From: Cafeteria roenbergensis
Taxonomy: Eukaryota > Sar > Bigyra > Bicosoecida > Cafeteriaceae
Assembly (NCBI GenBank): GCA_008330645.1
Contig: VLTN01000043.1
Location: 186,001 to 250,000 of the forward strand
DNA: 64,000 nucleotides
Reading direction: 5' to 3'
Shown here: piece after piece, positions 1 to 64,000 of the stretch
Layout: each line of letters opens with the position of its first letter
How positions within the stretch are numbered: position 1 is the first letter of the stretch
Program-made: the position numbers and the translations under genes
Notes under the pieces: generated by a model
Databases searched by the model: none
The model's input: the letters and a program-made list of their open reading frames with translations, nothing else
What the model was told of the DNA's origin: nothing

Positions 1-1829
1 ACACTGGCTTCCAGCGCCAGCCGGATGCACCAGCCACAGTTTGCGCCGGCGGAGATGCTCGCTTCCGGCAACTGAGACGCCTCCAGCGACACGCTGTGGG
101 TCACTGGCGTGCACTCCAGAGGCTTGCGCTTGTCAAATGCCACCGTCTCGCTGGGCGACCCTCCAGCCTCGTCACCAGACGCCAGGCGTGACGTGACGGA
201 GCTTGCCACAGCCTTGGGGGCGGACCCATCACTTGCCTGGTTAGACATTGGCAGGCTCGATCTTGACGCCGTTGATTCCCGGCGGGGCTGGGCTGCCATA
301 CCTGCCGAGCTCAGCAGGTCGTGCTGCGTGGCTTCGTGGCCGATCTGCAGCTGGGTGAGCAGGCGGACTCTGATCGTGAACAGCTCAATCAGCTTGGCGT
401 CGTTCGTCGCCGGGGCGATGAAGTGGACCGGGCCAATCTTGTCGAACAGCCGATACAGCTCCGCTGTGTCCTCGGACGGCGCCTTGGGCGAGCCCAGGGA
501 CAGAGTGGGGAGGCCCTGGACGAAGACGGTAAAGTCGGAGGGCGTGACGTTGTCGTCGTCGAACTGCGCCTGCAGGCTGCGGCGTCGGCGATACAACACC
601 ACCACGCCGAGCACGAAGACCACGCTCCCCAAGCCTGTCCAGGCCGTTTGCGTGGCCTGCAGCTGCTTCCCCCCCAGGCATTGCTCGCCGTCGAATCCAG
701 GCTCGCAGAAGCACACGCCCTGCGTTTGGGGTCGCCACCTCCCCGACGGGGCGGCAAGCGCTCCGGTCGCAGGGTCAGGCTGCGCCGCCAAGCAGATGCC
801 GTGCATGGCGCAGCGCATGGTCAGCTTGCTAATGAAGAACTGGTCAACGGTTACGGGGCACACAGCCAGCGTTAGAGCCAGGCCACCCGACGCTTGGACC
901 TCGCAGTTGTTGCTGGTGCCGGCTGGGCGCTCCAGGGCTGCGGGCCCGTCTTCAACCCGGCGCTCGCAGGTCTCGCCGAACCACCCGTCGTCGCACTGGC
1001 AAAACGACACCTTGACTTCAGATGTCCGCGGGGCTTGCACCGCGTGGCACCAGCCGTGCCCAGAGCAAACTCCTGGGTCTCGTGCAGATCGGTCAACCGG
1101 GCTCGCCACTGCGAGTAGGCCAGGGTGCCAGTACGCGTCGAGGTCGTAAGTGACGTTGCACCAGCCGTCGATGCGCTGGCCCGCAACCCGGGCAGCAGCG
1201 ACACCTAGCTCCACCTTGTCTGCGCAGCTCGGACCCGAGTAGCCAGGGTAGCAGAGGCACTGCGTGGTGACGTTTGCGCATCGCAGATCCGCGGCTGACT
1301 CCTCCAATCCGGCCTCTGACCCTTGGCCGCAAGTCTGCATTGCCCAAACCGGCTCAGACCCGTCCGCTGCTTGCCATCGGGAGCACGCCTGAGCGCAAAA
1401 TCCGTGACCGCTGCAATGGCTCTGGGCCTCGCACGCAGTCCAGCTTGCGTCCCCCGTGTTGGCGATCGACGTCGCTGCGGCCAGGAGGTCGATCGTCCCG
1501 GCTGATGCGTACCGGTCCCCAGACAAAACGTTTTGAACCAGGTTTGGCAGCGTGGCGATTCCCACAACCAGGAACAGCACCGACAGCGACCGAATAAAGT
1601 TCAAGTACAGCACCGTCCCCACCCCTGCGGTGGATGGCGCATGCAAGCTTCGGGCGTCGGGTCGCCTTGCTGCGCACCAAGCGCAAAGACAGTGCTGTGG
1701 CGGCCAGGCGCGCCTTGCAGTCCAGCTGGCCGAGGCAGCCAAGCCGGCCGCGTCCGAGCTCACCCAAATGCCCCAGATTGGCATAGCTGCTGCACAGCAG
1801 CCGCGAGCAGGCCGAGGCGGCCCCCTTCA
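1..1829 (-). CDS. OSCA/TMEM63-like polytopic membrane protein with EGF modules (partial, 3' end off window)
   Basis: I read this by hand as one open frame on the minus strand from 1624 to the left edge, plus an upstream exon ending at 1764 (GTGAGC donor, CCGCAG acceptor, phase 1; intron 1625-1763). Order: a hydrophobic segment (YLNFIRSLSVLFLVVGIATL), then at least three Cys-rich EGF-like modules (for example CSGHGFC, CQCDDGWFGETC and CFCEPGFDGEQC), a second membrane helix (near 590-650) ending in RRRR, then a cytosolic segment with FTVFVQGLP and LYRLFDKIGPVHFI. That segment resembles the RRM-like loop following TM2 in OSCA/CSC1/TMEM63 stretch-gated channels and some anoctamin-like proteins. 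EGF modules between the two helices would lie outside the cell. The start is unresolved: the upstream exon is open at least to the ATG at 1829, and further 5' exons may lie up to about 2270. The family call is by motif only. Confidence 0.6.
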
Positions 1830-2278
1830 TTTGGCTGCCACCCAGAGTACGGTGCCAGGCCGCGTCTGCGTAGGTGCGCCAAGTGGCAACCGGCCCGGAG
1901 CGAAACCTGGGCGCGAGTCCTGGCACCAACGAAACCCTGCCGCAAGGCGCCTGCCCCGTCCTCGTGGCTTCAGCCAAGCGGCTGGTCTCAAGCCCCGCAA
2001 GATCTGTGCAGCTCGGTGAGGCCTCAAGTGCTATTTGGCAGGTGATCGCCCTGCTCTGCTGGCGATGCGCAGTTCTTGGCTGCAGCGCGTGTCGGGGCAA
2101 CAAACTGCCGCCCAGCGTGGGTGTGTCGGCTATGGGCACAAGATTCGAGGCAACATACACGGCACAACGCAGCACTGAAGGCCCTGCCGCGGAGCCGAGC
2201 AGGCGGCAGGGGTGGGGGGCAGGAGCACGCATGGCACGCGGGGGGGAGCTTGCGCAAGGCATGCACGCGACGCGCGGG
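1830..2278. other. Unresolved 5' region of the left-edge gene / 3' flank of the LRR gene
   Basis: This interval should hold the missing first exon(s) of the left-edge membrane protein and its promoter. One minus-strand frame is open through much of it (reading VATWRTYADAAWHRTLGGSQ just before the placed exon). I could not choose a start codon or another splice pair with confidence. Confidence 0.35.
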
Positions 2279-3819
2279 TCAGCCCTTCTTCTTCGCCTTC
2301 TTGGGCTTCTTGACCTTTTTTTCTGCGGCGCCAACAACGGTGGTTCGGTACATCTTGTCCGAAAAGGCCTCCTTAGGAAGCTTGCACGACGGCTTCTTGC
2401 CCTTGGAGGTCACATCAAGGTGCCTCAACGATGCCGACCAGGCCTCCGCAAACTCAGCCTCGGGCTCAGGCAAGCCCTTGAGCTTGCATCCCTTGAGCGA
2501 CACGGCCTCGACGGCCGTCCACGCCTTGAGCGACTCCGGGATGGCCGTCAGCCCAGCATTGTGGTTGCAGTAAAACTCGCGCATGGCTGTGCAAGAACCC
2601 AGCTCCATCGGCAGATCCTTGAGGGAGTTGTTGCTGAGGTTGAGAATTTCCAGGCCGCGGCACGCCCCCACGGAGCTGGGAAGCGCAGCCAGCTTGTTGT
2701 TGTTCAGCCATAGCTGCTCGAGGCGGCCCATGAGCGAGAAGGTTTCAGGGCCGAGGTCCGTCACTGCGTTCCGGCTCAGCCGCAGCACGCGAAGCCGCGC
2801 GCACTCCGACACGCTCGAGGGAACTGCGCCCAGCTTGTTTCCCGAAGCGTCCAGCGTCTCGAGAGACCCCAGGCTGCCAAGCGACGACGGCAGAGCCTCG
2901 AGCTCGTTCTTGGCAACGAGCAGCTGCTTCAGGGCCAGGCAGGAGGTCACTTCGTCTGGGAGGGTCTTGATCTTGTTCTCCCGCAAGTCAAGCACCGTCA
3001 GCCGGGGCCACGCAGCCAGGCACGCGGGGTTGACCTCCGTGAGCGAGTTGCGAGGCGCCACGAACTCCCGGAGCAGCATCATGCCTGCCCACTCGTCTGG
3101 CAGAGCCGTCATTTTGTTGTCGCCCAGGCGAAGCGACTCGAGCTTGCGCAGCTCGCCCAGGACCGCAGGGCCGGGGCCGACGATGAAGTTGGCAGTGAGG
3201 TCCAGCGACACAATGGACCTGAGCGCCGCCAGAGGGGCGAGGGCCGAGCCGACGAGGAGATTGTCGCTGGCGTCCACGCTCACGCACGACTCGATCGTCA
3301 CGGGGTCCTCCACGAGAGTGGCAGGGAGCTCGTGGCAGCGCAGGCCGCTGATGTCGACCTTGCCGCCGGAGCTGGCCGCAGCGGCCGCCTGGAACTCCGT
3401 CAGGTGCTCGGCCACGGCCTCCACCTTGCGCGTGAACTCAAGGTGCTCAATGCCCAGCATCCCGTCCAAGCCATCAACCGGCTCAAACTCGGCGCCAAAG
3501 TCGCGCTGCAGGAGGGAGGCGGCACAAGTGTCGGGTGCGCGACGGCGAACTGGCCAGGTGAGCATGCGGCACACAGAGCCTCTGGCAGCGGAAGAGGGGT
3601 ACCACGCGGTACACTGATGTGGCACCGCCTAACAGCCAGGCGGGGGCGCGCTCCTTGCCGAGCCAGCGGCGCAGCGCGGCGCCGCGAGCGCGAGCGGCAG
3701 CCACCGAATGTGCACACGCGGGAGCGATGGCCGGCACAAAGACTCACCGCAAGAACCTCGGGCTCCTCCTCCTTGCCCTTCTTGCCCTTCTTGCCCTTCT
3801 TGCCCTTGGCCTTGGGCAT
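2279..3819 (-). CDS. Leucine-rich-repeat protein with lysine-rich ends
   Basis: Two exons: 3748-3819 and 2279-3505, with a 242-bp intron (GTGAGT...CTGCAG, phase 0), giving 432 residues. Exon 1 encodes MPKAKGKKGKKGKKG and an acidic stretch. From about residue 90 to 400 there are roughly a dozen 22-24-residue LRRs of the LxxLxLxxNxLxxLP type (for example LTVLDLRENKIKTLP and LEILNLSNNSLKDLP), as in the SHOC2/LRRC40/LRRC57 type of soluble cytoplasmic LRR protein. The C-terminus is again lysine-rich (KKVKKPKKAKKKG). No signal peptide or membrane helix is visible, so it is probably an intracellular scaffold. The ATG at 3819 is chosen because splicing from it restores a continuous frame; an open upstream extension inside the intron reads as junk. 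The partner is unknown. Confidence 0.8.
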
Positions 3820-4199
3820 GGCTCCCGTCGGCCGAGACGGCCCACGCAGGCGGTGCGAGCAGTTGCCGCCGGCTTGGATGGCGCTACTGGGCTCTGCAGG
3901 CGCGCAAATGTTGCCCGGCCCTTAATATTGCAATTGAAGAAGGGCCGGGGCGCTTGCTGCAGCGCCGCGCACGCGCGCCGGCAAGACGTGAGCATCGGCG
4001 GCACGGCAGAAACCCCTTCGCCGGCCCGCACGGGCGACGGCGCTGTGGCCCCGCCCCCGTTGCGATGCCATGGGCTTGCGCAGCGGGCTTCGCAGGGCGG
4101 CCCTCGCAGCGTCAGCGCGCGCCCCGCATTGCACATGAGCATGTCCTCCGCTGCCGCCCATTCATTGTTTTTCTCCCTCGACTAGGTCGCAGCTCCACG
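3820..4199. promoter_or_regulatory. Divergent intergenic promoter region
   Basis: 380 bp separate the LRR gene (minus) from the unknown gene (plus), so this must hold both promoters. It is GC-rich apart from one AT-rich island, TTAATATTGCAATTG, at about 3922-3936. The same AATATT core recurs in other intergenic spacers. No TATA box is obvious. Confidence 0.4.
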
Positions 4200-4973
4200 A
4201 TGGCGTCGGCTAGGGTTGCCAAGCGCGCGCGCGAGGAGGTGGCTGCGGTGGACTCTCCTGCCAAGCAAGCTCGCGCCGATGGAGCCAAGCCCGCAGAAGT
4301 CGTCCCGGAGGGTGCCGCCGCCGCTGCAGCCAGCGACCATGCCGATGCAGCCGATGCCGAGCCGGCCGAGCCCGTCGAGCCGGCCAAGCCCTCGCTTCGG
4401 AAGACGCTGGCGGGGATGAAGGACCTGCCGGCAGAGGAGTGCGCGGCCCTCATCCAGCTCTTTGTCTCGAAGCTCTCCGACGACGCGACCAAGGAGATGC
4501 TCGCCGACAAGAAGGGCGCCTCCCTCAAGCGCGCCAGGGAGTACCTCGACGACGCTGCCACGGCTCTTTGGAAGGGTCTTGCTGGGGTTTCCGACTTGGC
4601 CGCGATCGGCCAGGAAGTCATCAGCAGCGCTCTGGAGACCGCATCGGCACGCCTGGCCGACCCTTCCTGCGGGCGGCTCTGCCGCGCGCGCTGCGCCCGT
4701 GCAATGGGCGTGCTCGTTGGCAGCGGCGCGCTGGCAGGCGACGACGTCCAGACGGCAGTTTCGCGTCTCTCGGCCGCCATGAGCGACTCCGGGCACGTCA
4801 GCTGCGCTCGGTTCGGGGCGGCGGAGGGCGCCAGAATCGCCATCCCTGGCCTGTCCGCCGCCCAGCGCGCCTCGTTCGGCGCCCTGGCGGAAGAGGCCAG
4901 GAAAGGCAAGCTGAGCAAGCCCCTGCGCGCCGCTCTGGACGGCCTCACTAAGGCCCTCGCAGAGGCAAAGTGA
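4200..4973 (+). CDS. Hypothetical alpha-helical protein with N-terminal nuclear-localization-like motif
   Basis: Single exon, 257 residues, ATG at 4200. The N-terminus has KRAREE and an Ala/Glu/Pro-rich low-complexity stretch to about residue 65. The rest is rich in Ala, Leu, Lys and Glu and looks entirely helical, with no membrane segment or signal peptide. The basic KRAR near the start could be a nuclear localization signal. I do not recognise the family. A shared promoter with the LRR gene is likely from the divergent arrangement. The frame upstream of 4200 is open for about 490 bp, but its composition (proline, arginine, cysteine) is that of noncoding GC-rich DNA, so the in-frame ATG at 4200 is preferred. 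Confidence 0.6.
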   Translation: MASARVAKRAREEVAAVDSPAKQARADGAKPAEVVPEGAAAAAASDHADAADAEPAEPVEPAKPSLRKTLAGMKDLPAEECAALIQLFVSKLSDDATKEMLADKKGASLKRAREYLDDAATALWKGLAGVSDLAAIGQEVISSALETASARLADPSCGRLCRARCARAMGVLVGSGALAGDDVQTAVSRLSAAMSDSGHVSCARFGAAEGARIAIPGLSAAQRASFGALAEEARKGKLSKPLRAALDGLTKALAEAK

Positions 4974-5227
4974 GCGACTCCGCGTCTGACGCCGGGGAGA
5001 TGGATTGGTCGTCCCCCCGAGCCCTCTCGGCGAGTGGGGGGCGCAGGGCCCCTGCGGTGCGTGCGTGTGTGGGGAGCGGAGGGGCTTGCAGGCTGGTGCT
5101 GGACGGCTGTCTGCGAGCGCAGCGCAGCGCGGCGCGGCGCGGCGCGCTAGCGGCGAGTGCGGCCAGCGACACAGTGCCGCCCCCCCCCCCCCAGCCGAAG
5201 GAACTGCGACCTCGGTGCGCGCCTCGA

Positions 5228-5285
5228 TGCCTGCCTGCCTGCTTGCCTGGCGGCCTTCCTGCCTGCCTGCCTGGCGGCGGCGGGG
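5228..5285. repeat. TGCC-type short tandem repeat
   Basis: Two runs of CTGCC/TTGCC units separated by GGCGG, in the 3' flank of the gene at 4200-4973. This looks like slippage in noncoding DNA. Confidence 0.7.
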
Positions 5286-5567
5286 GCAAGCAGGAAGGCG
5301 AGTCCTGCTGGCATTGTGTGGGCAAATTTCTGAATGCTTGGGTGCCCCTTAATCCGCCGCCGGTGCTCCGCCGGCCCGGCCCTCACGTGTCACCTGGCGA
5401 CGGGCACGGGGTTGGGCACCGCACAAGTCAGGCGTCGCTGGCGAGGGACCGTGGCTTCGCGTTGGGATGTGCGCGCCCTCAACGAAGGAACGCTCGCAAA
5501 CGCTCACACGCGCCGGCAGGGGGCCCAGCCGACCCCGGGGTCAGAGAGTGACTTCGTCGTGCCAGCG

Positions 5568-5640
5568 CCGCAGCGCAACGCAACGCTATGCAACACAACG
5601 CAACACACCCCAGCGCAACACAACCCAGTGGAGCCAACAC
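5568..5640. repeat. CAACR low-complexity stretch
   Basis: Interspersed CGCAACG, CAACACAACG and CAACACACC units. It is locally richer in A than its surroundings and lies in a convergent spacer. Confidence 0.6.
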
Positions 5641-5680
5641 ACGAAGGGCAACGAAAGCGGTCGGGCCAGCCTGCCGACGA

Positions 5681-5799
5681 TCAGCCCCGGCGAGACGACC
5701 CGCCAGCCCTGCCGCTGGTTCCTGACGGCCCAGCCGCCTTGGCGTCAGGGTGGCCGTCGTCGTCCACGGGAGAGCCGGAGCCGTTGTAAACCTCCACAC

Positions 5800-5830
<31 letters not shown>

Positions 5831-8800
5831 CTCGTCGTCGCCCGCCCCCGCGCCGTCCGATTGGTAAGCCCCACCTGGAACCCTTCCACTCTCCTCCTCA
5901 AGGTCCACCGAGGGGTCCGCCGGGGCCGGGAGCATCGTGCCTGCGGGTAGCCCAGCCGTCATGGTAGACGTCGCCACCGCGCCTGGACGAGCAACGTCCT
6001 TGGTCGCCGGGCCGGGCACAGCCTGCTCGCCCCCGAACGGAACGCGGGCGGACCCGCTGGCAGAGCCACCCGCAGAGCGAGCAGAGCCACCCGCAGGGCG
6101 GGCCGACTCTGCCTGCTGTCCCGCCCGCGACTGCACGGCTGCCGTGCCCGTCGCTCTGGGCGTGGCTTGCGAGGCGTCCCGTGTCTCCGAGGGCAGCATG
6201 GGCTGCGGCTGCACCTGGCGAGCGCTGAGCGGCTCGCCCGGACCGGCCTTTTCAGGCGCCATGCCCTCGTCGGCGGGGTTGATCCGCGAGAAGGGCGCGG
6301 GCGGCGCCAGGTCCGAGTCGCCGTCGTCCTCAGCCTCTGCCCTGGCAAAGAGCGCACGCTTCCGCTTAGCGTCCTTGGCCGCCTCCGACGGGCCCATCAC
6401 CAGCTCTGGGGCAAACTCGTCCGGGACGAGGACGTCGTTGGAGTCGAGCAGAGCCAGCACGCGGTCGCGAAGGTCCTGGGGAGAGAGATGCGTGGCCCGG
6501 TCCGGGATGAGGCTGCGCTGGAAGGACACTTCCACGGCCAGGATCTGCGACAGCTGCGCCGAGTACGTCATCACCATCCGCGGTTTCACGCCGCTCCAGC
6601 GCGTGGCGAAGTCGTCGTCCTCGATCCAGGATACCACAACTCTGTCACCCTCCGGCCCGAGGTCCCAGCTGGTGTTGAGCACGGTGCGGATGGCGAGGAA
6701 CTTGTCCAGCCGGGCCTGGTTCATGCTCTGCCTGATCTCCAGCCGCACCGTCACGGTGTCCTGCAGCTCGCGCCTGGCCCGCCTGTTGTACCGGTACGCC
6801 ATGAACCAGGTCATGGCCGCCAGCAGGAGGAACGAGAGCAAGAACCACACCATCGGCCCGCGCTCGATCAGCGCCTGGTACACGGACCGGAACCAGTCCG
6901 TGTCGGCCACGGACCAGGTGCCGACAAGCCTGTCCAGGCAGGCAAAGGCGAAGAGTGACATGAGAATCCACTGCAGCCACTCGAGCGCGTACACCATGCG
7001 AGCCATGTTCGGCGACCCCGCTGCTTCCCGCAGAGCCACAACATGGGTCTCAAGCGACCCCATCACGTCCCGGTCACGAGACTCGGCAATGTGCTGCGCC
7101 TGCCGCTGCGTGACGGACAGCTCCTGCCCGGTTTCGCGCACGTACTTGCCGATGTCCGTGACTCGCCGAGCCATCTCCGACTGCAGCTGCGGCAGAGCCA
7201 ACCTGTCGTACAGAGCCCTGCCCGCAGCGGTGAGCGGCGGCTCCGGGATCTCCGTCGAGAGGAGCGACTCCTCCATGAAGGACACGATCTTCTCGAGGAG
7301 CAGCACTCTCCGCTCGAGGGTTGGGAGCCGCGCCGACGCTTCCTTCAACAGGAGGGGGTCACGCCTGGAGAGGCGGCACTGGGACGCCGTGGCGCGGATG
7401 TCGTCCTGCACGACGGAGACCACGCTGAAGAGGTTCTGGGCGAAGGCGTCCATGGACATGAGCTGCACATAGGAACACAGGAGGGGCTCGTACGTGCGGC
7501 TGTTGGGGCCGGCCAGCAGCAGCCCGTGGGACCCGAACACCAGCGTGTCGCTGTCGGAGATGCCGTACGCGGCCCGCGTGTCGCCAACCACCTGCTTGAG
7601 CTCGTTTTCATATTCGCCCTTGTCCAAATATTCCTCAGCCTGGAGGTGCGGGACGATTTCGTTGGCCACGATGAGGCTGACCTTGGCCCGGTTGGCGGAG
7701 TCCCCGCGGTAGACGAAGTCGAGGGCGCGGCGCTGGGCGGGCGAGAGGAGGGGCTCCACGATCTCGCTCGAGTCCGTTTGGACGTCAACGAGGAGCCGCG
7801 AGAGGTGGTCGAGGGAGATGGCGTCCTTCACGCGGTCCATCACCGCCTCCAGCTGCAGGCCGTAGAAGCAGGCGCCGTTGGCGTTGATGCTCACGCCAAA
7901 GGTCTCAATCTGCACGATGCCGTCGGGCTCCGGGAGCTGGATGTCGGCCTCCAGGTTCACGTGGCCCGCTAGGCTGTAGTCGAGGATCTGAACGGCGGTG
8001 AGGCCCGGATCCATCCTGAAGTCGGCCCGGGACGCGTCATCCTGCACCGCTGCCGTGTAGAACCCCCCGAGGACCCGCTCAGGGCTGCCCATGGTGAAGT
8101 TGAGGCTGACCATCTGGTTGCTGCCGAACGGGACGTACTCGCCTACGATAATGCTGACGCTGCTGAGAGTGATGATCTCCTCCAGGTCGTCCCGGATGGT
8201 GCCCGCAGCAGAGGAGGTGCACTCGTGAACGCGGTGCGCGTTCGAGAGGGTGGGGCGCCCTCCATGACGCAGGCACGCCGGGATGTAGGCCGAGGACACG
8301 TACGATACCTCTTCGATCGCCAGCACAGAGCTCTTCTTGCGGAAGCCCCCCGGCACCGGCAGGCCCTCCTCGTCCGCGGCTGCCAGCCAGAAGTCCGACC
8401 CGTCAAAGTCCACTACCATGAGCGCCCTGGACGGCGACCTGGCGAAGGACTCGACCGCGCTTCGGTCGTACTCGTCAATGCCTCGGATCACCTCCAGCCC
8501 CCGCCGCGAGATCTGGTACATGGTGACCGGCAGGTGATCGCGCGACGACACCTTGAGTCCGTTGACCAGCTTCTCCTCCCTGAGGTAGTCCAAGTCGCTC
8601 TTTCCTTCCTGAGAGACGTTGAAGAACATGCGGCGACCGTCCACGACCTCCGGGCTGGGAGCGTAATCGTAGTCCAGCGCCTGGGCCACCACGCCCTCGT
8701 ACACCAGTACCATGATGCTCTGGTGGCGCGCCCAGCGCTCGGTGTCGTCGGCCGTCAGGGCCGGGCGAGAGTGCAGGTGGATGAGCCAGAGCAGCCGCTG

Positions 8801-8896
8801 CTGGTTCTCCGTCAGCCCGACGTCCTCCTCCAGCACGCTGTCGTCCTCGGACGCACCGTCATCGTAAAGCCCTTTGGACTGCGGCAAGCCAAACAT
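5681..8896 (-). CDS. Large orphan membrane protein with two C-terminal-half TM helices
   Basis: 1071 residues from the ATG at 8896. The first roughly 600 residues look globular, with no motif I recognise. They are followed by a helical region, then two hydrophobic segments with a short loop: LEWLQWILMSLFAFACLDRL and MVWFLLSFLLLAAMTWFMAY (about residues 625-700). The last 200 residues are low-complexity, with repeated GGSA units and an acidic run (DEEDEDEDEDE). There is no signal peptide, so it is probably an internal-membrane protein with both ends in the cytosol. A GCAG acceptor directly follows the first six codons, and a GTGAGA donor lies right after ATG GCT at 9355-9360. A 6-bp first exon (M-A joined to SKGLYDDG, intron 8879-9354) is therefore a real alternative to the start given. 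I do not recognise the family. Confidence 0.65.
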
Positions 8897-9927
8897 CGGG
8901 TGGGGGAGGGGGCGCGTGGGCGGGCAGTGCGGGCGGCACGGGCGGCCGAGCAGGGATGCAAAGGCGTGAGCGGGGCAGCCGGGCAGGCCTCTCTGCAATC
9001 CCCCACAGGCAAAACCATCCCACCTGCGCCACCCCCTGCGGCTGCGATCGGACGCTTCGATCCCGTGACGGCGCCGCGCGCCCGTGGAGGCGAGGGGCAG
9101 CGAGTGGTCGCGGCTGCAGCACGTGCCCAACGGCACCCGACGCGCGTTGGTCGGCCACGCGGAGAGCAAGGACAGCCCCAGCGCCCCCCCGGCCCTGCCC
9201 AGGGGCAGAGCGCCAAGAGCCCGAGACTGGGGCCACGTGGGCACGCGGTCTCGGCGGCGGCTGCTAGCTGGGGCGCGGCCAGCGCGCGGCAACTGAGCAG
9301 CAGAGGGACGCCGCGGGCCTCCCCCCCGCCCCCCGCAGCGAGCGGTGCTCTCACAGCCATGCAGACCCGGGCGTGAGCGGCGCGCGGCAGCCGGGCGGCC
9401 TGCCTGCTGGCCCGAGCTCGAGTGGCCCGCCTCGCGCCGTCGTGCCCTCCGTCCCGCGAGGCGCCGGGCGTGAGCGATTGGCGTTCGGGCAAGCAGAGCC
9501 AGGGCGGGCCACGCTCGCTGCGCAAGGCGTGCCCCCAAAGGGCGGCAGACGGTCCACACCCAGGCGGTATGGGGCCGAGAGCACGAACGCGCTGCTGCAC
9601 GGCTGCGCCGGGCGCGTCGTTGAGGGGGGCGATTTGGGCTGCGCAATCGCCGCACATGGGCTTTTGGTTGTACTCGGGGCGGCTGTCGCGGCTGCAGCGA
9701 GCGCAGGTCCCCGCGCCGGCGCCCTGGGCAGCGTGAAGCCGGGCTTGCTTGGCCCGCGGCAAGCCTGCGTCTCGGTCGGGCCCGGCCCGCGCTCGCAGCC
9801 GGGCGGCAACCGCAGCGCCGCCGATCGCGGTCGTGTTTCGCGATCCGGAATGCTCTGCCGCTCTGCCGGCGGATCGCTGCCGGACAGGTGTGCTTTGCTC
9901 GACAATTCGCCACCAGATTCGAGAGCC
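8897..9927. promoter_or_regulatory. Divergent spacer between the orphan membrane protein and p23
   Basis: About 1 kb, strongly GC-rich and open in several frames on both strands. It must contain the p23 promoter and the 5' region (possibly a first intron, 8879-9354) of the minus-strand gene. I see no convincing gene in it. Confidence 0.4.
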
Positions 9928-10759
9928 ATGGCAGCCGCCAAGACCGACTTCCCCCCCGTGACCTGGGCCCAGCGCAAGGACAGCGTGTTCATCACCATCG
10001 CCCTTGCCGACGTCAAGGACGAGAAGATCACCCTCGAGGGCGACAAGCTCGAGTTCAGGTGAGCGAGCCACGCGCTCTGGCGCGAAGACCGCCGCCCCGC
10101 TGGCCGGCACCGCGGCGCTAGCCGCCACCCCGCCGCGCCGCAAGTGCTCCCGGTTCTCCCGTATCGCAGCGGCAAGTCCGGCGGCAAGGACTACGCCATC
10201 ACCCTCGAGTTCTTCAAGGAGCTCGACCCGGCGGCTGAGGTGAGGCTTCATTCGGCCACGTGTTCCGCGCGCGCGGCGCGGCCCCGTCGCTGCCAGCCCG
10301 CAGCCCGCCCCCCAGCGGTTCGCCATGAGCGTTGCACCCCCTTGGGCCGGAGGGCGGCTTGCAGGCCCCGCTTCGTGGACCTCGCCGCGCGAGTGGCGCA
10401 GCACCACAGTTCCGCCGGAGCCGTGCCACTTGCTTGCACGCGGCGTTTTCCGCCGCTTGCTTCCAGGCCGCCCCCACCCGCAACTCGCTTGCCTTCCCCC
10501 GCCGTGTCTGTTACCTGTCTCTATCCCACCGTCTGCAGGAGAGCAAGTACAGCGTGATGCCCCGCGAGGTCCACTTCCACGTGATGAAGAAGGAGACCGA
10601 CGAGGAGTACTGGCCGCGCCTGATCAAGGACAAGGCTCTTGCCAAGAGCCACACCAAGATCGACTGGTCCCGCTACATCGACGAGGACGACGAGGCCGAG
10701 GCTGGAGGCTTCGACACCTCCGGCATGGGCGGCGGCATGAACTTCGCCAACATGATGGG

Positions 10760-10850
<91 letters not shown>

Positions 10851-10906
10851 GGTGGCGAGGGCGGCATGCCCGACCTGAGCGCCCTGATGGCCCAGATGGG
10901 CGGCGC

Positions 10907-10940
<34 letters not shown>

Positions 10941-11057
10941 GAGGGTGACGAGGGCGACAGCGACGACGAGGGCGACCTCCCGGACCTCGAGGGGGATGCC
11001 CCCGCCGAGGCTGCGGCGGCCGAGGGCGATGGCGAGGGCGAGGAGGCCTCCGAGTGA
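9928..11057 (+). CDS. p23/Sba1-type Hsp90 co-chaperone
   Basis: Three exons: 9928-10058, 10170-10239 and 10539-11057. Introns are GTGAGC...TCGCAG (phase 2) and GTGAGG...CTGCAG (phase 0); the product is 239 residues. The CS domain (about residues 8-115) begins PPVTWAQRKDSVFITIAL and ends with the p23 signature YWPRLIKDK and KIDWSRYIDEDD. p23 binds the ATP-closed Hsp90 dimer in the cytosol and slows client release. After the CS domain comes a Gly-Met repeat region (GGMGGMGG..., about 13 units) and an acidic tail. The tail is a normal p23 feature; the long GGM run is not usual. The start fits because the CS fold begins within ten residues. The gene converges with the importin-like gene. Confidence 0.93.
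10755..10858 (+). repeat. GGCATGGGC coding repeat in p23
   Basis: A nearly perfect 9-bp repeat encoding Gly-Gly-Met, about a dozen copies with one or two silent changes (ggt for ggc). A shorter second block lies at about 10904-10945. Confidence 0.85.
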
Positions 11058-11536
11058 GTCACCACTCCGTCACCAGTCCATCACCCCGCTCCAATTGCCC
11101 GCCGCCACCGTGGCGCTGACCCCGGCTTGGTCTGTGCGTGAATGTGTGTGTGCGTGCGCGGCTGGTCTGAGTGCACGGATCGGAGATGGACCCCCTGCCC
11201 CTGCCCCCCCCCCCCGCTTGCACTGCCGTGCGACAACCACCTGCCCTCGCCACTTCGCCGCATACACCCGAGCACTGCCCCCCCCCCCCCCATCACACAC
11301 CCCACCCACACCCGCACACTTGCTCTCTCTCCCACCGACCCGCACAGCCACCACCACCCTGCTCCCGCCGCGCGGCTTGCGGAGCGGCGCTCCTCGCTCC
11401 GCTGGGAGATTGCCACCCACGGCGCCCCTCGCCGCCGCGGCACGTCCCCGCCGCCTGCCAGCGCGCGTCTGAACGCTCTCAATCAGCGGATCATCCTCGC
11501 GCCATCCCTGCCCGGTCCCCAGCCAGTCTCATCACC
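11058..11536. other. Convergent 3' spacer, C-rich
   Basis: Between the p23 stop and the importin-like stop. It contains two long C runs (about 11201-11216 and 11278-11291) and CACACC-rich stretches. Nothing codes here. Confidence 0.6.
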
Positions 11537-14047
11537 TCACTCCAGAACCTCGGCCTCCGTCGTCGCCCCCGCCACCGACGCCTCCATCCCCGCGATATCG
11601 TCCGCGGTGCCCTGGCCCCGCACCACCGCGTCCACCGTGGCCATGAGGCCGCGCAGCTGGCGCGTCCAACCCCGCGAAACGGGAGGAAGCTCCCGTCCGC
11701 CTGAAACCGCCGCCGCCAGCGCCTCAGAGCGGCCGCTTGCCCGAACCAGGGCGCAGACCACTGACCCGATCCTGCCCACTCCTTCCGGGGTTCCAGCGCC
11801 GCCCCACACACCCGCGGATGCCTCTGCAGCGCCGACCAGCCCCCCAGACCGGGCCGCGGCCTCTGCAGCAGCCCGGCCCGCAAGCTCTGCCAGGGCCTCG
11901 CGAAACCGCTGGGCGCCGACGTCTCCCATGGCCATCACTGCGAGCGACGCCACGTCAGCCCTCGACGATGCCGAGCCCATCACAGCCGGGTCAGCCATAG
12001 CCAGCACTGCCGATCGAACGAGGCCCCCCCCAACGGACCTCACCGCCTCCCACAAGGCCCCCGCCGCAGGGCCGCTCCAGGGCTTGGGCCTCGGGGTTTC
12101 AACCAGGCGCCTGACGAGGGACGCCGCCCACTTGCCCGGCCGCTGCGACGCTGTGCTGCGGGCTCTGCAGCAGGCAGCTGCCACTGCGAGCGTGTGGGGC
12201 AGCGCGCCTGCCAGCACGAGGGGCTCGCCGGCAAATCGATAGGCCGCGTCAAGCAGCCTCGCAGCCGCCACGGCCAGCTCCGGCGCCAACGACAGCGCGG
12301 GGGGCACAGGCAGAGCTGAACGCACGGACCCCTCCGCCTCTCCTGGCTCTGCCGACATGGTGACCAGCGGCGGGAGGACCCTCATCACGAGTGACCCGAC
12401 GGCCGAAACCGCCGCCTCGCCCGACGGGCCGGGCGTCGGCTCGTCGCCGAGGGCCTCCACGCCTGCGGCAGCGGCAAGCAAGGCTTCGGCAGAGCCGTGC
12501 GAAGTGAGAGCCACAGCGCAGCTGGCAAGCCACGCGCCCCCGGCGGCCGCCCCGGCAGCCCCCCCGGAGGGGTCCGCCGCGCCTGTGACGTCATGCGCGA
12601 TGACTCCCCCAAGGGTCTCGGCGATGACGACGAGGCAGCGTAGCCCCGCCCTGGACACGGCTGCGTCGGCCGAGGCGCTCGCCTTAGCCGCCGCCCCGAC
12701 CAGGGCGGGCCGCGCCCCGGCGAGCAGTGCGGCGCAGGCAGCGGCAGCGTCGCCCCCCATCAGTCGCGACCGCACCACCATCGACGCGAAACCGCCGATC
12801 CAGAGCCGCAGAAGCGACACAGCAGCTGCCGCGGCGGGGCCGCCGCCCGCCGCAGACATAGCCGCCTCTGCTGCCGCAAGCAGCGGCCCAACCATGGCCA
12901 CGACAGAGCCGGAGGCGCCGTCCGCTGACCCTTCCGATCCTGCCTGAACCATGGCCCAGGCGGCGGCTGAGCAGCCTGCGGCCGTGGCCACGGCCGAAGC
13001 CGCCTCGCGCGGCACAGAGGGGCCCGCCTGCGCCGACGTCGGCGGCACGAGCGACGAAACCGCCGCGGATGCCATGTGGGTCGGGAGCGGCTCAGGCCCC
13101 CCGCCGGCAGAGCCGGCACTGCTGGCCACAGCCGAGAGGGCGCAGACGGGAAGTGAAGTGACCACCCGCAGGGCACCGCTGAGAGCCAGCACGGCCCCGC
13201 GCAGGCCAGCTCCCTCCTCGTCGTCAGCCTCCTCTCCGCTTGCGCCGCCGGCGGCGGCATCAGCGTCGGTCATGGCGGCGCCCCCGCCCCCGCCCCCGCC
13301 CCCGCCGGCTGCCGCTGCTGCCGCCGCCACCAGCATCCCGACCCCGACCCCGTCCGCAGCGTGCCTGGTGGCGGCGGGCAGCTGCAGCGCCTGGAGCAGA
13401 GCCCGCATAAGCGGCAGAGCCACCGCTCCAGCGAAGGACGAGGCTGCAGCCGGCAGAGCCGCCGACAGAGCCGAGTGTCCCGACCGCGCCGCAGCGTCAG
13501 TTGCAGCCTTCACAGCGGGCGCCGCCGCCTCCTCCAGCGCGGGCAGCGCGGCAGATACCGCGTCCGCCACAGCGCGGAGCAGGATGGGCGGGGCAGCGGA
13601 CAGGCTTGACGGGTGCAGCACCCCGCACAGCGCAGTCAGCACGGACTGGGTTCGGAACGCGGTTTCGCGGGCGGTTTCGGGCGCGCGGGCCGATTCCACC
13701 AGCGCGTCCTTGGTTGCGGCGAGCGACGCGCAGGCGGCCTCGGCTCTGCTGATGGCGTCCCAGGACGGTGAGGGGGCTTCCCTTGAGCGCACCGCGGCGA
13801 GGGCCTGCTCCGCCTCCTGCTGCAGCCACGACACTCCTCCCACTCGGGCCAGCTCTGCCAGCGACTGGCGGGCGGCTTCCCGGGCCAAGTAAAAGTCCGT
13901 CTGGTCGCAGTTGGGCGTGCACACCGCTGATGCGCGCGTGATGGGGCCGAGACCGGCAGGGGAGCCAATGCCAGTCACGGTGGGGTCGGGCAGAGCCGGC
14001 CACGAGTCCAACGCCTCCAGGATCCATCCGCTCAGCGGGGGAACCGT

Positions 14048-14092
<45 letters not shown>

Positions 14093-15616
14093 CGACCGTG
14101 AGAGCGCCATGCAGCGGCGGTACTCCATGCGCGAAACCGCGCATCGGATCAGTGAGGCCGTGGCCGCGGCGAGCCACGGTGCCGGCGCGTCCGGCCGGCA
14201 GCTGGCCAGCACGATTGCGGCGTCCTCAACGGCTACGAAGGCCAGCGCCTGCGACGACGTCGCGCACGCAAGCAGCGACGAAACCGCCCCAGCTCCGCGC
14301 TCGCCGCTGGCGGCGGATGTGAGCACGACGGCCAGACGCTCCACCACCACGCTCACCACAGACGCTGCCGCGGCGGCTGCGGCGCGGCTCTGCCGTCCCT
14401 CGGATCCTTCCACTGCAAGCAGCAGCCGGGCCGCTCCCAATGCCGCCGACGTCGCCGCTGCAGCCGCCTCCAGCGCAACTCGCTGCGCCCCGGCAGCCCC
14501 AGCCCCGACTGCCGTCCCGACTGCAGCCGCAGCCGCAGCCCCAGCCCCGGGTCCCGGCCCGGCCTCGCCTCTCCCCAGAGCGGCGGCCTCCACGCCCCTG
14601 AGGCCCTCGAGCAACGCGCGCGCCGCGGCACCGAGGACGTCGACGGAAGGAAGCTCTGCCGCTGCGAAGAGTGCGCCTGGCAGAGCTGGGTGTGACGTCA
14701 TCAGGGCTGGAATGCGGGCCTGTGGGAGGACGCTGGCCCAGTCTGCCCATGCGTTGAGCGCAGCCGCGGCCAGGCGGGTGCGCGTCGGCGACGCCAGGCA
14801 GGCCGCCGCGCCGGCCCCGGGCCCCCCGGCGGGACTGCGCCCCTGAGCTGCCCCGTGCCGGCCCATGACGCAGGCCGGCGATCGGGAGGAGTCGGCCAAG
14901 AGGCCCTGCAGAGCCCGAAGCAGGGCCGGGGCGGCGGAGCGCAGCTCCGCGTTCGCGGCCGCGCGCTCGGAGGCCAGCGACGCAGTTGCAGTTGCGGAGT
15001 CCGGCAGGTGATGCGCGGCTGACAGGGCTGCGTTTGCGGCTTGAATTTGCTGTTCGCCAGGAGTGACGCAAGCCGCCTCAGCGGCGGCCTCCACGGCAGC
15101 CGTGATGGCGGCGCAGCTGCCAGGCGTCTGCACGGCGGCTGACGCAACAGCGCGAGCCAGGGCGTGGGAGGTTGCCGGGTTGGCCGCCTGCCCCATTAGT
15201 GCCGTCCAAAGCGCCCCCTGAACAGACGGTCGACTTGCAGGGGCAAGGCGGCCCCAGTCGCGCTCCGCCTTGGCCGCCAGGGCGTTGGCAGCCCACATGT
15301 GCGTCTGCGCGTCCTGGCTGGAGCCCAGGAGGGCCAGGCTGATCTCCCAGCACTGGTCGCTTTGCTGTATGGAGACCAGCCGAGACCCGGCCTCGCGCCG
15401 GCTCTCAAGCGACGTCTGCGGGGCACACAAAGAGATTCAGGCGTGGGAGGCAATCAAGGCTCGTGCTGGGCGCGCAGTGTCGACGAGCCTGGCCCCAGGC
15501 GCGGTCGCTGCACGGCGCTGGCGCGCGCTCGCCTCCAGCATCAAACGCGGGCTCACTGCCGGAGAATAGGCTGCCCTCAAGGCAGCGAGCACGAAGCCAG
15601 TCCCAGCGTCTGCCAT
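11537..15616 (-). CDS. Importin-13/transportin-3-like nuclear transport receptor
   Basis: Exon 1 is 15557-15616 and exon 2 is 11537-15415, with a 141-bp intron (GTGAGC...CCGCAG, phase 0), giving 1312 residues. The joined N-terminus reads AALRAAYSPA...RREAGSRLVSIQQSDQCW..ISLALL. This matches the importin-beta N-terminal HEAT repeats of IPO13/TNPO3/Mtr10 (tyrosine helix, then QxSxxCW and LL). TNPO3 carries SR-type proteins into the nucleus under RanGTP control. The rest is a long helical solenoid rich in Ala, with low-complexity insertions, including a polyglycine run encoded by 15 GCC units on the plus strand. At 1312 residues it is well above the roughly 920-960 usual for this family, mostly from Ala/Gly expansions. 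The first exon is only 20 codons; the frame upstream of exon 2 is open but noncoding in character. Confidence 0.75.
14048..14092 (-). repeat. (GCC)15 / polyglycine tract
   Basis: Fifteen perfect GCC units on the plus strand, read as GGC glycine codons in the importin-like gene. Uninterrupted, so likely polymorphic in length. Confidence 0.95.
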
Positions 15617-15764
15617 GGCCGACCTCTGGGCCCTGGGTCGCCCTGTCCCCAGTGACAGGCGCGAGCCGCCGTGTGGTGCGCTTGGCGCATGTTTGTGGTC
15701 GCCAATATTGTGGAATTTTGCTTGCCGGCTGCGCGGGCCACCACCGCCCTCCCCAGCGGCAGCC
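15617..15764. promoter_or_regulatory. 148-bp bidirectional promoter with CCAAT box
   Basis: Start codons of the importin-like gene (minus) and the HMG/histone-fold gene (plus) are only 148 bp apart. The spacer holds GCCAATATTGTGGAATTTTG at 15701-15720, which combines a CCAAT box with the AATATT core seen in other spacers here. It is the only AT-rich patch in this spacer. Confidence 0.55.
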
Positions 15765-16793
15765 ATGCCCAGCGGTGGTGGGGTTTTGCCCCCGAAGCCC
15801 CTGGGCTCGTACATGCAGTTCGTCCGGATGAAGCGGGCCACGGTCGTGGCGGAGAACCCGGGTGAGGCTTGCAACTGCACCTGCCCCACGCGCGTCCGCC
15901 CGCCCCGCTCGCATCCGTGCCGACTCGGACCCTGGCCGCCCCGCACGATTTGCTCGCAGGCGTGAAGAATACGGATGTGCTCAAGCTTCTGGGCGAGATG
16001 TGGCGCGACCTGGGCGACGAGGGCAAGAAGGAGTTTGAAATCGCAGCCGACGAGGACAAGCAGCGCTACGAGCGGGAGTTGGCCAAGCTCCGGGCCGACG
16101 GTGTAGACGTCGACGAGCTCATCGCAGGAAAAGCCGCGGCCCGTGCCGGGGCCGGCAGCGCCGCTGGTGAGTTCACGCTGCCCATCCAGCGAGTGAAACG
16201 CCTGGCCAAGGCGCACCCCAAGGTGAAAACGGTCTCCACAGAGGCCACCAACGCGCTCGTGGCCGCCGTGGGCATGTTCGTCGAGTCCCTGGCCCACGAG
16301 AGCGCGGTTCAGACGCAACGAGCCGGCAGGAAGACTGTCCGCATGGTTGAAATGCGGAGCTCGATTCTCCGCTCCGCGCTTCGGGACTTCATTTCGCCGG
16401 AGGACTTCCCTGCGCCGGTGTGAGTACCCTGGTTCCCGCCCTCTCGCCAGCCCGCGTGCAGCTCTTGTGTGTCTATCGGGGGGGGGGCGGGGGGAGTGAG
16501 CTGGCCGGGCGCCCGGCAGCAAGCCGGCCCTGCAAGCATTGGCCTGTCAAGAGCGGCCTCTGCCGGCGCTGGGGCTTGCGCTGGGGCAGCCATCAAGTGG
16601 GCGTCTGGCCTCGTCACCGTTGCTGCGTGGCGTCCCCCCGATGACCCGCCATCGCAGTGCCAGGCGAGCTGGGACCAGCGGCCCAGCCAGCAAGAAGGCC
16701 AAGGGCGGCGGCGGCGGCGGCAAGTCGGCAGGCGGAGCCGCTGCCTCGGCTGGCTTCATGAAATCCTTCCTAGCCAAGGGGCCCTCTGAGTGA
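15765..16793 (+). CDS. HMG-box plus NF-YC/POLE4-like histone-fold fusion protein
   Basis: Three exons: 15765-15861, 15960-16419 and 16658-16793. Introns are GTGAGG...TCGCAG (phase 1) and GTGAGT...TCGCAG (phase 2); the product is 230 residues. Residues about 9-75 form an HMG box (PPKPLGSYMQFVR..., LLGEMWRDLGDEGKKEF, DKQRYERELA), the minor-groove DNA-binding fold. Residues about 104-186 form a histone-fold domain of the CBF/NF-Y/archaeal type (LPIQRVKRLAK, then SILRSALRDFI). In NF-YC, POLE4/Dpb3 and CHRAC15 this fold pairs with an NF-YB/POLE3-like partner. The last 45 residues hold a basic KKAK and a glycine run. It is likely nuclear, in transcription, remodelling or replication. Which family the histone fold belongs to is uncertain. 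Both domains lie in a frame confirmed by splice phases, so this is not an accidental read-through. Confidence 0.8.
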
Positions 16794-17268
16794 CGACGCC
16801 AACCGCGTGCCCGCTCTGCCGCGGCTCGCTCTGCCACGGTGTGGTGGCCGGGCGTGGGACTGGGTCTGCCGGTCACCAGGCCGGCCCGCTTTCCCGCGTG
16901 GGCGCCATGCAATCGAGTGCGCGTGCTCGTCTGCGTGCCTGCGGAGAGCGAGGACGATTGCTTTGAGTGCGGCAGCGATCGGCTAATTTCGTGGATCTTC
17001 GGGGTTTCGCTCCCGCGACGCGGCTGCAAGGGCACTACAGGGCGCTGCGGCAGGGGGGCACGGCAGGGGGGCACGGCAGGGCGCTGCGGCAGGGCGCTGC
17101 GGCAGGTCGGGAAGCCTCTCGTTGGGGCGCGCCCGAGGCACGCTCGCAAGTGCGAGCGGACGCAGTCAAACACGCAAGACGCCGTCAGTGCAACTGCTGG
17201 CAGGGCCGCCCCTGAGGACACGGCCAACGCGTCCTGAGGCCGCGGCGCGCGCAGTCCGGGGGGAGGCC
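16794..17268. other. Convergent spacer with GC-rich minisatellite
   Basis: Lies between the stop codons of the HMG/histone-fold and Rho genes. The only structure I see is the short tandem repeat at 17031-17107. Confidence 0.6.
17031..17107. repeat. Imperfect GGGCGCTGCGGCA minisatellite
   Basis: Five or six imperfect units alternating GGGCGCTGCGGCAG and GGGGGGCACGGCAG, in noncoding DNA between two convergent genes. Confidence 0.75.
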
Positions 17269-18273
17269 CTACAAGACCGTGCAAAGCCGGCGCTCGCGCT
17301 TGGGCGGCACGGGCTTGAGCTCCCCTCGCTGGTACGACAGGCCGACACGGATGGCCGTGTCGAAAAGGGCCTTGAGGTTGTCCTGCGTGCGAGCGGAGCA
17401 GGCAAAAAAGCCGGCGCAGCCAGGTTCAGTCTGCGAGTGCTGCTGCGCCATCCGGATGACCTTCCGCCCGGCGTCCAGGTCAAGGTCGGCAGCGCCGGGC
17501 GCGCCCGCCGCCTTTTCGGCGTCCAGCAAGTCGACCTTGTTGCAGCAGAGGATGAATGGCGCGTCCGGGTTGTGGTGCTTCAGCTCGACAAGCCACTTGC
17601 TCATCATCGCTCGGACTGAGGCATCGCTGTCCACGGAGCACACCACAATGAAGCAGTGCGTGCCCGGGTAGCTGAGCGGCCGCAGCGGGTCGTAGTCCGC
17701 CTGCCCGGCCGTGTCCCACAGCGACAGTTCCAGCGGCTCCCCGTTCACCCAGCACCTGGCGCTGTAGTTGTCAAACACTGCAGTCCGCGAGCGCAAAGCA
17801 CAGTGCCGAGGCCACGGACACACGGGGGCGCGCGTTGGAGTGAGGTGGGGGGGCGCCAATCATCGCCAGGCGTCAGGGCGGCCACGGAGCCATTCTTGGG
17901 AGCGGCGGCAAGCGGCTACTGCCCCGCAGCGCGGCGAGACGCTGCGCGGCCGAGGGCTGCAGACCCGCACCCGGCACCGCGGCAAGCTTTGCGCTGCGCT
18001 GCTTCCTGGCGGGGGCGGGCACGGGGTCGCGAGGCTCGCGCTTGCAGCGAGTTCTGCGGAAAGAGTCGGACTCCCGGTCTCACCAGTGGGCACGTGAGCT
18101 TGCGGAAACGTGTCCGACGTGTAAGAGTGCAGCATGGAGGTCTTCCCCACCGCTGCGTCCCCCGTGACCACGACCTTGACCGTCGGAACTGGCTTGGCGG
18201 CGTGCCCAGGCGAGGACGCGCTCGGCGAGGCGCCTGTGCGGGGCATCCGCCCCCCGGCTCCAGCTGCAGCCAT
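17269..18273 (-). CDS. Rho-family small GTPase
   Basis: Exons 18084-18273 and 17269-17777, with a 306-bp intron (GTGAGA...CTGCAG, phase 1), giving 232 residues. After an unusual 30-residue Ala/Pro/Ser N-terminal extension come the P-loop GDAAVGKTS (38-46), switch I VPTVFDNY (62-68), switch II WDTAGQADYD and the G5 CSAR. G4 reads CNKVDL rather than the usual Rho TKxDL, but still has the NKxD core for guanine. The C-terminus is a basic stretch plus CTVL, a CAAX box whose final Leu predicts geranylgeranylation and membrane attachment. Rho/Rac proteins control actin and membrane dynamics. The intron falls just before the conserved FDNY, and joining it restores the canonical switch I. Whether it acts as Rac, Rho or Cdc42 cannot be said. 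Confidence 0.92.
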
Positions 18274-18584
18274 CTTGTGGCGCTCAGCTCCGGAGCACGA
18301 GCGCGCGCGCCTCCTCCTGCCGGGTCTGGCAGCGACCGACGAGGTTGGGAGGCTGGGACGCGGCGCGGTCCGCGGTGAGGCGCAGAAGAGGAGGTGCTGC
18401 GCGGTCGCTGCGGCCAGTAGTTGTGTTTTCCACCCAGGCCATTACTCTGCCGCCGCGACTCGGTACCGACTCTCTCGTCAGCCCGTGCCACCTGCAGCGC
18501 CACAGATCGCGCGCCCGGTCGCCGACTCAGGACTTCGCCCTCTTCCTCTCGCGTTGCTCGCCGCGTGCACGGTCAGCCTGTCCG
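18274..18584. promoter_or_regulatory. Divergent promoter region (Rho GTPase / surface protein)
   Basis: 311 bp between two start codons facing away from each other. GC-rich throughout, with no recognisable element. Confidence 0.4.
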
Positions 18585-20366
18585 ATGCGGCTCCATGCGG
18601 TGGCTCTGGCCCTGATGGCGGTTGCGGCGTCAGCGACGGCCAAGCGGCAACGCCTGCTTCCCGAGGTTCCCCAGTGCACGGCGGACGAGGTGCTAGCGTT
18701 CGTGGGCTCCGACCTAGTTTGTGACCCTGTGGACTGCGCAGCCAAGCATGGCTCGGACGAGTGGGAGTTCGACCACGCTGTGAGCGCTGCAAGTTTGTGG
18801 CGAAACGCCAGGCTCCACGAAACGCCAGCTCGCGCTGCGCTGCTTGCAACGCGTCCCACCGTCCACTCCGATCGCTTGGTCGCGCCCGGTGAATGCTTGC
18901 AGACTCGTGCCTGCGTCCAAAACAACGACGCCGGCTCATGCCCAGATCCCATGGACACCGCGTGCTCAGCCGGCTCTGGCGGCGGCGCAGACGGACCCGC
19001 AGCCTCGTTGGGCAACTGTTCGGGACACGGGACACCAGTTTGCAGCCCAACGTGCACATGCCACTGCGACAAGGGGTGGGTGTCGCCGCGGGAGCCGAGT
19101 GAGGACGGCTCAGTGGAGCATTGCTCGATTCAGCAACCAGACGACGACGGGACCGAGCTCCGGCTCGCTGGCGCAACAGGCAACGCGACGCCGACACGGT
19201 TTGGGTGCACAACGGCGTCGGCGGACCTCTTTTGTACAGTAGCGAACCAGCTTGAGTACCTCTTGCTGTTGGTTGCCATCGTGGGGGCTGTGGGCATTGG
19301 CTGCTCGTGCATCTGCTGCGGCCCGCGGCGCACCTGCTCGGGCCTGCGGCGCTGCTGCTGTTGCTGCTGCCGCAGCCGATGCTCGGCTGCGAGCGGGGAC
19401 GATGCGACCAAGCGCGACCAAGACAGGGCCTCGGCCGATCGTAGGCGCCGCAAACACCACGGGGCCGACAAGCGCGGCGCCCACGCGCGGAGTCGGAACC
19501 CCTCCGGAGCGACGTCGCACTCGAGAGGCCACAGCCGTGGCGCGAGGTCCGCACGGCACCGAGACCGGGCGGGAAGCTCAGGATCGTCAAGCTTCGGCAG
19601 CAGCGGCAGCGAGGGCTCCACAACGAGATCTCGGAGCTCGTCGGACTGGAGCAGTGGCGAGGAGAGCCATCGAGCCTCTCCAGCACGCGAGGGCAGGCGA
19701 AACCGACGGCGAAGGCACGACGCCCGCTCGGGCCGCCCCGACAGCAGAGCGCTGCCCCAGTCTGCCAAGCGCGGCAACCGCCAGCGGGAGGGGCTGCAAC
19801 GCCCTGTGTTGGAGGTTTCCGGCGCGTGCGACAGCGACGTGATCGAGGCGCCCCCGTCCTTGCCGGCATGGCTGGAGCATGCTTGCGGCGTCTCGGGAAG
19901 CCAGTGGATGATGGACCGCGACGATCTGGACTGGGCTCTTCGGGCCCGATCGACCCTGGCTGCCGCGGAGGCGTCGCCGGCCAGGCGAGTGTTGGCGCAC
20001 CCCGAGCCTGCGGCGCGCGGCGTCGAACGGGGGCACGAGCTCCGGGCGGCCGGAGGGTTCGCATGGCCACCCGTCGAACGGCACGCTGGTGTGCCTGTCG
20101 CGGCGCTGTCGCAAGCAGCGCGGCGCATGCCCGGCCCGGCGGCGCTCTCGACGCTTGCCCGCGTGCTGGAGGACGAGGGCCGTGCTCCTCGGCAAGTGGC
20201 CCGATCCACGCTGGGCACAGCCGGCTCATCGTCTGCAGCTGGCTTCCGGGCCACAGCCATGCCAGACGCTGCCAAGAGACTGGTGGGCAGCCTGGCCGAG
20301 TCCCCGAGCAGGCAGTCAGCGCTGTTGCGTGACAGGAACAGGCCGCGCGTGCAAATGCTTGGGTGA
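18585..20366 (+). CDS. Single-pass type I membrane protein with EGF-like ectodomain and palmitoylation-like Cys cluster
   Basis: 593 residues from the ATG at 18585. This start is chosen because it begins a clean signal peptide (MRLHAVALALMAVAASATA); the upstream open frame is Arg-rich noncoding sequence. The ectodomain (about 20-220) has many cysteines, including an EGF-like run (CSGHGTPVC, CTCHCDKGW), and N-glycosylation-type NCS and NAT sites. One membrane helix follows (LEYLLLLVAIVGAVGIGCSC), then a run of six cysteines typical of juxtamembrane palmitoylation. The cytosolic tail of about 330 residues is Arg/Ser/Gly-rich and looks disordered. A receptor or adhesion role is plausible but not shown. 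I do not recognise a named family. Confidence 0.7.
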   Translation: MRLHAVALALMAVAASATAKRQRLLPEVPQCTADEVLAFVGSDLVCDPVDCAAKHGSDEWEFDHAVSAASLWRNARLHETPARAALLATRPTVHSDRLVAPGECLQTRACVQNNDAGSCPDPMDTACSAGSGGGADGPAASLGNCSGHGTPVCSPTCTCHCDKGWVSPREPSEDGSVEHCSIQQPDDDGTELRLAGATGNATPTRFGCTTASADLFCTVANQLEYLLLLVAIVGAVGIGCSCICCGPRRTCSGLRRCCCCCCRSRCSAASGDDATKRDQDRASADRRRRKHHGADKRGAHARSRNPSGATSHSRGHSRGARSARHRDRAGSSGSSSFGSSGSEGSTTRSRSSSDWSSGEESHRASPAREGRRNRRRRHDARSGRPDSRALPQSAKRGNRQREGLQRPVLEVSGACDSDVIEAPPSLPAWLEHACGVSGSQWMMDRDDLDWALRARSTLAAAEASPARRVLAHPEPAARGVERGHELRAAGGFAWPPVERHAGVPVAALSQAARRMPGPAALSTLARVLEDEGRAPRQVARSTLGTAGSSSAAGFRATAMPDAAKRLVGSLAESPSRQSALLRDRNRPRVQMLG

Positions 20367-20542
20367 CCATGCGGCTGAATGCGAGCGACGGCCTGCAGCT
20401 GTCTGCCCCGCAGCAGGAACAGCGCTGGGCCGCGGCACGTTGAATGGCTGGCGTTTCCTCTCGACCGGCGCCGCCCACCAAAACGCAAGACACACATTCA
20501 CGGAGCGGACAGGCGCTGGCGAGCGACAAGCCCCGGTGGAGC

Positions 20543-22996
20543 TCAGAGCTTGCTTCTGGCACTGGCGATCTCGGTCCAGCGCTCAATCGTCAGGGGCACA
20601 TACGTGCCGGCCTCCACGTCGAGCACAAGGAGCGGGTCCGGAACGACAGTTGGGTCCGCCCCCTGCTTGCGCAGCTGCACCTTTTGGTGCTTGAAGGTCC
20701 CCGTGGTGTCCATTTGGGGCAAGATACGAACGAAAACGGGCACCGCGTATGCGGGAAGGCACTCTCGCAGGTGCTGAAACAGCCTGGGCGCATCCAGCGC
20801 AGCGGCAGCTGCAGCTGCGTCGCTCGCCCGCCGGGCCGCCGGGCCCTTGTTGGCCGGGTCGCAAGCCGTCGGGCAGGCCGCCATGGCTTCTGGAGACAGC
20901 ACCACCGCCGCCATGCCGGCCCTGCCGTCCTTGCCTGGCACCTCCACCCCGTACACGTTGGATTCGGCCAGAGTGCTCACCCTCCCGAGGGCCTCGGCCA
21001 CCTCGGTGGTGGCCACGTTCTCGCCCTTCCAGCGGAACGTGTCGCCGATGCGGTCCTTGAACCAAAAGCGTCCTTCGGCGTCCCTGACCAGCAGATCCCC
21101 GGTGCGGAACCACGTGTCCCCGCGAGTCAGCACGTCCCTGAGAATCTTCTTTTCTGTCGCCGCCTTGTTGCCGTAGTATCCCCGGAACTGCCGGCTGGGG
21201 TCGCCCTCCGCGATGAGGCCGAGGAGCTCGCCTTTCTCGCCCGGCAAGCAGGGCACGCACATGCCGGTGGCCGGGTCCCGCACCGCCTCCTCCTCCTCCT
21301 CGTCGAAGCGGACCATGCTCATGATCCCCATAGCCCAGGACAGCGCGCCCATGCGGCCCACCGCGCCCCTATCGGCGCGCGAGCGGCACCAGTTGAACAG
21401 TCCGGCGTTGCCCTCCGTCGCGGCGTAGAATTCGCCGACCTCGGGCACCGCGAACCGGTCCTGAAACGGACCCCACACGTCGGGACGCAGACCGTTGCCG
21501 ATCGCGATGCGGACCCCGTGGCCCTTCTCGTCGGCAGGGTCGCCGGGAGGCGAGTTGACGAGGTACCGGCAGAGCTCGCCGATGTACTGCACCACAGTGG
21601 CGCGGTACCGGCGGCAGTCAGACCAGAAGGCTCGGGCCGAGAACCGCGGCCGGATGACCAGCGTGGCTCCCTGGTACAGCATGATACCGGACCCGATCAG
21701 GCCGCCCGAGGCGTGGTAGAGCGGAAGCACCGTGTAGATGCGGTCCGCGTGCCCAACGTGATATATGCGGCTGAACAAACATGCGGCCATGTGCAGCCGG
21801 GAGTGCGAGATCACGCTGGCCTTGGGAAGGCCAGTCGTGCCGCTGGTGTAGATGAGTCCAAAGTTTGAAAAAATGTTGGTCTTGGACCGCAGGAGGCGGG
21901 AAGGGCGGTCAGACGAGGCTGCGAGCATTCCCGCCCCGGCGTCAAGCTCGAGCTTCGCGAGCGTGGCAGTGAATGAGTCGTCAGCTGCGTCGGCGGCGTC
22001 GTCTGCATCTTCGGAGCCAGCGGCAGCTGCCTCGGCCGCGTCCCTCGCAGACGCGGCGGGGTGCGTCGCCTCGGCAGCTGGCGCAATGGCACCCCCCGCG
22101 GGGGCGCCTGGCACGGGGCTGCCGATGCCCTCTCCGAGCCGCGCCGCCTTGAGCGATCGAAGGTCGGGCTCGGTGGCCATGACGTGCGCGATGGCCGACC
22201 GGTGGGGCGCGTCGAAGAGGACGGCGCGGGCCTTGGCGATGCGAAGGCAGTGACCCAGAGCAGGCCCGCGGAGGTTGTGGTTGATGAATGCGGTGACCAC
22301 GCCAAGCTTGGCGAGCGCGAGCCAGGCGAGCACAAACTCTGGCCTGTTCGACATCACCAGGGCGACGACGTCGCCCTCCTGCAGCGCGAGCGCCGACGCG
22401 GCCCAGTTGGCGAGTCGGTTGCTGACTGCGTTGCGGCGGCGAGGGAACCCAGCAGGCAGGCGAGGGGAGTGGCGTCGCGCAAGGCGGAGATGCGGCGCCG
22501 CCGGCGGCCGCGCATGTGCGCCGCCGAACGCTGGCCGGCGCAAGCAGGGGTGTCACGAGCCGGCCGGCCACGCAGCCCCGCAGCATGCGTGATGCGCGAC
22601 ATGCGCACCGACCACGGCTGCTGGCATGCTGCGCGAGGTGCCGCACCTTCGTCGGCAACGCTAAAGCTCAGGCTAATGTCGCCCTGAACAATTGCCTCTT
22701 TCATGGTCCAACGGTCCACTGTCTCCTCCCAGATGTCAGCGACAGTCGTGCCGGCACTCTCGTACAGCTTGGTCCTGCGCGCGGCGCCGGGAGCAAGGGC
22801 GAGACGAGGTCGGCTTGCGTGGCCGTCCGGCAGATTGCAGCGGAGGCCGGGTTGTCCCGAGCCGGCCCGAGCAAAGGCGTGGCAGCTGCCCCCCCCGGGG
22901 ACCGCGGCCAGCTCACTCGATCCGCAGGGCCACAAAGGCCCTGGCGAGGTTGAGGTCCGAGAGCACGGCGTCCATGCTCCAGTCCGGAGGTGGCAT
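20543..22996 (-). CDS. FATP/very-long-chain acyl-CoA synthetase (SLC27-type)
   Basis: Exons 22917-22996, 22647-22774 and 20543-22425; introns GTGAGC...GCGCAG (phase 2) and GTGCGG...ACGCAG (phase 1); 696 residues. Splicing joins TVADIWEETVDRW, SFSVADEVSNRLANW and VALVMSNRPEFVLAWLALAKLG, the usual N-terminal order of FATP/ACSVL enzymes. The AMP-binding motif IYTSGTTGLPKA, the motif GEFYAATEGNAGLFN, the motif TGDLLVRDAEGRFWFKDRIGDTFRWKGEN (split here as TGDLLVRD and FKDRIGDTFRWKGEN) and the C-terminal YAVPVFVRI/TGTFKHQK block are present. The enzyme forms acyl-adenylate and then acyl-CoA from long fatty acids, at ER, peroxisome or plasma membrane. An Ala-rich insertion precedes the AMP motif. 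The second donor (GTGCGG) is the only non-GTGAG donor among the introns I placed. Confidence 0.9.
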
Positions 22997-23306
22997 GCCC
23001 AGCGACCCCGTGCCCGCCCTGGCGGCTGCAGAGCGCCCGACGCTGCGGCACGACCTGGCTCCCCCCGAGCCTGGCCGCACAGCGGGCTGGGCGGCCGATG
23101 GGAGAGCAGCTCCAGCGTCGCAGTCTGGCCTTGCCGTGCGCGACAGCTGGCCCTCCCCTCTCCCACCCTGGCACGTTCGTGGTTTCTCGTGGCGAACAGG
23201 CGCGGTGCGTGGCAATTGAAGCAGATGTGCAACCGCGGGCTCGCAGTACAAATCGCCAACGCGCACGCGGGGCAGCGAATGGCCTGGGCCGTGCGCGAGA
23301 GAGGCC
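22997..23306. promoter_or_regulatory. Upstream region of the FATP gene
   Basis: 310 bp between the FATP start and the stop of the next minus-strand gene. It should contain the FATP promoter. A weak AT patch (GGCAATTGAAGCAGATG) lies near 23211. Nothing else is recognisable. Confidence 0.35.
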
Positions 23307-24799
23307 TCACCCCCCTGCCCCACCCTCGCACCCCGAGGGGTTGCAAAACACGTCCAGAGGAGTGGAGCAGTTGTCCAAGTACGAGCCAAACGCTGGCGCC
23401 CCGCCCCCTCCGGCTTCCACCGCGGAGAGGAAACTGGGCAACGCCGTCCGCATGGGGTCTTGCACGATGGGTGCTCCGGGCTGCACCTGGTGCGGCACCG
23501 CCGTGCGCAGAAAGGCAGGCGTCGTGAGGGTCGCGGACGGGGAGCTGCACGCGGCGCTGAACGCGAACTGGCCGGCGCCGCTCCCTGCCAGCAGGTCGCG
23601 CACCCACGACGCCTGGCCGCTAGCGAAGCGGGCCCAGGGACCCTGTTCCGCCCACCGCGCGCCGGAGGGCTGCGGCCACGCCCCGAGGCCGCGCAGCTGC
23701 TGCCGGTCAAGCTGCTGCGCCTGGATCAGAGTGGGCACACCGCTCTCGGCAATGGCTTGCAGGACGGAGGTGGGCGACACGGCCGCCGCCGCTCGCGGGG
23801 GCTGCTGCCACACGGCGGCGCCGCGCTTCGCTAGCGTGTCGGCCCGGCAGTCCGACCCAGTGAGGCACGGCGCGGCGCTGGCGTTGAGCTGCTGCCGGCC
23901 CCAGGAGGTGAGAAGGCAGCCGTCGCACACGGCTGTGAAGGAGGCGTTGGCGTGCTTGGGGACAGGCTCCCCGCCAGTTGCCCACTCGCGCAGCGTGCGC
24001 ACTCCTTTGAAGGCCTGCGGCTGCCCAGCCAAGGCGTGCGAAGACTCGTCCGCAAACAGACCCGCGCCTGCAACCACGGTGATGGCAGCAGCGTCACCCA
24101 GCGCCCCCCCTCCGGGGAGCCCCCCCTCACGGATGTCCTCAAGCACCGCCTTGGCTATGGCTCGCCCGCGGAAGCTCCACGGCGCGCTGGCGCCCGTGGC
24201 CGGGAGCGTTGCGTTTCCCGCCCACAGGTCCGACGAGCAGTAGGGCACAAACACCGCACTTGCCTTGTACAGATTCGGGTTTGCCTCGGCAAACGGGAGC
24301 AGCACCCCCGATGGGAAGGCCGTGGGGGCCGATGGCGGGCTGGTCGCGTTGGGGTCGGCGCTGGCCCTGCGATTGCAGCTGGCGTCGTCAAAGCAAGCGG
24401 TGCTGCCCGACTCGAAAACCACGACCCAGCGCGGGCGCTCCACCTCGGCGCAGTAGTCTGGGACTGCGATCAGGCCGATGGACGAGCAGCACGACTTCAG
24501 CGCAGGGATCGACGGGCCAGAAGGCGGATGGAGCGCACTGGCGGCGGCTCTCGGCGAGACCACGTCACACGCGTTCCGTGGTTGCACGCGGCGCCACCCA
24601 AAGCGTTCTCACAGCCAGGCTTCCTGTCCCAGTTCGCCGAGCAGTTTCTGTAGTAGTAGGCTGCGGGGCGGCCCGACGAGCAGACGGCGCCGCGCGCAGT
24701 GGCGTTGCGAACCTCAACCCGCGTCATGAGAAGCGCGGGCGGAATGTCGGCGCTCGCAGCGGCCAGCGCGGCCGCCGCGACGAGCACGCGACCCCACAT
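23307..24799 (-). CDS. Notum/pectin-acetylesterase-like secreted protein lacking catalytic residues
   Basis: Exons 24613-24799 and 23307-24463, with a 149-bp intron (GTGAGA...TCGCAG, phase 1), giving 447 residues. A signal peptide (MWGRVLVAAAALAAASA) is followed by AAYYYRN, RWVVVFESGSTAC, CNRR, VFVPYCSSDLWAGN and WSFRGRAIAKAVLEDI, the block order of the Notum/PAE alpha/beta-hydrolase family. Notum removes palmitoleate from Wnt; PAEs deacetylate pectin. In this copy the oxyanion-loop glycines (EGG in the family) read ESG. The nucleophile motif AGSSAGG is replaced by AGAGLFA. The region that carries the catalytic His after a conserved SC reads CSSPS. It is therefore probably secreted and non-catalytic, perhaps a binding protein. 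The exon 1 donor was chosen to fit the GTGAG rule; a donor at 24570 is the alternative. It sits 117 bp downstream of the Lon-like gene on the same strand. Confidence 0.75.
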
Positions 24800-24916
24800 T
24801 GCGCAAGCTGAGCAGAAACCAAGCCTTGCGCTCCGCCCTCGAAACGCTGTGAGAATGTGGTTCTTCGTCGGACCGTGTGGCGCCTCTGCAGTTTGCGAGC
24901 CCTGCCGCGCAGCAAG

Positions 24917-27409
24917 CTACTGCGCCTCCTCCGCTCCCCACACAGCCCTCACCGCCTCCTCAAGCGTGGACACAAACACGGGCCTCACTTTCCCAGACAC
25001 CTGGCTCGGCAGGGCCGCGAAGTCGCGCCTGCAAGCCTCTGGGAGCAGCAGCACGGAGATGCCGCGCAGCGCGGCTGCAGTGGTCTTCTCGTGAATGCTC
25101 CCCACCTGCATTACCCGCCCGCTCAGCCCCATGCTCCCCGTGACGGCCAGCCGCCGCGGCAGCGGCAGCTCAAGCACCGCGGACAGCAGGCCCAGGGCCA
25201 GGCAGAGCCCCCCCGACGCCCCGTCGCTCGACCGCATCGACGGCTCCACGAAGGCAGTGTGCCACTCGTGCGCCAGGAGCCGCTGCAGGGGCCCGCTCTC
25301 ATACCCAGCCTGCCCTCCGGCCAAGAGCTGGCTGGGCTGTCCAGCACGCCACGCGCCAGCTCCCCCCTCTGCGCTTGCCAAGCCGTCGGCAGAGCCGTCG
25401 GCAGAGCCACCCGCGGAGCTGCCGGCATGGAACCCTTCCGACTCGCTGTCTTCGTCAGCGTGGCCCCAGCTGAACCGATCTGGCCGGGCTGGGTGGGCGG
25501 GGCGGCGCCTAGCGTCCCTGCCGCCTCCAGACGCAGCCCTGTGCAAATCACAGTGCGATCCTTCCACTGCAGAGCCCCCCAGGAAGTTGGAGCGGCAGAC
25601 TTCCCTCGGCGCGCCGCCCGAAGCGTTCCAGCACCGTTCCGGGAACAGTCCGTCGCCGGGCCGGCTTCGAGCCAGCAGCGCCACGACGGCTGACAGAGCG
25701 ACGTCCGCGCTCTCCTGAGAGGCCCCCTTCATGGCCGTCACGCTGAGACGTCGGCCCCTGAGCCCCAGGGGCATGGGGACCACTTCGCACAGGTCAACGT
25801 CGCCGGCGCCGCCGTCGAGCGCCGACACCGACGCCAGCACGCCGCAGCGATCCCACATCGCGCCGCCGCCAGCAGCGCCCGCCGGCGCGGACTGCGCAGC
25901 TGCCGCTGCCCGCTCGCCGCGATCGGCTGGGACGATCCCAACGCCGCCGCCTCCGCTGCCCCCGCTGCTGCTACCGCCGCCTCTGACGTCGCTGCCTCGC
26001 TGAGACTCTGCGTCCAGGTCGGCGGCAGAGCCCAGCCGGTCAGCGAGAAAGTCCTCGTACACGTCATCGGACGACAGGAACCGATGAAGGTCCTCCTCTC
26101 CGAAGTGAACCGGTAGAGCAGATCCTTCCGAAACCGACCTGAGCGTCTCCGCGGCGAGGGCTTCCGCGCACGCTCGCAAGCCGAGCGACCCGGCGTCGGT
26201 GCCGGCCTTGGCGGCGAGCGCGGTCACCAGCCCGTCGGCGAGCCGGATGTCGCCCGACGACATTCCAAGCGCCGCCATGGCCTCCGGGAGCAGGTAGTCT
26301 CGGAACACGGCCTGCTTGTCGTCGGGCGGCAGAGCCCGGAACACGGCTCTGCCAGCCACGGAGGCAAAGGGGGGGTCGATGCCAGGTGTGGAGTCGCACG
26401 CCACGACGACGAGGGCTCTGCTCAGCGGCACTGGCATGTCGAGGGCGGGGTCGACGACCCAGCCTGCCCTGACTCCCTCCATCAGCTCTGCCAGCGCCTC
26501 CTGCGCCTCGTCGCTGGCGTCTTCAGGCGAGTGAAGGAGGACGACGGCGTCGGAGGAGCCGGCTGCGAGCAGGAGGCGGGCCAGGACTCCGAGGCGGGGG
26601 GCTCTGCCGGATGGCTCTGCTTCTCCGAGGATGGAGGCTGCGGTGGATCCTGCCGAGAGCCGGTACGAGACAAATCGCATCCCAAGCGCGTGGGCGACGA
26701 CTCTGGCCGCGGTGGAGCGCCCGGTGCCGTGGGGGCCTTCCAGGAACATGGGGCGGTGGGCTGCGCGCCACGCGGCCTCGTGGGGGGCCGAGGGGTCGTC
26801 CGGGGGACCCAGTGCCGAGGGGTCCGCCAGCCGCTGCCTGGCTGCAACTGCGGCGGCGACGGAGGCGGTGAGCGCCCGTGCGGCCTCGGCCTGGCCCACC
26901 AGCCTTTGCCGGAGCGCCGCGGAGACGCGCGCCACAGCGGCCTTGGGGGTGGCGTCCTCGCCCACAGCTGGCGGCGGCAGGTCGTGCAGCGCAGCGAGTC
27001 GCAAGCCCAGGCTGAGCTTGCCTTCGCTGGCGAACACGTCCGAAAGCTCGGCCTCGTGCTCGTCACCGGGCTGGGCGGCCGCTTCAAAGGCGTCCATTGA
27101 CGCAGCGAGCGCCCTTAGGGCGTCCGACCGCGAGGCGCGGGCGGCAAGGGCGCCGGGTGAGGTGCCCATCGGCACGGGCCCGCGTTGCAGCACAGTCAGA
27201 GCTGCCCGGGCGGCATCGACGGCGTCAGTGAGGTGCGGCACCCTGCCGGATGTCGCGTCGGGCACGCCAGCCAGCTCTGCGGCCAGCGCCAGGCGGGCGC
27301 GCGCGCCGAGCGCCCTGTCCGTCGCTGTCGTCGACGCCGACACGAACCGCACGCGCCCGCGCGAGAGCGGCCCCGCGCGGGTGGCCCGCGAAGCAGCGCG
27401 AAGCGCCAT
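24917..27409 (-). CDS. Mitochondrial Lon-like protease with degenerate AAA+ motifs
   Basis: Single exon, 830 residues. The N-terminus MALRAASRATRAGPLSRGRV is Arg-rich and acid-free, as in mitochondrial targeting peptides. The AAA+ region (about 215-420) keeps the fold pattern, but Walker A reads GPHGTGRST (Lys replaced by Arg231) and Walker B reads VVLLHSPEDAS instead of LLDEID. The C-terminal proteolytic domain is clear: DGASGG with Ser732, then TGSMGLSGRVMQVGSIHEKTTAA with Lys775. That 43-residue spacing matches the Ser-Lys dyad of E. coli Lon (S679/K722). A low-complexity region (about 480-650) separates the two parts, and there is little sign of the N-terminal LON substrate domain. So the peptidase site looks whole while ATP hydrolysis is doubtful. 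It may be an ATP-independent Lon-like peptidase in mitochondria. Confidence 0.82.
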   Translation of the reverse strand: MALRAASRATRAGPLSRGRVRFVSASTTATDRALGARARLALAAELAGVPDATSGRVPHLTDAVDAARAALTVLQRGPVPMGTSPGALAARASRSDALRALAASMDAFEAAAQPGDEHEAELSDVFASEGKLSLGLRLAALHDLPPPAVGEDATPKAAVARVSAALRQRLVGQAEAARALTASVAAAVAARQRLADPSALGPPDDPSAPHEAAWRAAHRPMFLEGPHGTGRSTAARVVAHALGMRFVSYRLSAGSTAASILGEAEPSGRAPRLGVLARLLLAAGSSDAVVLLHSPEDASDEAQEALAELMEGVRAGWVVDPALDMPVPLSRALVVVACDSTPGIDPPFASVAGRAVFRALPPDDKQAVFRDYLLPEAMAALGMSSGDIRLADGLVTALAAKAGTDAGSLGLRACAEALAAETLRSVSEGSALPVHFGEEDLHRFLSSDDVYEDFLADRLGSAADLDAESQRGSDVRGGGSSSGGSGGGGVGIVPADRGERAAAAAQSAPAGAAGGGAMWDRCGVLASVSALDGGAGDVDLCEVVPMPLGLRGRRLSVTAMKGASQESADVALSAVVALLARSRPGDGLFPERCWNASGGAPREVCRSNFLGGSAVEGSHCDLHRAASGGGRDARRRPAHPARPDRFSWGHADEDSESEGFHAGSSAGGSADGSADGLASAEGGAGAWRAGQPSQLLAGGQAGYESGPLQRLLAHEWHTAFVEPSMRSSDGASGGLCLALGLLSAVLELPLPRRLAVTGSMGLSGRVMQVGSIHEKTTAAALRGISVLLLPEACRRDFAALPSQVSGKVRPVFVSTLEEAVRAVWGAEEAQ

Positions 27410-28430
27410 CGCCGGAACCCCTCCAAGCTCGCAACGAGCTCAGTTGCGGCGTGCAGCTTGCACCGGCGGGGTTGCGACGCCGCTTGCGCAGCCAGCCATT
27501 TTTGCCGGCAGAGGCCATTGCTGCGCTTGTCGACCGCAAGCGGCATCGGCACTGCACAGACGGCCAGCTCCGCGCTCTTCCAGCGCCGAGAGAAGTGTCT
27601 CTGTGTTTCCGTGCGGCCCGGCCCGGCTGTGTCGCTCCCGTGGCGGCCAGCGCCACTCGCAACGAGAGTCTGGTCGCGCAGTGGTTGCGGTGGCGGCTCG
27701 CTGCAACCTCACACGCGTTGAGGGCAAGGGCCGCTGGGCAGGGTTCGATGCCGAGATGTGAGGAAGCCGTGCTCGTTGGTCTGCGCTGGCTGAGCAGTCC
27801 GCGACAAGCTCCCTGACGCGCTTGTCGTGTTTCGGAGTTGGAGAGTGCAAAGGCGCACGTGCGCGGTCTGGCTGCGAGGGGCACGACCCTCGGCTGGACC
27901 CTGCACTCTTCGCAATCTCAGTCAATATTTTGCGGCGAAAGGAGTGGCTCGGAGGCGCAGCATTGCCGCTCGCGACGCGAGTGAATTTCGTTGGAGCAAT
28001 GCTGCCGCTTCGCGGGCCACCGGCTGCGGCCACTGCTCCCGCGTGCGGCCAACAGGGCAGGCGTTTCACAGTGGTTTGGTTGTGTTATGGACTTAAGCAA
28101 GCCGATTGGATCAAGTGCCAGGGCTGCAGCTGCCTTGTAGACGAAGGCTGCGACCGACGTCGCTGAGGTGTCGGATTGAGACTCTGGCGTCGGGCAGTCA
28201 GAAGACTCCGACGGCCTGGCGGGGGGCTGCTTCTGGCGCGCATTTCGGGGGTGCATAGCAAATCGCCTCGCTATTGGGACTTCCAAAATGCGAGCGTGCA
28301 ACCAGTTTGCCAAATCGCATGAAAAACCACAACCTCGCCCACACTTTGTCACACACGCACGAGAGCATGCACCAACGCGATTCGCACTTGGCACTCCATG
28401 GCACGAGCACTGCACGCTCGGCGCTGATGC
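27410..28430. other. About 1 kb intergenic region upstream of the Lon-like gene
   Basis: Visibly less GC-rich than flanking genes, particularly 27,900-28,400. It contains CAATATTTTGCGGCG near 27922 and runs such as GAAAAACCACAACC near 28319. It holds the Lon-like promoter and the 3' end of the DRC3 transcript. I found no tRNA-like fold, no conserved open frame and no copy of the nearby transposon ends. Confidence 0.5.
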
Positions 28431-30309
28431 TCAGATCGCGGCATCAAAGTGCCGGAGGGCGCTAGCCACAGGGTCCTTCCGCATCGAGATGGCCGCCCCG
28501 TGGCGGCGGGGCTTGTTTCTCATCGCCAGCTCTTCAGTCCACGCCTCGACCCGGAGGTGTGCAGCCTCTCGCAGGGCCGCAATTTCTCCGAGGCGCACTC
28601 GGTTTCGCTCGCGCTCATCGGCTCGCGCAAGTTCCACGGCGTCGTTGCATTGCGAATTGACACGCTTGCGCGCGTCGTCGTCCATCTGAATGAGGTGCGC
28701 CTCCATCGCGTCAGCGCCCTCTTTGAGCATTGCCTCTGCCGAGTCCTTGCTTCGCAGAGCCAGCCCCACGTCGCTCTCCTCGTCGATGCCCGCTGGCCAG
28801 TCCCCGTCGACGATAAACGCCTCGTAGACTGCCTTTCCGGCGGCTGCAACGTCGTCCAAGAACGACTTGAGCGCGATGCTCAGCGAGCGAAAGAACTTGT
28901 CGTGCTCGGCGAGCTTGAGCGCCTTGAGCGAGCTCAGCTCCGTGTCCAGCGTGTCTATCATGCCGTAGACCTGCTCGGAAGCCATGAGCTCCACCTGGGT
29001 GAGCGACACCTCCATGGCGTCCGCCTCGTCCAGAAGCGCCTGAAAGTCTGCTTCGGATGGCGGGCGCGGCGGCTTCGCGCGCATGGCGTGGGTCAGGTGC
29101 TTGATTTTGCCTGCCAGGCTGGCCACCTGCTTGGCGGCCTCGGCCTCGGACGAGGCCAGAACGGCAGCAACGGCGGCGTTGAAGTGCTCAATCTCGCGGG
29201 CGATTTGCTTGTGGCGAAACGAGCCGCCTGTTCGAAACTTCTCGCCAAGGTCCAGAGCCACATCGATGATGAGGGCATACGGGTCGTGCAAAGAGTCCAG
29301 CTTTTGCAGTTCTTGCCAGGCAGGATCGGCCGCAAGGATCTCGTCCAGAGCCGTTGCTGCAGCTTCAATGTGCATCTCTCGCAGGTGCGCAGTCTTTGCA
29401 ATCGCCGCTTCTTTGGCCTGCCTAGCCTCGCCGGCGAGCGCGTCTGCTTCGTCCGCGGCTTTGAGCTCCTCCAGGGACACGCCGGCACGACTCACGCCGT
29501 CCCGCTCTCGGTCTGTGATGGCTGTATAGTCCAGATACGTGAGCTGGGGCACAAAGGCAATGACGTACGAGCGGTACTCGTCTTCCTCAGAGCACGGGTT
29601 GGCGTCCAGGGAAAGGGCCCGTAGTGCCGAGCACTGTCGGAGTGTCTTGACCGTGCTCAACGAGGAGATGCGGTTCCGCCCAAGGGACAGGACCTGAAGC
29701 TCAGGGCACCCGCCGAGCCCGGAGAGCTCGGAAATGCGGTTGCCGTAAAGCGCCAGGTCGGTGAGCTTGGCCAGGGTTTCAAGGCCCTGGATCTTCTCGA
29801 TCCTGTTGAACGACAGGTCTGCGAGACGGGGGCCAGAGCACGAGACACACGCGCGTCGGGTCTGCCTCGCGGATGGCTTGTCGCGCACGTTTCGCGACGT
29901 GGCGCGCGCGCAAAGCTGGACCCTCACCCAGCCACGTGAGAGTCGTCAGCTCCGTCAAGTTCTGGATCTCAGGGATGTCGTTATTGTCCAGTCGGAGCTC
30001 GCGCAGCTTAGGCAAGCCCTCGAGGTTCGCCAGGGCTGGGATGCGCCGAAACGACAGGCGCAGACTCGTGACCTCCTCCGGCAGCGTTGGAACGTGAGTG
30101 CTGTAGTCCACCATTTCGTCCGTGTGCTCGAGCATTTCCTCGAACGCGATGGACTCGGTGATCATCTCCATGGTGATCGGCTGCGGCGTGGGGAAGCGCA
30201 CTTGGAGGGTGGAAGCAAATTCGGCCTGCGTCAAGAACTCCGTCGTGCTGTTTCGAACGACGGACGAAGATGCCTTCCCCGACAGTGCCAACGCGATAGG
30301 ATTCGCCAT
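28431..30309 (-). CDS. DRC3: Dynein regulatory complex subunit 3 (LRRC48-like)
   Basis: Exons 29928-30309 and 28431-29818, with a 109-bp intron (GTGAGG...TCGCAG, phase 1) that restores LTWLDLSFNRIEKI; 589 residues. An N-terminal segment (ITMEMITESI) is followed by LRRs of the SDS22-like type (SLRLSFRRIPAL, LRLDNNDIPEIQNL, LDLSFNRIEKIQGL, LALYGNRISEL, LSLGRNRISSL) with an LRR cap (NPCSEEDEYRSYVIAFVPQL, LDYTAITDRER). Then comes about 380 residues of coiled coil. That architecture and the cap motif are those of DRC3, part of the nexin-dynein regulatory complex of motile 9+2 axonemes. Its presence implies that the organism builds motile flagella. Human DRC3 is about 520 residues, so the length is reasonable. 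Confidence 0.88.
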
Positions 30310-30632
30310 TTTCTCCCCGGGCCGGCTTTGGCCCAACGTGTGTCTGGCTGCAAGGGGAGACAAGCTGGCGCGCTCCTGCAGAGCTCTGAAACCACGGTCG
30401 CAGCAGTAGTGCCTGCGACCGGACAGCACGCGCACAGCCGCTATGCGCAGCCGCAACGCGGTCGACGCGCTTCTTCTGCGAGGCCTGCACGCGTTGGCGC
30501 TGGGACACACGCGCACACGAGGTCCAGACGAGAGGGGCGGGGAGCTGCGGGCCGCTTCCAGTTTGCAAGCGCGCAGCGTGGACCCCGCGTTTGCAGCCAC
30601 TCATACTCAGGGGGGGCGCATGCGCTGCGCCC
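30310..30632. promoter_or_regulatory. Upstream region of DRC3
   Basis: 323 bp between the DRC3 start and the stop of the next minus-strand gene. It should hold the DRC3 promoter. GC-rich; no element recognised. Confidence 0.35.
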
Positions 30633-32435
30633 TCAAGCCCGGACAGCCGGCGGCGTCACAGCACGCATCGCTGCCCCCGTTGCAACTTTCACGCCAACAA
30701 GGCCAGCCGCGGATGCAATATCTCTGTTTCGCGAGAGCCAGTCCGCCAGCCCGCCGCACGCCATGGCTCCTGATCCCCCGAACATGCGGGTGAGAGTCAC
30801 GATGGAGTCGCGGGACGGCCTGGGCGCCGATCCCGTCCACGAAGCGTGTACCACTGCAAGAAAATCTGTTGCATCGATGGAAGCCGCCGCGTGGTGGCGC
30901 GATGCCGAGTCAGGCGCAGGGACCGTGACCACAGGCGAGGGCATCGCCCCCGCTGCAGCAGCGTCGAAGGACGCCTCGCCGTCCCCAGCACGCACCTGCA
31001 GGCGAAGGCCCGACGTTTCAAGGCGCGCTCTCCCCATTGGGCCATCGGCCGATGCTTCCAGCCCTCCGACTCCCGCTGCTCCAGCTTCCGGCGCGTCGGC
31101 AGCTCCCGCTGCCGCACCGGAGCCAGCTGCAGCCAGGCGAGCGCTGTTCTGAACAGCCACCCTTGCCGCCCTCCGCATAGCCGCTGCCCGCAGGTTGCTG
31201 CCACCCCCTGCACTTGCGCCCCGCGCCGGCGGCGGGGCTGTCCCGCCAGCGCCGGAGGGCTCCGCCGAAGACAGCGCGGAGCCTGAGATCGGCGAAGGGC
31301 GGGATCGCAGCCCTGCCGGTGCGGCTCTGCCGCCCTGCCTGGGTCCTTCCGAATCTGCCCCTGCGGCTTCGTCTCTGAAGCTTTTGAACGGGTCGCGGGC
31401 CGAAGTCGGCTGCTGCGCGATCACCTCCCGAACGTGCCTCACGAGGTCCGCCAGCCACCCCGGCATGCCAGTGCTGCCCCCCGAAGGCACTGCGCCTGCG
31501 CCGCTCACAGCGAGGGCCGAACCCTCCCCCCCTGATACAGCCGAAGCCTGAGGCGGCCAGCCCGCCGACTGTCCGCCGCTGGCGTGTGGCGAACGGAATG
31601 GCGCGGCGGTTTCGCCCCCAGTGCCGCCTCTTGCCCTGTTTCCGCGGCGCCTGCTGGCTCGGAGCAATGGCAGCCCGTCAACCTTGACAGCAGCTGCTTC
31701 TGCGGCCGGCGGCCGCTTGCTGGTGGGGGCCGCCGAGGCCTCCTCGGGGGGCGCGTCGCCCGGATTGGCAATTGCGGCAGTCGCGACCGCCGCAGCCGCA
31801 TCCGCATCCGCACCGCCTCCTGCTCCTGCTCCTGCTGCGGCTCCCCGGCTGGCGTCTTCGCTGGGAGGGGGGCAGGTATCGAGCGAGTCGGCGTCTGGCG
31901 CGCGCAGGCGCGTGCCGACTCGAAGCCCTTGAGCGGTGGCGGCTGCCGCCTCGCGCATGACCAGTGCGCGAATGGCTTCTCGCAGCTCGTTCGCTTGCCG
32001 CAGGGCGGCGCTCGCCTCCTCGTTGGCCGAGGCGGTGGCCTGCCGGGTTTCCTCTGAACAGCGCGCCAGCTCTTCGGGCTTAAAGACCAGCGTGTCGAGG
32101 GCGCGTTCCAGACACCCAGCCTTGGCGCACAGATCGCCCAGCTCCCGCACGACGGGCGTGCTCCACGCGTAGGGCGCGTCTGCAGCGAAAATCATCAGCG
32201 CTCGGGAGCTGGACAGCTTCACGCCTCCGCGCCGCACTGCCTCCGCCGGCACCCTCTGCAGTTCGTTTGCAGGGACTGGCAGCAGGAGCGCGTCTTGGAC
32301 TTCGCGGATCGTGGCGTTCAAGCTGCTATTGGCGGCCTGGCAAGCGTTGCGCTGAGCTCGCAAGCCGGGCCCGGCGCTCGCCGACGGCGCCGCGTTCCCG
32401 CGGGCTCGCAGCTGCTCCAAAAGCAACGCTGACAT
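30633..32435 (-). CDS. Hypothetical low-complexity protein
   Basis: 600 residues from the ATG at 32435 (MSALLLEQLRARG). Residues about 20-180 are helical and probably contain a short coiled coil (ANELREAIRALVMREAAAATAQ). The middle is Ala/Gly/Pro-rich low complexity, and the last 70 residues (DFLAVVHASW...LADWLSRNRDIASAAG) look folded again. No signal peptide, membrane helix or catalytic motif is evident and I do not recognise the family. The open frame continues upstream to 32594 into AT-rich, transposon-side DNA; those residues are Cys/His/Arg-rich and unlike the rest, so the later ATG is preferred. The transposon lies in its 5' flank, so its promoter may have been disturbed or supplied by the element. 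Confidence 0.6.
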   Translation of the reverse strand: MSALLLEQLRARGNAAPSASAGPGLRAQRNACQAANSSLNATIREVQDALLLPVPANELQRVPAEAVRRGGVKLSSSRALMIFAADAPYAWSTPVVRELGDLCAKAGCLERALDTLVFKPEELARCSEETRQATASANEEASAALRQANELREAIRALVMREAAAATAQGLRVGTRLRAPDADSLDTCPPPSEDASRGAAAGAGAGGGADADAAAAVATAAIANPGDAPPEEASAAPTSKRPPAAEAAAVKVDGLPLLRASRRRGNRARGGTGGETAAPFRSPHASGGQSAGWPPQASAVSGGEGSALAVSGAGAVPSGGSTGMPGWLADLVRHVREVIAQQPTSARDPFKSFRDEAAGADSEGPRQGGRAAPAGLRSRPSPISGSALSSAEPSGAGGTAPPPARGASAGGGSNLRAAAMRRAARVAVQNSARLAAAGSGAAAGAADAPEAGAAGVGGLEASADGPMGRARLETSGLRLQVRAGDGEASFDAAAAGAMPSPVVTVPAPDSASRHHAAASIDATDFLAVVHASWTGSAPRPSRDSIVTLTRMFGGSGAMACGGLADWLSRNRDIASAAGLVGVKVATGAAMRAVTPPAVRA

Positions 32436-32529
32436 TGCGCTGCCTGCTCCTCGGGTGCGCGGGCGCCCTCGGGCAGAGAGTGTGGCACCTGCCGCGTGGC
32501 AGCCGGGCGCAGGGGTCTGCCGCTCACCT

Positions 32530-32690
32530 CTTTGAAAATGGCAAATACACCCAAATTCAGCATTTCGACTGGCAGAGCACCATTTTAACCCCAAATTCTG
32601 AGTCGCAAATTCTAGTCAGGATTTGACGCCTGATTTTGATAAACCATACCCAGAAACCAGCCGCTTGCCAGAAAATGGTCGCCACTTGAA
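32530..32690. other. AT-rich left flank of the transposon
   Basis: Sharp composition shift, with repeated short words (GAAAATGG twice, CAAATTC several times, CCATTTTAACC in the opposite sense). It probably contains the left terminus and the transposase promoter. Confidence 0.5.
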
Positions 32691-34846
32691 ATGGCCGCCG
32701 CACCCGCAGAAGGAGCCCAATGGCCCCGCGAGGACCAGCATGACCGCTCTGAGGATCTAGAGCAGGCTCTTCGCCAACTCTTCGACGATCTGGCTGTCTT
32801 GGCTGTCGAAGGAGACGCAGAGGCTTTTACGTCCCCACTTGACCGCGCGCTCCTGACCGCTGTCCATCAGCAAGCCTCGCTGCTCGTCGCCCAGCATGAC
32901 CGGAAAATGTCTATGGAGTTTTTCCTGGAGCAAGAGTGGGGGGCGTTCGCAAGGAGCGTCATTATCAGAGCGCTTGCCAGTGTCGGCCACAAGGACGCCT
33001 TCGCCTCAGAGTTCAGGAAGGCGGCAGCTCAAGCTCAGCGTGTCCATTCCCTGAAGGAAAATGCCACCTTCCGTTCTGTTGGTCTCCTCGTCCAGGCGCG
33101 CCGTTTTTCGGCAGAAATCTTCAAGGACATGTTTGGCCTCAGCGAGCCTGCCGTTGAGCTGCTCGTGCAGCTCTCTGAAGCGCGCCTGCAACGAGGGCGG
33201 ACTGCAAACTCCTTGGCACTAAGCGCACGAGAGCGTCTTCTCATCGCGCTGCTTCATCTGCACAACGGTGAGCCAGTGCAAACTCGGAGCACCTCCGTTC
33301 GCGCCGCTCTTCCTCCGGCGACCCCCCTCGCCGCTGCCTGCGCCCCCTGTGCCCCTGTGCAGGAGGGCGGTACCGTCTGTTGGGAATGGCGTGTGGCGTT
33401 AGCCCGGACACTGTGCGCCGCTGCTTGCGGGATGCTGAGGTCCTGCTTTTCTCGCATCCGGTCATGCCATTTGACTACGTCCCTCCCGGTGGCGAGGACT
33501 GGAGGACACTCGCAGCGTTTGGCTTCGCGAAGTATGTGGGGGTGAAGTGCATTATTCTTGCCGTCGACGGCCACAAGGTGGGTTGCAAAGCACCTGTGGC
33601 GCCAAGCGAGCGCAGTGCCTACTACTGTGGTACCAAGGGCCCGTTCATTACAATGGGATATGCTGTCGACGACGCCCAAACGCCGAGGTTTGTCATGGGC
33701 GGCTTTCCAGGCAGCACGAACGATGTGACGGCCCTTCGCTCAAGCACTCTGTGGAAGGCCATGGAGGACCCGGAGTCCTACAACCATGAGTCTCCCAAAG
33801 TACCCAAGGACAGGGTGGTCATTGCCGACTCCGCGTACATGATTCGGGACTGGCTTATGACTCCATTTTTGGAGCACTCCGTGGAGCGTGAGCTCTGCCC
33901 TCTGGAGATGCTTGCATTCAACTTCTTTCTCAGCGCTGCTCGCCAAAAGGTTGAGCACTTCAACGGCAGGCTGACACAGATGTGCGCGCCGATTCGGGAC
34001 CGCGGCCAGCAGCGTGGACCCGACATGGCTGTGAGGCTGGCTCGGACATGCGTTGGTCTCATGAGCTTTGGCATCCAACATGACACCATAAACCGAACTG
34101 GCCGCCTGGGCAGGAGCGTGCACGCGTGCAGGTCTTCTGGAAGATTTGCTCCGGAAGGACCTCGTCTGGTTCGCCTAGACCGCTCTCAGGGTCCAGTTGG
34201 CGACCTTGAGGCCAAAGAGGCAGGCAAGACCAACCGCCGCCGTCTGGCCACGGCGTGGGTTGCTGCCAAAGGCAGGTCTGTCGTTGTCCGGATGGGCCCT
34301 GACAGAAAGTTTCACCTGTTTTGGTTCAACATGGTGCTTGCACAGCCAACAGACGGCTTCTTGATTGACGCTGTTGTGGCGCAGCGGGCTGCAATGGGCT
34401 TGCCGCCCAAATACGCCAGCTTCTCTGGCCTGGCATCGTCTGCTGGGAACCTTTCCCACGTGCCGGCGCGAGGGAGCAGCCCCAGTGCGGTCGTGGCGGC
34501 CACCTCTTTGGCGGCCGAGCAAGCTGCCACCGCAGCCGGGTTCGTGCTTGCCACGTGCCCGGATGATAGCCCTGTCGAGAACAGTGTGCCGACAGCATCG
34601 GAAGCGTCAGCCCCGGCTGCAGCGTCTGCCCCCGTCGTCGCCGTATTGGACGTGGACCTGCCAGGGTCCGAGGTGGGCACCGAGGAGGCTCAGCACACAG
34701 CTGCGGCTGAGTCCACAGAAGGAGTCGCTGCTTGCGATCTCCACTTCGCGGCAGCCCGCACAAGCACCCCTCCTGGCGTCGCGCCTTCTCGGTCGAGCCG
34801 AACGAGAGCACGCCCAAGGCGCTATGCCGAGTTTGAAGTGCACTGA
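32691..34846 (+). CDS. PIF/Harbinger-type DDE transposase
   Basis: Exons 32691-33267 and 33363-34846, with a 95-bp intron (GTGAGC...GTGCAG, phase 1), giving 686 residues. The joined sequence reads HNGGRYRLLGMACGVSPDTVRRCL, the helix-turn-helix preceding the catalytic core in this superfamily. The DDE_Tnp_4-type core has VDGHKV (Asp261), PGSTNDVTALRSSTLW, IADSAYMIRDWLMTPF (Asp348) and FNFFLSAARQKVEHFNGRL (Glu390); these give the D-D-E triad with usual spacing. The C-terminal 250 residues are less conserved and become low-complexity. The enzyme would act in the nucleus on element ends. No internal stop or frame loss is seen. The intron follows the host splice consensus exactly. Confidence 0.88.
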
Positions 34847-35146
34847 GCCCCGAACGACAGTGTTTGCACCAGCCGTAAGCGTTTGAGCTGCGAAGGGATT
34901 GCTTGGAGCGAAAGTACCCCAAATACAAGCAATGCCAGAGAGCTTAGGGCTAGCCAACACAAGTGCACCCACGCATGGCTTTACACGTCGAGGGAATGCC
35001 ACACACTCAACCTTTAAGCAACCGAGGTTGGCTGCGGGCTCTCAAAGCCGCAGGCGACAGGCAGGACTTGGACCAAAGCGCCCGCAAACGCGTCCAGCCG
35101 CCACGAACGTGCACTTGGGTCGCAGATCGCGTTCGCTTGCTCTGAC
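34847..35146. other. Tail-to-tail spacer inside the transposon
   Basis: 300 bp between the stop codons of the two transposon genes, with mixed composition (AAATACAAGCAATGCC near 34920). It probably holds both polyadenylation regions. No third gene seen. Confidence 0.5.
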
Positions 35147-36592
35147 TCAGTTGGTTCTGGGATCGGCGCCGTCTAGGCGAGACTGCCAACCTGCGGAAGA
35201 GGAAGGCAATGAGGTGGCTGTTCCAGGCCCCGATGAAGCCGCAGCGGCAGCGGCTTCCGATCCAGCTCCCACGGCCGTGCCGAAGCTCTGTCCCGAGGTG
35301 TGGGGAGACATACTTGTCAGGGTGGAACGTTCTGCCATCCGTTCCAGGACAACTCTGGCTGCGGGGCTGAGAGATGCAAACAACTCCAAGCTTGTGCGAT
35401 ACTGGTCAAGCACTGCATGTGCGTCCGTTGGACAGAGAGGCCGTCTGGTCACTACGGCTTTCTGGGCGTCCGGGTGGGGTATGAGAAAAAATCCCAGCCG
35501 CGTGCGGTCGTCCGCGGACAGATGGAACAGGAGAGCCTTGGCGATGGCGGAGAGCGCCACGCCATGCAGCGCGCACCCGTCGGGGTGAAGGGCCTGGAAC
35601 ATTTCAAGCACAGTGATAGCCTGGAAAACGTCCGCTTTGAGAGCCATTTCGACTGCCATTTGCCGCGGGTCTGTGTCCCGCGGCTCGTGGTCGCCTCCGA
35701 TCATCGAAGCCAGCAGCGCAGTGTTCGGCCGTTTTGAGCGTAATCCTTCCAGCTGCCGGAGGCGCTCCTCTTCACGAGCACGCTTCTTCTCCCGCTGTCT
35801 GGCCAAGCGAGCTGCTTCAATGGCAGATTGTCCAGCCGCCGCATGCGCAGCACGATCACTGCCCACCCAGGAGCCGCTGGTCTGGCTTGGCCGTCCAGCC
35901 GAAGCCCCAGTGGACGAGCGTGGCGGCACAAGTTCGCCGTCGTCGGAATCAGCACTCGAGTCGAGCGAAGAGTCGGTTGCGGCTTCGGGCAATGACCAGG
36001 GCCCGGAACCTGAAGCAGCGGCCACCAAGTCCTGCTGATGAGATGCTGGGCCCCGAAGCGGAGGCTGCGCGGTGGCTTCAACCCGCTTCCGGATAGATTC
36101 GGATAGTTCCAGGTGGCAAACGACACCGAACTCCGTCGCGTAGAAAATCAGCAGCTCTTCGTTCACGGTCATGATCACGTCAGGCTTGCCAGCAGCGCGG
36201 CGAGCCTGAGTCGCCGTTGAAGTTTCGGAGGCTTGCTGCTGCGCGACCTTCCATGTAGCATTTGCAGCATTGAAGTGACGCTTGAATCGCAGATCAAGGT
36301 ACTCCGCAGTCACGTGAGGAAGCTTGACATGGTCTGCCACGTACGACCAAACCTGATGCCTGAGATGAGACGTCACCCTGAGCCGCATGGTAGACTCTTT
36401 CACCTTGCCTGGCCGTCGCACGTGAGTGCCCTTTCTCAGGGTGTGGTTGGCTGTGGCAATCAGCCCGGGAAGGCGGTCCTTGAACGAGCGCAAAATGTCA
36501 AAGAACTGTTCCGCGTCCATAAAGGCCGTCCGGGCGCCCCCTGCGCGCCGGGTCAAACGAAAAGCACAACGCACAACCCCTGCGTAAGCCAT
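35147..36592 (-). CDS. Transposon second gene (putative Myb/trihelix-like DNA-binding partner)
   Basis: 481 residues from the ATG at 36592, or 457 from the ATG at 36520. The second is attractive because MDAEQFFDILRSFKDRLPGL begins an ordered region while the first 24 residues are Arg-rich. A region at about 70-110 (HQVWSYVADHVKLP, TAEYLDLRFKRHF) has the spaced Trp/hydrophobic pattern of a small helical DNA-binding domain. It is followed by a Ser/Asp-rich linker, a charged helix (ARQREKKRAREEERLRQL), and a helical C-terminal domain. In PIF/Harbinger elements the second protein helps the transposase bind the ends and enter the nucleus; position and orientation are the main evidence here. GC content matches the transposase, not the host genes. 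The family assignment is inference. Confidence 0.6.
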   Translation of the reverse strand: MAYAGVVRCAFRLTRRAGGARTAFMDAEQFFDILRSFKDRLPGLIATANHTLRKGTHVRRPGKVKESTMRLRVTSHLRHQVWSYVADHVKLPHVTAEYLDLRFKRHFNAANATWKVAQQQASETSTATQARRAAGKPDVIMTVNEELLIFYATEFGVVCHLELSESIRKRVEATAQPPLRGPASHQQDLVAAASGSGPWSLPEAATDSSLDSSADSDDGELVPPRSSTGASAGRPSQTSGSWVGSDRAAHAAAGQSAIEAARLARQREKKRAREEERLRQLEGLRSKRPNTALLASMIGGDHEPRDTDPRQMAVEMALKADVFQAITVLEMFQALHPDGCALHGVALSAIAKALLFHLSADDRTRLGFFLIPHPDAQKAVVTRRPLCPTDAHAVLDQYRTSLELFASLSPAARVVLERMAERSTLTSMSPHTSGQSFGTAVGAGSEAAAAAASSGPGTATSLPSSSAGWQSRLDGADPRTN

Positions 36593-36794
36593 GGCGCCTG
36601 ACAGGCCGTCCCGGCGCCGGGCTCTGCTTGCGGAACAACGCGCGCCGATGCTCGCGCGCCGAGGTGCGTGGGCGTGTGTGAGCCGGGCGCTGCATGCAGA
36701 GCGATGGCCGACGAGGCGGCTGCCTGTGGCGTGCGCTCGGGCCCCGAGGCAGAGTTCTGCGGTGGGGGCGTGGCCAGGCACGCACTCCTGCCGC
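36593..36794. other. Junction between transposon right side and ABCF1 3' flank
   Basis: About 200 bp of host-like GC-rich DNA. The right end of the transposon should lie in or just left of it. The opposite-strand sequence shows no clear match to the left flank. Confidence 0.4.
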
Positions 36795-39700
36795 TCACAT
36801 GGGCGCCGCAGCTGCGCCGTCCGTGGTCGAGGGCTTGGTCTTGCCCATGGCCTTCCAGCGCTCGAGGCGGGCCTCGCGGTCGGCCTTGCGCTTGGCCGCG
36901 CGCACCTCCTCGTCCGCAACCGCGCGGGCCTCCGCCTCGGCTTCTTGCGCCTCGATGGCGTCGATGAGCGACTCGCGGTAGTCGTCGAGATCGCCGTCGA
37001 AGGGCTTGCAGTTGAGGTCTCCCACCACCCAGAGGTCGCAGTTGGCCTCGCGAAGGAGGCGGGCGTCGTGGGAAACGATGACAACGCCGCCGTTGAAGGC
37101 GTTGATGCCGGCGGCGAGAGCATCGATGGACTCGATGTCGAGGTGGTTGGTGGGCTCGTCGAAGAAGAGGATGTGGTAGTCGCCAGTGGCCAGGGAGGCG
37201 AAGACGACACGGGCCTTCTGGCCGCCGGAGAGCTCCGAGACCGGGATGAGGTGGGCGTGGGGCTCGAGCCCGAAGCGGCCGAGGGTTGCCCGCGCGTGCT
37301 GGACAGCGGCCTTGTCAGCGCCGGAGCCGGCGAGGTAGTCCACTGGGCTCTTGTCCATGGGGAGCTTGTCTGCAAAGTGCTGGGAGTACTTGCCCACGCG
37401 GAGGAAGCGGTTGCTGCGAACGGTCCCCTCCGTGGGCTCGAGCTCGCCGATAAGCATCTTGACGAGGGTGGACTTGCCCACGCCGTTGGGGCCGACGATG
37501 GAGGCCCGCGTGTCCATGTCCACGCCGAAGTTGAGGCCCGTGAAGAGCACGGGGTGCTCGGGGCCGTAGCGGAAGCCGGCGTCGACGACCTCGAGGATGG
37601 GCGGGGCGAGGGGCTCCACGGGCGGGAAGGCGAAGGAGACGGAGTACACCTGGGGGCGGGCGAGGATGTCGCCGACGGCCGCCTCCGCGTCCTTGCGGGA
37701 CTTTCCCTTGTCCTTCTGGCGCTTGATGGCCTTCTGCTGCTTCTCCCAGTCCTTGAACATCTTGTCCATCTTCTGCATGTGCATTCCCTTGAACTGCTCG
37801 TAGGTGCCCCGGTAGTAAGCCAGGCGGCGGTCCTCGAGGTGCATGATGTCCGTGACCACGCCGTCGAGGAAGTCCTGGTCGTGGGACACGACGAGGAGGG
37901 TGTTCTTCCAGCTCTGGAGGTAGTTCTCGAGCCAGATCACGGCGTTGAGATCAAGATGGTTGGTCGGCTCGTCGAGCAGCAGCAGCGTCGGCTTCATGAA
38001 CAGGGCGCGCGCGAGGGAGATGCGCATGCGCCAGCCGCCGGAGAAGTTCTTGGTGGGCATCTCCATCATCATGGCGGTGAAGCCGAGGCCGGCGAGGATC
38101 TTGCGGGCCTGCGGCTCTGCCTTGGCGGCGTTCATCTCCGACAGGGCCTCGTAGACCTCTTGGAGGCGCTCGTCGATGGCGAACCTCTGGTCGTCCGTCA
38201 TGAACCCGGCGGGCTTGCGGCCGGACTCCACGATGGCGCGAGCGCTCTCGTCGCCCGCCGCGGCCTTGGCCTGGAGCTGCGCGACGACCTCGTCGGCCTT
38301 GTCTGCGGCGTCAAACTTGGCCGTGATGTCGGCCTCCTCCTCCAGCAGCTCCCAGCGGACCTTGTCGGCCTTGAGCACCGCGATGTACGCGGGGGTGTCG
38401 TCGGCCACGACCTCCTGCTCCACGTAGAGGACGTCGACGCGGGGGGGGATGGCGATGCGGCGGGCGGCCATGAACTTGAGCAGGGTGGACTTGCCCTGGC
38501 CGTTGGGCCCGACGAGGCCGTAGCGGCGGCCGTGGACGATGCTGAGCTCCGCGTCCGTGAAGAGGGCCTTTGACCCGGCAGAGATGGTGAAGAGGGGCAC
38601 CTTGATGTCCAGCGCGAGCTCCAGGAGGCGCTCGTCGGGAGGCGTCTGCGAGATGCTGAACGCGCGGAGCTCGTCGGCGGCCGCCTCCGTCATCGCCTTC
38701 TTCTCTCCGATGAGCCGCTTGAGCGACTCCATGGCCTTGCGCTCCTTGTTGCTGAGGCGCTCGCCGGCCTTCTGCTTGGCCAGCGCCTTGAGCAGCAAGG
38801 GGTTGTCGCGAGCCTCCTCGGGGATGTCGTCGTCGTCCCTGTCGTCGCGCTCGTCGGCGCCGCCGAAGAAGACCTTGGACAAGTCTGCCGTGCTGGCCTC
38901 GCCGCCCCCTGCGGCCAGAGCCACCCCGCCGCGCTTGCCAGTCTTGCCAGCGCGACGAGCGGGGCGGGAGGAGGCGGCGGCAGCAGCAGCGCCAGCGGCG
39001 CCTGCACCCTCGCCGTCGTCGCTGTCACCGTCATCGCCGTGGTCATCGGCGTCCTCGGCAATCGCCCTCTCGGCCGCGGCCGCACCGCCGCCCTTGGGCT
39101 TGCCTGCTCCCGCAGTCTTGTTGCGACGATCCTTCCGCCTGCGGCGGTTTCTCCCTCCAACGCGGCCGCCCCCCTGGCCCCCACCCTCCTCGTCCGACGA
39201 GGAATCGGCAGCCGCCTCCGCGGCTGGACCGCCAGCGCCCGAGGCCGCAGGGGGAGGCTCCGCGATTGCTGCCAGGACCTCGCCGGCGTCGTCGCCAAGC
39301 CAGCTGTCGTCGTATACATCGGCCTTGTCCTTCTTGCTCTTCTTCTCCTTCTTCTCCTTCTTTTCTTTCTTCTCCTTCTTTTCCTTCTTTTCTTTCTTCT
39401 CCTTCTTCTCCTTCTTCTCCTTCTTGGACTTCTTCTCCTTCTTGTCCTTGGCCTTCTTGTCCGAACCGCTCTCGCTTCCGGCATCGCCCGCGGGGGGCTC
39501 ATCCTCGCTGTCGCTGTCTAGAGCCGCGAACCCACCTCCGCGAGCGGGAGCAGCGCGGCTTGCAGGCACGTCATCCTCGCTGTCGCTGTCCAGCGCTGCG
39601 AAGCCGCCACCGCGGGCGGCGGCAGGCCGGCCAACCGGCATGTCATCCTCGCTGTCACTGTCCAGAGCCGCAAAGCCACCTCCTGCAGCAGGGCGCGACG

Positions 39701-40004
39701 CGGCACCCCTGCCACGCGGGGGCGCCTCAGGCTCGCTCTCCGACTCCGAGCCGTCCGAGCCCGCATCGCTGTCGGACTTGGCCGCAGGCGCAGGCGCGGG
39801 CGCAGGCGCGGGAGCCGGGGCCGGGCCCTTCTTGGCGCCCTTCTTGCCCTTCTTGCCCTTCTTGCCGCCGCCTGCTGTGTCTGCAGCGGCGTCCGCAGCG
39901 GCGCCATCCGCCGGTGCGCCAGTGGCCTCCGCAATCATGGCCTCAAGGGCCGCCAGCTCCTCGGCCTCCCGCTCCTTCTTTGCCTGCTTCTTCTTCTTTG
40001 CCAT
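36795..40004 (-). CDS. ABCF1: ABCF1-type translation-associated ATPase
   Basis: 1069 residues, single exon. Residues 1-430 are charged low complexity: MAKKKKQAKKEREAEE, an AP repeat, three 24-residue copies of a GGGFAALDSDSEDD unit, and a long KKEKK tract. Two ABC domains follow. The first has GLVGPNGQGKST, NFSGGWRMRISLARAL and LLLLDEPTNHLDL. The second has SIVGPNGVGKST, SELSGGQKARVVF and LFFDEPTNHLDI. The linker between them is the ABCF type, and there are no membrane helices. ABCF1 (ABC50) binds eIF2 and ribosomes and promotes initiation; GCN20/ABCF3 is the alternative, but the long charged, serine/acidic N-terminus favours ABCF1. Both ATP sites keep Walker A Lys, Walker B Asp-Glu and H-loop (VVSHDQDF, IVSHDARL), so it should be active. 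Confidence 0.9.
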   Translation of the reverse strand: MAKKKKQAKKEREAEELAALEAMIAEATGAPADGAAADAAADTAGGGKKGKKGKKGAKKGPAPAPAPAPAPAPAAKSDSDAGSDGSESESEPEAPPRGRGAASRPAAGGGFAALDSDSEDDMPVGRPAAARGGGFAALDSDSEDDVPASRAAPARGGGFAALDSDSEDEPPAGDAGSESGSDKKAKDKKEKKSKKEKKEKKEKKEKKEKKEKKEKKEKKEKKSKKDKADVYDDSWLGDDAGEVLAAIAEPPPAASGAGGPAAEAAADSSSDEEGGGQGGGRVGGRNRRRRKDRRNKTAGAGKPKGGGAAAAERAIAEDADDHGDDGDSDDGEGAGAAGAAAAAASSRPARRAGKTGKRGGVALAAGGGEASTADLSKVFFGGADERDDRDDDDIPEEARDNPLLLKALAKQKAGERLSNKERKAMESLKRLIGEKKAMTEAAADELRAFSISQTPPDERLLELALDIKVPLFTISAGSKALFTDAELSIVHGRRYGLVGPNGQGKSTLLKFMAARRIAIPPRVDVLYVEQEVVADDTPAYIAVLKADKVRWELLEEEADITAKFDAADKADEVVAQLQAKAAAGDESARAIVESGRKPAGFMTDDQRFAIDERLQEVYEALSEMNAAKAEPQARKILAGLGFTAMMMEMPTKNFSGGWRMRISLARALFMKPTLLLLDEPTNHLDLNAVIWLENYLQSWKNTLLVVSHDQDFLDGVVTDIMHLEDRRLAYYRGTYEQFKGMHMQKMDKMFKDWEKQQKAIKRQKDKGKSRKDAEAAVGDILARPQVYSVSFAFPPVEPLAPPILEVVDAGFRYGPEHPVLFTGLNFGVDMDTRASIVGPNGVGKSTLVKMLIGELEPTEGTVRSNRFLRVGKYSQHFADKLPMDKSPVDYLAGSGADKAAVQHARATLGRFGLEPHAHLIPVSELSGGQKARVVFASLATGDYHILFFDEPTNHLDIESIDALAAGINAFNGGVVIVSHDARLLREANCDLWVVGDLNCKPFDGDLDDYRESLIDAIEAQEAEAEARAVADEEVRAAKRKADREARLERWKAMGKTKPSTTDGAAAAPM
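39325..39445 (-). repeat. KKEKK lysine-rich coding tract in ABCF1
   Basis: Plus-strand CTTCTCCTTCTT and CTTTTCTTTC units encode about ten KKEK repeats flanked by SKK and KDK. A polypyrimidine run on the plus strand. Confidence 0.85.
39499..39690 (-). repeat. Three 72-bp tandem coding repeats in ABCF1
   Basis: The same block (plus-strand TCATCCTCGCTGTC) recurs at 39499, 39571 and 39643, a period of exactly 72 bp. Each unit encodes GGGFAALDSDSEDD plus a more variable ten residues. The DSDSEDD core is a good casein-kinase-2 type site. Confidence 0.9.
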
Positions 40005-40491
40005 GCGGGCCTGCGGGCGAGGCGCCGAACGGCAGCACAGAGCGGCTTGGACGGGCGGTGCTCACGCGCGAAGTCGAGCGAAATCGCAGTTCTGGCAAAT
40101 TGCACTTGTCGCAGCACAGCTGGCGCTGGGTCTGCGCCGGCTCGCCGCAGCCCTGCTCGTGGAGCGAGTGGATCTGGGGCTTGCTCCGCGCTCACCGGGT
40201 TGCTTGCCTAGGCACGAGTGGGGCGCGCCACGCCCGCCGACGCTTCGGTTCTCCTCGCCGGCAGAGCCAGGCAGTTGCCAGCAACTCTCAACCCGATTCT
40301 CGAGGCCCGCTGCCCGCGGCGCACCGAAGCAAACTTGGGGAGCAGAATCGCGTGACTTTCGATGAATGGCAACTTGCGTGAGCATAGGCCGCACCAGGAG
40401 CGGGTGGAACAGGGCCAACGTCAGCAATCTCGGGCCGGCAACGCGCTCTGGTTTGTGCTTGATCGATTCGGCAGGTCTTCAACTCTTGCGG
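40005..40491. other. Spacer between ABCF1 start and KIN17 stop
   Basis: 487 bp with both neighbours on the minus strand, so it holds the ABCF1 promoter. It contains the only GGCTCTGCC-family hit outside a gene (40260-40268) and a mildly AT-rich patch near 40345-40390. Confidence 0.4.
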
Positions 40492-42425
40492 TCAACCTCG
40501 CGAGCCGTGCGAGGCAACCTTGGACTCGAAGTAGTCAACATCGAGCTTGGCGACCGCATCGAACGGGATGCCTGAAAACGCCTCTCCCGAGCCGGCCACT
40601 TGCACGGACACCAGCTCGGCGTCGACGTCGCAAGCAGTGACAGTCAGCCGTTTGCCGCTCACGGCTCCAGCAATGCCAATGGCTTGCCCGCCTGTGCGAG
40701 GCACTAGGGTCTCGACATCTCGCAAAGGCAGCACAAGTCGCTCCTCAGAGCCGCGAACCTTGACAACCACCGCCCCCTCGGCTTCCTTCACCCTGGTCAC
40801 CGTGCCCTTGCATCGGTGAAACCTCCCGTCCTGCAGCGACTGGTTTTGGATCCGCACCATCGCCCCTCGCTCCATGCGGCGATGGGGCACGGCAGAGCCG
40901 CCAGCTGGTCCATCCGCTGGCCCCGGTGCCACGCTCCCAGGCTGCATTGCGGAGCTGCTCGGCGCGCGGGCCGGCTCTGCCGCTCTCTTGGCGGCCTCAA
41001 TGTCACGGAACATGCCGGCCATGCCCGGCAAGCGTGGTGCCGCCGACGTTTGCGGGGCGGAGGCGCCCGCAAGCCCTGCCAGCCGCGCCGCCGCGAGCTT
41101 TGCTCGCTTCAATGCAGCCGCCATGTCCAGCGCTGCCCCTTGGGCGCCCGGACCGGCCCCGCCTGCGGTAGCAGCGGCGTCTCCAGTTGCAGACTCCCAC
41201 CGTTGCCGCTTGGGCGCCCTTGCCCCGCCCACCTCCTGCCCCGCGGCGGCCGAGGCCGAGACGGCTGCAGCGTCCGGACGAGCTCCCCAGCGGCCGCTGG
41301 CGTTGGCGCCAACGGCTGGGGCGCCAGCAGCGCCCGCGCCCGCCATCGCCCCGGCGGAGCCGGCAGCAGCACCGGCAGCGGCCGACGCCGGCGACGCCGA
41401 CGATTGCAACGCCGGGGCTGCAGCCGCGGCCGCAGCCGCCCCCCCGAAAGCCAGGCCGGCCCCTGCCGCCCGCGCCCCTGCGTGGCGGCCCTTGGCAGAC
41501 TTGATCGCCACCGACACGGGCGCCGCCGCCTCGTCCCGCACCAGCCCCGTGGCCTCCGCGCGCGCCACGTCCAGCGCCTTGGCTCGCTCCCTTGCCTCGG
41601 CCTCAAGCTTCGCCGCGTGGCGCTGCTCCTTGTCCTCGTCCAGCCGAAGCTGCTCTGCCGCCTCGCGGTTTCGCCGCTCCTTCTCCGGGTCCCTGTCGAT
41701 GTAGGTCACGAAGTACCCCTCCTCCGTCTTGTCGATGATGGCCTTGCCCATGCGGCCGAGGTACTCCACGAAGAGGCTGAGCGTGGACCAGACGGTGGAA
41801 TTCATGTGGACGTGGAGCTTGTCCTTGATGTACTCGTTGTACACCTTGTTCGCCCCCACGCGGCGCACACCCCACACGGTGGACAGCGTGCGCAGGAACC
41901 CGGCCTCGAAGTCTGTGGAAAACTCGTCCATGAACCTGCGAGGGCGGGGCAGAGGCGGCGCCGGCGCGGAGGGGCGGCTCAAGGCGGGGCGCCAGCCGAG
42001 CGGAGGCGCGGCGCGGCCGCCACCGGCGTGCCCTGCTGCGTCAACAGCGGCCCGTTTGAGGCTGACCTGCCAGGCGGAGCGGCGGAATGCGCGCATTCGG
42101 AGGCCTGCCGCGCGCCTGCCAGTCTCACTTGCTCGGGTCCGCCAGGAAGAGCTCCATCTGCCGCAGGTGCGACTCCGTCTCCATATGGCACTTGAACCCG
42201 TTTGCGTCGCGGCACTGCTTCTGGCACATTCCGCAGTAGAACTTGAGCTTCTGAAGCCCCTTCGCCTGCGCACCATGGGCCGCGGGACGGGAGACAACAC
42301 AGCGAGCGGCGGCATTGCGGGCGGCGCTGCTCCCGCTTGCACGCAGCGCGCGCTCCGCGCTCGGCCCTCACCTTCCATGAGTTGGCGATCCCCTTGGGCG
42401 AGAACTTGTCGTTCTTGGGGGGCAT
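40492..42425 (-). CDS. KIN: KIN17-type DNA/RNA-binding zinc-finger protein
   Basis: Exons 42372-42425, 42129-42265 and 40492-41935; introns GTGAGG...GCGCAG (phase 0) and GTGAGA...TCGCAG (phase 2); 544 residues. The spliced start MPPKNDKFSPKGIANSWK-AKGLQKLKFYCGMCQKQCRDANGFKCH matches the KIN17 N-terminus, with a C2H2 finger (CGMCQKQC...FKCHMETESH). It is followed by the KIN17 winged-helix region (FMDEFSTDFEAGFLRTL, YNEYIKDKLHVHMNSTVW, YIDRDPE). A C-terminal KOW domain is visible (GAMVRIQNQSLQDGRFHRCKG, split; VVKVRGSEERLVLP). KIN17 is nuclear and acts in DNA replication/repair and pre-mRNA processing. Between the two ends is an Ala-rich linker of roughly 200 residues that makes the protein longer than human KIN17 (about 390). 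It diverges from the kinesin gene. Confidence 0.92.
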
Positions 42426-42915
42426 CGCCGCAGACCGGGGCGGCCGGCCCGCTTCCCGCTCGCTGAGTGGCGCGCGTGCGGAACGGGAACGGCCGGCAGA
42501 GCAGGGGCAAGCGTGGCGGGAGTTGCAAGGCGGTTCGACCCCGGCTGTGGCCGGAGCGAAATTGCGGTGCGCGACACTGCTGCTGGGTGCACCACCCTTT
42601 TAGAGGAGCAGACGGGCGCTGGTGTGTCGGCGGCTGCGAAGGGCGCGGCCGGCGCTTGCGCACACAGCCAAGCAGCGGCCCTCCGCGTCGCCCTCGCAGG
42701 CCGCCCTTGGATCGCATCGCGAGGCGCGCCCCGTCCAAAATCGATGCACGCGCCAAAGGGGCTCAGAATGCGGCTTCCGTCGCCACGGCGCGGAGAGCAG
42801 GCGGCGCACAGCTTTGCGTCGAGCTGCCACGGCTCTGTCGTGGCGTTGCTGCCGACGGTTCCTGCAGCGGGGAGGCAAGCGCCGCTGCCACACACGCCCC
42901 CCACGGTCGCCCGGC
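42426..42915. promoter_or_regulatory. Divergent promoter region KIN17 / kinesin
   Basis: 490 bp between the two start codons, GC-rich. The sequence CCACCCTTTTAGAGG near 42591 is the only AT-containing patch. No recognised element. Confidence 0.4.
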
Positions 42916-45900
42916 ATGGCGGCCGAGGGGAACATCAAGGTGTACTGTCGTGTTCGGCCGCTTCTGCCCACAGAACGGGACGGGGGCGATAAGGCTGGCT
43001 TCTTGGAGGTCAAGGAAGGCGCGACGGTCGTGGCCAACCAGCCTCTGAACGGAGTTGCGTCCTCTGGGGGCGTCTACAAGCGCCTCAACTTCGATTTCGA
43101 TGACGTTTTCGATACCGAGACGACCCAGGAAGAGGTCTTTGACCGTGCAGCGCGCTCCGTTGTCGAGGGTGAGCGCTCGGCCGCAGTCTTTGCTCGGTTG
43201 TCCGTCGCTGGCCTGCGCTCCTGCTCCAGGCACCGCTGCTGCTCCCGCTCGTGAGCCTCTTCCGCGCAGGTGTGATGGACGGGTACCACGGTACCATCTT
43301 TGCCTATGGGCAGTCCGGTGAGCTGCTCTTGGGCGCCGGAGTGCGAGCGGCACTTGCTGCGGCCAAACTGCGTTGTGTGCGCCCGTGCCGAAGCCATAGG
43401 TGCGGCTGAGGTGCCACTGGTTCCCCGCAGGCTCCGGAAAGACGCACACGATGCAGTGAGCCTTTGGGTGGTGCTGCGTGGTGGGCATTGGTGCTGGCTT
43501 GCGCGAGCGGGCGCGCAAAGCGAACGGGCGGCAATGCTGCTTCGCTTGTCCGAGCCCGCGCGCTCGCAGGGGACCCGATCTGGCGCGGCTCTCGGACCAC
43601 GGCATTGGGCCTCGCTCTGTCTACGAGCTGTTCCGGCTGATCGAGGAGGCGCCCGAGAGCTGTCGCTTCACCGTGCGAATCAGTTGTGTCGAGATTTACA
43701 TGGAGCGCGTGCGCGATCTGCTGGACCTGCGCGGCAACAACCTCTCCATCAGGCAGGACCCGACCAAGGGCGTGTTTGTGTCCGGCGCGCGCGAGGAGTA
43801 CGTGGCCTCTCCAGAGGAGATGCTGTCCCTGGTCGCGCAGTGTGAGCATGCTGCGCAGAGCTGCCGACCGCAGCGGGGCTCGCCCGAGGCGGACAGGCTC
43901 CGGCCGCCCACCGGAGGCCGCGTGCCACAGACCGCTCGGTGTTGCGCAGGACGTCGCCAGCCGCTGCGCCGCCATGCCTGCAGTCGATGGTCCCTCGCCC
44001 CTCCACCCCCCCCCCCCCGCGCGCGCGTTGCTGCCACGCCGTGTCCGCAGCCGCTGCCAACCGCGTGGTCTCCGCCACCGGCCTCAACACGGACTCTAGC
44101 CGCTCGCACGCGGTCACCACCGTGACTGTCGAAATCCGCGACGAAGCGGAGGGAGCCATGCGCGTGGGCAAGCTGTCCCTGGTCGACCTGGCAGGCTCCG
44201 AGATGGTGCGGAAGACGCTGGCAACGGGGCTGAACCTCGAGGAGGCCAAGATCATCAACAAGAGCCTATCGGCGCTAGGCAACGTTATCAAGGCGCTTGC
44301 AGGGTCGAGCTCGCGGGCGGCAGCTGCCTCCCGCCGCCGAGCCAGGCGGGAGACGGACGCTGCCAGCGTGGGACGGGCGGGCGCGCTGTCAGCGTCGGAC
44401 CACATCGACGACGCGGCATCGGAAGCGTCCACAGCGCGCCGCCCAGCCTCCGCCGCTGCCCGGGGCGCTGATGTCCGCAACAGCCTCGCCGGCTCCCAGC
44501 GGGCACAGCGCACGGGCAGGAGCCCCAGCGGCGCCAGCAGCACCAGCGGCGCCGGCAGCGTCCACCGGGCGAGGGCCGGGCTTGGCGGGGCTGTGGCAGG
44601 AATGACTGTGTCGGGCTGGGTGGACGACGACGACGACGACGTCGAGGTCGACGTCGATGCAGAGCTGGGCGGGTCGGGAGCGCCCCTGAGGCCAACGCCG
44701 GCCAGAGCCGCGTCCGCCGGCAGGTCGGCGCCGCGCCTCCCGGCAGCCGTGGGAGCCGGTGGCGGGGGAGGCTCCCGTCCCGCGTCACGGGCGTCAGTGG
44801 GTAGCGCAGCTGCGGCAAGCGAGTCTGGGCGCAGACGGGGACGAAGTGGCTCTGCCGTCGGACGCAGGCGCGGGTCCATCTCAAGCATCGGCTCCCTGGC
44901 CTCCACCGTCGGCACATCGGCCCACAGCGCGGTGGGGGGCAGCGGGTCCGGGCTGAGACACGTCCCGTACCGTGACTCGAAGCTGACCCGGCTTCTGCAG
45001 GACAGCCTCGGGGGCAACTGCCGCACCGCGCTCATCATCTGCGCGTCTGACAACGCGCGGCACGGCAACGAGACGCTCTCGACCCTGCGCTTCGGCGCCA
45101 GGGCCTCCCGCGTGCAGAACCACGCAGTGGTCAATCGCCTGCGGACGGCCGAGGAGATGGCTGCGCAGCTGGTCAAGGCGGAGGCGGCCATCGACGCGCA
45201 GGCAGCCCTCATCCAGCAGCTCAAGGCGCAGCTCGTGCGGGTCACGAGGCTCGCGGCAAAGCTCAATCAGATGAGGCTCACGGGCACGGGCCGAGGAAGC
45301 GCCGAGAGCGAAGCTGCTCTACAGGAAGGATCCGTGATCAGCGCAGGCTCTCCCGCGCAGCAGTCGGCGCTGCCCTTGACTCTGGGGCCGGCAGTGATGC
45401 CCCAGCTGGAAGGATCCGGAAGGATTGGCAGCGGCGACTCGGAACCCGGCCCCGCCGACGCGCCGACGGGTGCGGTGGCTTCGACTGCCGCGCGTGTGGC
45501 AGCGAGCGCTGCGGCTCGGCAGGGAAGTCTTCTCGGCGGCGCAGGCGCAGCGGCTGGGCCGGCCTCTCCCCAGCAAGGCGCTGCTGGCGCCAGCGCAGCT
45601 GCCGGCGGCGGCCTCGGAGGGGGAGGGGTCGCGCCCGGCGGCTGGGCGAGGGCCGGAGCGTCCGCCGCTTCTCGGCCCGTCAGTCCGGTGTCGGATGTGT
45701 CCGCCAGTCTAGGTCCCCATGCGCCCGCCCGCACCCCGCGTGCCCTCGTCCAGCAGGGTGTCGCCGCCGACGGCACCCCCCTCATCGACCAAGCCTCCCC
45801 TGGAAACCCTTCGGGCTCTGCCAAGGGCGTCCTGGTCGAGCTCGCAGAAGCTAACAGGCGGGTCATGGAGCTGACTGCGCAGCTCAATAGCACGCGGGCA

Positions 45901-48432
45901 GAGCTCGAGTCGACGCGGGACGAGTCGCGCAGCCTCGGCGAGGCGCTGGCCTCCAAGGAGGAGGCCTCCGTGGCGCTCCGGGCGCGCCTGGACAAGACCG
46001 AGCGAGGCCTCAGACGCTGCACGAAGCGGCTGCGGAGGGCGGTGGAGGCGGCGGCGGAGGCCAAGGCTGCCGCGGCGGCTGCTGCTGCTGGCTCCAGCGG
46101 CGAGCGGGAGCTGTCACGCAGGGCTCGCGCGGAGGCGGAGCGGCTGGCCAAGACCCTGCTTCGGTCGGCCGTGCGGAAGGCGTTCGAGGGCCTGCCGGGG
46201 AAGGTGCTGTCGCTGCAGGACGCGAGACTGGCCATCGAAACGCTTGCGTTCGAAGCCGCCGAGGCGGCGAGAGACGCGGAGGCGGCCCGCGAGGAGGCGG
46301 CCCAAGCCAAGGCAGGCGCGGAGGCGGCCGAGGCAGCGGCTTCAGCCGACAGGGTTGCCCTCGAGGCCGATGCCGTGGAGGCGAGGGTGGCTCGGGCGGA
46401 GGCGGAGGCCGAGGCCGCGAGAGCCCGGGCCGCACTGGCCGCCACGGCAGGCTGGGCTCGCAGCGGCGGAGGCGGAGGCAGCAGCAGCACTGCCCGGGGC
46501 GGCGACACGGCAGGCGCCGGCGGCAGGGCAGACGCCGCTCCGCCGCTGGCTCTGCAGGCCGCTGGCCAGATGCTGGCCGGCGGGGAGGGCGGCCTGGACC
46601 GTTGTCATCGCGAGGCGTCCTGTGCGGCCCCGCTGCGGGAGGCAGGGGGCGGCGCTGGCCTGTCGACCGGCGGCTCTGCCGGGCTGACGGAGGCATGCCC
46701 AGCTGACGCCCCCGCCGCCGCAGACCAGCTCTTCGGAGCGTTCGGGGAGTCTGACGCCGCGGCCGACGCGGCGCAGCTCGCTGAGGACTCACTTGGCGGT
46801 GGGCGCGCCCCGGACCACGATGGCGACGGCGCTGATGGTGTCGCTGGCGCCGGCGGCGGCCGAGACGGAGGCGCCGCAGCAAGCCGAGGTCTCGGGCTCT
46901 CAGGTGACGCAACCGCGCAGACTGACGCGGGGGCGGCTGCACTGGCCACGGCGCTGTCAGCGCTACGGTGCGCCGTCCTGGGACCCTGCATGGACCTGTC
47001 GACTCGGTGGTTCGCAGCCACCGATAAAGCCAGACTTGACGCGACTGCCAGCCGCGCCCTCGCCGTCGCAAACGACGCTGAGTACGCCGGCTCTGCCGCC
47101 GCCGACGTCGCTGCCGTGCGCCGCGCGGGGAGGCACCTCCGTCGCGCCCGGGCTGAGGTGGCCGCCGCGACCCTCCGGGCGGCGGACGACGCGAGGGACT
47201 CTCCGATCCTGCCCGATGCGGACTCGCAGGCAGCCCTGGCAGCCGCCCAGGCGGAGCTCGGTGCCGTGTTCGCCCGGCTGGAGACGTCATCGGCGGAGCA
47301 CCCGGCGGTCGCCGCCAGCATCGAGTCGGTGCTCAGGCCGGTTGCGGCAGCGACCAACGTGGCTCTGCCGTGGTCTGCGCTGCCCGCTGCCGGGGCGTCC
47401 ACTGCCGTGGCTCTGCAGGCTGCGTGGGCGCACCTCCCCAGCGGCCCCCAGCGCGCCGCCACCGGCTCTCCGACTGCGCTGGCGGAGGCCGGCGCCGGCC
47501 CCGGCAGCCAGGGCGCTGGCGGCGACACGGCCACTTCGGGAGACACGGCTGAGCTGCTCGCCCTGCTTCGAGACCACGCCGAGGCGCTGGGCACCTCAGC
47601 GCTCCGCCTGTCGTCGCTCACCGCCGTGAACAGGCAGCTCGCGCGCAAGTTTGCCGTGGCCGACTCGGAGCTCAGCGGGCTGACCGGCGCCATCCGGGCC
47701 CGCGACCGGCGAATCGCGGCGCTGGTGGCAGAGCTGAGAGACGCGCTCGGCAGAGCCAGCCGCGCCGAGGAGGCGGCTGCGACGGCTCGCAGTGGCAGGG
47801 CAGGCGTCAGCCCGTACGACGGCTTGAGCGAGAGCGACGCGGACACCGATGCCTCTGCAGCGACCTCTCGACGGGGGGGCCTCTCCCGGAGGCCCCGAGC
47901 GACGTCGTCCTCGCGAGAGAGACATGTCCGGTTCGCTGGGCAGGCACCCTCGATGCGGCCCACCCTCGCGCATGATGGACACGTGATCGTCCCGCTGGCA
48001 GGGGGGCGAACCCCCCGGTCCCCGGCCGACGTCGGCGCCGGCCTGTCGCCGCAACGCACCTCGGACGTTGCCCGGGAGGCGTCCTTTCTTGGTCGATCGC
48101 GAGTCTGGCCCGGCCGGCTTGGCGACGACGACGACGCCGAAGCCGAAGCTGAGGACGAGCGAGCGGCCAGTGACGTCGGGGCCCCGGCGGTGGCCCGAGC
48201 GGGCGCGGCCGGGCGGGGAGCAGGAGGGCACCGACCGCAGGCGTGGTACAGCGCTGGGGAGCCGGCCGCGCCGGCGGGCGCGCGGCCAGCGTCGCCCGTG
48301 GATGCTGGGTCTATGTCGGACGGGTCTGTGATGAGCGACGCGGACGGGGCGGTCTGGACTGGCGTGATTGTGAAACCGGACTCAGGAGCCCCGCCTGCGG
48401 CCTCAGGCTGGATCGACGAGGACTCTGACTGA
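42916..48432 (+). CDS. N-terminal-motor kinesin (kinesin-1-like motor) with a 219-residue loop-12 stretch
   Basis: Five exons: 42916-43168, 43270-43317, 43431-43455, 43570-43841 and 44051-48432, all introns GTGAGC...GCAG; 1659 residues. The motor starts KVYCRVRPL; the P-loop GQSGSGKTHT (98-107) is assembled from three exons. Switch I is NTDSSRSH (212-219), switch II VDLAGSE (244-250), and the relay helix is [15 protein letters not shown] (269-283). Then residues 284-502 are Ser/Ala/Gly/Arg-rich with a run of six Asp, before the motor resumes at [20 protein letters not shown]. Loop 12 normally has only a few residues and touches microtubules. The neck and stalk contain coiled coil interrupted by Ala/Gly low complexity; the tail is disordered. 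Motor sequence is closest to kinesin-1 by eye. If the insert were an unrecognised intron the splice sites would be GTCGAG and CTGAG, unlike every other intron here. Confidence 0.88.
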
Positions 48433-48938
48433 GGCCCCGGGCGATGCGGCAACGTGCTCGGCAGTGGCGGCGCGCAAACGGCGGGCTCGTTCGCGGAGAT
48501 CCCTTTGCGGGGCGCGCACTTGAGTGCGCCCAGTGGCAGCGTGAGCTATGAGAGTTGCTTGGCCTGAGTGACTCGCGCGAGTGCGCGTTGCGTTGCGGCG
48601 CTGCGCTGCGCTGCGCTGCTCGGCAAGCGGCAGGCACACAACGAGTCGAGGCACTTCCCATGGCTGTTGACGTGTTGATTGTGCGACCGACTGTTGCCGC
48701 GCTGCCGCGCGGAAAGCTCGCAGACTCACGCTTGCCCAAGCCCTGGTGCGCGCCGCACGCAGTCGGGGCTGCTCGAGCATCCGAGCGTGTGAGTCCGGAG
48801 GTCATCAGTGACGCATCAAACGCGCGTGGAATGCAAATATTGAAGATTGTCGGCCCCCGCTCAGCCGAGCCCTGCAGCCGCTGGCTCAGGCTTGCCAAGG
48901 TGCGGCGCTTGCGGGCAGCGGCCGCGCCCCACGGCGCC
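48433..48938. other. Convergent spacer kinesin / WNK
   Basis: 506 bp between stop codons. It includes a GCTGC repeat (48598-48622), several CGCTTGC words and an AT island GCAAATATTGAAG near 48833. No gene seen. Confidence 0.55.
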
Positions 48939-51714
48939 TCAAAGCAGGGACAAGAGGTCCATGGCGCTGCCTTGCGCCGCCGTGGCCGGCTGCGCGAGCA
49001 CTGGCGCAGGCTCGCCAAAGCGAGGCACGTCGAAGGGGTCCGCCTGCACGGTGACAGCAGGGCCGTCGGCGAACGGGTCGAACGGCACCTCCAACGAGTC
49101 TGTCCGCCCGATGGCTCGACCCACGGCCGCGCCAGCAACGACGCCGGCGCCGGCGGGCGAGCCGGAGCGAGGAGACGCCCGTGCCGACATGCCGGCGCGG
49201 ATGCCGCCCACGGTGCCGTCGCCTCGCAGAGGCAGAGCTGCCTGCGCGCCCATCCTATTGGCAGAGCCTGCACGTCGTATCCTGGGCGGGGTGGCGCGAA
49301 GGCGCGACGACGGCGAGGGGGTGGAACGCTCCCCCGTCTCCTTCAGAAGCTCCCTCGCGCATATTTCCTCAAGCGACTGCGTGCCGAGGCTGGTGCCGGG
49401 CGCATGCAGGCCAGAGGAGGCGGATGACGCGCCGCTGTATGGAGGGAACTGGTGGCCCATGGCAGGCCGCGGCTCGCCCCAGCTCGCCAGCGATGCCGGC
49501 GCCTGGCTGGGCCACACCTGAGAGCGGGAGTGCGGCAGCGCGCCCTGAGCAGAGCCTGCTGCTGCTGCATGGAGGCCCCCGCCCGGGAGGACGCTGGATG
49601 CTGGCAGAGACGCAGAGGACGTTCGCGGGCGGAAGGGGGCGGTGCTGGGCCGAGGGGCGGCTGACGGCCCGGAGAGTTGCCTGGCAGCTGCCGGGGCAGC
49701 AGCGTGGCCGGCACCGTTGCTGTTGCTGTTACTGCTGCTGCTGGTGTTGGCGGTCGTGGCGGCAGCAGCAATGGTGCCGGCACCGGTAGCGACAGGGGCG
49801 GCCGCATACGCAATCGCTGCCGAAGCGGCCGCACGGTGGGGCCCTGCGCTGGTCGATGGTGTCGCGCTCGATGGGCGGCGGCGGGCGCCTGAGGTGGAGG
49901 ACGCGGTTGCGCGCGACGGCGCGACGCCTCCGGAGCGCGAAGAGGGGCCAGCGAGAGTGGTGGGAGGGCGCGGCCCTGGCGCAGGGCCGGAGGGCCGGGC
50001 GCCGAACGGGCCTGCAGCCGACGCGCCGCGAGGGGTGCCGAGGGAGGAGGTGCCGGCTGCAGGCGGGGGCGCGCCCACCACGCCCCGCGCTGACGTCGCC
50101 GACGTCGCCGGGCGGCGAAGGCTGCCAACGCCCTGGGGGGGCGGGCCGTTGCGCGCCGACGGTGAGAGCCCTGCGCGGGAGGAGGGCTCGGCAACGTCGC
50201 GGCCCCGGGGCGACCTGGGCGCGGCTCGGTCGCCCGCGGAGGAGCAGGACGAGGAGGAGTTCGAGGCGCCGCTGGTGGGCTGGGCGAGGCGGCGGGCCAC
50301 GGAGCGGGGCACGGCCCTGCTCGCGGCGTCGGTGCTCTTGCCCCTGCTCAGCATGGGAGCAGCGGCCCCGCTGCTGGCCTTGGCGCCGTGGGCGAGACGT
50401 GAGCGCGCCGCAGAGCCGGCCGAGAGGCCCGGTGCCCCCAGACCGGAGGCTGACGACGTTTCAGGGGCGCCCGCTGTGTGCGACGGCCTGTGGCGCAACA
50501 GGGCAGCGCGCGGAGGCGGCTGCATAGGAGACGAGCCGGTGTCGCCGCTGGCCACCACGGGGGCCGTCGGGCTCTCAACCCCCTCACGTGGAGACGCGGA
50601 CAGAGAGCGAATCCCCTGCGGCGAGGTGGTGATGACGCCTGGGCGGCCCGATCGGACAGGAGGGCTGGCGTGGGTCGGTGACTGTGGTGCCCCGTGGCGT
50701 GCCGGGGACGGCGGCGCCGTGGCTGCCATTGCCGCAGCTGGAGCAGGCGCGGGTGGCACCTCGGCGGGTCTCGCGCCGGGCGCAGCCGCAGTCAGCGGCG
50801 CATGATGGGGCGCAGCTTGCTTCCCGGCCCAGCGCCTCAGCCCTCCAGCTTCGGGCGGTGGCGACGCGAGCAGAGGAGCAGGCGCGCGGTCGGCCACCGT
50901 GACCACTGAGACGGAGCGCCAGCCGAGGCTTTCGACTGCGCCCACGCCCGCGCAAGCCTCCCTAGACACGGAGGCCACGCGCAGGAGCATGGACAGCACC
51001 CGCGCGGCCTCGTCCCGTCCCGCGGTGGTGGAGAGGGCGTCCTCCCTGCCCGCTGTGGCCTGGCGCGCGGCCACGGCGGCGGCGGCCTCGCCGAGCACCA
51101 GGCGGGGCGCGCTGCCCTCGACCGTCTTGGAGAACGCCGGCTGGTTCGCGAGGGCGACCTCTGCCCAGCTCGGCGGGCATCGAACGGACGACAGCGCGTC
51201 CTCCACGGCGGCCACAATGTTGCGCGCCAGGCCGTCGGCGTGGGCAGGGCGCGAGCGGTCCAGACACGCCTCTGCGCACACCCAGTCAGTGCGAGCGAGG
51301 CACCAGGGGCCTGGGGCGGCTGGCTCTGCATGTACGGCCAGCTTCGCCGGGCTGTGCGGGCTGGCTGTCCCAGCTGCGAGCTGCACAGCCAGTCTAAGAG
51401 GGGTGCAGAGCTCCACGCAGACGACGAGGCGGGTGAGGAGGCGCAACTGGGCACGGTGGTTTTCGGCCACCGTCGTGGGCGCGTGGACGCCCTCTCTGGA
51501 AGTCGGCGGGAGCGCAGACGCGAGCTGGCCACCTGTGGATGACGGCAGGCGGGGCAAGGAGCGCTGGCGGAAGCCGGGCCGGTGTTCAGCTGTGAGCCTG
51601 CTCGACGCTGTGGAGCCGCCGACGGAGCCAGCTTCGGAAGCGCTGTCAGGCTGGCCGTGCTCGCCCTGTTGGCGGCTGCTCCAGGCACCGCCTTGGCGAG
51701 GCTGCTGTTGTTGC

Positions 51715-51746
<32 letters not shown>

Positions 51747-54700
51747 TTGCTGCCGCTGCTGCTGCTGTTGTTGCTTGAGATGAAAGTGACGACGGGGGCT
51801 GCTGTGCCGGCTCGACTCGAGGCCTGTGCCGTCGGAAGCGCAGTCGTCCCCGCAGGTGGAGTCGTCACCCCCGCCAAGAGAGTGAGTCACCGAGCCATCG
51901 GTGGCAATCGAGTCGCCGCCGTCGCCGCGACGCCCGCCGCCACTGGCTGCCCAGCGCGCTGGGGACGCTTGAGGGGCTGCGCGTCCGGAGCTGCTGGCGG
52001 AGCTCGACACGACAGGCTGGGACGCCGCGCGCTGCAGGGCCGCTGCGGCTGCCTCGTCATCGTCATCGGCGTCGGCGTCGGATTTCTCGCAGCTGCCTCT
52101 GCCGCCGGGGCCGCTGCGGGAGACGCGCCCGGCGTCGCGCGTCCACTCGCCGTCCTGTGGGGTCCGGCGGGGCGACCCGCTTTCACAGCTGTCCGCTATG
52201 CCGCCCCTGCTCATCGCTAGGCCGAGAGACCCGGATTCCGCCCCGTCGGCACAAGCATGCAGGCTGCCGCTGCTGTTGCTGTGGCTGCGTTGCGAGCCCA
52301 CGCCGCCAGAGGCCTCAGAGCGGCTCCCACGGATCGTGCGCCGCCGCCCACGGGAACCGGAGCCGACCGCGTTGCTCTGTGAGCCCGAGCCGGAGCTTGG
52401 CGCAGCCCTACGGTTCTCCCCTGAGCCGCCCCGACCGAGGTGGCTGCTTGCAACGCCTCCGCTGCCGGCGGCAAGGTCACGGTCGTGGTCGTCACCGTCC
52501 TCGTCCTCCTCCTCGTCCTCGTCGTCCTCATCCTCGTCCTCCTCATCCTCTGTCTCGGCCATATCACCCCCGCGCCCCTCGCCGTCCCCACCCATTCCGT
52601 CAGCATCGCCGGCGCCGGGGAAGCCCATCATGGCAAGGTCGCTCGGCACGGACCCACCCGCACCGGGCAGGGACGAGCTCCCCACGTCGCCCACCGGAAA
52701 CTCCCAGCTGAGCAACGCGTGGTCAATCAGAACGCAGGGCCTGCTTGTGCCGGCTGCCGCTGCCGAGCCGCCGGCACCTGCGCCGCCGGGCTCGCTAGCA
52801 GAGCCACCGGGACCAGGAGCGGTTGTTGGAGGCCCGGCCGCGACTGCCCCAGCGGCTGCTGCGGCTGCCGCGGCTGCTGCCGTCGCGTCCTCGTCGCTGG
52901 CTGCCTCGTCGTGGCAAGTGATGACCGTGCACCCGCCCTTGGCATGCGGTGCGCCCATGCCCAGCACGGTGCCCACTGCAGCCTGCAGGAGGGTGTGGCG
53001 ACCCTGCCAGGAGCCCACGCGGTCGGAGACCGTCGTGAGAGGGGTCGTGTCGACCGCGGCCAGCGCTGCAGCGCCGCTTGGAACAACAGCTGTGCTCGCC
53101 GCGAGAGCAGCCCCCGCTTGCAACGGTGCAGAGGGCATGGCGCCAGCGGGAGCGGCAGGAGCCGATGCCGGGTGGCCGCTGTTGGACGCGGAGCTGGGAG
53201 CAGCCGACCCTGCCACCGACTCGAGCGCGGCCGCATCCCCGCCAAGGCTTCGAGCGACGCGACCACCGCTGAGGGCCTCAGAGCCGGCTGCAACGGTGAC
53301 AGCAGCGGAAGCCAGAGGCGAGCTTGCGCTGCTCAGGCCAGCAACAGCGTCCCCTGCACCTCCCCGCGCCCCGCCGTCCACAGACGCAGTGGCGCGCCCC
53401 TCGGCAGCCTGCTCATCGGCGGCGCGCCCCTCGGCAGCCTGCTCATCGGCGGCGCGTCGCCCGGCGACGCCCGGATTCAGCACCATCGCTGCGGCCCGGA
53501 AGGAGCCCGCCACGATCGCAGCCACGCCCTCGTGCCCTTGTTGCAGAGCCGCTGCCGCGAAACCGCGCGCGAACGTGCCCTCCTCGGGGCGGCCAGTCGC
53601 CAGGCCAGGAAGAAATCCATCGTCCTGGCTGTGACCGCCCGAGCCCCGGGAGGGCGCGGACGAGGGCGCCAACGGCTCCCTCATGACAGATGCGCTTCCC
53701 TCCACGGCGGCGAGGTTGGTGAAACCGCTCGAGGCGCGCACGCGGCCTTGGTGAGCCCGGGCGCTGCCGCTTCGGCGCATCATTGTGCCGACCGAGCGGG
53801 GCACGCGGGGCGAGGCGGAGCCCGCCCCGCGCATGCCTCCTGTCTCGTCGCCCCCCGCGGAGCGGTCCCCGGTGCCGCTGTCCAGCTCGGCACCGCCCCA
53901 CTCCGCGGAGGTGTGGCCTGCAGACAAGCCGACGCGGCCCGACGCCGTGCGCAGCGCCCTGCCGCTTGGCACTGCCTGCGAGCCGGTGGGCGACCCGCAG
54001 GCGTCAATGTCCAGTGCCGACACGGCGGTGGGGAGACGGCGGTTGCTGCGGTTGCGGGGCTCTGCCATGGTGACGAGCGTTCCAGTCGACGATCGCTGCG
54101 AGTGGTGGGACTGGCTTCTGGCCGACCGGTCAAACGATGATCCGGGTCGCAGGTGGTCAGGGAGGTGCCGCTGCAGTGCCGCCATGTCCAAGGCGTCGTG
54201 TCTGACGGAAAAGGCACCACTGCCCGCGGTCCGTGTCTGGGACACGCGCACGGCTGGGCGCGCCACTCCGTGCGGCGGCGGCGCCGCGGCCGTGTCGGCG
54301 GCTGCGCTGGAAGGGACGGAACCGACTGCCGGCACAGCCGTGCGAGCCTGAGCACGGACCGCTTGGAGAGCCAGCACTGGCGACGGCGCCGCGCCGCCCC
54401 TGGGCGAGCCGGCGCTGGGCGTGTGAATGGCTGCAGCCGGTGGCACGATGGGAACGGAACCGGGCGGGAGCACCAGTGCGGGTGCCCCCGTGGCTGGCGC
54501 CGTGGCGGGGGGGACCGCTTGCGCGGCTGCGCGGGCGATCGCGCCGTCGCAGGCGGGGGCGAACACTGGCTCGTCGTCCTCCGGCAGTGCCACGTCCGTC
54601 CTGACGAAGACGTGAGTGAGGAGCTCCGCGGCGGTGGGCCGGCGCCGGCGGGGCGCGCGGCGCGGCCGTGAGGGCTCTTGGGCTGTGCTTGCTGGCGACC

Positions 54701-55859
54701 CGGACGCGGGGCCTGAGGGGGTCCCGGTGGGCGCGGGCTGCGCGCTGCGAGGCGGGCAAGGCACCGAGCCGGCATCCGCTGCCCCTACAGAGTCCCTGTG
54801 CGCGAAGCAGACGTCGGGGTCGAACGAGATGGTGCCGTCCGGGCCGGGCTGCTGGATGCGCACGCACGCCTTGACAAAGTCCCGCACGGACCTGTGCCGG
54901 ATGAGCTTGTAGGCGGCGGGCATGCGGTTCTGCATGAGCTTGTTGTAGATCTGCCCGACGTTGCCGCACTCGTTGAACGGGAGGACGCCAGTGGCCATGT
55001 TGACGACTGTCATGCCCAGCGCGTAGATGTCCATGGAGGGGTCGACGGTGCCGTCGAAGGCCTCGGGGGGCATGTAGTTGGGCGTGCCCTGGATGTCCGT
55101 ACGGTCGCCGTGCGCGGACATGGACGACGGCGTGGCCGCCGACGACGAGATGGCGATGCCAAAGTCCGCGATCCGAATGACGCCCTCGCTCGAGTTGTAG
55201 AGGAGGTTCTCGGGCTTGATGTCGCGGTGGATGATGGGCGGGTGCTGGGCGTGCAGGTGCGCGAGCCCTTCGAGGATCTGCCGCACCCACCGCCTGAGGA
55301 AGCGCACTGCCAGCATGTCCTGAGCGTAGGTGCGGAGGAAGGCGGCCACGTCGTTCGTGGCCTTGGGCATCACGAAGACCACCTTGTCCCTGTCCACGTC
55401 CGTGAAGGACGTCAGACAGTCGACGAGGTTGGGGTGCGAAAGGGTCTTGAGCATTTCGCCCTCCTTGCAAACCCGCTCTCGCTCCGATTCGGGCAGGTGG
55501 GCCAGGCTGACCTCGTGCCAGGCGACGAAGCGGCCGCTCTCCAGGTCCACCCCCTGGTAGACGACTTTTGAAGCACCGCTGCCCAGGACGGTTGCAAGCT
55601 TCCCGAAGCGGCGGTCGGGGTCGCGCTCGAGCACGCTTGAGCACGAATCGTCCGGATCACTCGCCAATGGCGTGGCGGCGGCGGCGCCGAATGGCTGGGC
55701 AAGCGGGGCCGCGCCGCCGCCCACGCCCGCAGGCGTGCCTTCGGCAGCGCCTCCATCGCCCAGGGCTCCCGGCGGCGGCGCTGCAGCGGGGCGAACGCCC
55801 TGCGCGGCAGCCGGCGGCCCGCTCGTGGCCTCGCCGCTACTGCGGCCGGGCGCGCTCAT
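48939..55859 (-). CDS. WNK-type (with-no-lysine) protein kinase, very large
   Basis: Single exon, 2306 residues. The kinase domain lies near the N-terminus (about 85-345). The glycine loop reads GSGASKVVYQG, with the lysine at residue 98; the usual beta-3 lysine position holds VAWHEV (His115). That is the defining WNK arrangement, where ATP is held by the loop lysine. HRDIKPENLL (211-220), DFG (232-234) and GTPNYMPPE (258-266) are intact, so it should be active. WNKs sense chloride and osmotic state and phosphorylate SPAK/OSR1-type kinases. The remaining roughly 1950 residues are mostly Ala/Ser/Gly/Pro low complexity with an acidic run and a polyglutamine tract. Two short folded-looking segments (TRLVVCVELCTPLRLAVQL and CVLIDHALLSWEF) might be the PF2-like domains WNKs carry; that is tentative. 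Confidence 0.85.
51701..51775 (-). repeat. CAG/CAA polyglutamine tract in WNK
   Basis: Plus-strand CTG/TTG triplets, about 25 codons, read as glutamine in the WNK frame with one arginine interruption (CCG on the plus strand). Mixed CAG and CAA codons would limit slippage. Confidence 0.92.
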
Positions 55860-56267
55860 GTCCTGAGGGCCGGCGGTTCCCCCCTGGAGCGCCGGGAGGG
55901 GCGTCTGGGAGTAGCCTGGAGAGGGTGCGCCGCGCGGGCGGCGGCTGCAACAAGCGAAAAGTCACCAAGCGTTCTCCCTCTCAGCGCATGCCTCGGCGCA
56001 GCCTGCGCCCTGGCGTTCGGAGGCTCTGGCAGACGCGCGGCGGGCGCGCGCGCAAGGGTCCGTGGACGGAGAGTGGAGTCTGGCCGCCACACCGCGCCTG
56101 GCCTGGGCAGAGTGGTCCCCGCCGCCGGCCACGGGGGCGGCGGCACACCTGGCATTCTGCGTGATTGGCGAAAGGCGCAGGTCTTGGGGTGGCCGCAAGG
56201 ATGTCACGCGTCGCTCGCCTCCGGCTTGCGTCCGCCGCCCTCACACGTCGTGAACCGGAACCGAACG
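55860..56267. promoter_or_regulatory. Divergent promoter region WNK / COX5C-like
   Basis: 408 bp between two start codons facing away. An inverted CCAAT box (GTGATTGGCG) lies at about 56161, some 105 bp before the plus-strand ATG. Otherwise GC-rich. Confidence 0.45.
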
Positions 56268-57051
56268 ATGGCCAAGATCCCCCTCACCGTCGGCAAGGCC
56301 GTGTACGGCAAGGCTGCCTACAACCGCCTGGCCCCTGGTGAGCCACACGCGAAGCCCAGACGGCGCGCGCGCGCGCCCAGCGGCGCCGCCGCAGCGGGGA
56401 TGATGCCAGCCTGATTCGGACCGTGCACCCGCGCGCAGCCCCAGCCCGCGAGGCGCCTGACCCAGGCGCCCTGCCGCCGCGCGCCCTCAGAAGCGGCAGG
56501 CGCGTCGGTGGGGCTGCCGCGGGTGTCCGCCCGGGGCAGCCTGGCCTTGGCGGCAAAGGGCCTCCCTCCCTTGGCGGCGCGAATTTTGGCCCAAGTCGCC
56601 GCTCCTCGAGCTCGCCGTGCTGCCGCTGCTCCGGCGAAGCTGTCTTTGGCCCATGCCGGCTCGTGCTGCGGTGCCGAGTGAAGGTGCCGGCTCCGATCCC
56701 CCTTCCCCCCACCCCACGCCGCCTGAGCGGGCGGCGGCCTTGAACTGCCGTCGGCCATGGCAGCTGCGCGATGAGGCCGGGCCTTGCCTCTGGCAAGGGA
56801 GCCTGCCCGGGACGCCGTCTGTGTCTCCCCACCGCTTCCCCGTGCGCGTTTCTTTTCCGGCCGCGCCCGTCCTTTCGCCCGCAGGCGCCATGCGCGAGAT
56901 CGGCCTTGGCCTCGCTGTCGGCGCGGGCGTCGGTGCGCTCTGGAAGATGTACCACGCCAACGACCGCTTCCTCACCGCGCAGGCCAACAAGCGCTGGATC
57001 GACCGCAAGGTGGAGCTCCGCTCCCGCGCTGCGGCCGCCGCTGATGCCTGA
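56268..57051 (+). CDS. Small COX5C-like cytochrome c oxidase subunit
   Basis: Exons 56268-56337 and 56885-57051, with a 547-bp intron (GTGAGC...CCGCAG, phase 1), the longest placed here; 78 residues. After a short basic N-terminus (MAKIPLTVGKAVYGKAAYNRL) the core reads MREIGLGLAVGAGVGALWKMYHANDR. This closely follows plant COX5C (EIxxGLxLGLAAGGLWKMHHWNE): one membrane helix, then a Lys/Met/His segment. COX5C is a nuclear-encoded subunit of mitochondrial respiratory complex IV with a single transmembrane helix. The C-terminal tail (ANKRWIDRKVELRSR) is charged. Length fits (plant COX5C about 63). Evidence is motif similarity in a short protein, so COX6C-like or another small inner-membrane subunit is possible. 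Confidence 0.65.
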
Positions 57052-57363
57052 GCGCCTGCGTGTTGCGGCCCGGCCAGCTTGAGCGTGATGTCTTACTGAG
57101 CTAGCGCTGCGTCGCGCCGCAATTGGAGACAGGGCAGGCTGAACGCTGCCGCTTTTGCCTTTTCCGCGGTCACGCGAGCCGCTCACTCTCCGCGGGGTGC
57201 CAAAGAGCAGGCGTTTTAGTCACGCTTGCTCACCAGTGAGACACCGCCAAGCAGGCGATCCAAGCGCCAAGGCCACGACTGTGGGGCAGCGATGGCGGGC
57301 GGGCTAAGTTTGTGGTCGGCTGGCACGCGCTCGCGAACCGCACGGCGACACGCATGAATCAGA
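57052..57363. other. Convergent spacer COX5C-like / eIF5
   Basis: 312 bp between stop codons. GC is locally lower than average (GATGTCTTACTGAGCTAGCG near 57086). Nothing coding. Confidence 0.5.
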
Positions 57364-59027
57364 TCACTCCTCCTCGGGGCCCTCCACCTCGGCTTCCTTG
57401 AGCCACCGCAGCAGCGGGGCGCACGCGGTCCTGACTGCTGCGCTCGAGGAGCTGTCTTCCGTGGCTGCCCAGGCCTCGATTCCCTCCTTGTCGAGGACGT
57501 GCCCGTCAAAGAGGCGCCGCAGCACCACAGGCGACACACGCGCGCCCTCGGGGTGCTCGACTCCGAGGTCGTACTCGACGGCGCGGCACAGGCGCGACTG
57601 CAGGGCGAGGGTGTGGCGCTCGCCGGCGTCGTCAAGCACGGCCAGCATGGCGCGGCGGTGCTCGGCCGACTCCGATGCGGAGAGGCTCAGAGGGCCACGC
57701 ATGCACGCCAGGTAGAAGATGGCGAGGCGGTGCCCGACCCGCAGCATGGCGCGGGTCTGAGCGGCGCGGAGCAGAGCGACGACAGCGGACGGGTTCGAGA
57801 CGGACTTGCCAAGCCCCTCGGACAGCGCCTCCGCAGCAGTAAGCACGGCCGAGAGGTCGTCCTCAACCACGTCAGCGGCGGTGGCTGCGGCCTCCTGGCC
57901 CTCCACCACCTCCTCCTCCTCCGCGATTTCCAGAGCGTCGGCCAGGTCAGCGGCTGAGGGCATGGCCTCGGCGCCCGCAGCGGAAGCTGCGGCAGCGGCA
58001 GCGGCCCCCTCCGGCATGGCGGCGGCTGCGTCGGGGCTCTCGTCGCCCTCGTTGTCCGACTCCTCGTCGGAGGAGCCGTCGCCAGAATCATCCCCAGCCG
58101 GCTCGTCGTCCGCCTCCTCGGCCTTGTCCTTCTTGCTCTTCTTGTCCTTCTTGCTCTTCTTGTCCTTCTTGTCCTTCTTGTCCTTCTTTTCCTTCTTGTC
58201 CTTCTTGTCCTTCTTGCTCTTCTTGTCCTTCTTGCTCTTCTCGAGCTGGTTGGCAATCTGCGACGTCAGCCGGTGCCCCTGCGCCGCAATGTCGTCCGTC
58301 CCACCGCACGCGGCGCACTTGGTACGGAGCGTGTCCTTGCGCAGCTTGAAAACAGTCTCTGGGTTGCTGCACAGCGGGCACAGCACGAAGTCCCTCGCGA
58401 AGCCGAGCACAAGGCGCTGGAGCTCCGCCGCCGTGTGCGCGCCCTGCACCGTTGCCTTGTCAAGCTCGTCGTTCCACTTGGACTGGGCGCCCATTTCGAT
58501 GCCGAGGTACTGCGGCAACCGGGGCGGGGAGGGGGCGCATCGGCGGGGAGGTGAAGCTGGGCCTCGAAGCGGGCATGCATCAACAGCGCACTCCTGCGGG
58601 CTTGGCGACGGACGCAGCCGGCCGGAGACTCGGCGGCTGCGCCGCAGGGTCACGCTGCGAAGGAAGCAAGTGGGGCGTGGGCGCGGGAACCTTCTTTGCC
58701 CAGCCGCCTGGGGAGAGGCTGTCAAGCTGCGAAGCTTCTCACCTTGGTGGCGTGCGCAGGCGAACGGGCAAGGGCCTCTGCGATCTCCTTCATGTTGACC
58801 ACGTTCGTGCGGATTCCGTTTCCTCGGCCCTCGATGCGGGCTTCCAGGCGGGGCATCTTGTACCTGCGGCGCGCGGGACCGGCAGCGCGGTCGGCGAAGG
58901 GTATGGAGTTCTCGCGCTCGCGGGCGGGCCGCGAGCCCAGCCCTCCCAGTGTCCGACGCCGAACGCGTGCCTGCGCCATTCGCCCTCACCGGTACGTCGG
59001 GTCGTCGGACCCATCGATGTTGATCAT
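57364..59027 (-). CDS. EIF5: Translation initiation factor eIF5 (eIF2 GTPase activator)
   Basis: Exons 58990-59027, 58743-58863 and 57364-58509; introns GTGAGG...CCGCAG (phase 2) and GTGAGA...CCGCAG (phase 0); 434 residues. The 13-residue first exon reads [13 protein letters not shown]. Joined to [24 protein letters not shown] it gives the exact eIF5 start, with the GAP-critical Arg in YRYKMPR. A zinc ribbon follows (LCPLCSNPE...KCAACGG), then a long KKDKK linker, an acidic region with AA boxes, and the C-terminal W2/HEAT domain (about 270-425, ending [14 protein letters not shown]). In the cytosol eIF5 stimulates GTP hydrolysis by eIF2 at start-codon recognition. Length is close to human eIF5 (431). 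The lysine tract in the linker is unusual for eIF5. Confidence 0.95.
58122..58238 (-). repeat. KKDKK lysine-rich coding tract in eIF5
   Basis: Plus-strand CTTCTTGTC/CTTCTTGCT units encode about a dozen KKDK/KKSK repeats between the zinc ribbon and the acidic region. Similar in kind to the tract in ABCF1. Confidence 0.88.
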
Positions 59028-59636
59028 GGCTGCCTTTGCCAAGCTGTGGCCCCCGCTAAGTGGCGAGCACGCAGTGAGCCCCGCGGCTGCTCTGCCGGCT
59101 GGCTCGCGACGGCGGCACGGCGGCGCAGTTGTGGCTGAGAGTTGTTTCCGCTCCCGACCCGCGGCTGCGACCTTGCCTCGGTGACCGGCTCGCCTGCGCG
59201 GAGCCCCCAACGCAGCTCGTGCAGTCTGTTTGCTCGGGTGGGAACCTGACCGGCAGCTTGGCTCGGACGAAAACGTTCGCGGGTCTTGGGTCGGACAACG
59301 AGATGCACATCACACAACGAATCGAAACGCCACAGCGCTCTCAGTCGATGCAAAGCCCTGAGCAGGTCCACGAGCGCCGAGGCGAGCAGCTGAGGCCAGC
59401 CCTGTGCTTTTAGGGCGCGGCACGCGCCCCCTAAGCCTCGGCGCTGGCACATGCTTCAAGGAGCGCATCGGACTGGGCACATTAGTGGGTCGCAGCTCGT
59501 TGCATGATATCACGAATCATGTGCGGTTTCGGCTCGTGTCCACAGAACGGACTGCATGCTTGTCGAATCACGAACCCCTCTCTTGCGCTGCTGGTAGTTC
59601 ACTTTGCAGTGCTGGCTAGCTGAGAGTGAGGTGGGG

Positions 59637-59678
<42 letters not shown>

Positions 59679-59711
59679 AGGAGGGGGGGGGGGGGCGGGA
59701 GACGGAGAGGG
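59028..59711. promoter_or_regulatory. eIF5 upstream region with purine microsatellite
   Basis: 684 bp between the eIF5 start and the stop of the right-edge gene, both on the minus strand. It holds the eIF5 promoter and the (GA)17 plus G-rich tract near its right end. A partial dyad CATGATATCACGAATCATG sits at 59503-59521. No gene seen. Confidence 0.45.
59641..59695 (+). repeat. (GA)17 plus oligo-G, 55-nt pure purine strand
   Basis: GAGA... for 34 nt, followed by GGGGAGGAG and about a dozen G, with no pyrimidine on the plus strand until 59696. It lies just downstream of the stop codon of the right-edge gene. Confidence 0.95.
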
Positions 59712-62700
59712 TCACTGCTTGAGGAGAGGAACTGCCCTTCTCGGGCGAAGAAGTGGGTTGTCCGCGGGGACAACCTGAGCTCCGCTCCGGGCACGGCCTG
59801 CGGCTGCAGCTGCATCCAACGTCAGCATGGAGCGTGGTCGTTGTCCGTCTTTGAGGTCGGCTCGAGCACCGAGTCCAGCAGGAGAAGTGGCCTTTGCATC
59901 AGGCGAGGCGGACAGGGTGGCGGTGTGGGATGCGGCCGCCGAAAGCAAAGGCGAGAACCCCACGGGAGTGACATCGCCTGCGTGAGGAGAGCGAAGTGGG
60001 GAACCAATGGCTCCCTGCGATCCTTCGCTCAGTGTCCGTGACGACTCTTGGCTCCTTTCGTCTTCACGGGTTGAAAAGCCTGAAGAAAGGCGTCCTCCAG
60101 ACGCAGCAGCAGCAATGGTGGTCGGCCGGCGACTGCCTGGCCCAGCCTTAGCAGAGCCAACAGACACATTTTGCCGTTTCCCCTGGCCCCTGCCTCCGCC
60201 AGACTGCAGCATGGGGTTCGCGAACTGAGCCATGCGGTTCACTTGCTGCTCAAGATGGTCTCCGCGCGCTGTTGTCCCGCGCTTGGCGTTGCCAGGGGAC
60301 GGCCTGGCTCGTTCACCAGCGCTATCGCCTGTGCACATGGCCGTCGATGACACCCGCCGCCCACACTCGCAACTGATGAACAGCTTCGCCACGGGTCCGA
60401 ACTGAAGGAGCACAAGAGCCAGCAGCAGCAACGCGAGCAGCACTTGGATTGCGTAAGCCAGTCCCCCGACGGCTCTCAGGGTTGGCGATTCCTCCGTTTC
60501 GTGAGGAGGCACGAGGGCAAGGACCAGCACCAGGACCACGCTGCGAGCCGCAGCCGTTGCGATCGCCACAGTGCGCGAAAAGCGGAATGCGAAGCCCTGC
60601 GTGGCGGCCAGCCACGCCAGAAGCGCCACCTGCTTCGAAAGCATCGTCCCGACCTGCACAGCGGGGTACTTGGAGAGGCCAACCAGGAGGGCGGCTGTCG
60701 CAAACTTGTCGACGAGGAGCACGGATGGGAGCGACCGCCCCGCGCAAGTTGCGTGGTTGAGTCTGCCGGTGGGGTCCGTGAGCCGGACCCCATGGCTGCT
60801 GTACGCAAACCCGCGTGGAAGCAACGCAGGGGGCTGCGTAACCAAAGGCCGCGGACCCTTGCACAGGCGCAGGCACCTGCCGAACGGCCGAGTGCGGCAC
60901 CCGGACAAGGTCACAAGTGCGAAGCACCCCACGACCAGCAGTCCCAGCGAAGCCCATCCGAGCAAAGGCCCGCCGGCTCCGGAAGCACACGGCTGCCGCG
61001 CAGCCTCGGCAAGGGACAGCATTGCAACAGTCAAGAAGAACAACACCACCGTGTTGACGGCGGTCCGCGCGAAGGCGTCCCAGAGCGCAGGTGCGGGAGA
61101 AAACCTGGGCCTGTCGTCTGCTCGAGAACTCAGCTCGCTGGCCCGCCCCGCCCTCACACGGCTGGCTGTTGTCGCCAGCGATCGGCGTGACTCGTTGGCT
61201 ACGTCAGCCTTTGAGCTCGAGGTTCTGTGAAGGATGCAGCAGCGGGCGACTCCCATGGCTCCGAAGAATGCGCCGATCACAGCTTGAAGCGCCACGAGCG
61301 AAACCAATGCCACGGCAAGGAGCGCCTGGGCGGGGACAGACGCCATGATAGACATCACGGAGAGCGCGTGCGGGGCCTGCGCCCCGCAGCCCCAAGAGGT
61401 CAGCGTGCCGACAGGGTCGTCGGGGAATGCCTGCCAGGCGCTATCGCACCCGCCGTCGGTCGCCAGCGCAAGCGAGCTGTTGGGTTGCCCGGCGGAGGCG
61501 CCAGGCGCCGTCTGCGAAACGCTGATTTGGAGGGCCGGCTGCACGAAGTTCCACAGCCAGCCCAGAATGCCAGTGGAGGCAAGCAGAAGTTGTCCGTCGA
61601 GCTTGAGCAAGGGCGGCATGGCCACGTGCAACAGCGACAGCGCGACGGCGAACTGGCCGTGGTCTGCAACATCGAGGACGCCCGCGCCGAATGCGGCCAC
61701 GGCTGGCAGGACTGCCGTCACGGTTGCGAAGCTGCCAGAGTGCAACGGGGCCTTTCCGCTCGCGGCTCGGCACTGATCGATTGTCCCCTGCGCGAGCGCT
61801 GCCGCTGCGGCAACGCCAAGCAGGACTGGATGGATCCAGGCCATGATCGACTCCAACTCCGTGGCCTGGCCAAAGTCGGCAACCGGGAGATGCGGACACT
61901 GGGGCGCGTCGCGAACGACGAACTCGCCAGCGGATCCTTGTTCTCTGACGCAAATCCCGAACTTGGTTGCATTCGAGGAGAGACCTTCCGGATCGACGAT
62001 GGAGCACCCCGTGCACCCCAGCGCCATTTCCAAGCCCGAGCATACACCACGGCAAACCGCCTCGCCCCCAAAGTCGGGCGACGCCGCATTGGCGTCCAGT
62101 GCTGCGGAAATCTCCATCGGGCCGCTGGAAGGGCTGCCAGACGCAAAAGCGGTGCCGTTCCACAGCGACGACGAACTGTTCGTGGTGGCGCTGCGCAATC
62201 GCTTGAGCACCGAGTCGCGCTGCATTGGCCCGCTGATTGCCCATCCTCCCTCTGGCGGCGGAACCAGTACTGAGACCAGGACTGTGGTGCCAGGAGCGAC
62301 GGTGGCGGACGCCGAAGCCGGCCTGCCCGCCTCCCACAATGCCCGCTGTGGCGCCGTTCCGGCCTCCAGCACGCGCGCTCCAGTCGCACGTGTGCCGGAC
62401 AACTCGTACCCTGCCGCGTCTGCCAGTCCCTGCGTCACCCTCCACGCCAGTTGCGCCGCGGAGATTCTTGCGCCTGCCGCCGGCGCGGCAATCGGGCTGC
62501 TGCTGCTCACTTCGACGGGAACAGTCACGCGGACTCCGCACCCTTGCCTGCTGGCTTCTGCTGACTCCGGGCACAGGCCGCACTCATCCAGCACTACGTC
62601 ACTGTCGTCTCCCGCGGCACAGCAAGTACCCGCCACGTCCAGGTCGGTAGAGCAGCCCTTTGCCGCAGTGTCCGCGGAATCAGAGTCCAGGCTGACGAAC

Positions 62701-64000
62701 GCTCGCACTGGGAACGACATGGTCGCGATTGTGGCGCCCCCACCTGCTGGCTGCGCGCTGAAGACCAGCTGGAATCCGGACCCTACCACGGAGCCAGAGC
62801 TTGCGACGCGAATGCCGGAGAAGTCGGCCACGCCTCCCGTGGCGCGGACGCTTGTTCCGCCGCCGCGCTGCGTGACGCGGGCCACAGCTTCAAGTCCAGC
62901 AACTTCCGTTTGCTCCGCGCTCGAAAAGAGTGAAATGTGGACCACGGTGCTGGAGTCTGTGGTCACGCGCTCTCCGTTGTCGTCCACGAGCTCCACGAGC
63001 GGCGAAGGCGACAGCGTCTCACCTTGGATCAACGCCCCACACGAGGCAACCACTCGCAGCCCAGTGGCAGCTCCGGCCTGGCCTGACACCTTGTAGAGAC
63101 CTGTCGACGCGTAGAACGGCTCTGCCGTTGACCAAGGCCCAGTCTGACTACCTGAGGCCGAGTACTGCAGCAAGAGCAAGACCGGGCCGCGACTACAGGC
63201 AGGCACTGCACAGGTCACGAAGTCGTCGCCGGGCGGGTCGCACGTGCCTGCTGCAGTTCCGTCAACCCGCTGCCTGGACTGGACGTCGGCAGCAACCACC
63301 CGGTACATGGCCGACGAGGAAACGTCAAAGTCCCCGCCTTTGAATGTGATGCTGCTGGCTGTCCCGCCAGACATGCCGCCTGCGGGCTCCGATGACGTCA
63401 CGTACGGCGTGCCCGCTGTGATGACCGAGCTGGACGACCCTTGCAGGAAGCCCATGCTCGCCAGCCCGCTAGCGCCCCAGTCGGCTGCCTGGGAGCTGCC
63501 CTGCCCCGTGGTCCCCGCTGTCGACGCAGACCCGCTGGCCGAGCTGGTGCCTGCCTGTGACGTGCTGGACGCTGCAGCAGAGCTAGGCACGACCACTCTG
63601 GCATCCGACGTCGTCAACCTGAGGGCACAGCGTCCGAAGGCGCAGAATCCGCTCAGGCAATCGGACGCCTGCGTGCAAGAGTGCTCGAGAGGGCATGGGG
63701 CGCAGGCTCCGCCACACTGGCCTGGGGAGCAGGCAGATGCGGGCTGGCACACGCCCCCCAGGCAGGACTTGGAAACGCAGTCGGTGGCAGCGGAGCAGCG
63801 AGCGAACACCGAGCAGAGGCGCGCGGTGCCACAAACAGCGCCACAGTCCAGGTCCGCTTCCCTCCCTTCCTGCCAAATGCCGTCGAAGCACGACCCGGTC
63901 CCGCAGGTCCCGAGGCTTGCGCCCGAGAACGCAAAGCGGCACTCGCCCGAGGCGCACTGCGAGGCTTGGGAGCAAGCGCCCCCGACGCCAGTCGGGCCGC
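59712..64000 (-). CDS. Cys-rich multi-spanning surface protein (partial, 5' end off window)
   Basis: The minus-strand frame stays open from the stop at 59712 to the right edge, over 1400 codons, so the true start lies outside. The N-terminal visible part has repeats of the form CxxGxC / DCxSxxCxxGxC (for example DCVSKSCLGGVC and DCLSGFCAFGRC). A Ser/Thr/Gly-rich linker and an Ig/IPT-like or carbohydrate-binding-like region follow. About eight or nine hydrophobic segments then appear from roughly residue 700 onward of the part starting at 63809 (AWIHPVLLGVAAAAALAQG, ALLAVALVSLVALQAVIGAF, VVLFFLTVAMLSLAEAA, IQVLLALLLLALVLLQFG), then a cytosolic tail of about 200 residues. A large ectodomain followed by a TRP/polycystin-like or transporter-like membrane block is common among protist surface proteins. 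No channel or transporter signature is decisive. Confidence 0.7.
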   Translation of the reverse strand, partial: GPTGVGGACSQASQCASGECRFAFSGASLGTCGTGSCFDGIWQEGREADLDCGAVCGTARLCSVFARCSAATDCVSKSCLGGVCQPASACSPGQCGGACAPCPLEHSCTQASDCLSGFCAFGRCALRLTTSDARVVVPSSAAASSTSQAGTSSASGSASTAGTTGQGSSQAADWGASGLASMGFLQGSSSSVITAGTPYVTSSEPAGGMSGGTASSITFKGGDFDVSSSAMYRVVAADVQSRQRVDGTAAGTCDPPGDDFVTCAVPACSRGPVLLLLQYSASGSQTGPWSTAEPFYASTGLYKVSGQAGAATGLRVVASCGALIQGETLSPSPLVELVDDNGERVTTDSSTVVHISLFSSAEQTEVAGLEAVARVTQRGGGTSVRATGGVADFSGIRVASSGSVVGSGFQLVFSAQPAGGGATIATMSFPVRAFVSLDSDSADTAAKGCSTDLDVAGTCCAAGDDSDVVLDECGLCPESAEASRQGCGVRVTVPVEVSSSSPIAAPAAGARISAAQLAWRVTQGLADAAGYELSGTRATGARVLEAGTAPQRALWEAGRPASASATVAPGTTVLVSVLVPPPEGGWAISGPMQRDSVLKRLRSATTNSSSSLWNGTAFASGSPSSGPMEISAALDANAASPDFGGEAVCRGVCSGLEMALGCTGCSIVDPEGLSSNATKFGICVREQGSAGEFVVRDAPQCPHLPVADFGQATELESIMAWIHPVLLGVAAAAALAQGTIDQCRAASGKAPLHSGSFATVTAVLPAVAAFGAGVLDVADHGQFAVALSLLHVAMPPLLKLDGQLLLASTGILGWLWNFVQPALQISVSQTAPGASAGQPNSSLALATDGGCDSAWQAFPDDPVGTLTSWGCGAQAPHALSVMSIMASVPAQALLAVALVSLVALQAVIGAFFGAMGVARCCILHRTSSSKADVANESRRSLATTASRVRAGRASELSSRADDRPRFSPAPALWDAFARTAVNTVVLFFLTVAMLSLAEAARQPCASGAGGPLLGWASLGLLVVGCFALVTLSGCRTRPFGRCLRLCKGPRPLVTQPPALLPRGFAYSSHGVRLTDPTGRLNHATCAGRSLPSVLLVDKFATAALLVGLSKYPAVQVGTMLSKQVALLAWLAATQGFAFRFSRTVAIATAAARSVVLVLVLALVPPHETEESPTLRAVGGLAYAIQVLLALLLLALVLLQFGPVAKLFISCECGRRVSSTAMCTGDSAGERARPSPGNAKRGTTARGDHLEQQVNRMAQFANPMLQSGGGRGQGKRQNVSVGSAKAGPGSRRPTTIAAAASGGRLSSGFSTREDERSQESSRTLSEGSQGAIGSPLRSPHAGDVTPVGFSPLLSAAASHTATLSASPDAKATSPAGLGARADLKDGQRPRSMLTLDAAAAAGRARSGAQVVPADNPLLRPRRAVPLLKQ

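Follow-up and report, generated by a model that had tools for sequence, protein, structure and literature searches.

The word GGCTCTGCC is present in about eleven thousand copies in the genome of Cafeteria, a marine single-celled predator, roughly seven to eleven times above expectation, and very probably represents the strongest form of a degenerate class of duplex-DNA site (roughly YRGC-TCT-GCYR) that is dispersed through the nuclear genome. On a sample of that genome the excess appears on both strands regardless of transcription and survives when proteins and codon usage are fixed; it points to a process that reads double-stranded DNA.

Genome-wide (36.3 Mb) we counted 10,998 copies of GGCTCTGCC, or 303 per Mb, with 5445/5553 on the two strands, as compared to 994 for the control used in all genome-wide counts, the same word with its letters reversed. 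In the window, i.e. the whole stretch of 64 kb analysed here, 33 exact copies (15 on the plus and 18 on the minus strand) stand against 3.2 in dinucleotide shuffles (n=100; sd 1.9, highest shuffle 8) and 3.1 to 5.0 under Markov models of order 1 to 4, an order 5 model, which absorbs much of the word itself, giving 12.9. Hence, the over-representation claimed in a preliminary description of the window is real and extends to the genome; 31 of the 33 coordinates it gave are exact, while 13412 and 45824 have to read 13413 and 45814. Written as a duplex, the site is GGCTCTGCC/GGCAGAGCC (GGC-TCT-GCC, reverse complement GGC-AGA-GCC), and its copies in the window are as follows, with gene calls taken from our own model, which was built without transcripts.

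2889..2897, minus strand, sense, LRR gene
3099..3107, minus strand, sense, LRR gene
4675..4683, plus strand, sense
6059..6067, minus strand, sense, 1435-aa ORF
7191..7199, minus strand, sense, 1435-aa ORF
12345..12353, plus strand, antisense, ORF 11540-15436
12488..12496, minus strand, sense, ORF 11540-15436
13106..13114, minus strand, sense, ORF 11540-15436
13413..13421, minus strand, sense, ORF 11540-15436
13452..13460, minus strand, sense, ORF 11540-15436
13989..13997, minus strand, sense, ORF 11540-15436
14386..14394, plus strand, antisense, ORF 11540-15436
25201..25209, minus strand, sense, Lon-like protease domain, gap-free aligned columns
25388..25396, minus strand, sense, Lon-like linker, unaligned
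25400..25408, minus strand, sense, Lon-like linker, unaligned, 12 bp from the copy at 25388
26024..26032, minus strand, sense, Lon-like linker, unaligned
26328..26336, minus strand, sense, Lon-like AAA region, Ala-Leu-Pro, aligned columns
26345..26353, plus strand, antisense, Lon-like AAA region, Gly-Arg-Ala, aligned columns
26600..26608, plus strand, antisense, Lon-like AAA region, Gly-Arg-Ala, aligned, then a one-residue gap
31323..31331, plus strand, antisense
38113..38121, plus strand, antisense, ABC-F ATPase domain, Ala-Glu-Pro, gap-free against ABC subfamily F member 1
40260..40268, minus strand, noncoding in the gene calls
40891..40899, minus strand, sense, KIN17-like gene
40973..40981, plus strand, antisense, KIN17-like gene
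44848..44856, plus strand, sense, kinesin gene, between two aligned motor parts
45814..45822, plus strand, sense, kinesin gene
46672..46680, plus strand, sense, kinesin gene
47089..47097, plus strand, sense, kinesin gene
47361..47369, plus strand, sense, kinesin gene
47749..47757, minus strand, antisense, kinesin gene
49260..49268, minus strand, sense, coding run 48943-51262 of kinase ORF
54058..54066, plus strand, antisense, coding run 51813-55916 of kinase ORF
63118..63126, plus strand, antisense, also present in two further copies of this locus at 98% identity

The split into 22 sense, 10 antisense and one noncoding copy had been proposed before and is reproduced identically by our gene calls. 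In a 314-kb sample that includes the window, 70 coding copies compare with 10.2 when proteins and codon usage are kept fixed (200 synonymous shuffles, highest 19) and with 11.6 under a phase-specific order-3 model, so that the excess goes beyond amino-acid choice, as originally suspected. Equally right was the suggestion that copies fall in more than one reading frame: the sense frames hold 25/2/15 and the antisense frames 11/2/15 copies, against synonymous-shuffle means of 2.7/0.7/2.4 and 0.7/0.7/3.0, respectively, the two frames with 2 copies each being too few to weigh. An origin in composition, in codon or peptide preference or in an assembly artefact might draw on the raw density, which is over-dispersed along the sequence and follows peptide opportunity. 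It nevertheless seems highly improbable given the synonymous shuffles, a median count of 10 over all 1,260 permutations of the same letters, and strand-frame counts that, unlike base-calling errors, track amino-acid tolerance.

GGCTCTGCC is often written by silent codon choice. Gly-Ser-Ala is found 143 times in the sample, with 138.5 (sd 12) expected, even though 25 of these are coded by the word, and Gly-Ser-Ala and Gly-Arg-Ala taken together show no excess (250 vs 249). Ala-Leu-Pro and Ala-Glu-Pro are more frequent than expected (133 vs 101, with 30 of them word-coded), and for those frames the peptide test therefore leaves room for amino-acid change or insertion. Should some force acting on the DNA account for about one in six of the Gly-Ser-Ala codings (25/143 in the sample), it would have to be allowed for in tests of codon selection and of silent-site neutrality in such genomes.

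The copies were also described as mostly sense. This is correct for the window yet uninformative: in the rest of the sample the ratio is 20:18, and the total of 42:28 equals what peptide opportunity alone predicts (5.50:3.65, or 60% sense; p=1.0), so that a sense bias was rejected as a property of GGCTCTGCC. A signal in the mRNA, be it an exonic splicing enhancer or a translation or stability element, had been proposed too and could appeal to 22 of the 32 coding copies being sense in the window alone. Yet strand preference vanishes once opportunity is counted, counts in antisense frames 0 and 2 are elevated just as in the sense frames, and noncoding calls are enriched as well (16 vs 5.1 expected in the sample, about 3-fold, a factor below that in coding sequence with binomial p=0.014), all of which makes an mRNA signal most improbable.

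Raw counts are over-dispersed (variance/mean 2.5 per 10 kb), and the reported clustering in low-complexity linkers is true of raw density; it is, however, accounted for by peptide opportunity, because copies follow that opportunity at a common 7.4-fold factor. Per-gene counts in the 116 coding runs that reach at least 300 nt fit a Poisson model with this single factor (X2 80.5, mean under the null 76.7; p=0.37), which renders gene-specific clustering needless. Across GC2 quartiles the factor amounts to 6.9, 6.2, 7.9 and 7.4, and it is smaller in the lowest GC3 quartile (4.3 vs 7.2 to 8.8). Middle parts of genes look richer in GGCTCTGCC than their ends (chi-square 8.4, 4 df, p=0.08).

That copies come from point substitution where the protein tolerates change is supported but not proven. 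The five copies that fall in structure-aligned columns are free of gaps within their nine bases, and the flanks share little sequence, the flank logo holding at most 0.09 bit beyond one base on each side. The clean insertions, conserved ends and flank duplications of a short mobile element are thus not seen in the flanks, the frame-0 peptides or the five aligned copies. A spreading short insertion (a mini-mobile element) or the remnant of a longer repeat, as entertained earlier, would fit pairs of copies in tandem 12 bp apart, which occur at 83 places in the genome (reversed control, 7), and the surplus of Ala-Leu-Pro and Ala-Glu-Pro, but we give it hardly any credence since, in addition to the ungapped alignments and flanks, Gly-Ser-Ala and Gly-Arg-Ala are not in excess and frame counts (25/2/15/11/2/15) track amino-acid tolerance rather than uniformity. 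What stands of the preliminary interpretation is a large, genome-wide, multi-frame excess, whereas its mRNA or splicing and insertion ideas do not hold; its suggestion of a recombination or chromatin mark may still apply, in the sense of a mark read on DNA. Among paralogs, self-BLAST of the 314-kb sample and L001-L008 gave no pair differing at a word. Window positions 62900-63350 have two other copies at 98% identity, each with GGCTCTGCC kept and hence uninformative on gain or loss; these lie in opposite orientation in the DNA alignment, which was left unused. For the Lon-like stretch, no full second copy was found, just two short matches, 60 to 71 bases long.

As for the anatomy of the site, the excess disappears with single changes in the TCT centre (0.7 to 1.6-fold) and persists with changes at the ends of GGCTCTGCC (4.4 with A first, 4.1 with T last, 2.7 with A last). 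Genome-wide, RGCTCTGCY occurs 19,444 times (536 per Mb) vs 2,372 reversed and the end-changed AGCTCTGCC 5,077 vs 580, as opposed to 2,668 vs 5,378 for the centre-changed GGCTCCGCC. At some arm positions within the word a changed base still leaves a mild excess (2 to 3-fold, few copies), as might also result from the decay of old copies. A hairpin or stem-loop element was considered and rejected, as complementarity does not extend the arms (32/86 at the first outer pair, 23 to 33/86 at the next six).

A second, unrelated word, GCGAAACCGC, behaves like GGCTCTGCC (2,499 vs 249 reversed, genome-wide). In the window, as CGAAACCGC, it lies at:

11901..11909, plus strand, antisense
12404..12412, plus strand, antisense
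12787..12795, plus strand, antisense
13055..13063, plus strand, antisense
13659..13667, minus strand, sense
13671..13679, minus strand, sense
14132..14140, plus strand, antisense
14279..14287, plus strand, antisense
31606..31614, minus strand, sense
41665..41673, minus strand, sense
53558..53566, plus strand, antisense
59523..59531, minus strand, noncoding in the gene calls

Along the sample both words co-vary at 5 kb with opportunity left in (r=0.41, permutation p=0.005) and more weakly at 10 kb (r=0.29, p=0.076); 60 control words, when correlated with the second word, reach r=0.50 at most and 0.10 on average. Among the words listed in the screen, a smaller excess at the four-frame mark is seen with CGGAAGGA (24 vs 8.2) and CTGCCGCTGC (41 vs 13.5), and several C-rich ten-letter words are about 2.4 to 4-fold over expectation.

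Biased repair or weak selection may keep GGCTCTGCC in place. One may envisage a sequence-specific DNA-reading protein that recognises the duplex, strict at the TCT centre and tolerant of the outer bases, with repair or gene conversion near a bound or chemically marked site being biased towards the site; mutations completing a site would then have a slightly better chance of being retained than mutations breaking one. This would amount to molecular drive as proposed for cyanobacterial HIP1 and need no separate function for each copy. Pairs in the sample lie 11, 12, 12, 17 and 39 bp apart and near neighbours show no avoidance; we take such close spacing to fit drive acting on each site better than a need for one site per stretch. 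Counting against pure drive, the coding factor exceeds the noncoding one, although drive would be expected to act no less strongly where protein constraint is absent. The smaller factor in the lowest GC3 quartile and the apparently richer middle parts of genes speak against the proposal as well. We give about an even chance to molecular drive rather than selection for bound sites. Alternatively, YRGCTCTGCYR may be bound by an abundant protein with an architectural, nucleosome-positioning, replication or gene-body chromatin role, and GCGAAACCGC by this protein or a different one, with weak selection keeping many thousand sites, mostly in gene bodies as far as the coding sequence permits. The coding factor of about twice the noncoding one, the strict centre with graded end tolerance as in a protein-binding matrix and the joint rise and fall of both words at 5 kb would all be in line with selected sites. 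Genes, on the other hand, share one common factor after peptide opportunity, and the two-word correlation includes opportunity effects, weakens at 10 kb and stays below the control-word maximum. We take selection for bound sites to be a serious possibility, if less likely than not.

We found no report of GGCTCTGCC in Cafeteria; from other eukaryotic species, over-represented words without a known function have been published, as PMC1939737 indicates. Its Table 7 lists over-represented eukaryotic oligonucleotides, including a nine-letter word of unknown function, first under headings that start with C. elegans chromosome V; judged by table heading alone, these resemble our case in being short, over-represented and from a eukaryotic chromosome. 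Among the titles listed in a literature search by the literal words, none is about an over-represented genomic word.

Recombination or segregation sites of the Chi/KOPS type are short over-represented words too, but strand-polar along the replichore, whereas GGCTCTGCC is equal on both strands in genome-wide totals. To our knowledge, no transformation system is known in the Cafeteria flagellate. DNA uptake enhancing sequences of Neisseriaceae and Pasteurellaceae are similar in being 9-10 bp words that point mutation has accumulated where the genome tolerates them and for which molecular drive was argued; according to PMC1939737, however, they prefer noncoding DNA while GGCTCTGCC is richer in coding sequence. 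Closest are the highly iterated palindromes of cyanobacteria, HIP1 in particular, likewise a short exact word far above expectation across the genome, whose density of 500-2500 per Mb, as given in PMC4390886, is of similar order to ours. As with these palindromes, deviant copies of GGCTCTGCC mostly differ at the first or last base, in the sample and, for one central and one end change, genome-wide. Differences are that the present host is a eukaryotic nucleus rather than a bacterium, as kinesin, KIN17, eIF2B/eIF5 and other eukaryotic families attest (a chlorophyll-binding family was looked for and none found, so a photosynthetic alga was dropped), that the word is no palindrome, its arms being symmetric on inspection and its TCT centre not, and that a second, unrelated word exists beside it. 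A PF00145 profile, which covers the C5 family of DNA methyltransferases only, has 0 matches in the genome, leaving the closest HIP1 mechanism, as far as this family goes, without its enzyme here. Tentatively, and at somewhat less than an even chance, we propose a HIP-like system in a eukaryotic nucleus, with two unrelated 9-10 bp duplex words, dedicated factors, possible base modification and biased repair or conversion that drives point mutations towards the words in coding sequence, in which silent codon choice would partly reflect DNA-level drive, not translation. In bacterial genomes, highly iterated words have long been a puzzle, and a eukaryotic case with two of them makes the HIP question askable in a setting that offers several sequenced strains and is open to chromatin assays.

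We counted 33 copies of the nine-letter word GGCTCTGCC in the window (15 on the + strand, 18 on the - strand) against 3.2 expected from dinucleotide shuffles, a count that agrees with the preliminary description, two of whose coordinates were off by 1 and by 10. Within the window alone it is outranked by simple repeats and by AAGGACAAG, which belongs to a 9-bp tandem array (window 58123-58234). In our 314-kb sample (the window plus 250 kb from other contigs of the same genome) it stands third by z-score among nine-letter words (86 vs 14.3, order-3 model), with two simple repeats higher. Across the 1,260 permutations of its letters (median count 10 in the sample), only its own shifted overlap (88) exceeds it, and triplet-repeat words follow at 78. 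Genome-wide counts, covering 36,303,456 bp in 167 contigs, gave 10,998 copies (5445 and 5553 by strand), while the same letters read backwards, our reversed-word control, gave 485 and 509.

To place copies relative to genes we used a seven-state coding model that draws on neither transcripts nor introns, trained on the window and 250 kb of contigs C1, C3, C9, C15, C24 and C35 with GGCTCTGCC masked and the second word (see below) left unmasked. It assigns 42 of the sample's 86 copies to sense, 28 to antisense and 16 to noncoding DNA. The 70 coding copies compare with 10.2 under within-gene synonymous-codon shuffles, whose maximum in 200 rounds was 19. By strand-frame we observed 25/2/15 sense and 11/2/15 antisense copies, where these shuffles predict 2.7/0.7/2.4 and 0.7/0.7/3.0; both strand-frames with 2 copies offer low opportunity, i.e. 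few peptides that could be coded with the word. The sense share (60%) is what peptide opportunity predicts (60%, p=1.0) and therefore, the signal sits on duplex DNA rather than on transcripts.

When the expectation is calculated for each gene from its own peptides, the 70 copies in 116 coding runs follow a Poisson fit with a single factor of 7.4 (X2 80.5, null mean 76.7, p=0.37); by quartile, the factor is 6.9, 6.2, 7.9 and 7.4 for GC2 and 4.3, 8.8, 8.1 and 7.2 for GC3. Since one common factor fits the per-gene counts of all coding runs, the clustering previously seen in Lon-like and kinesin gene linkers comes down mostly to opportunity. These genes and the window's transposase are as follows.

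Window 24920-27439 (-): Lon-like protein in which a long Gly/Ser/Ala-rich spacer without alignment lies between the AAA part (up to residue 456) and the protease part (residue 733 onwards).
Window 43846-48429 (+): kinesin ORF, about 210 residues parting two aligned motor-domain pieces (about residues 62-156 and 369-446), either an insert or an intron read through.
Window 33272-34843 (+): DDE_Tnp_4 transposase ORF, within the window's lowest-GC 4-kb bin and free of GGCTCTGCC.

Noncoding DNA, as defined by our coding model, carries an excess of about 3-fold (16 vs 5.1), which the coding excess (70 vs 11.6) surpasses (p=0.014). Along coding runs the word seems denser in the middle than at the ends (p=0.08). 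At another locus of the genome (L004), 10 copies lie inside 3 kb, part of them as a 12-bp tandem.

As for how copies arise, Gly-Ser-Ala (143 vs 138.5, sd 12; 25 coded with the word) and Gly-Arg-Ala (107 vs 110.4, sd 9.7; 11 coded with it) are not in excess over local composition despite their word-coded copies, and so GGCTCTGCC seems to take the place of other codons, leaving these peptides unchanged. Ala-Leu-Pro and Ala-Glu-Pro together are over-represented (133 vs 101; 30 coded with the word); hence, in this frame its arrival may involve amino-acid change, or the peptides may be favoured regardless. Residue-by-residue comparison of the Lon-like and ABC-F ORFs with solved structures (Lon-like alignments weak, about 41 bits each; ABC-F strong) places five of their eight copies (25201, 26328, 26345, 26600, 38113) in aligned columns and the other three in unaligned linker. 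None of the five has a gap inside its nine bases and one is directly followed by a one-residue gap. Window 62900-63350 has 98%-identity counterparts on contigs C132 and C64 (L035, L036), and the word is retained in all three.

The site tolerates change mainly at its ends: relative to the synonymous null, first G->A reaches 4.4, last C->T 4.1 and last C->A 2.7, single changes in the TCT stay at 0.7 to 1.6, and some at arm positions are 2 to 3-fold, resting on 4 to 11 copies. Genome-wide, AGCTCTGCC occurs 5,077 times (reversed, 580) and the degenerate RGCTCTGCY 19,444 times (reversed, 2,372); for GGCTCCGCC (2,668 vs 5,378 reversed) the reversed form is perhaps common itself, so that the comparison says only that there is no comparable excess. 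With both ends changed (AGCTCTGCT) the sample count is close to expectation (3 vs 2.2). One extra flanking base per side strengthens the signal (YGGCTCTGCCR, 42 vs 3.8 in the sample); farther out, flanks add at most 0.09 bit.

Screening the sample with a phase-specific order-3 model and with synonymous shuffles, we found among the matches listed one further family of comparable many-frame excess, the unrelated second word GCGAAACCGC, with 24 copies in coding sequence where 1.1 to 1.5 are expected, spread over five of six strand-frames, and 2,499 genome-wide (249 reversed). Its nine-letter core has 35 coding copies, which a single common factor of 12.3 fits (p=0.68). CAG/CTG-type words are about 1.5 to 2.4-fold over the synonymous null, and further multi-frame words of weaker excess exist among the order-3 matches listed. 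Both words covary in 5-kb bins of the window and loci L009-L033 (r=0.41, p=0.005, uncorrected for peptide opportunity). Neither is present in an array of self-similar tandem units, each about 280 bp long (94-96% identity), at L031 499-1859.

Mechanistically, a protein presumably reads the duplex at the site, and biased repair or conversion towards the site could supply a drive. Such drive is favoured by the common per-site factor, weak selection on sites by the higher factor in coding DNA; we prefer drive only slightly. Over-representation of a word in a eukaryote is by itself no novelty, because the accessible part of PMC1939737 already lists such words, of unknown function, for chromosomes of C. 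elegans, Drosophila and human, and there favours molecular drive. In mostly non-subscription literature, including what is accessible of PMC6972860 and PMC8547959, we found no report of an over-represented word in Cafeteria, nor, in literature of the same kind, of a HIP-like nuclear genome. Genome searches for a C5 methyltransferase family and for a chlorophyll-binding family found neither. With bacterial uptake sequences, as portrayed in the accessible text, GGCTCTGCC has its probable build-up by point mutation in common. The nearest known system is cyanobacterial HIP1: although GGCTCTGCC is not palindromic and its host is not cyanobacterial, it shares with HIP1, as described in the accessible portions of that literature, an exact word well over expectation and deviants that lie mainly at the ends.
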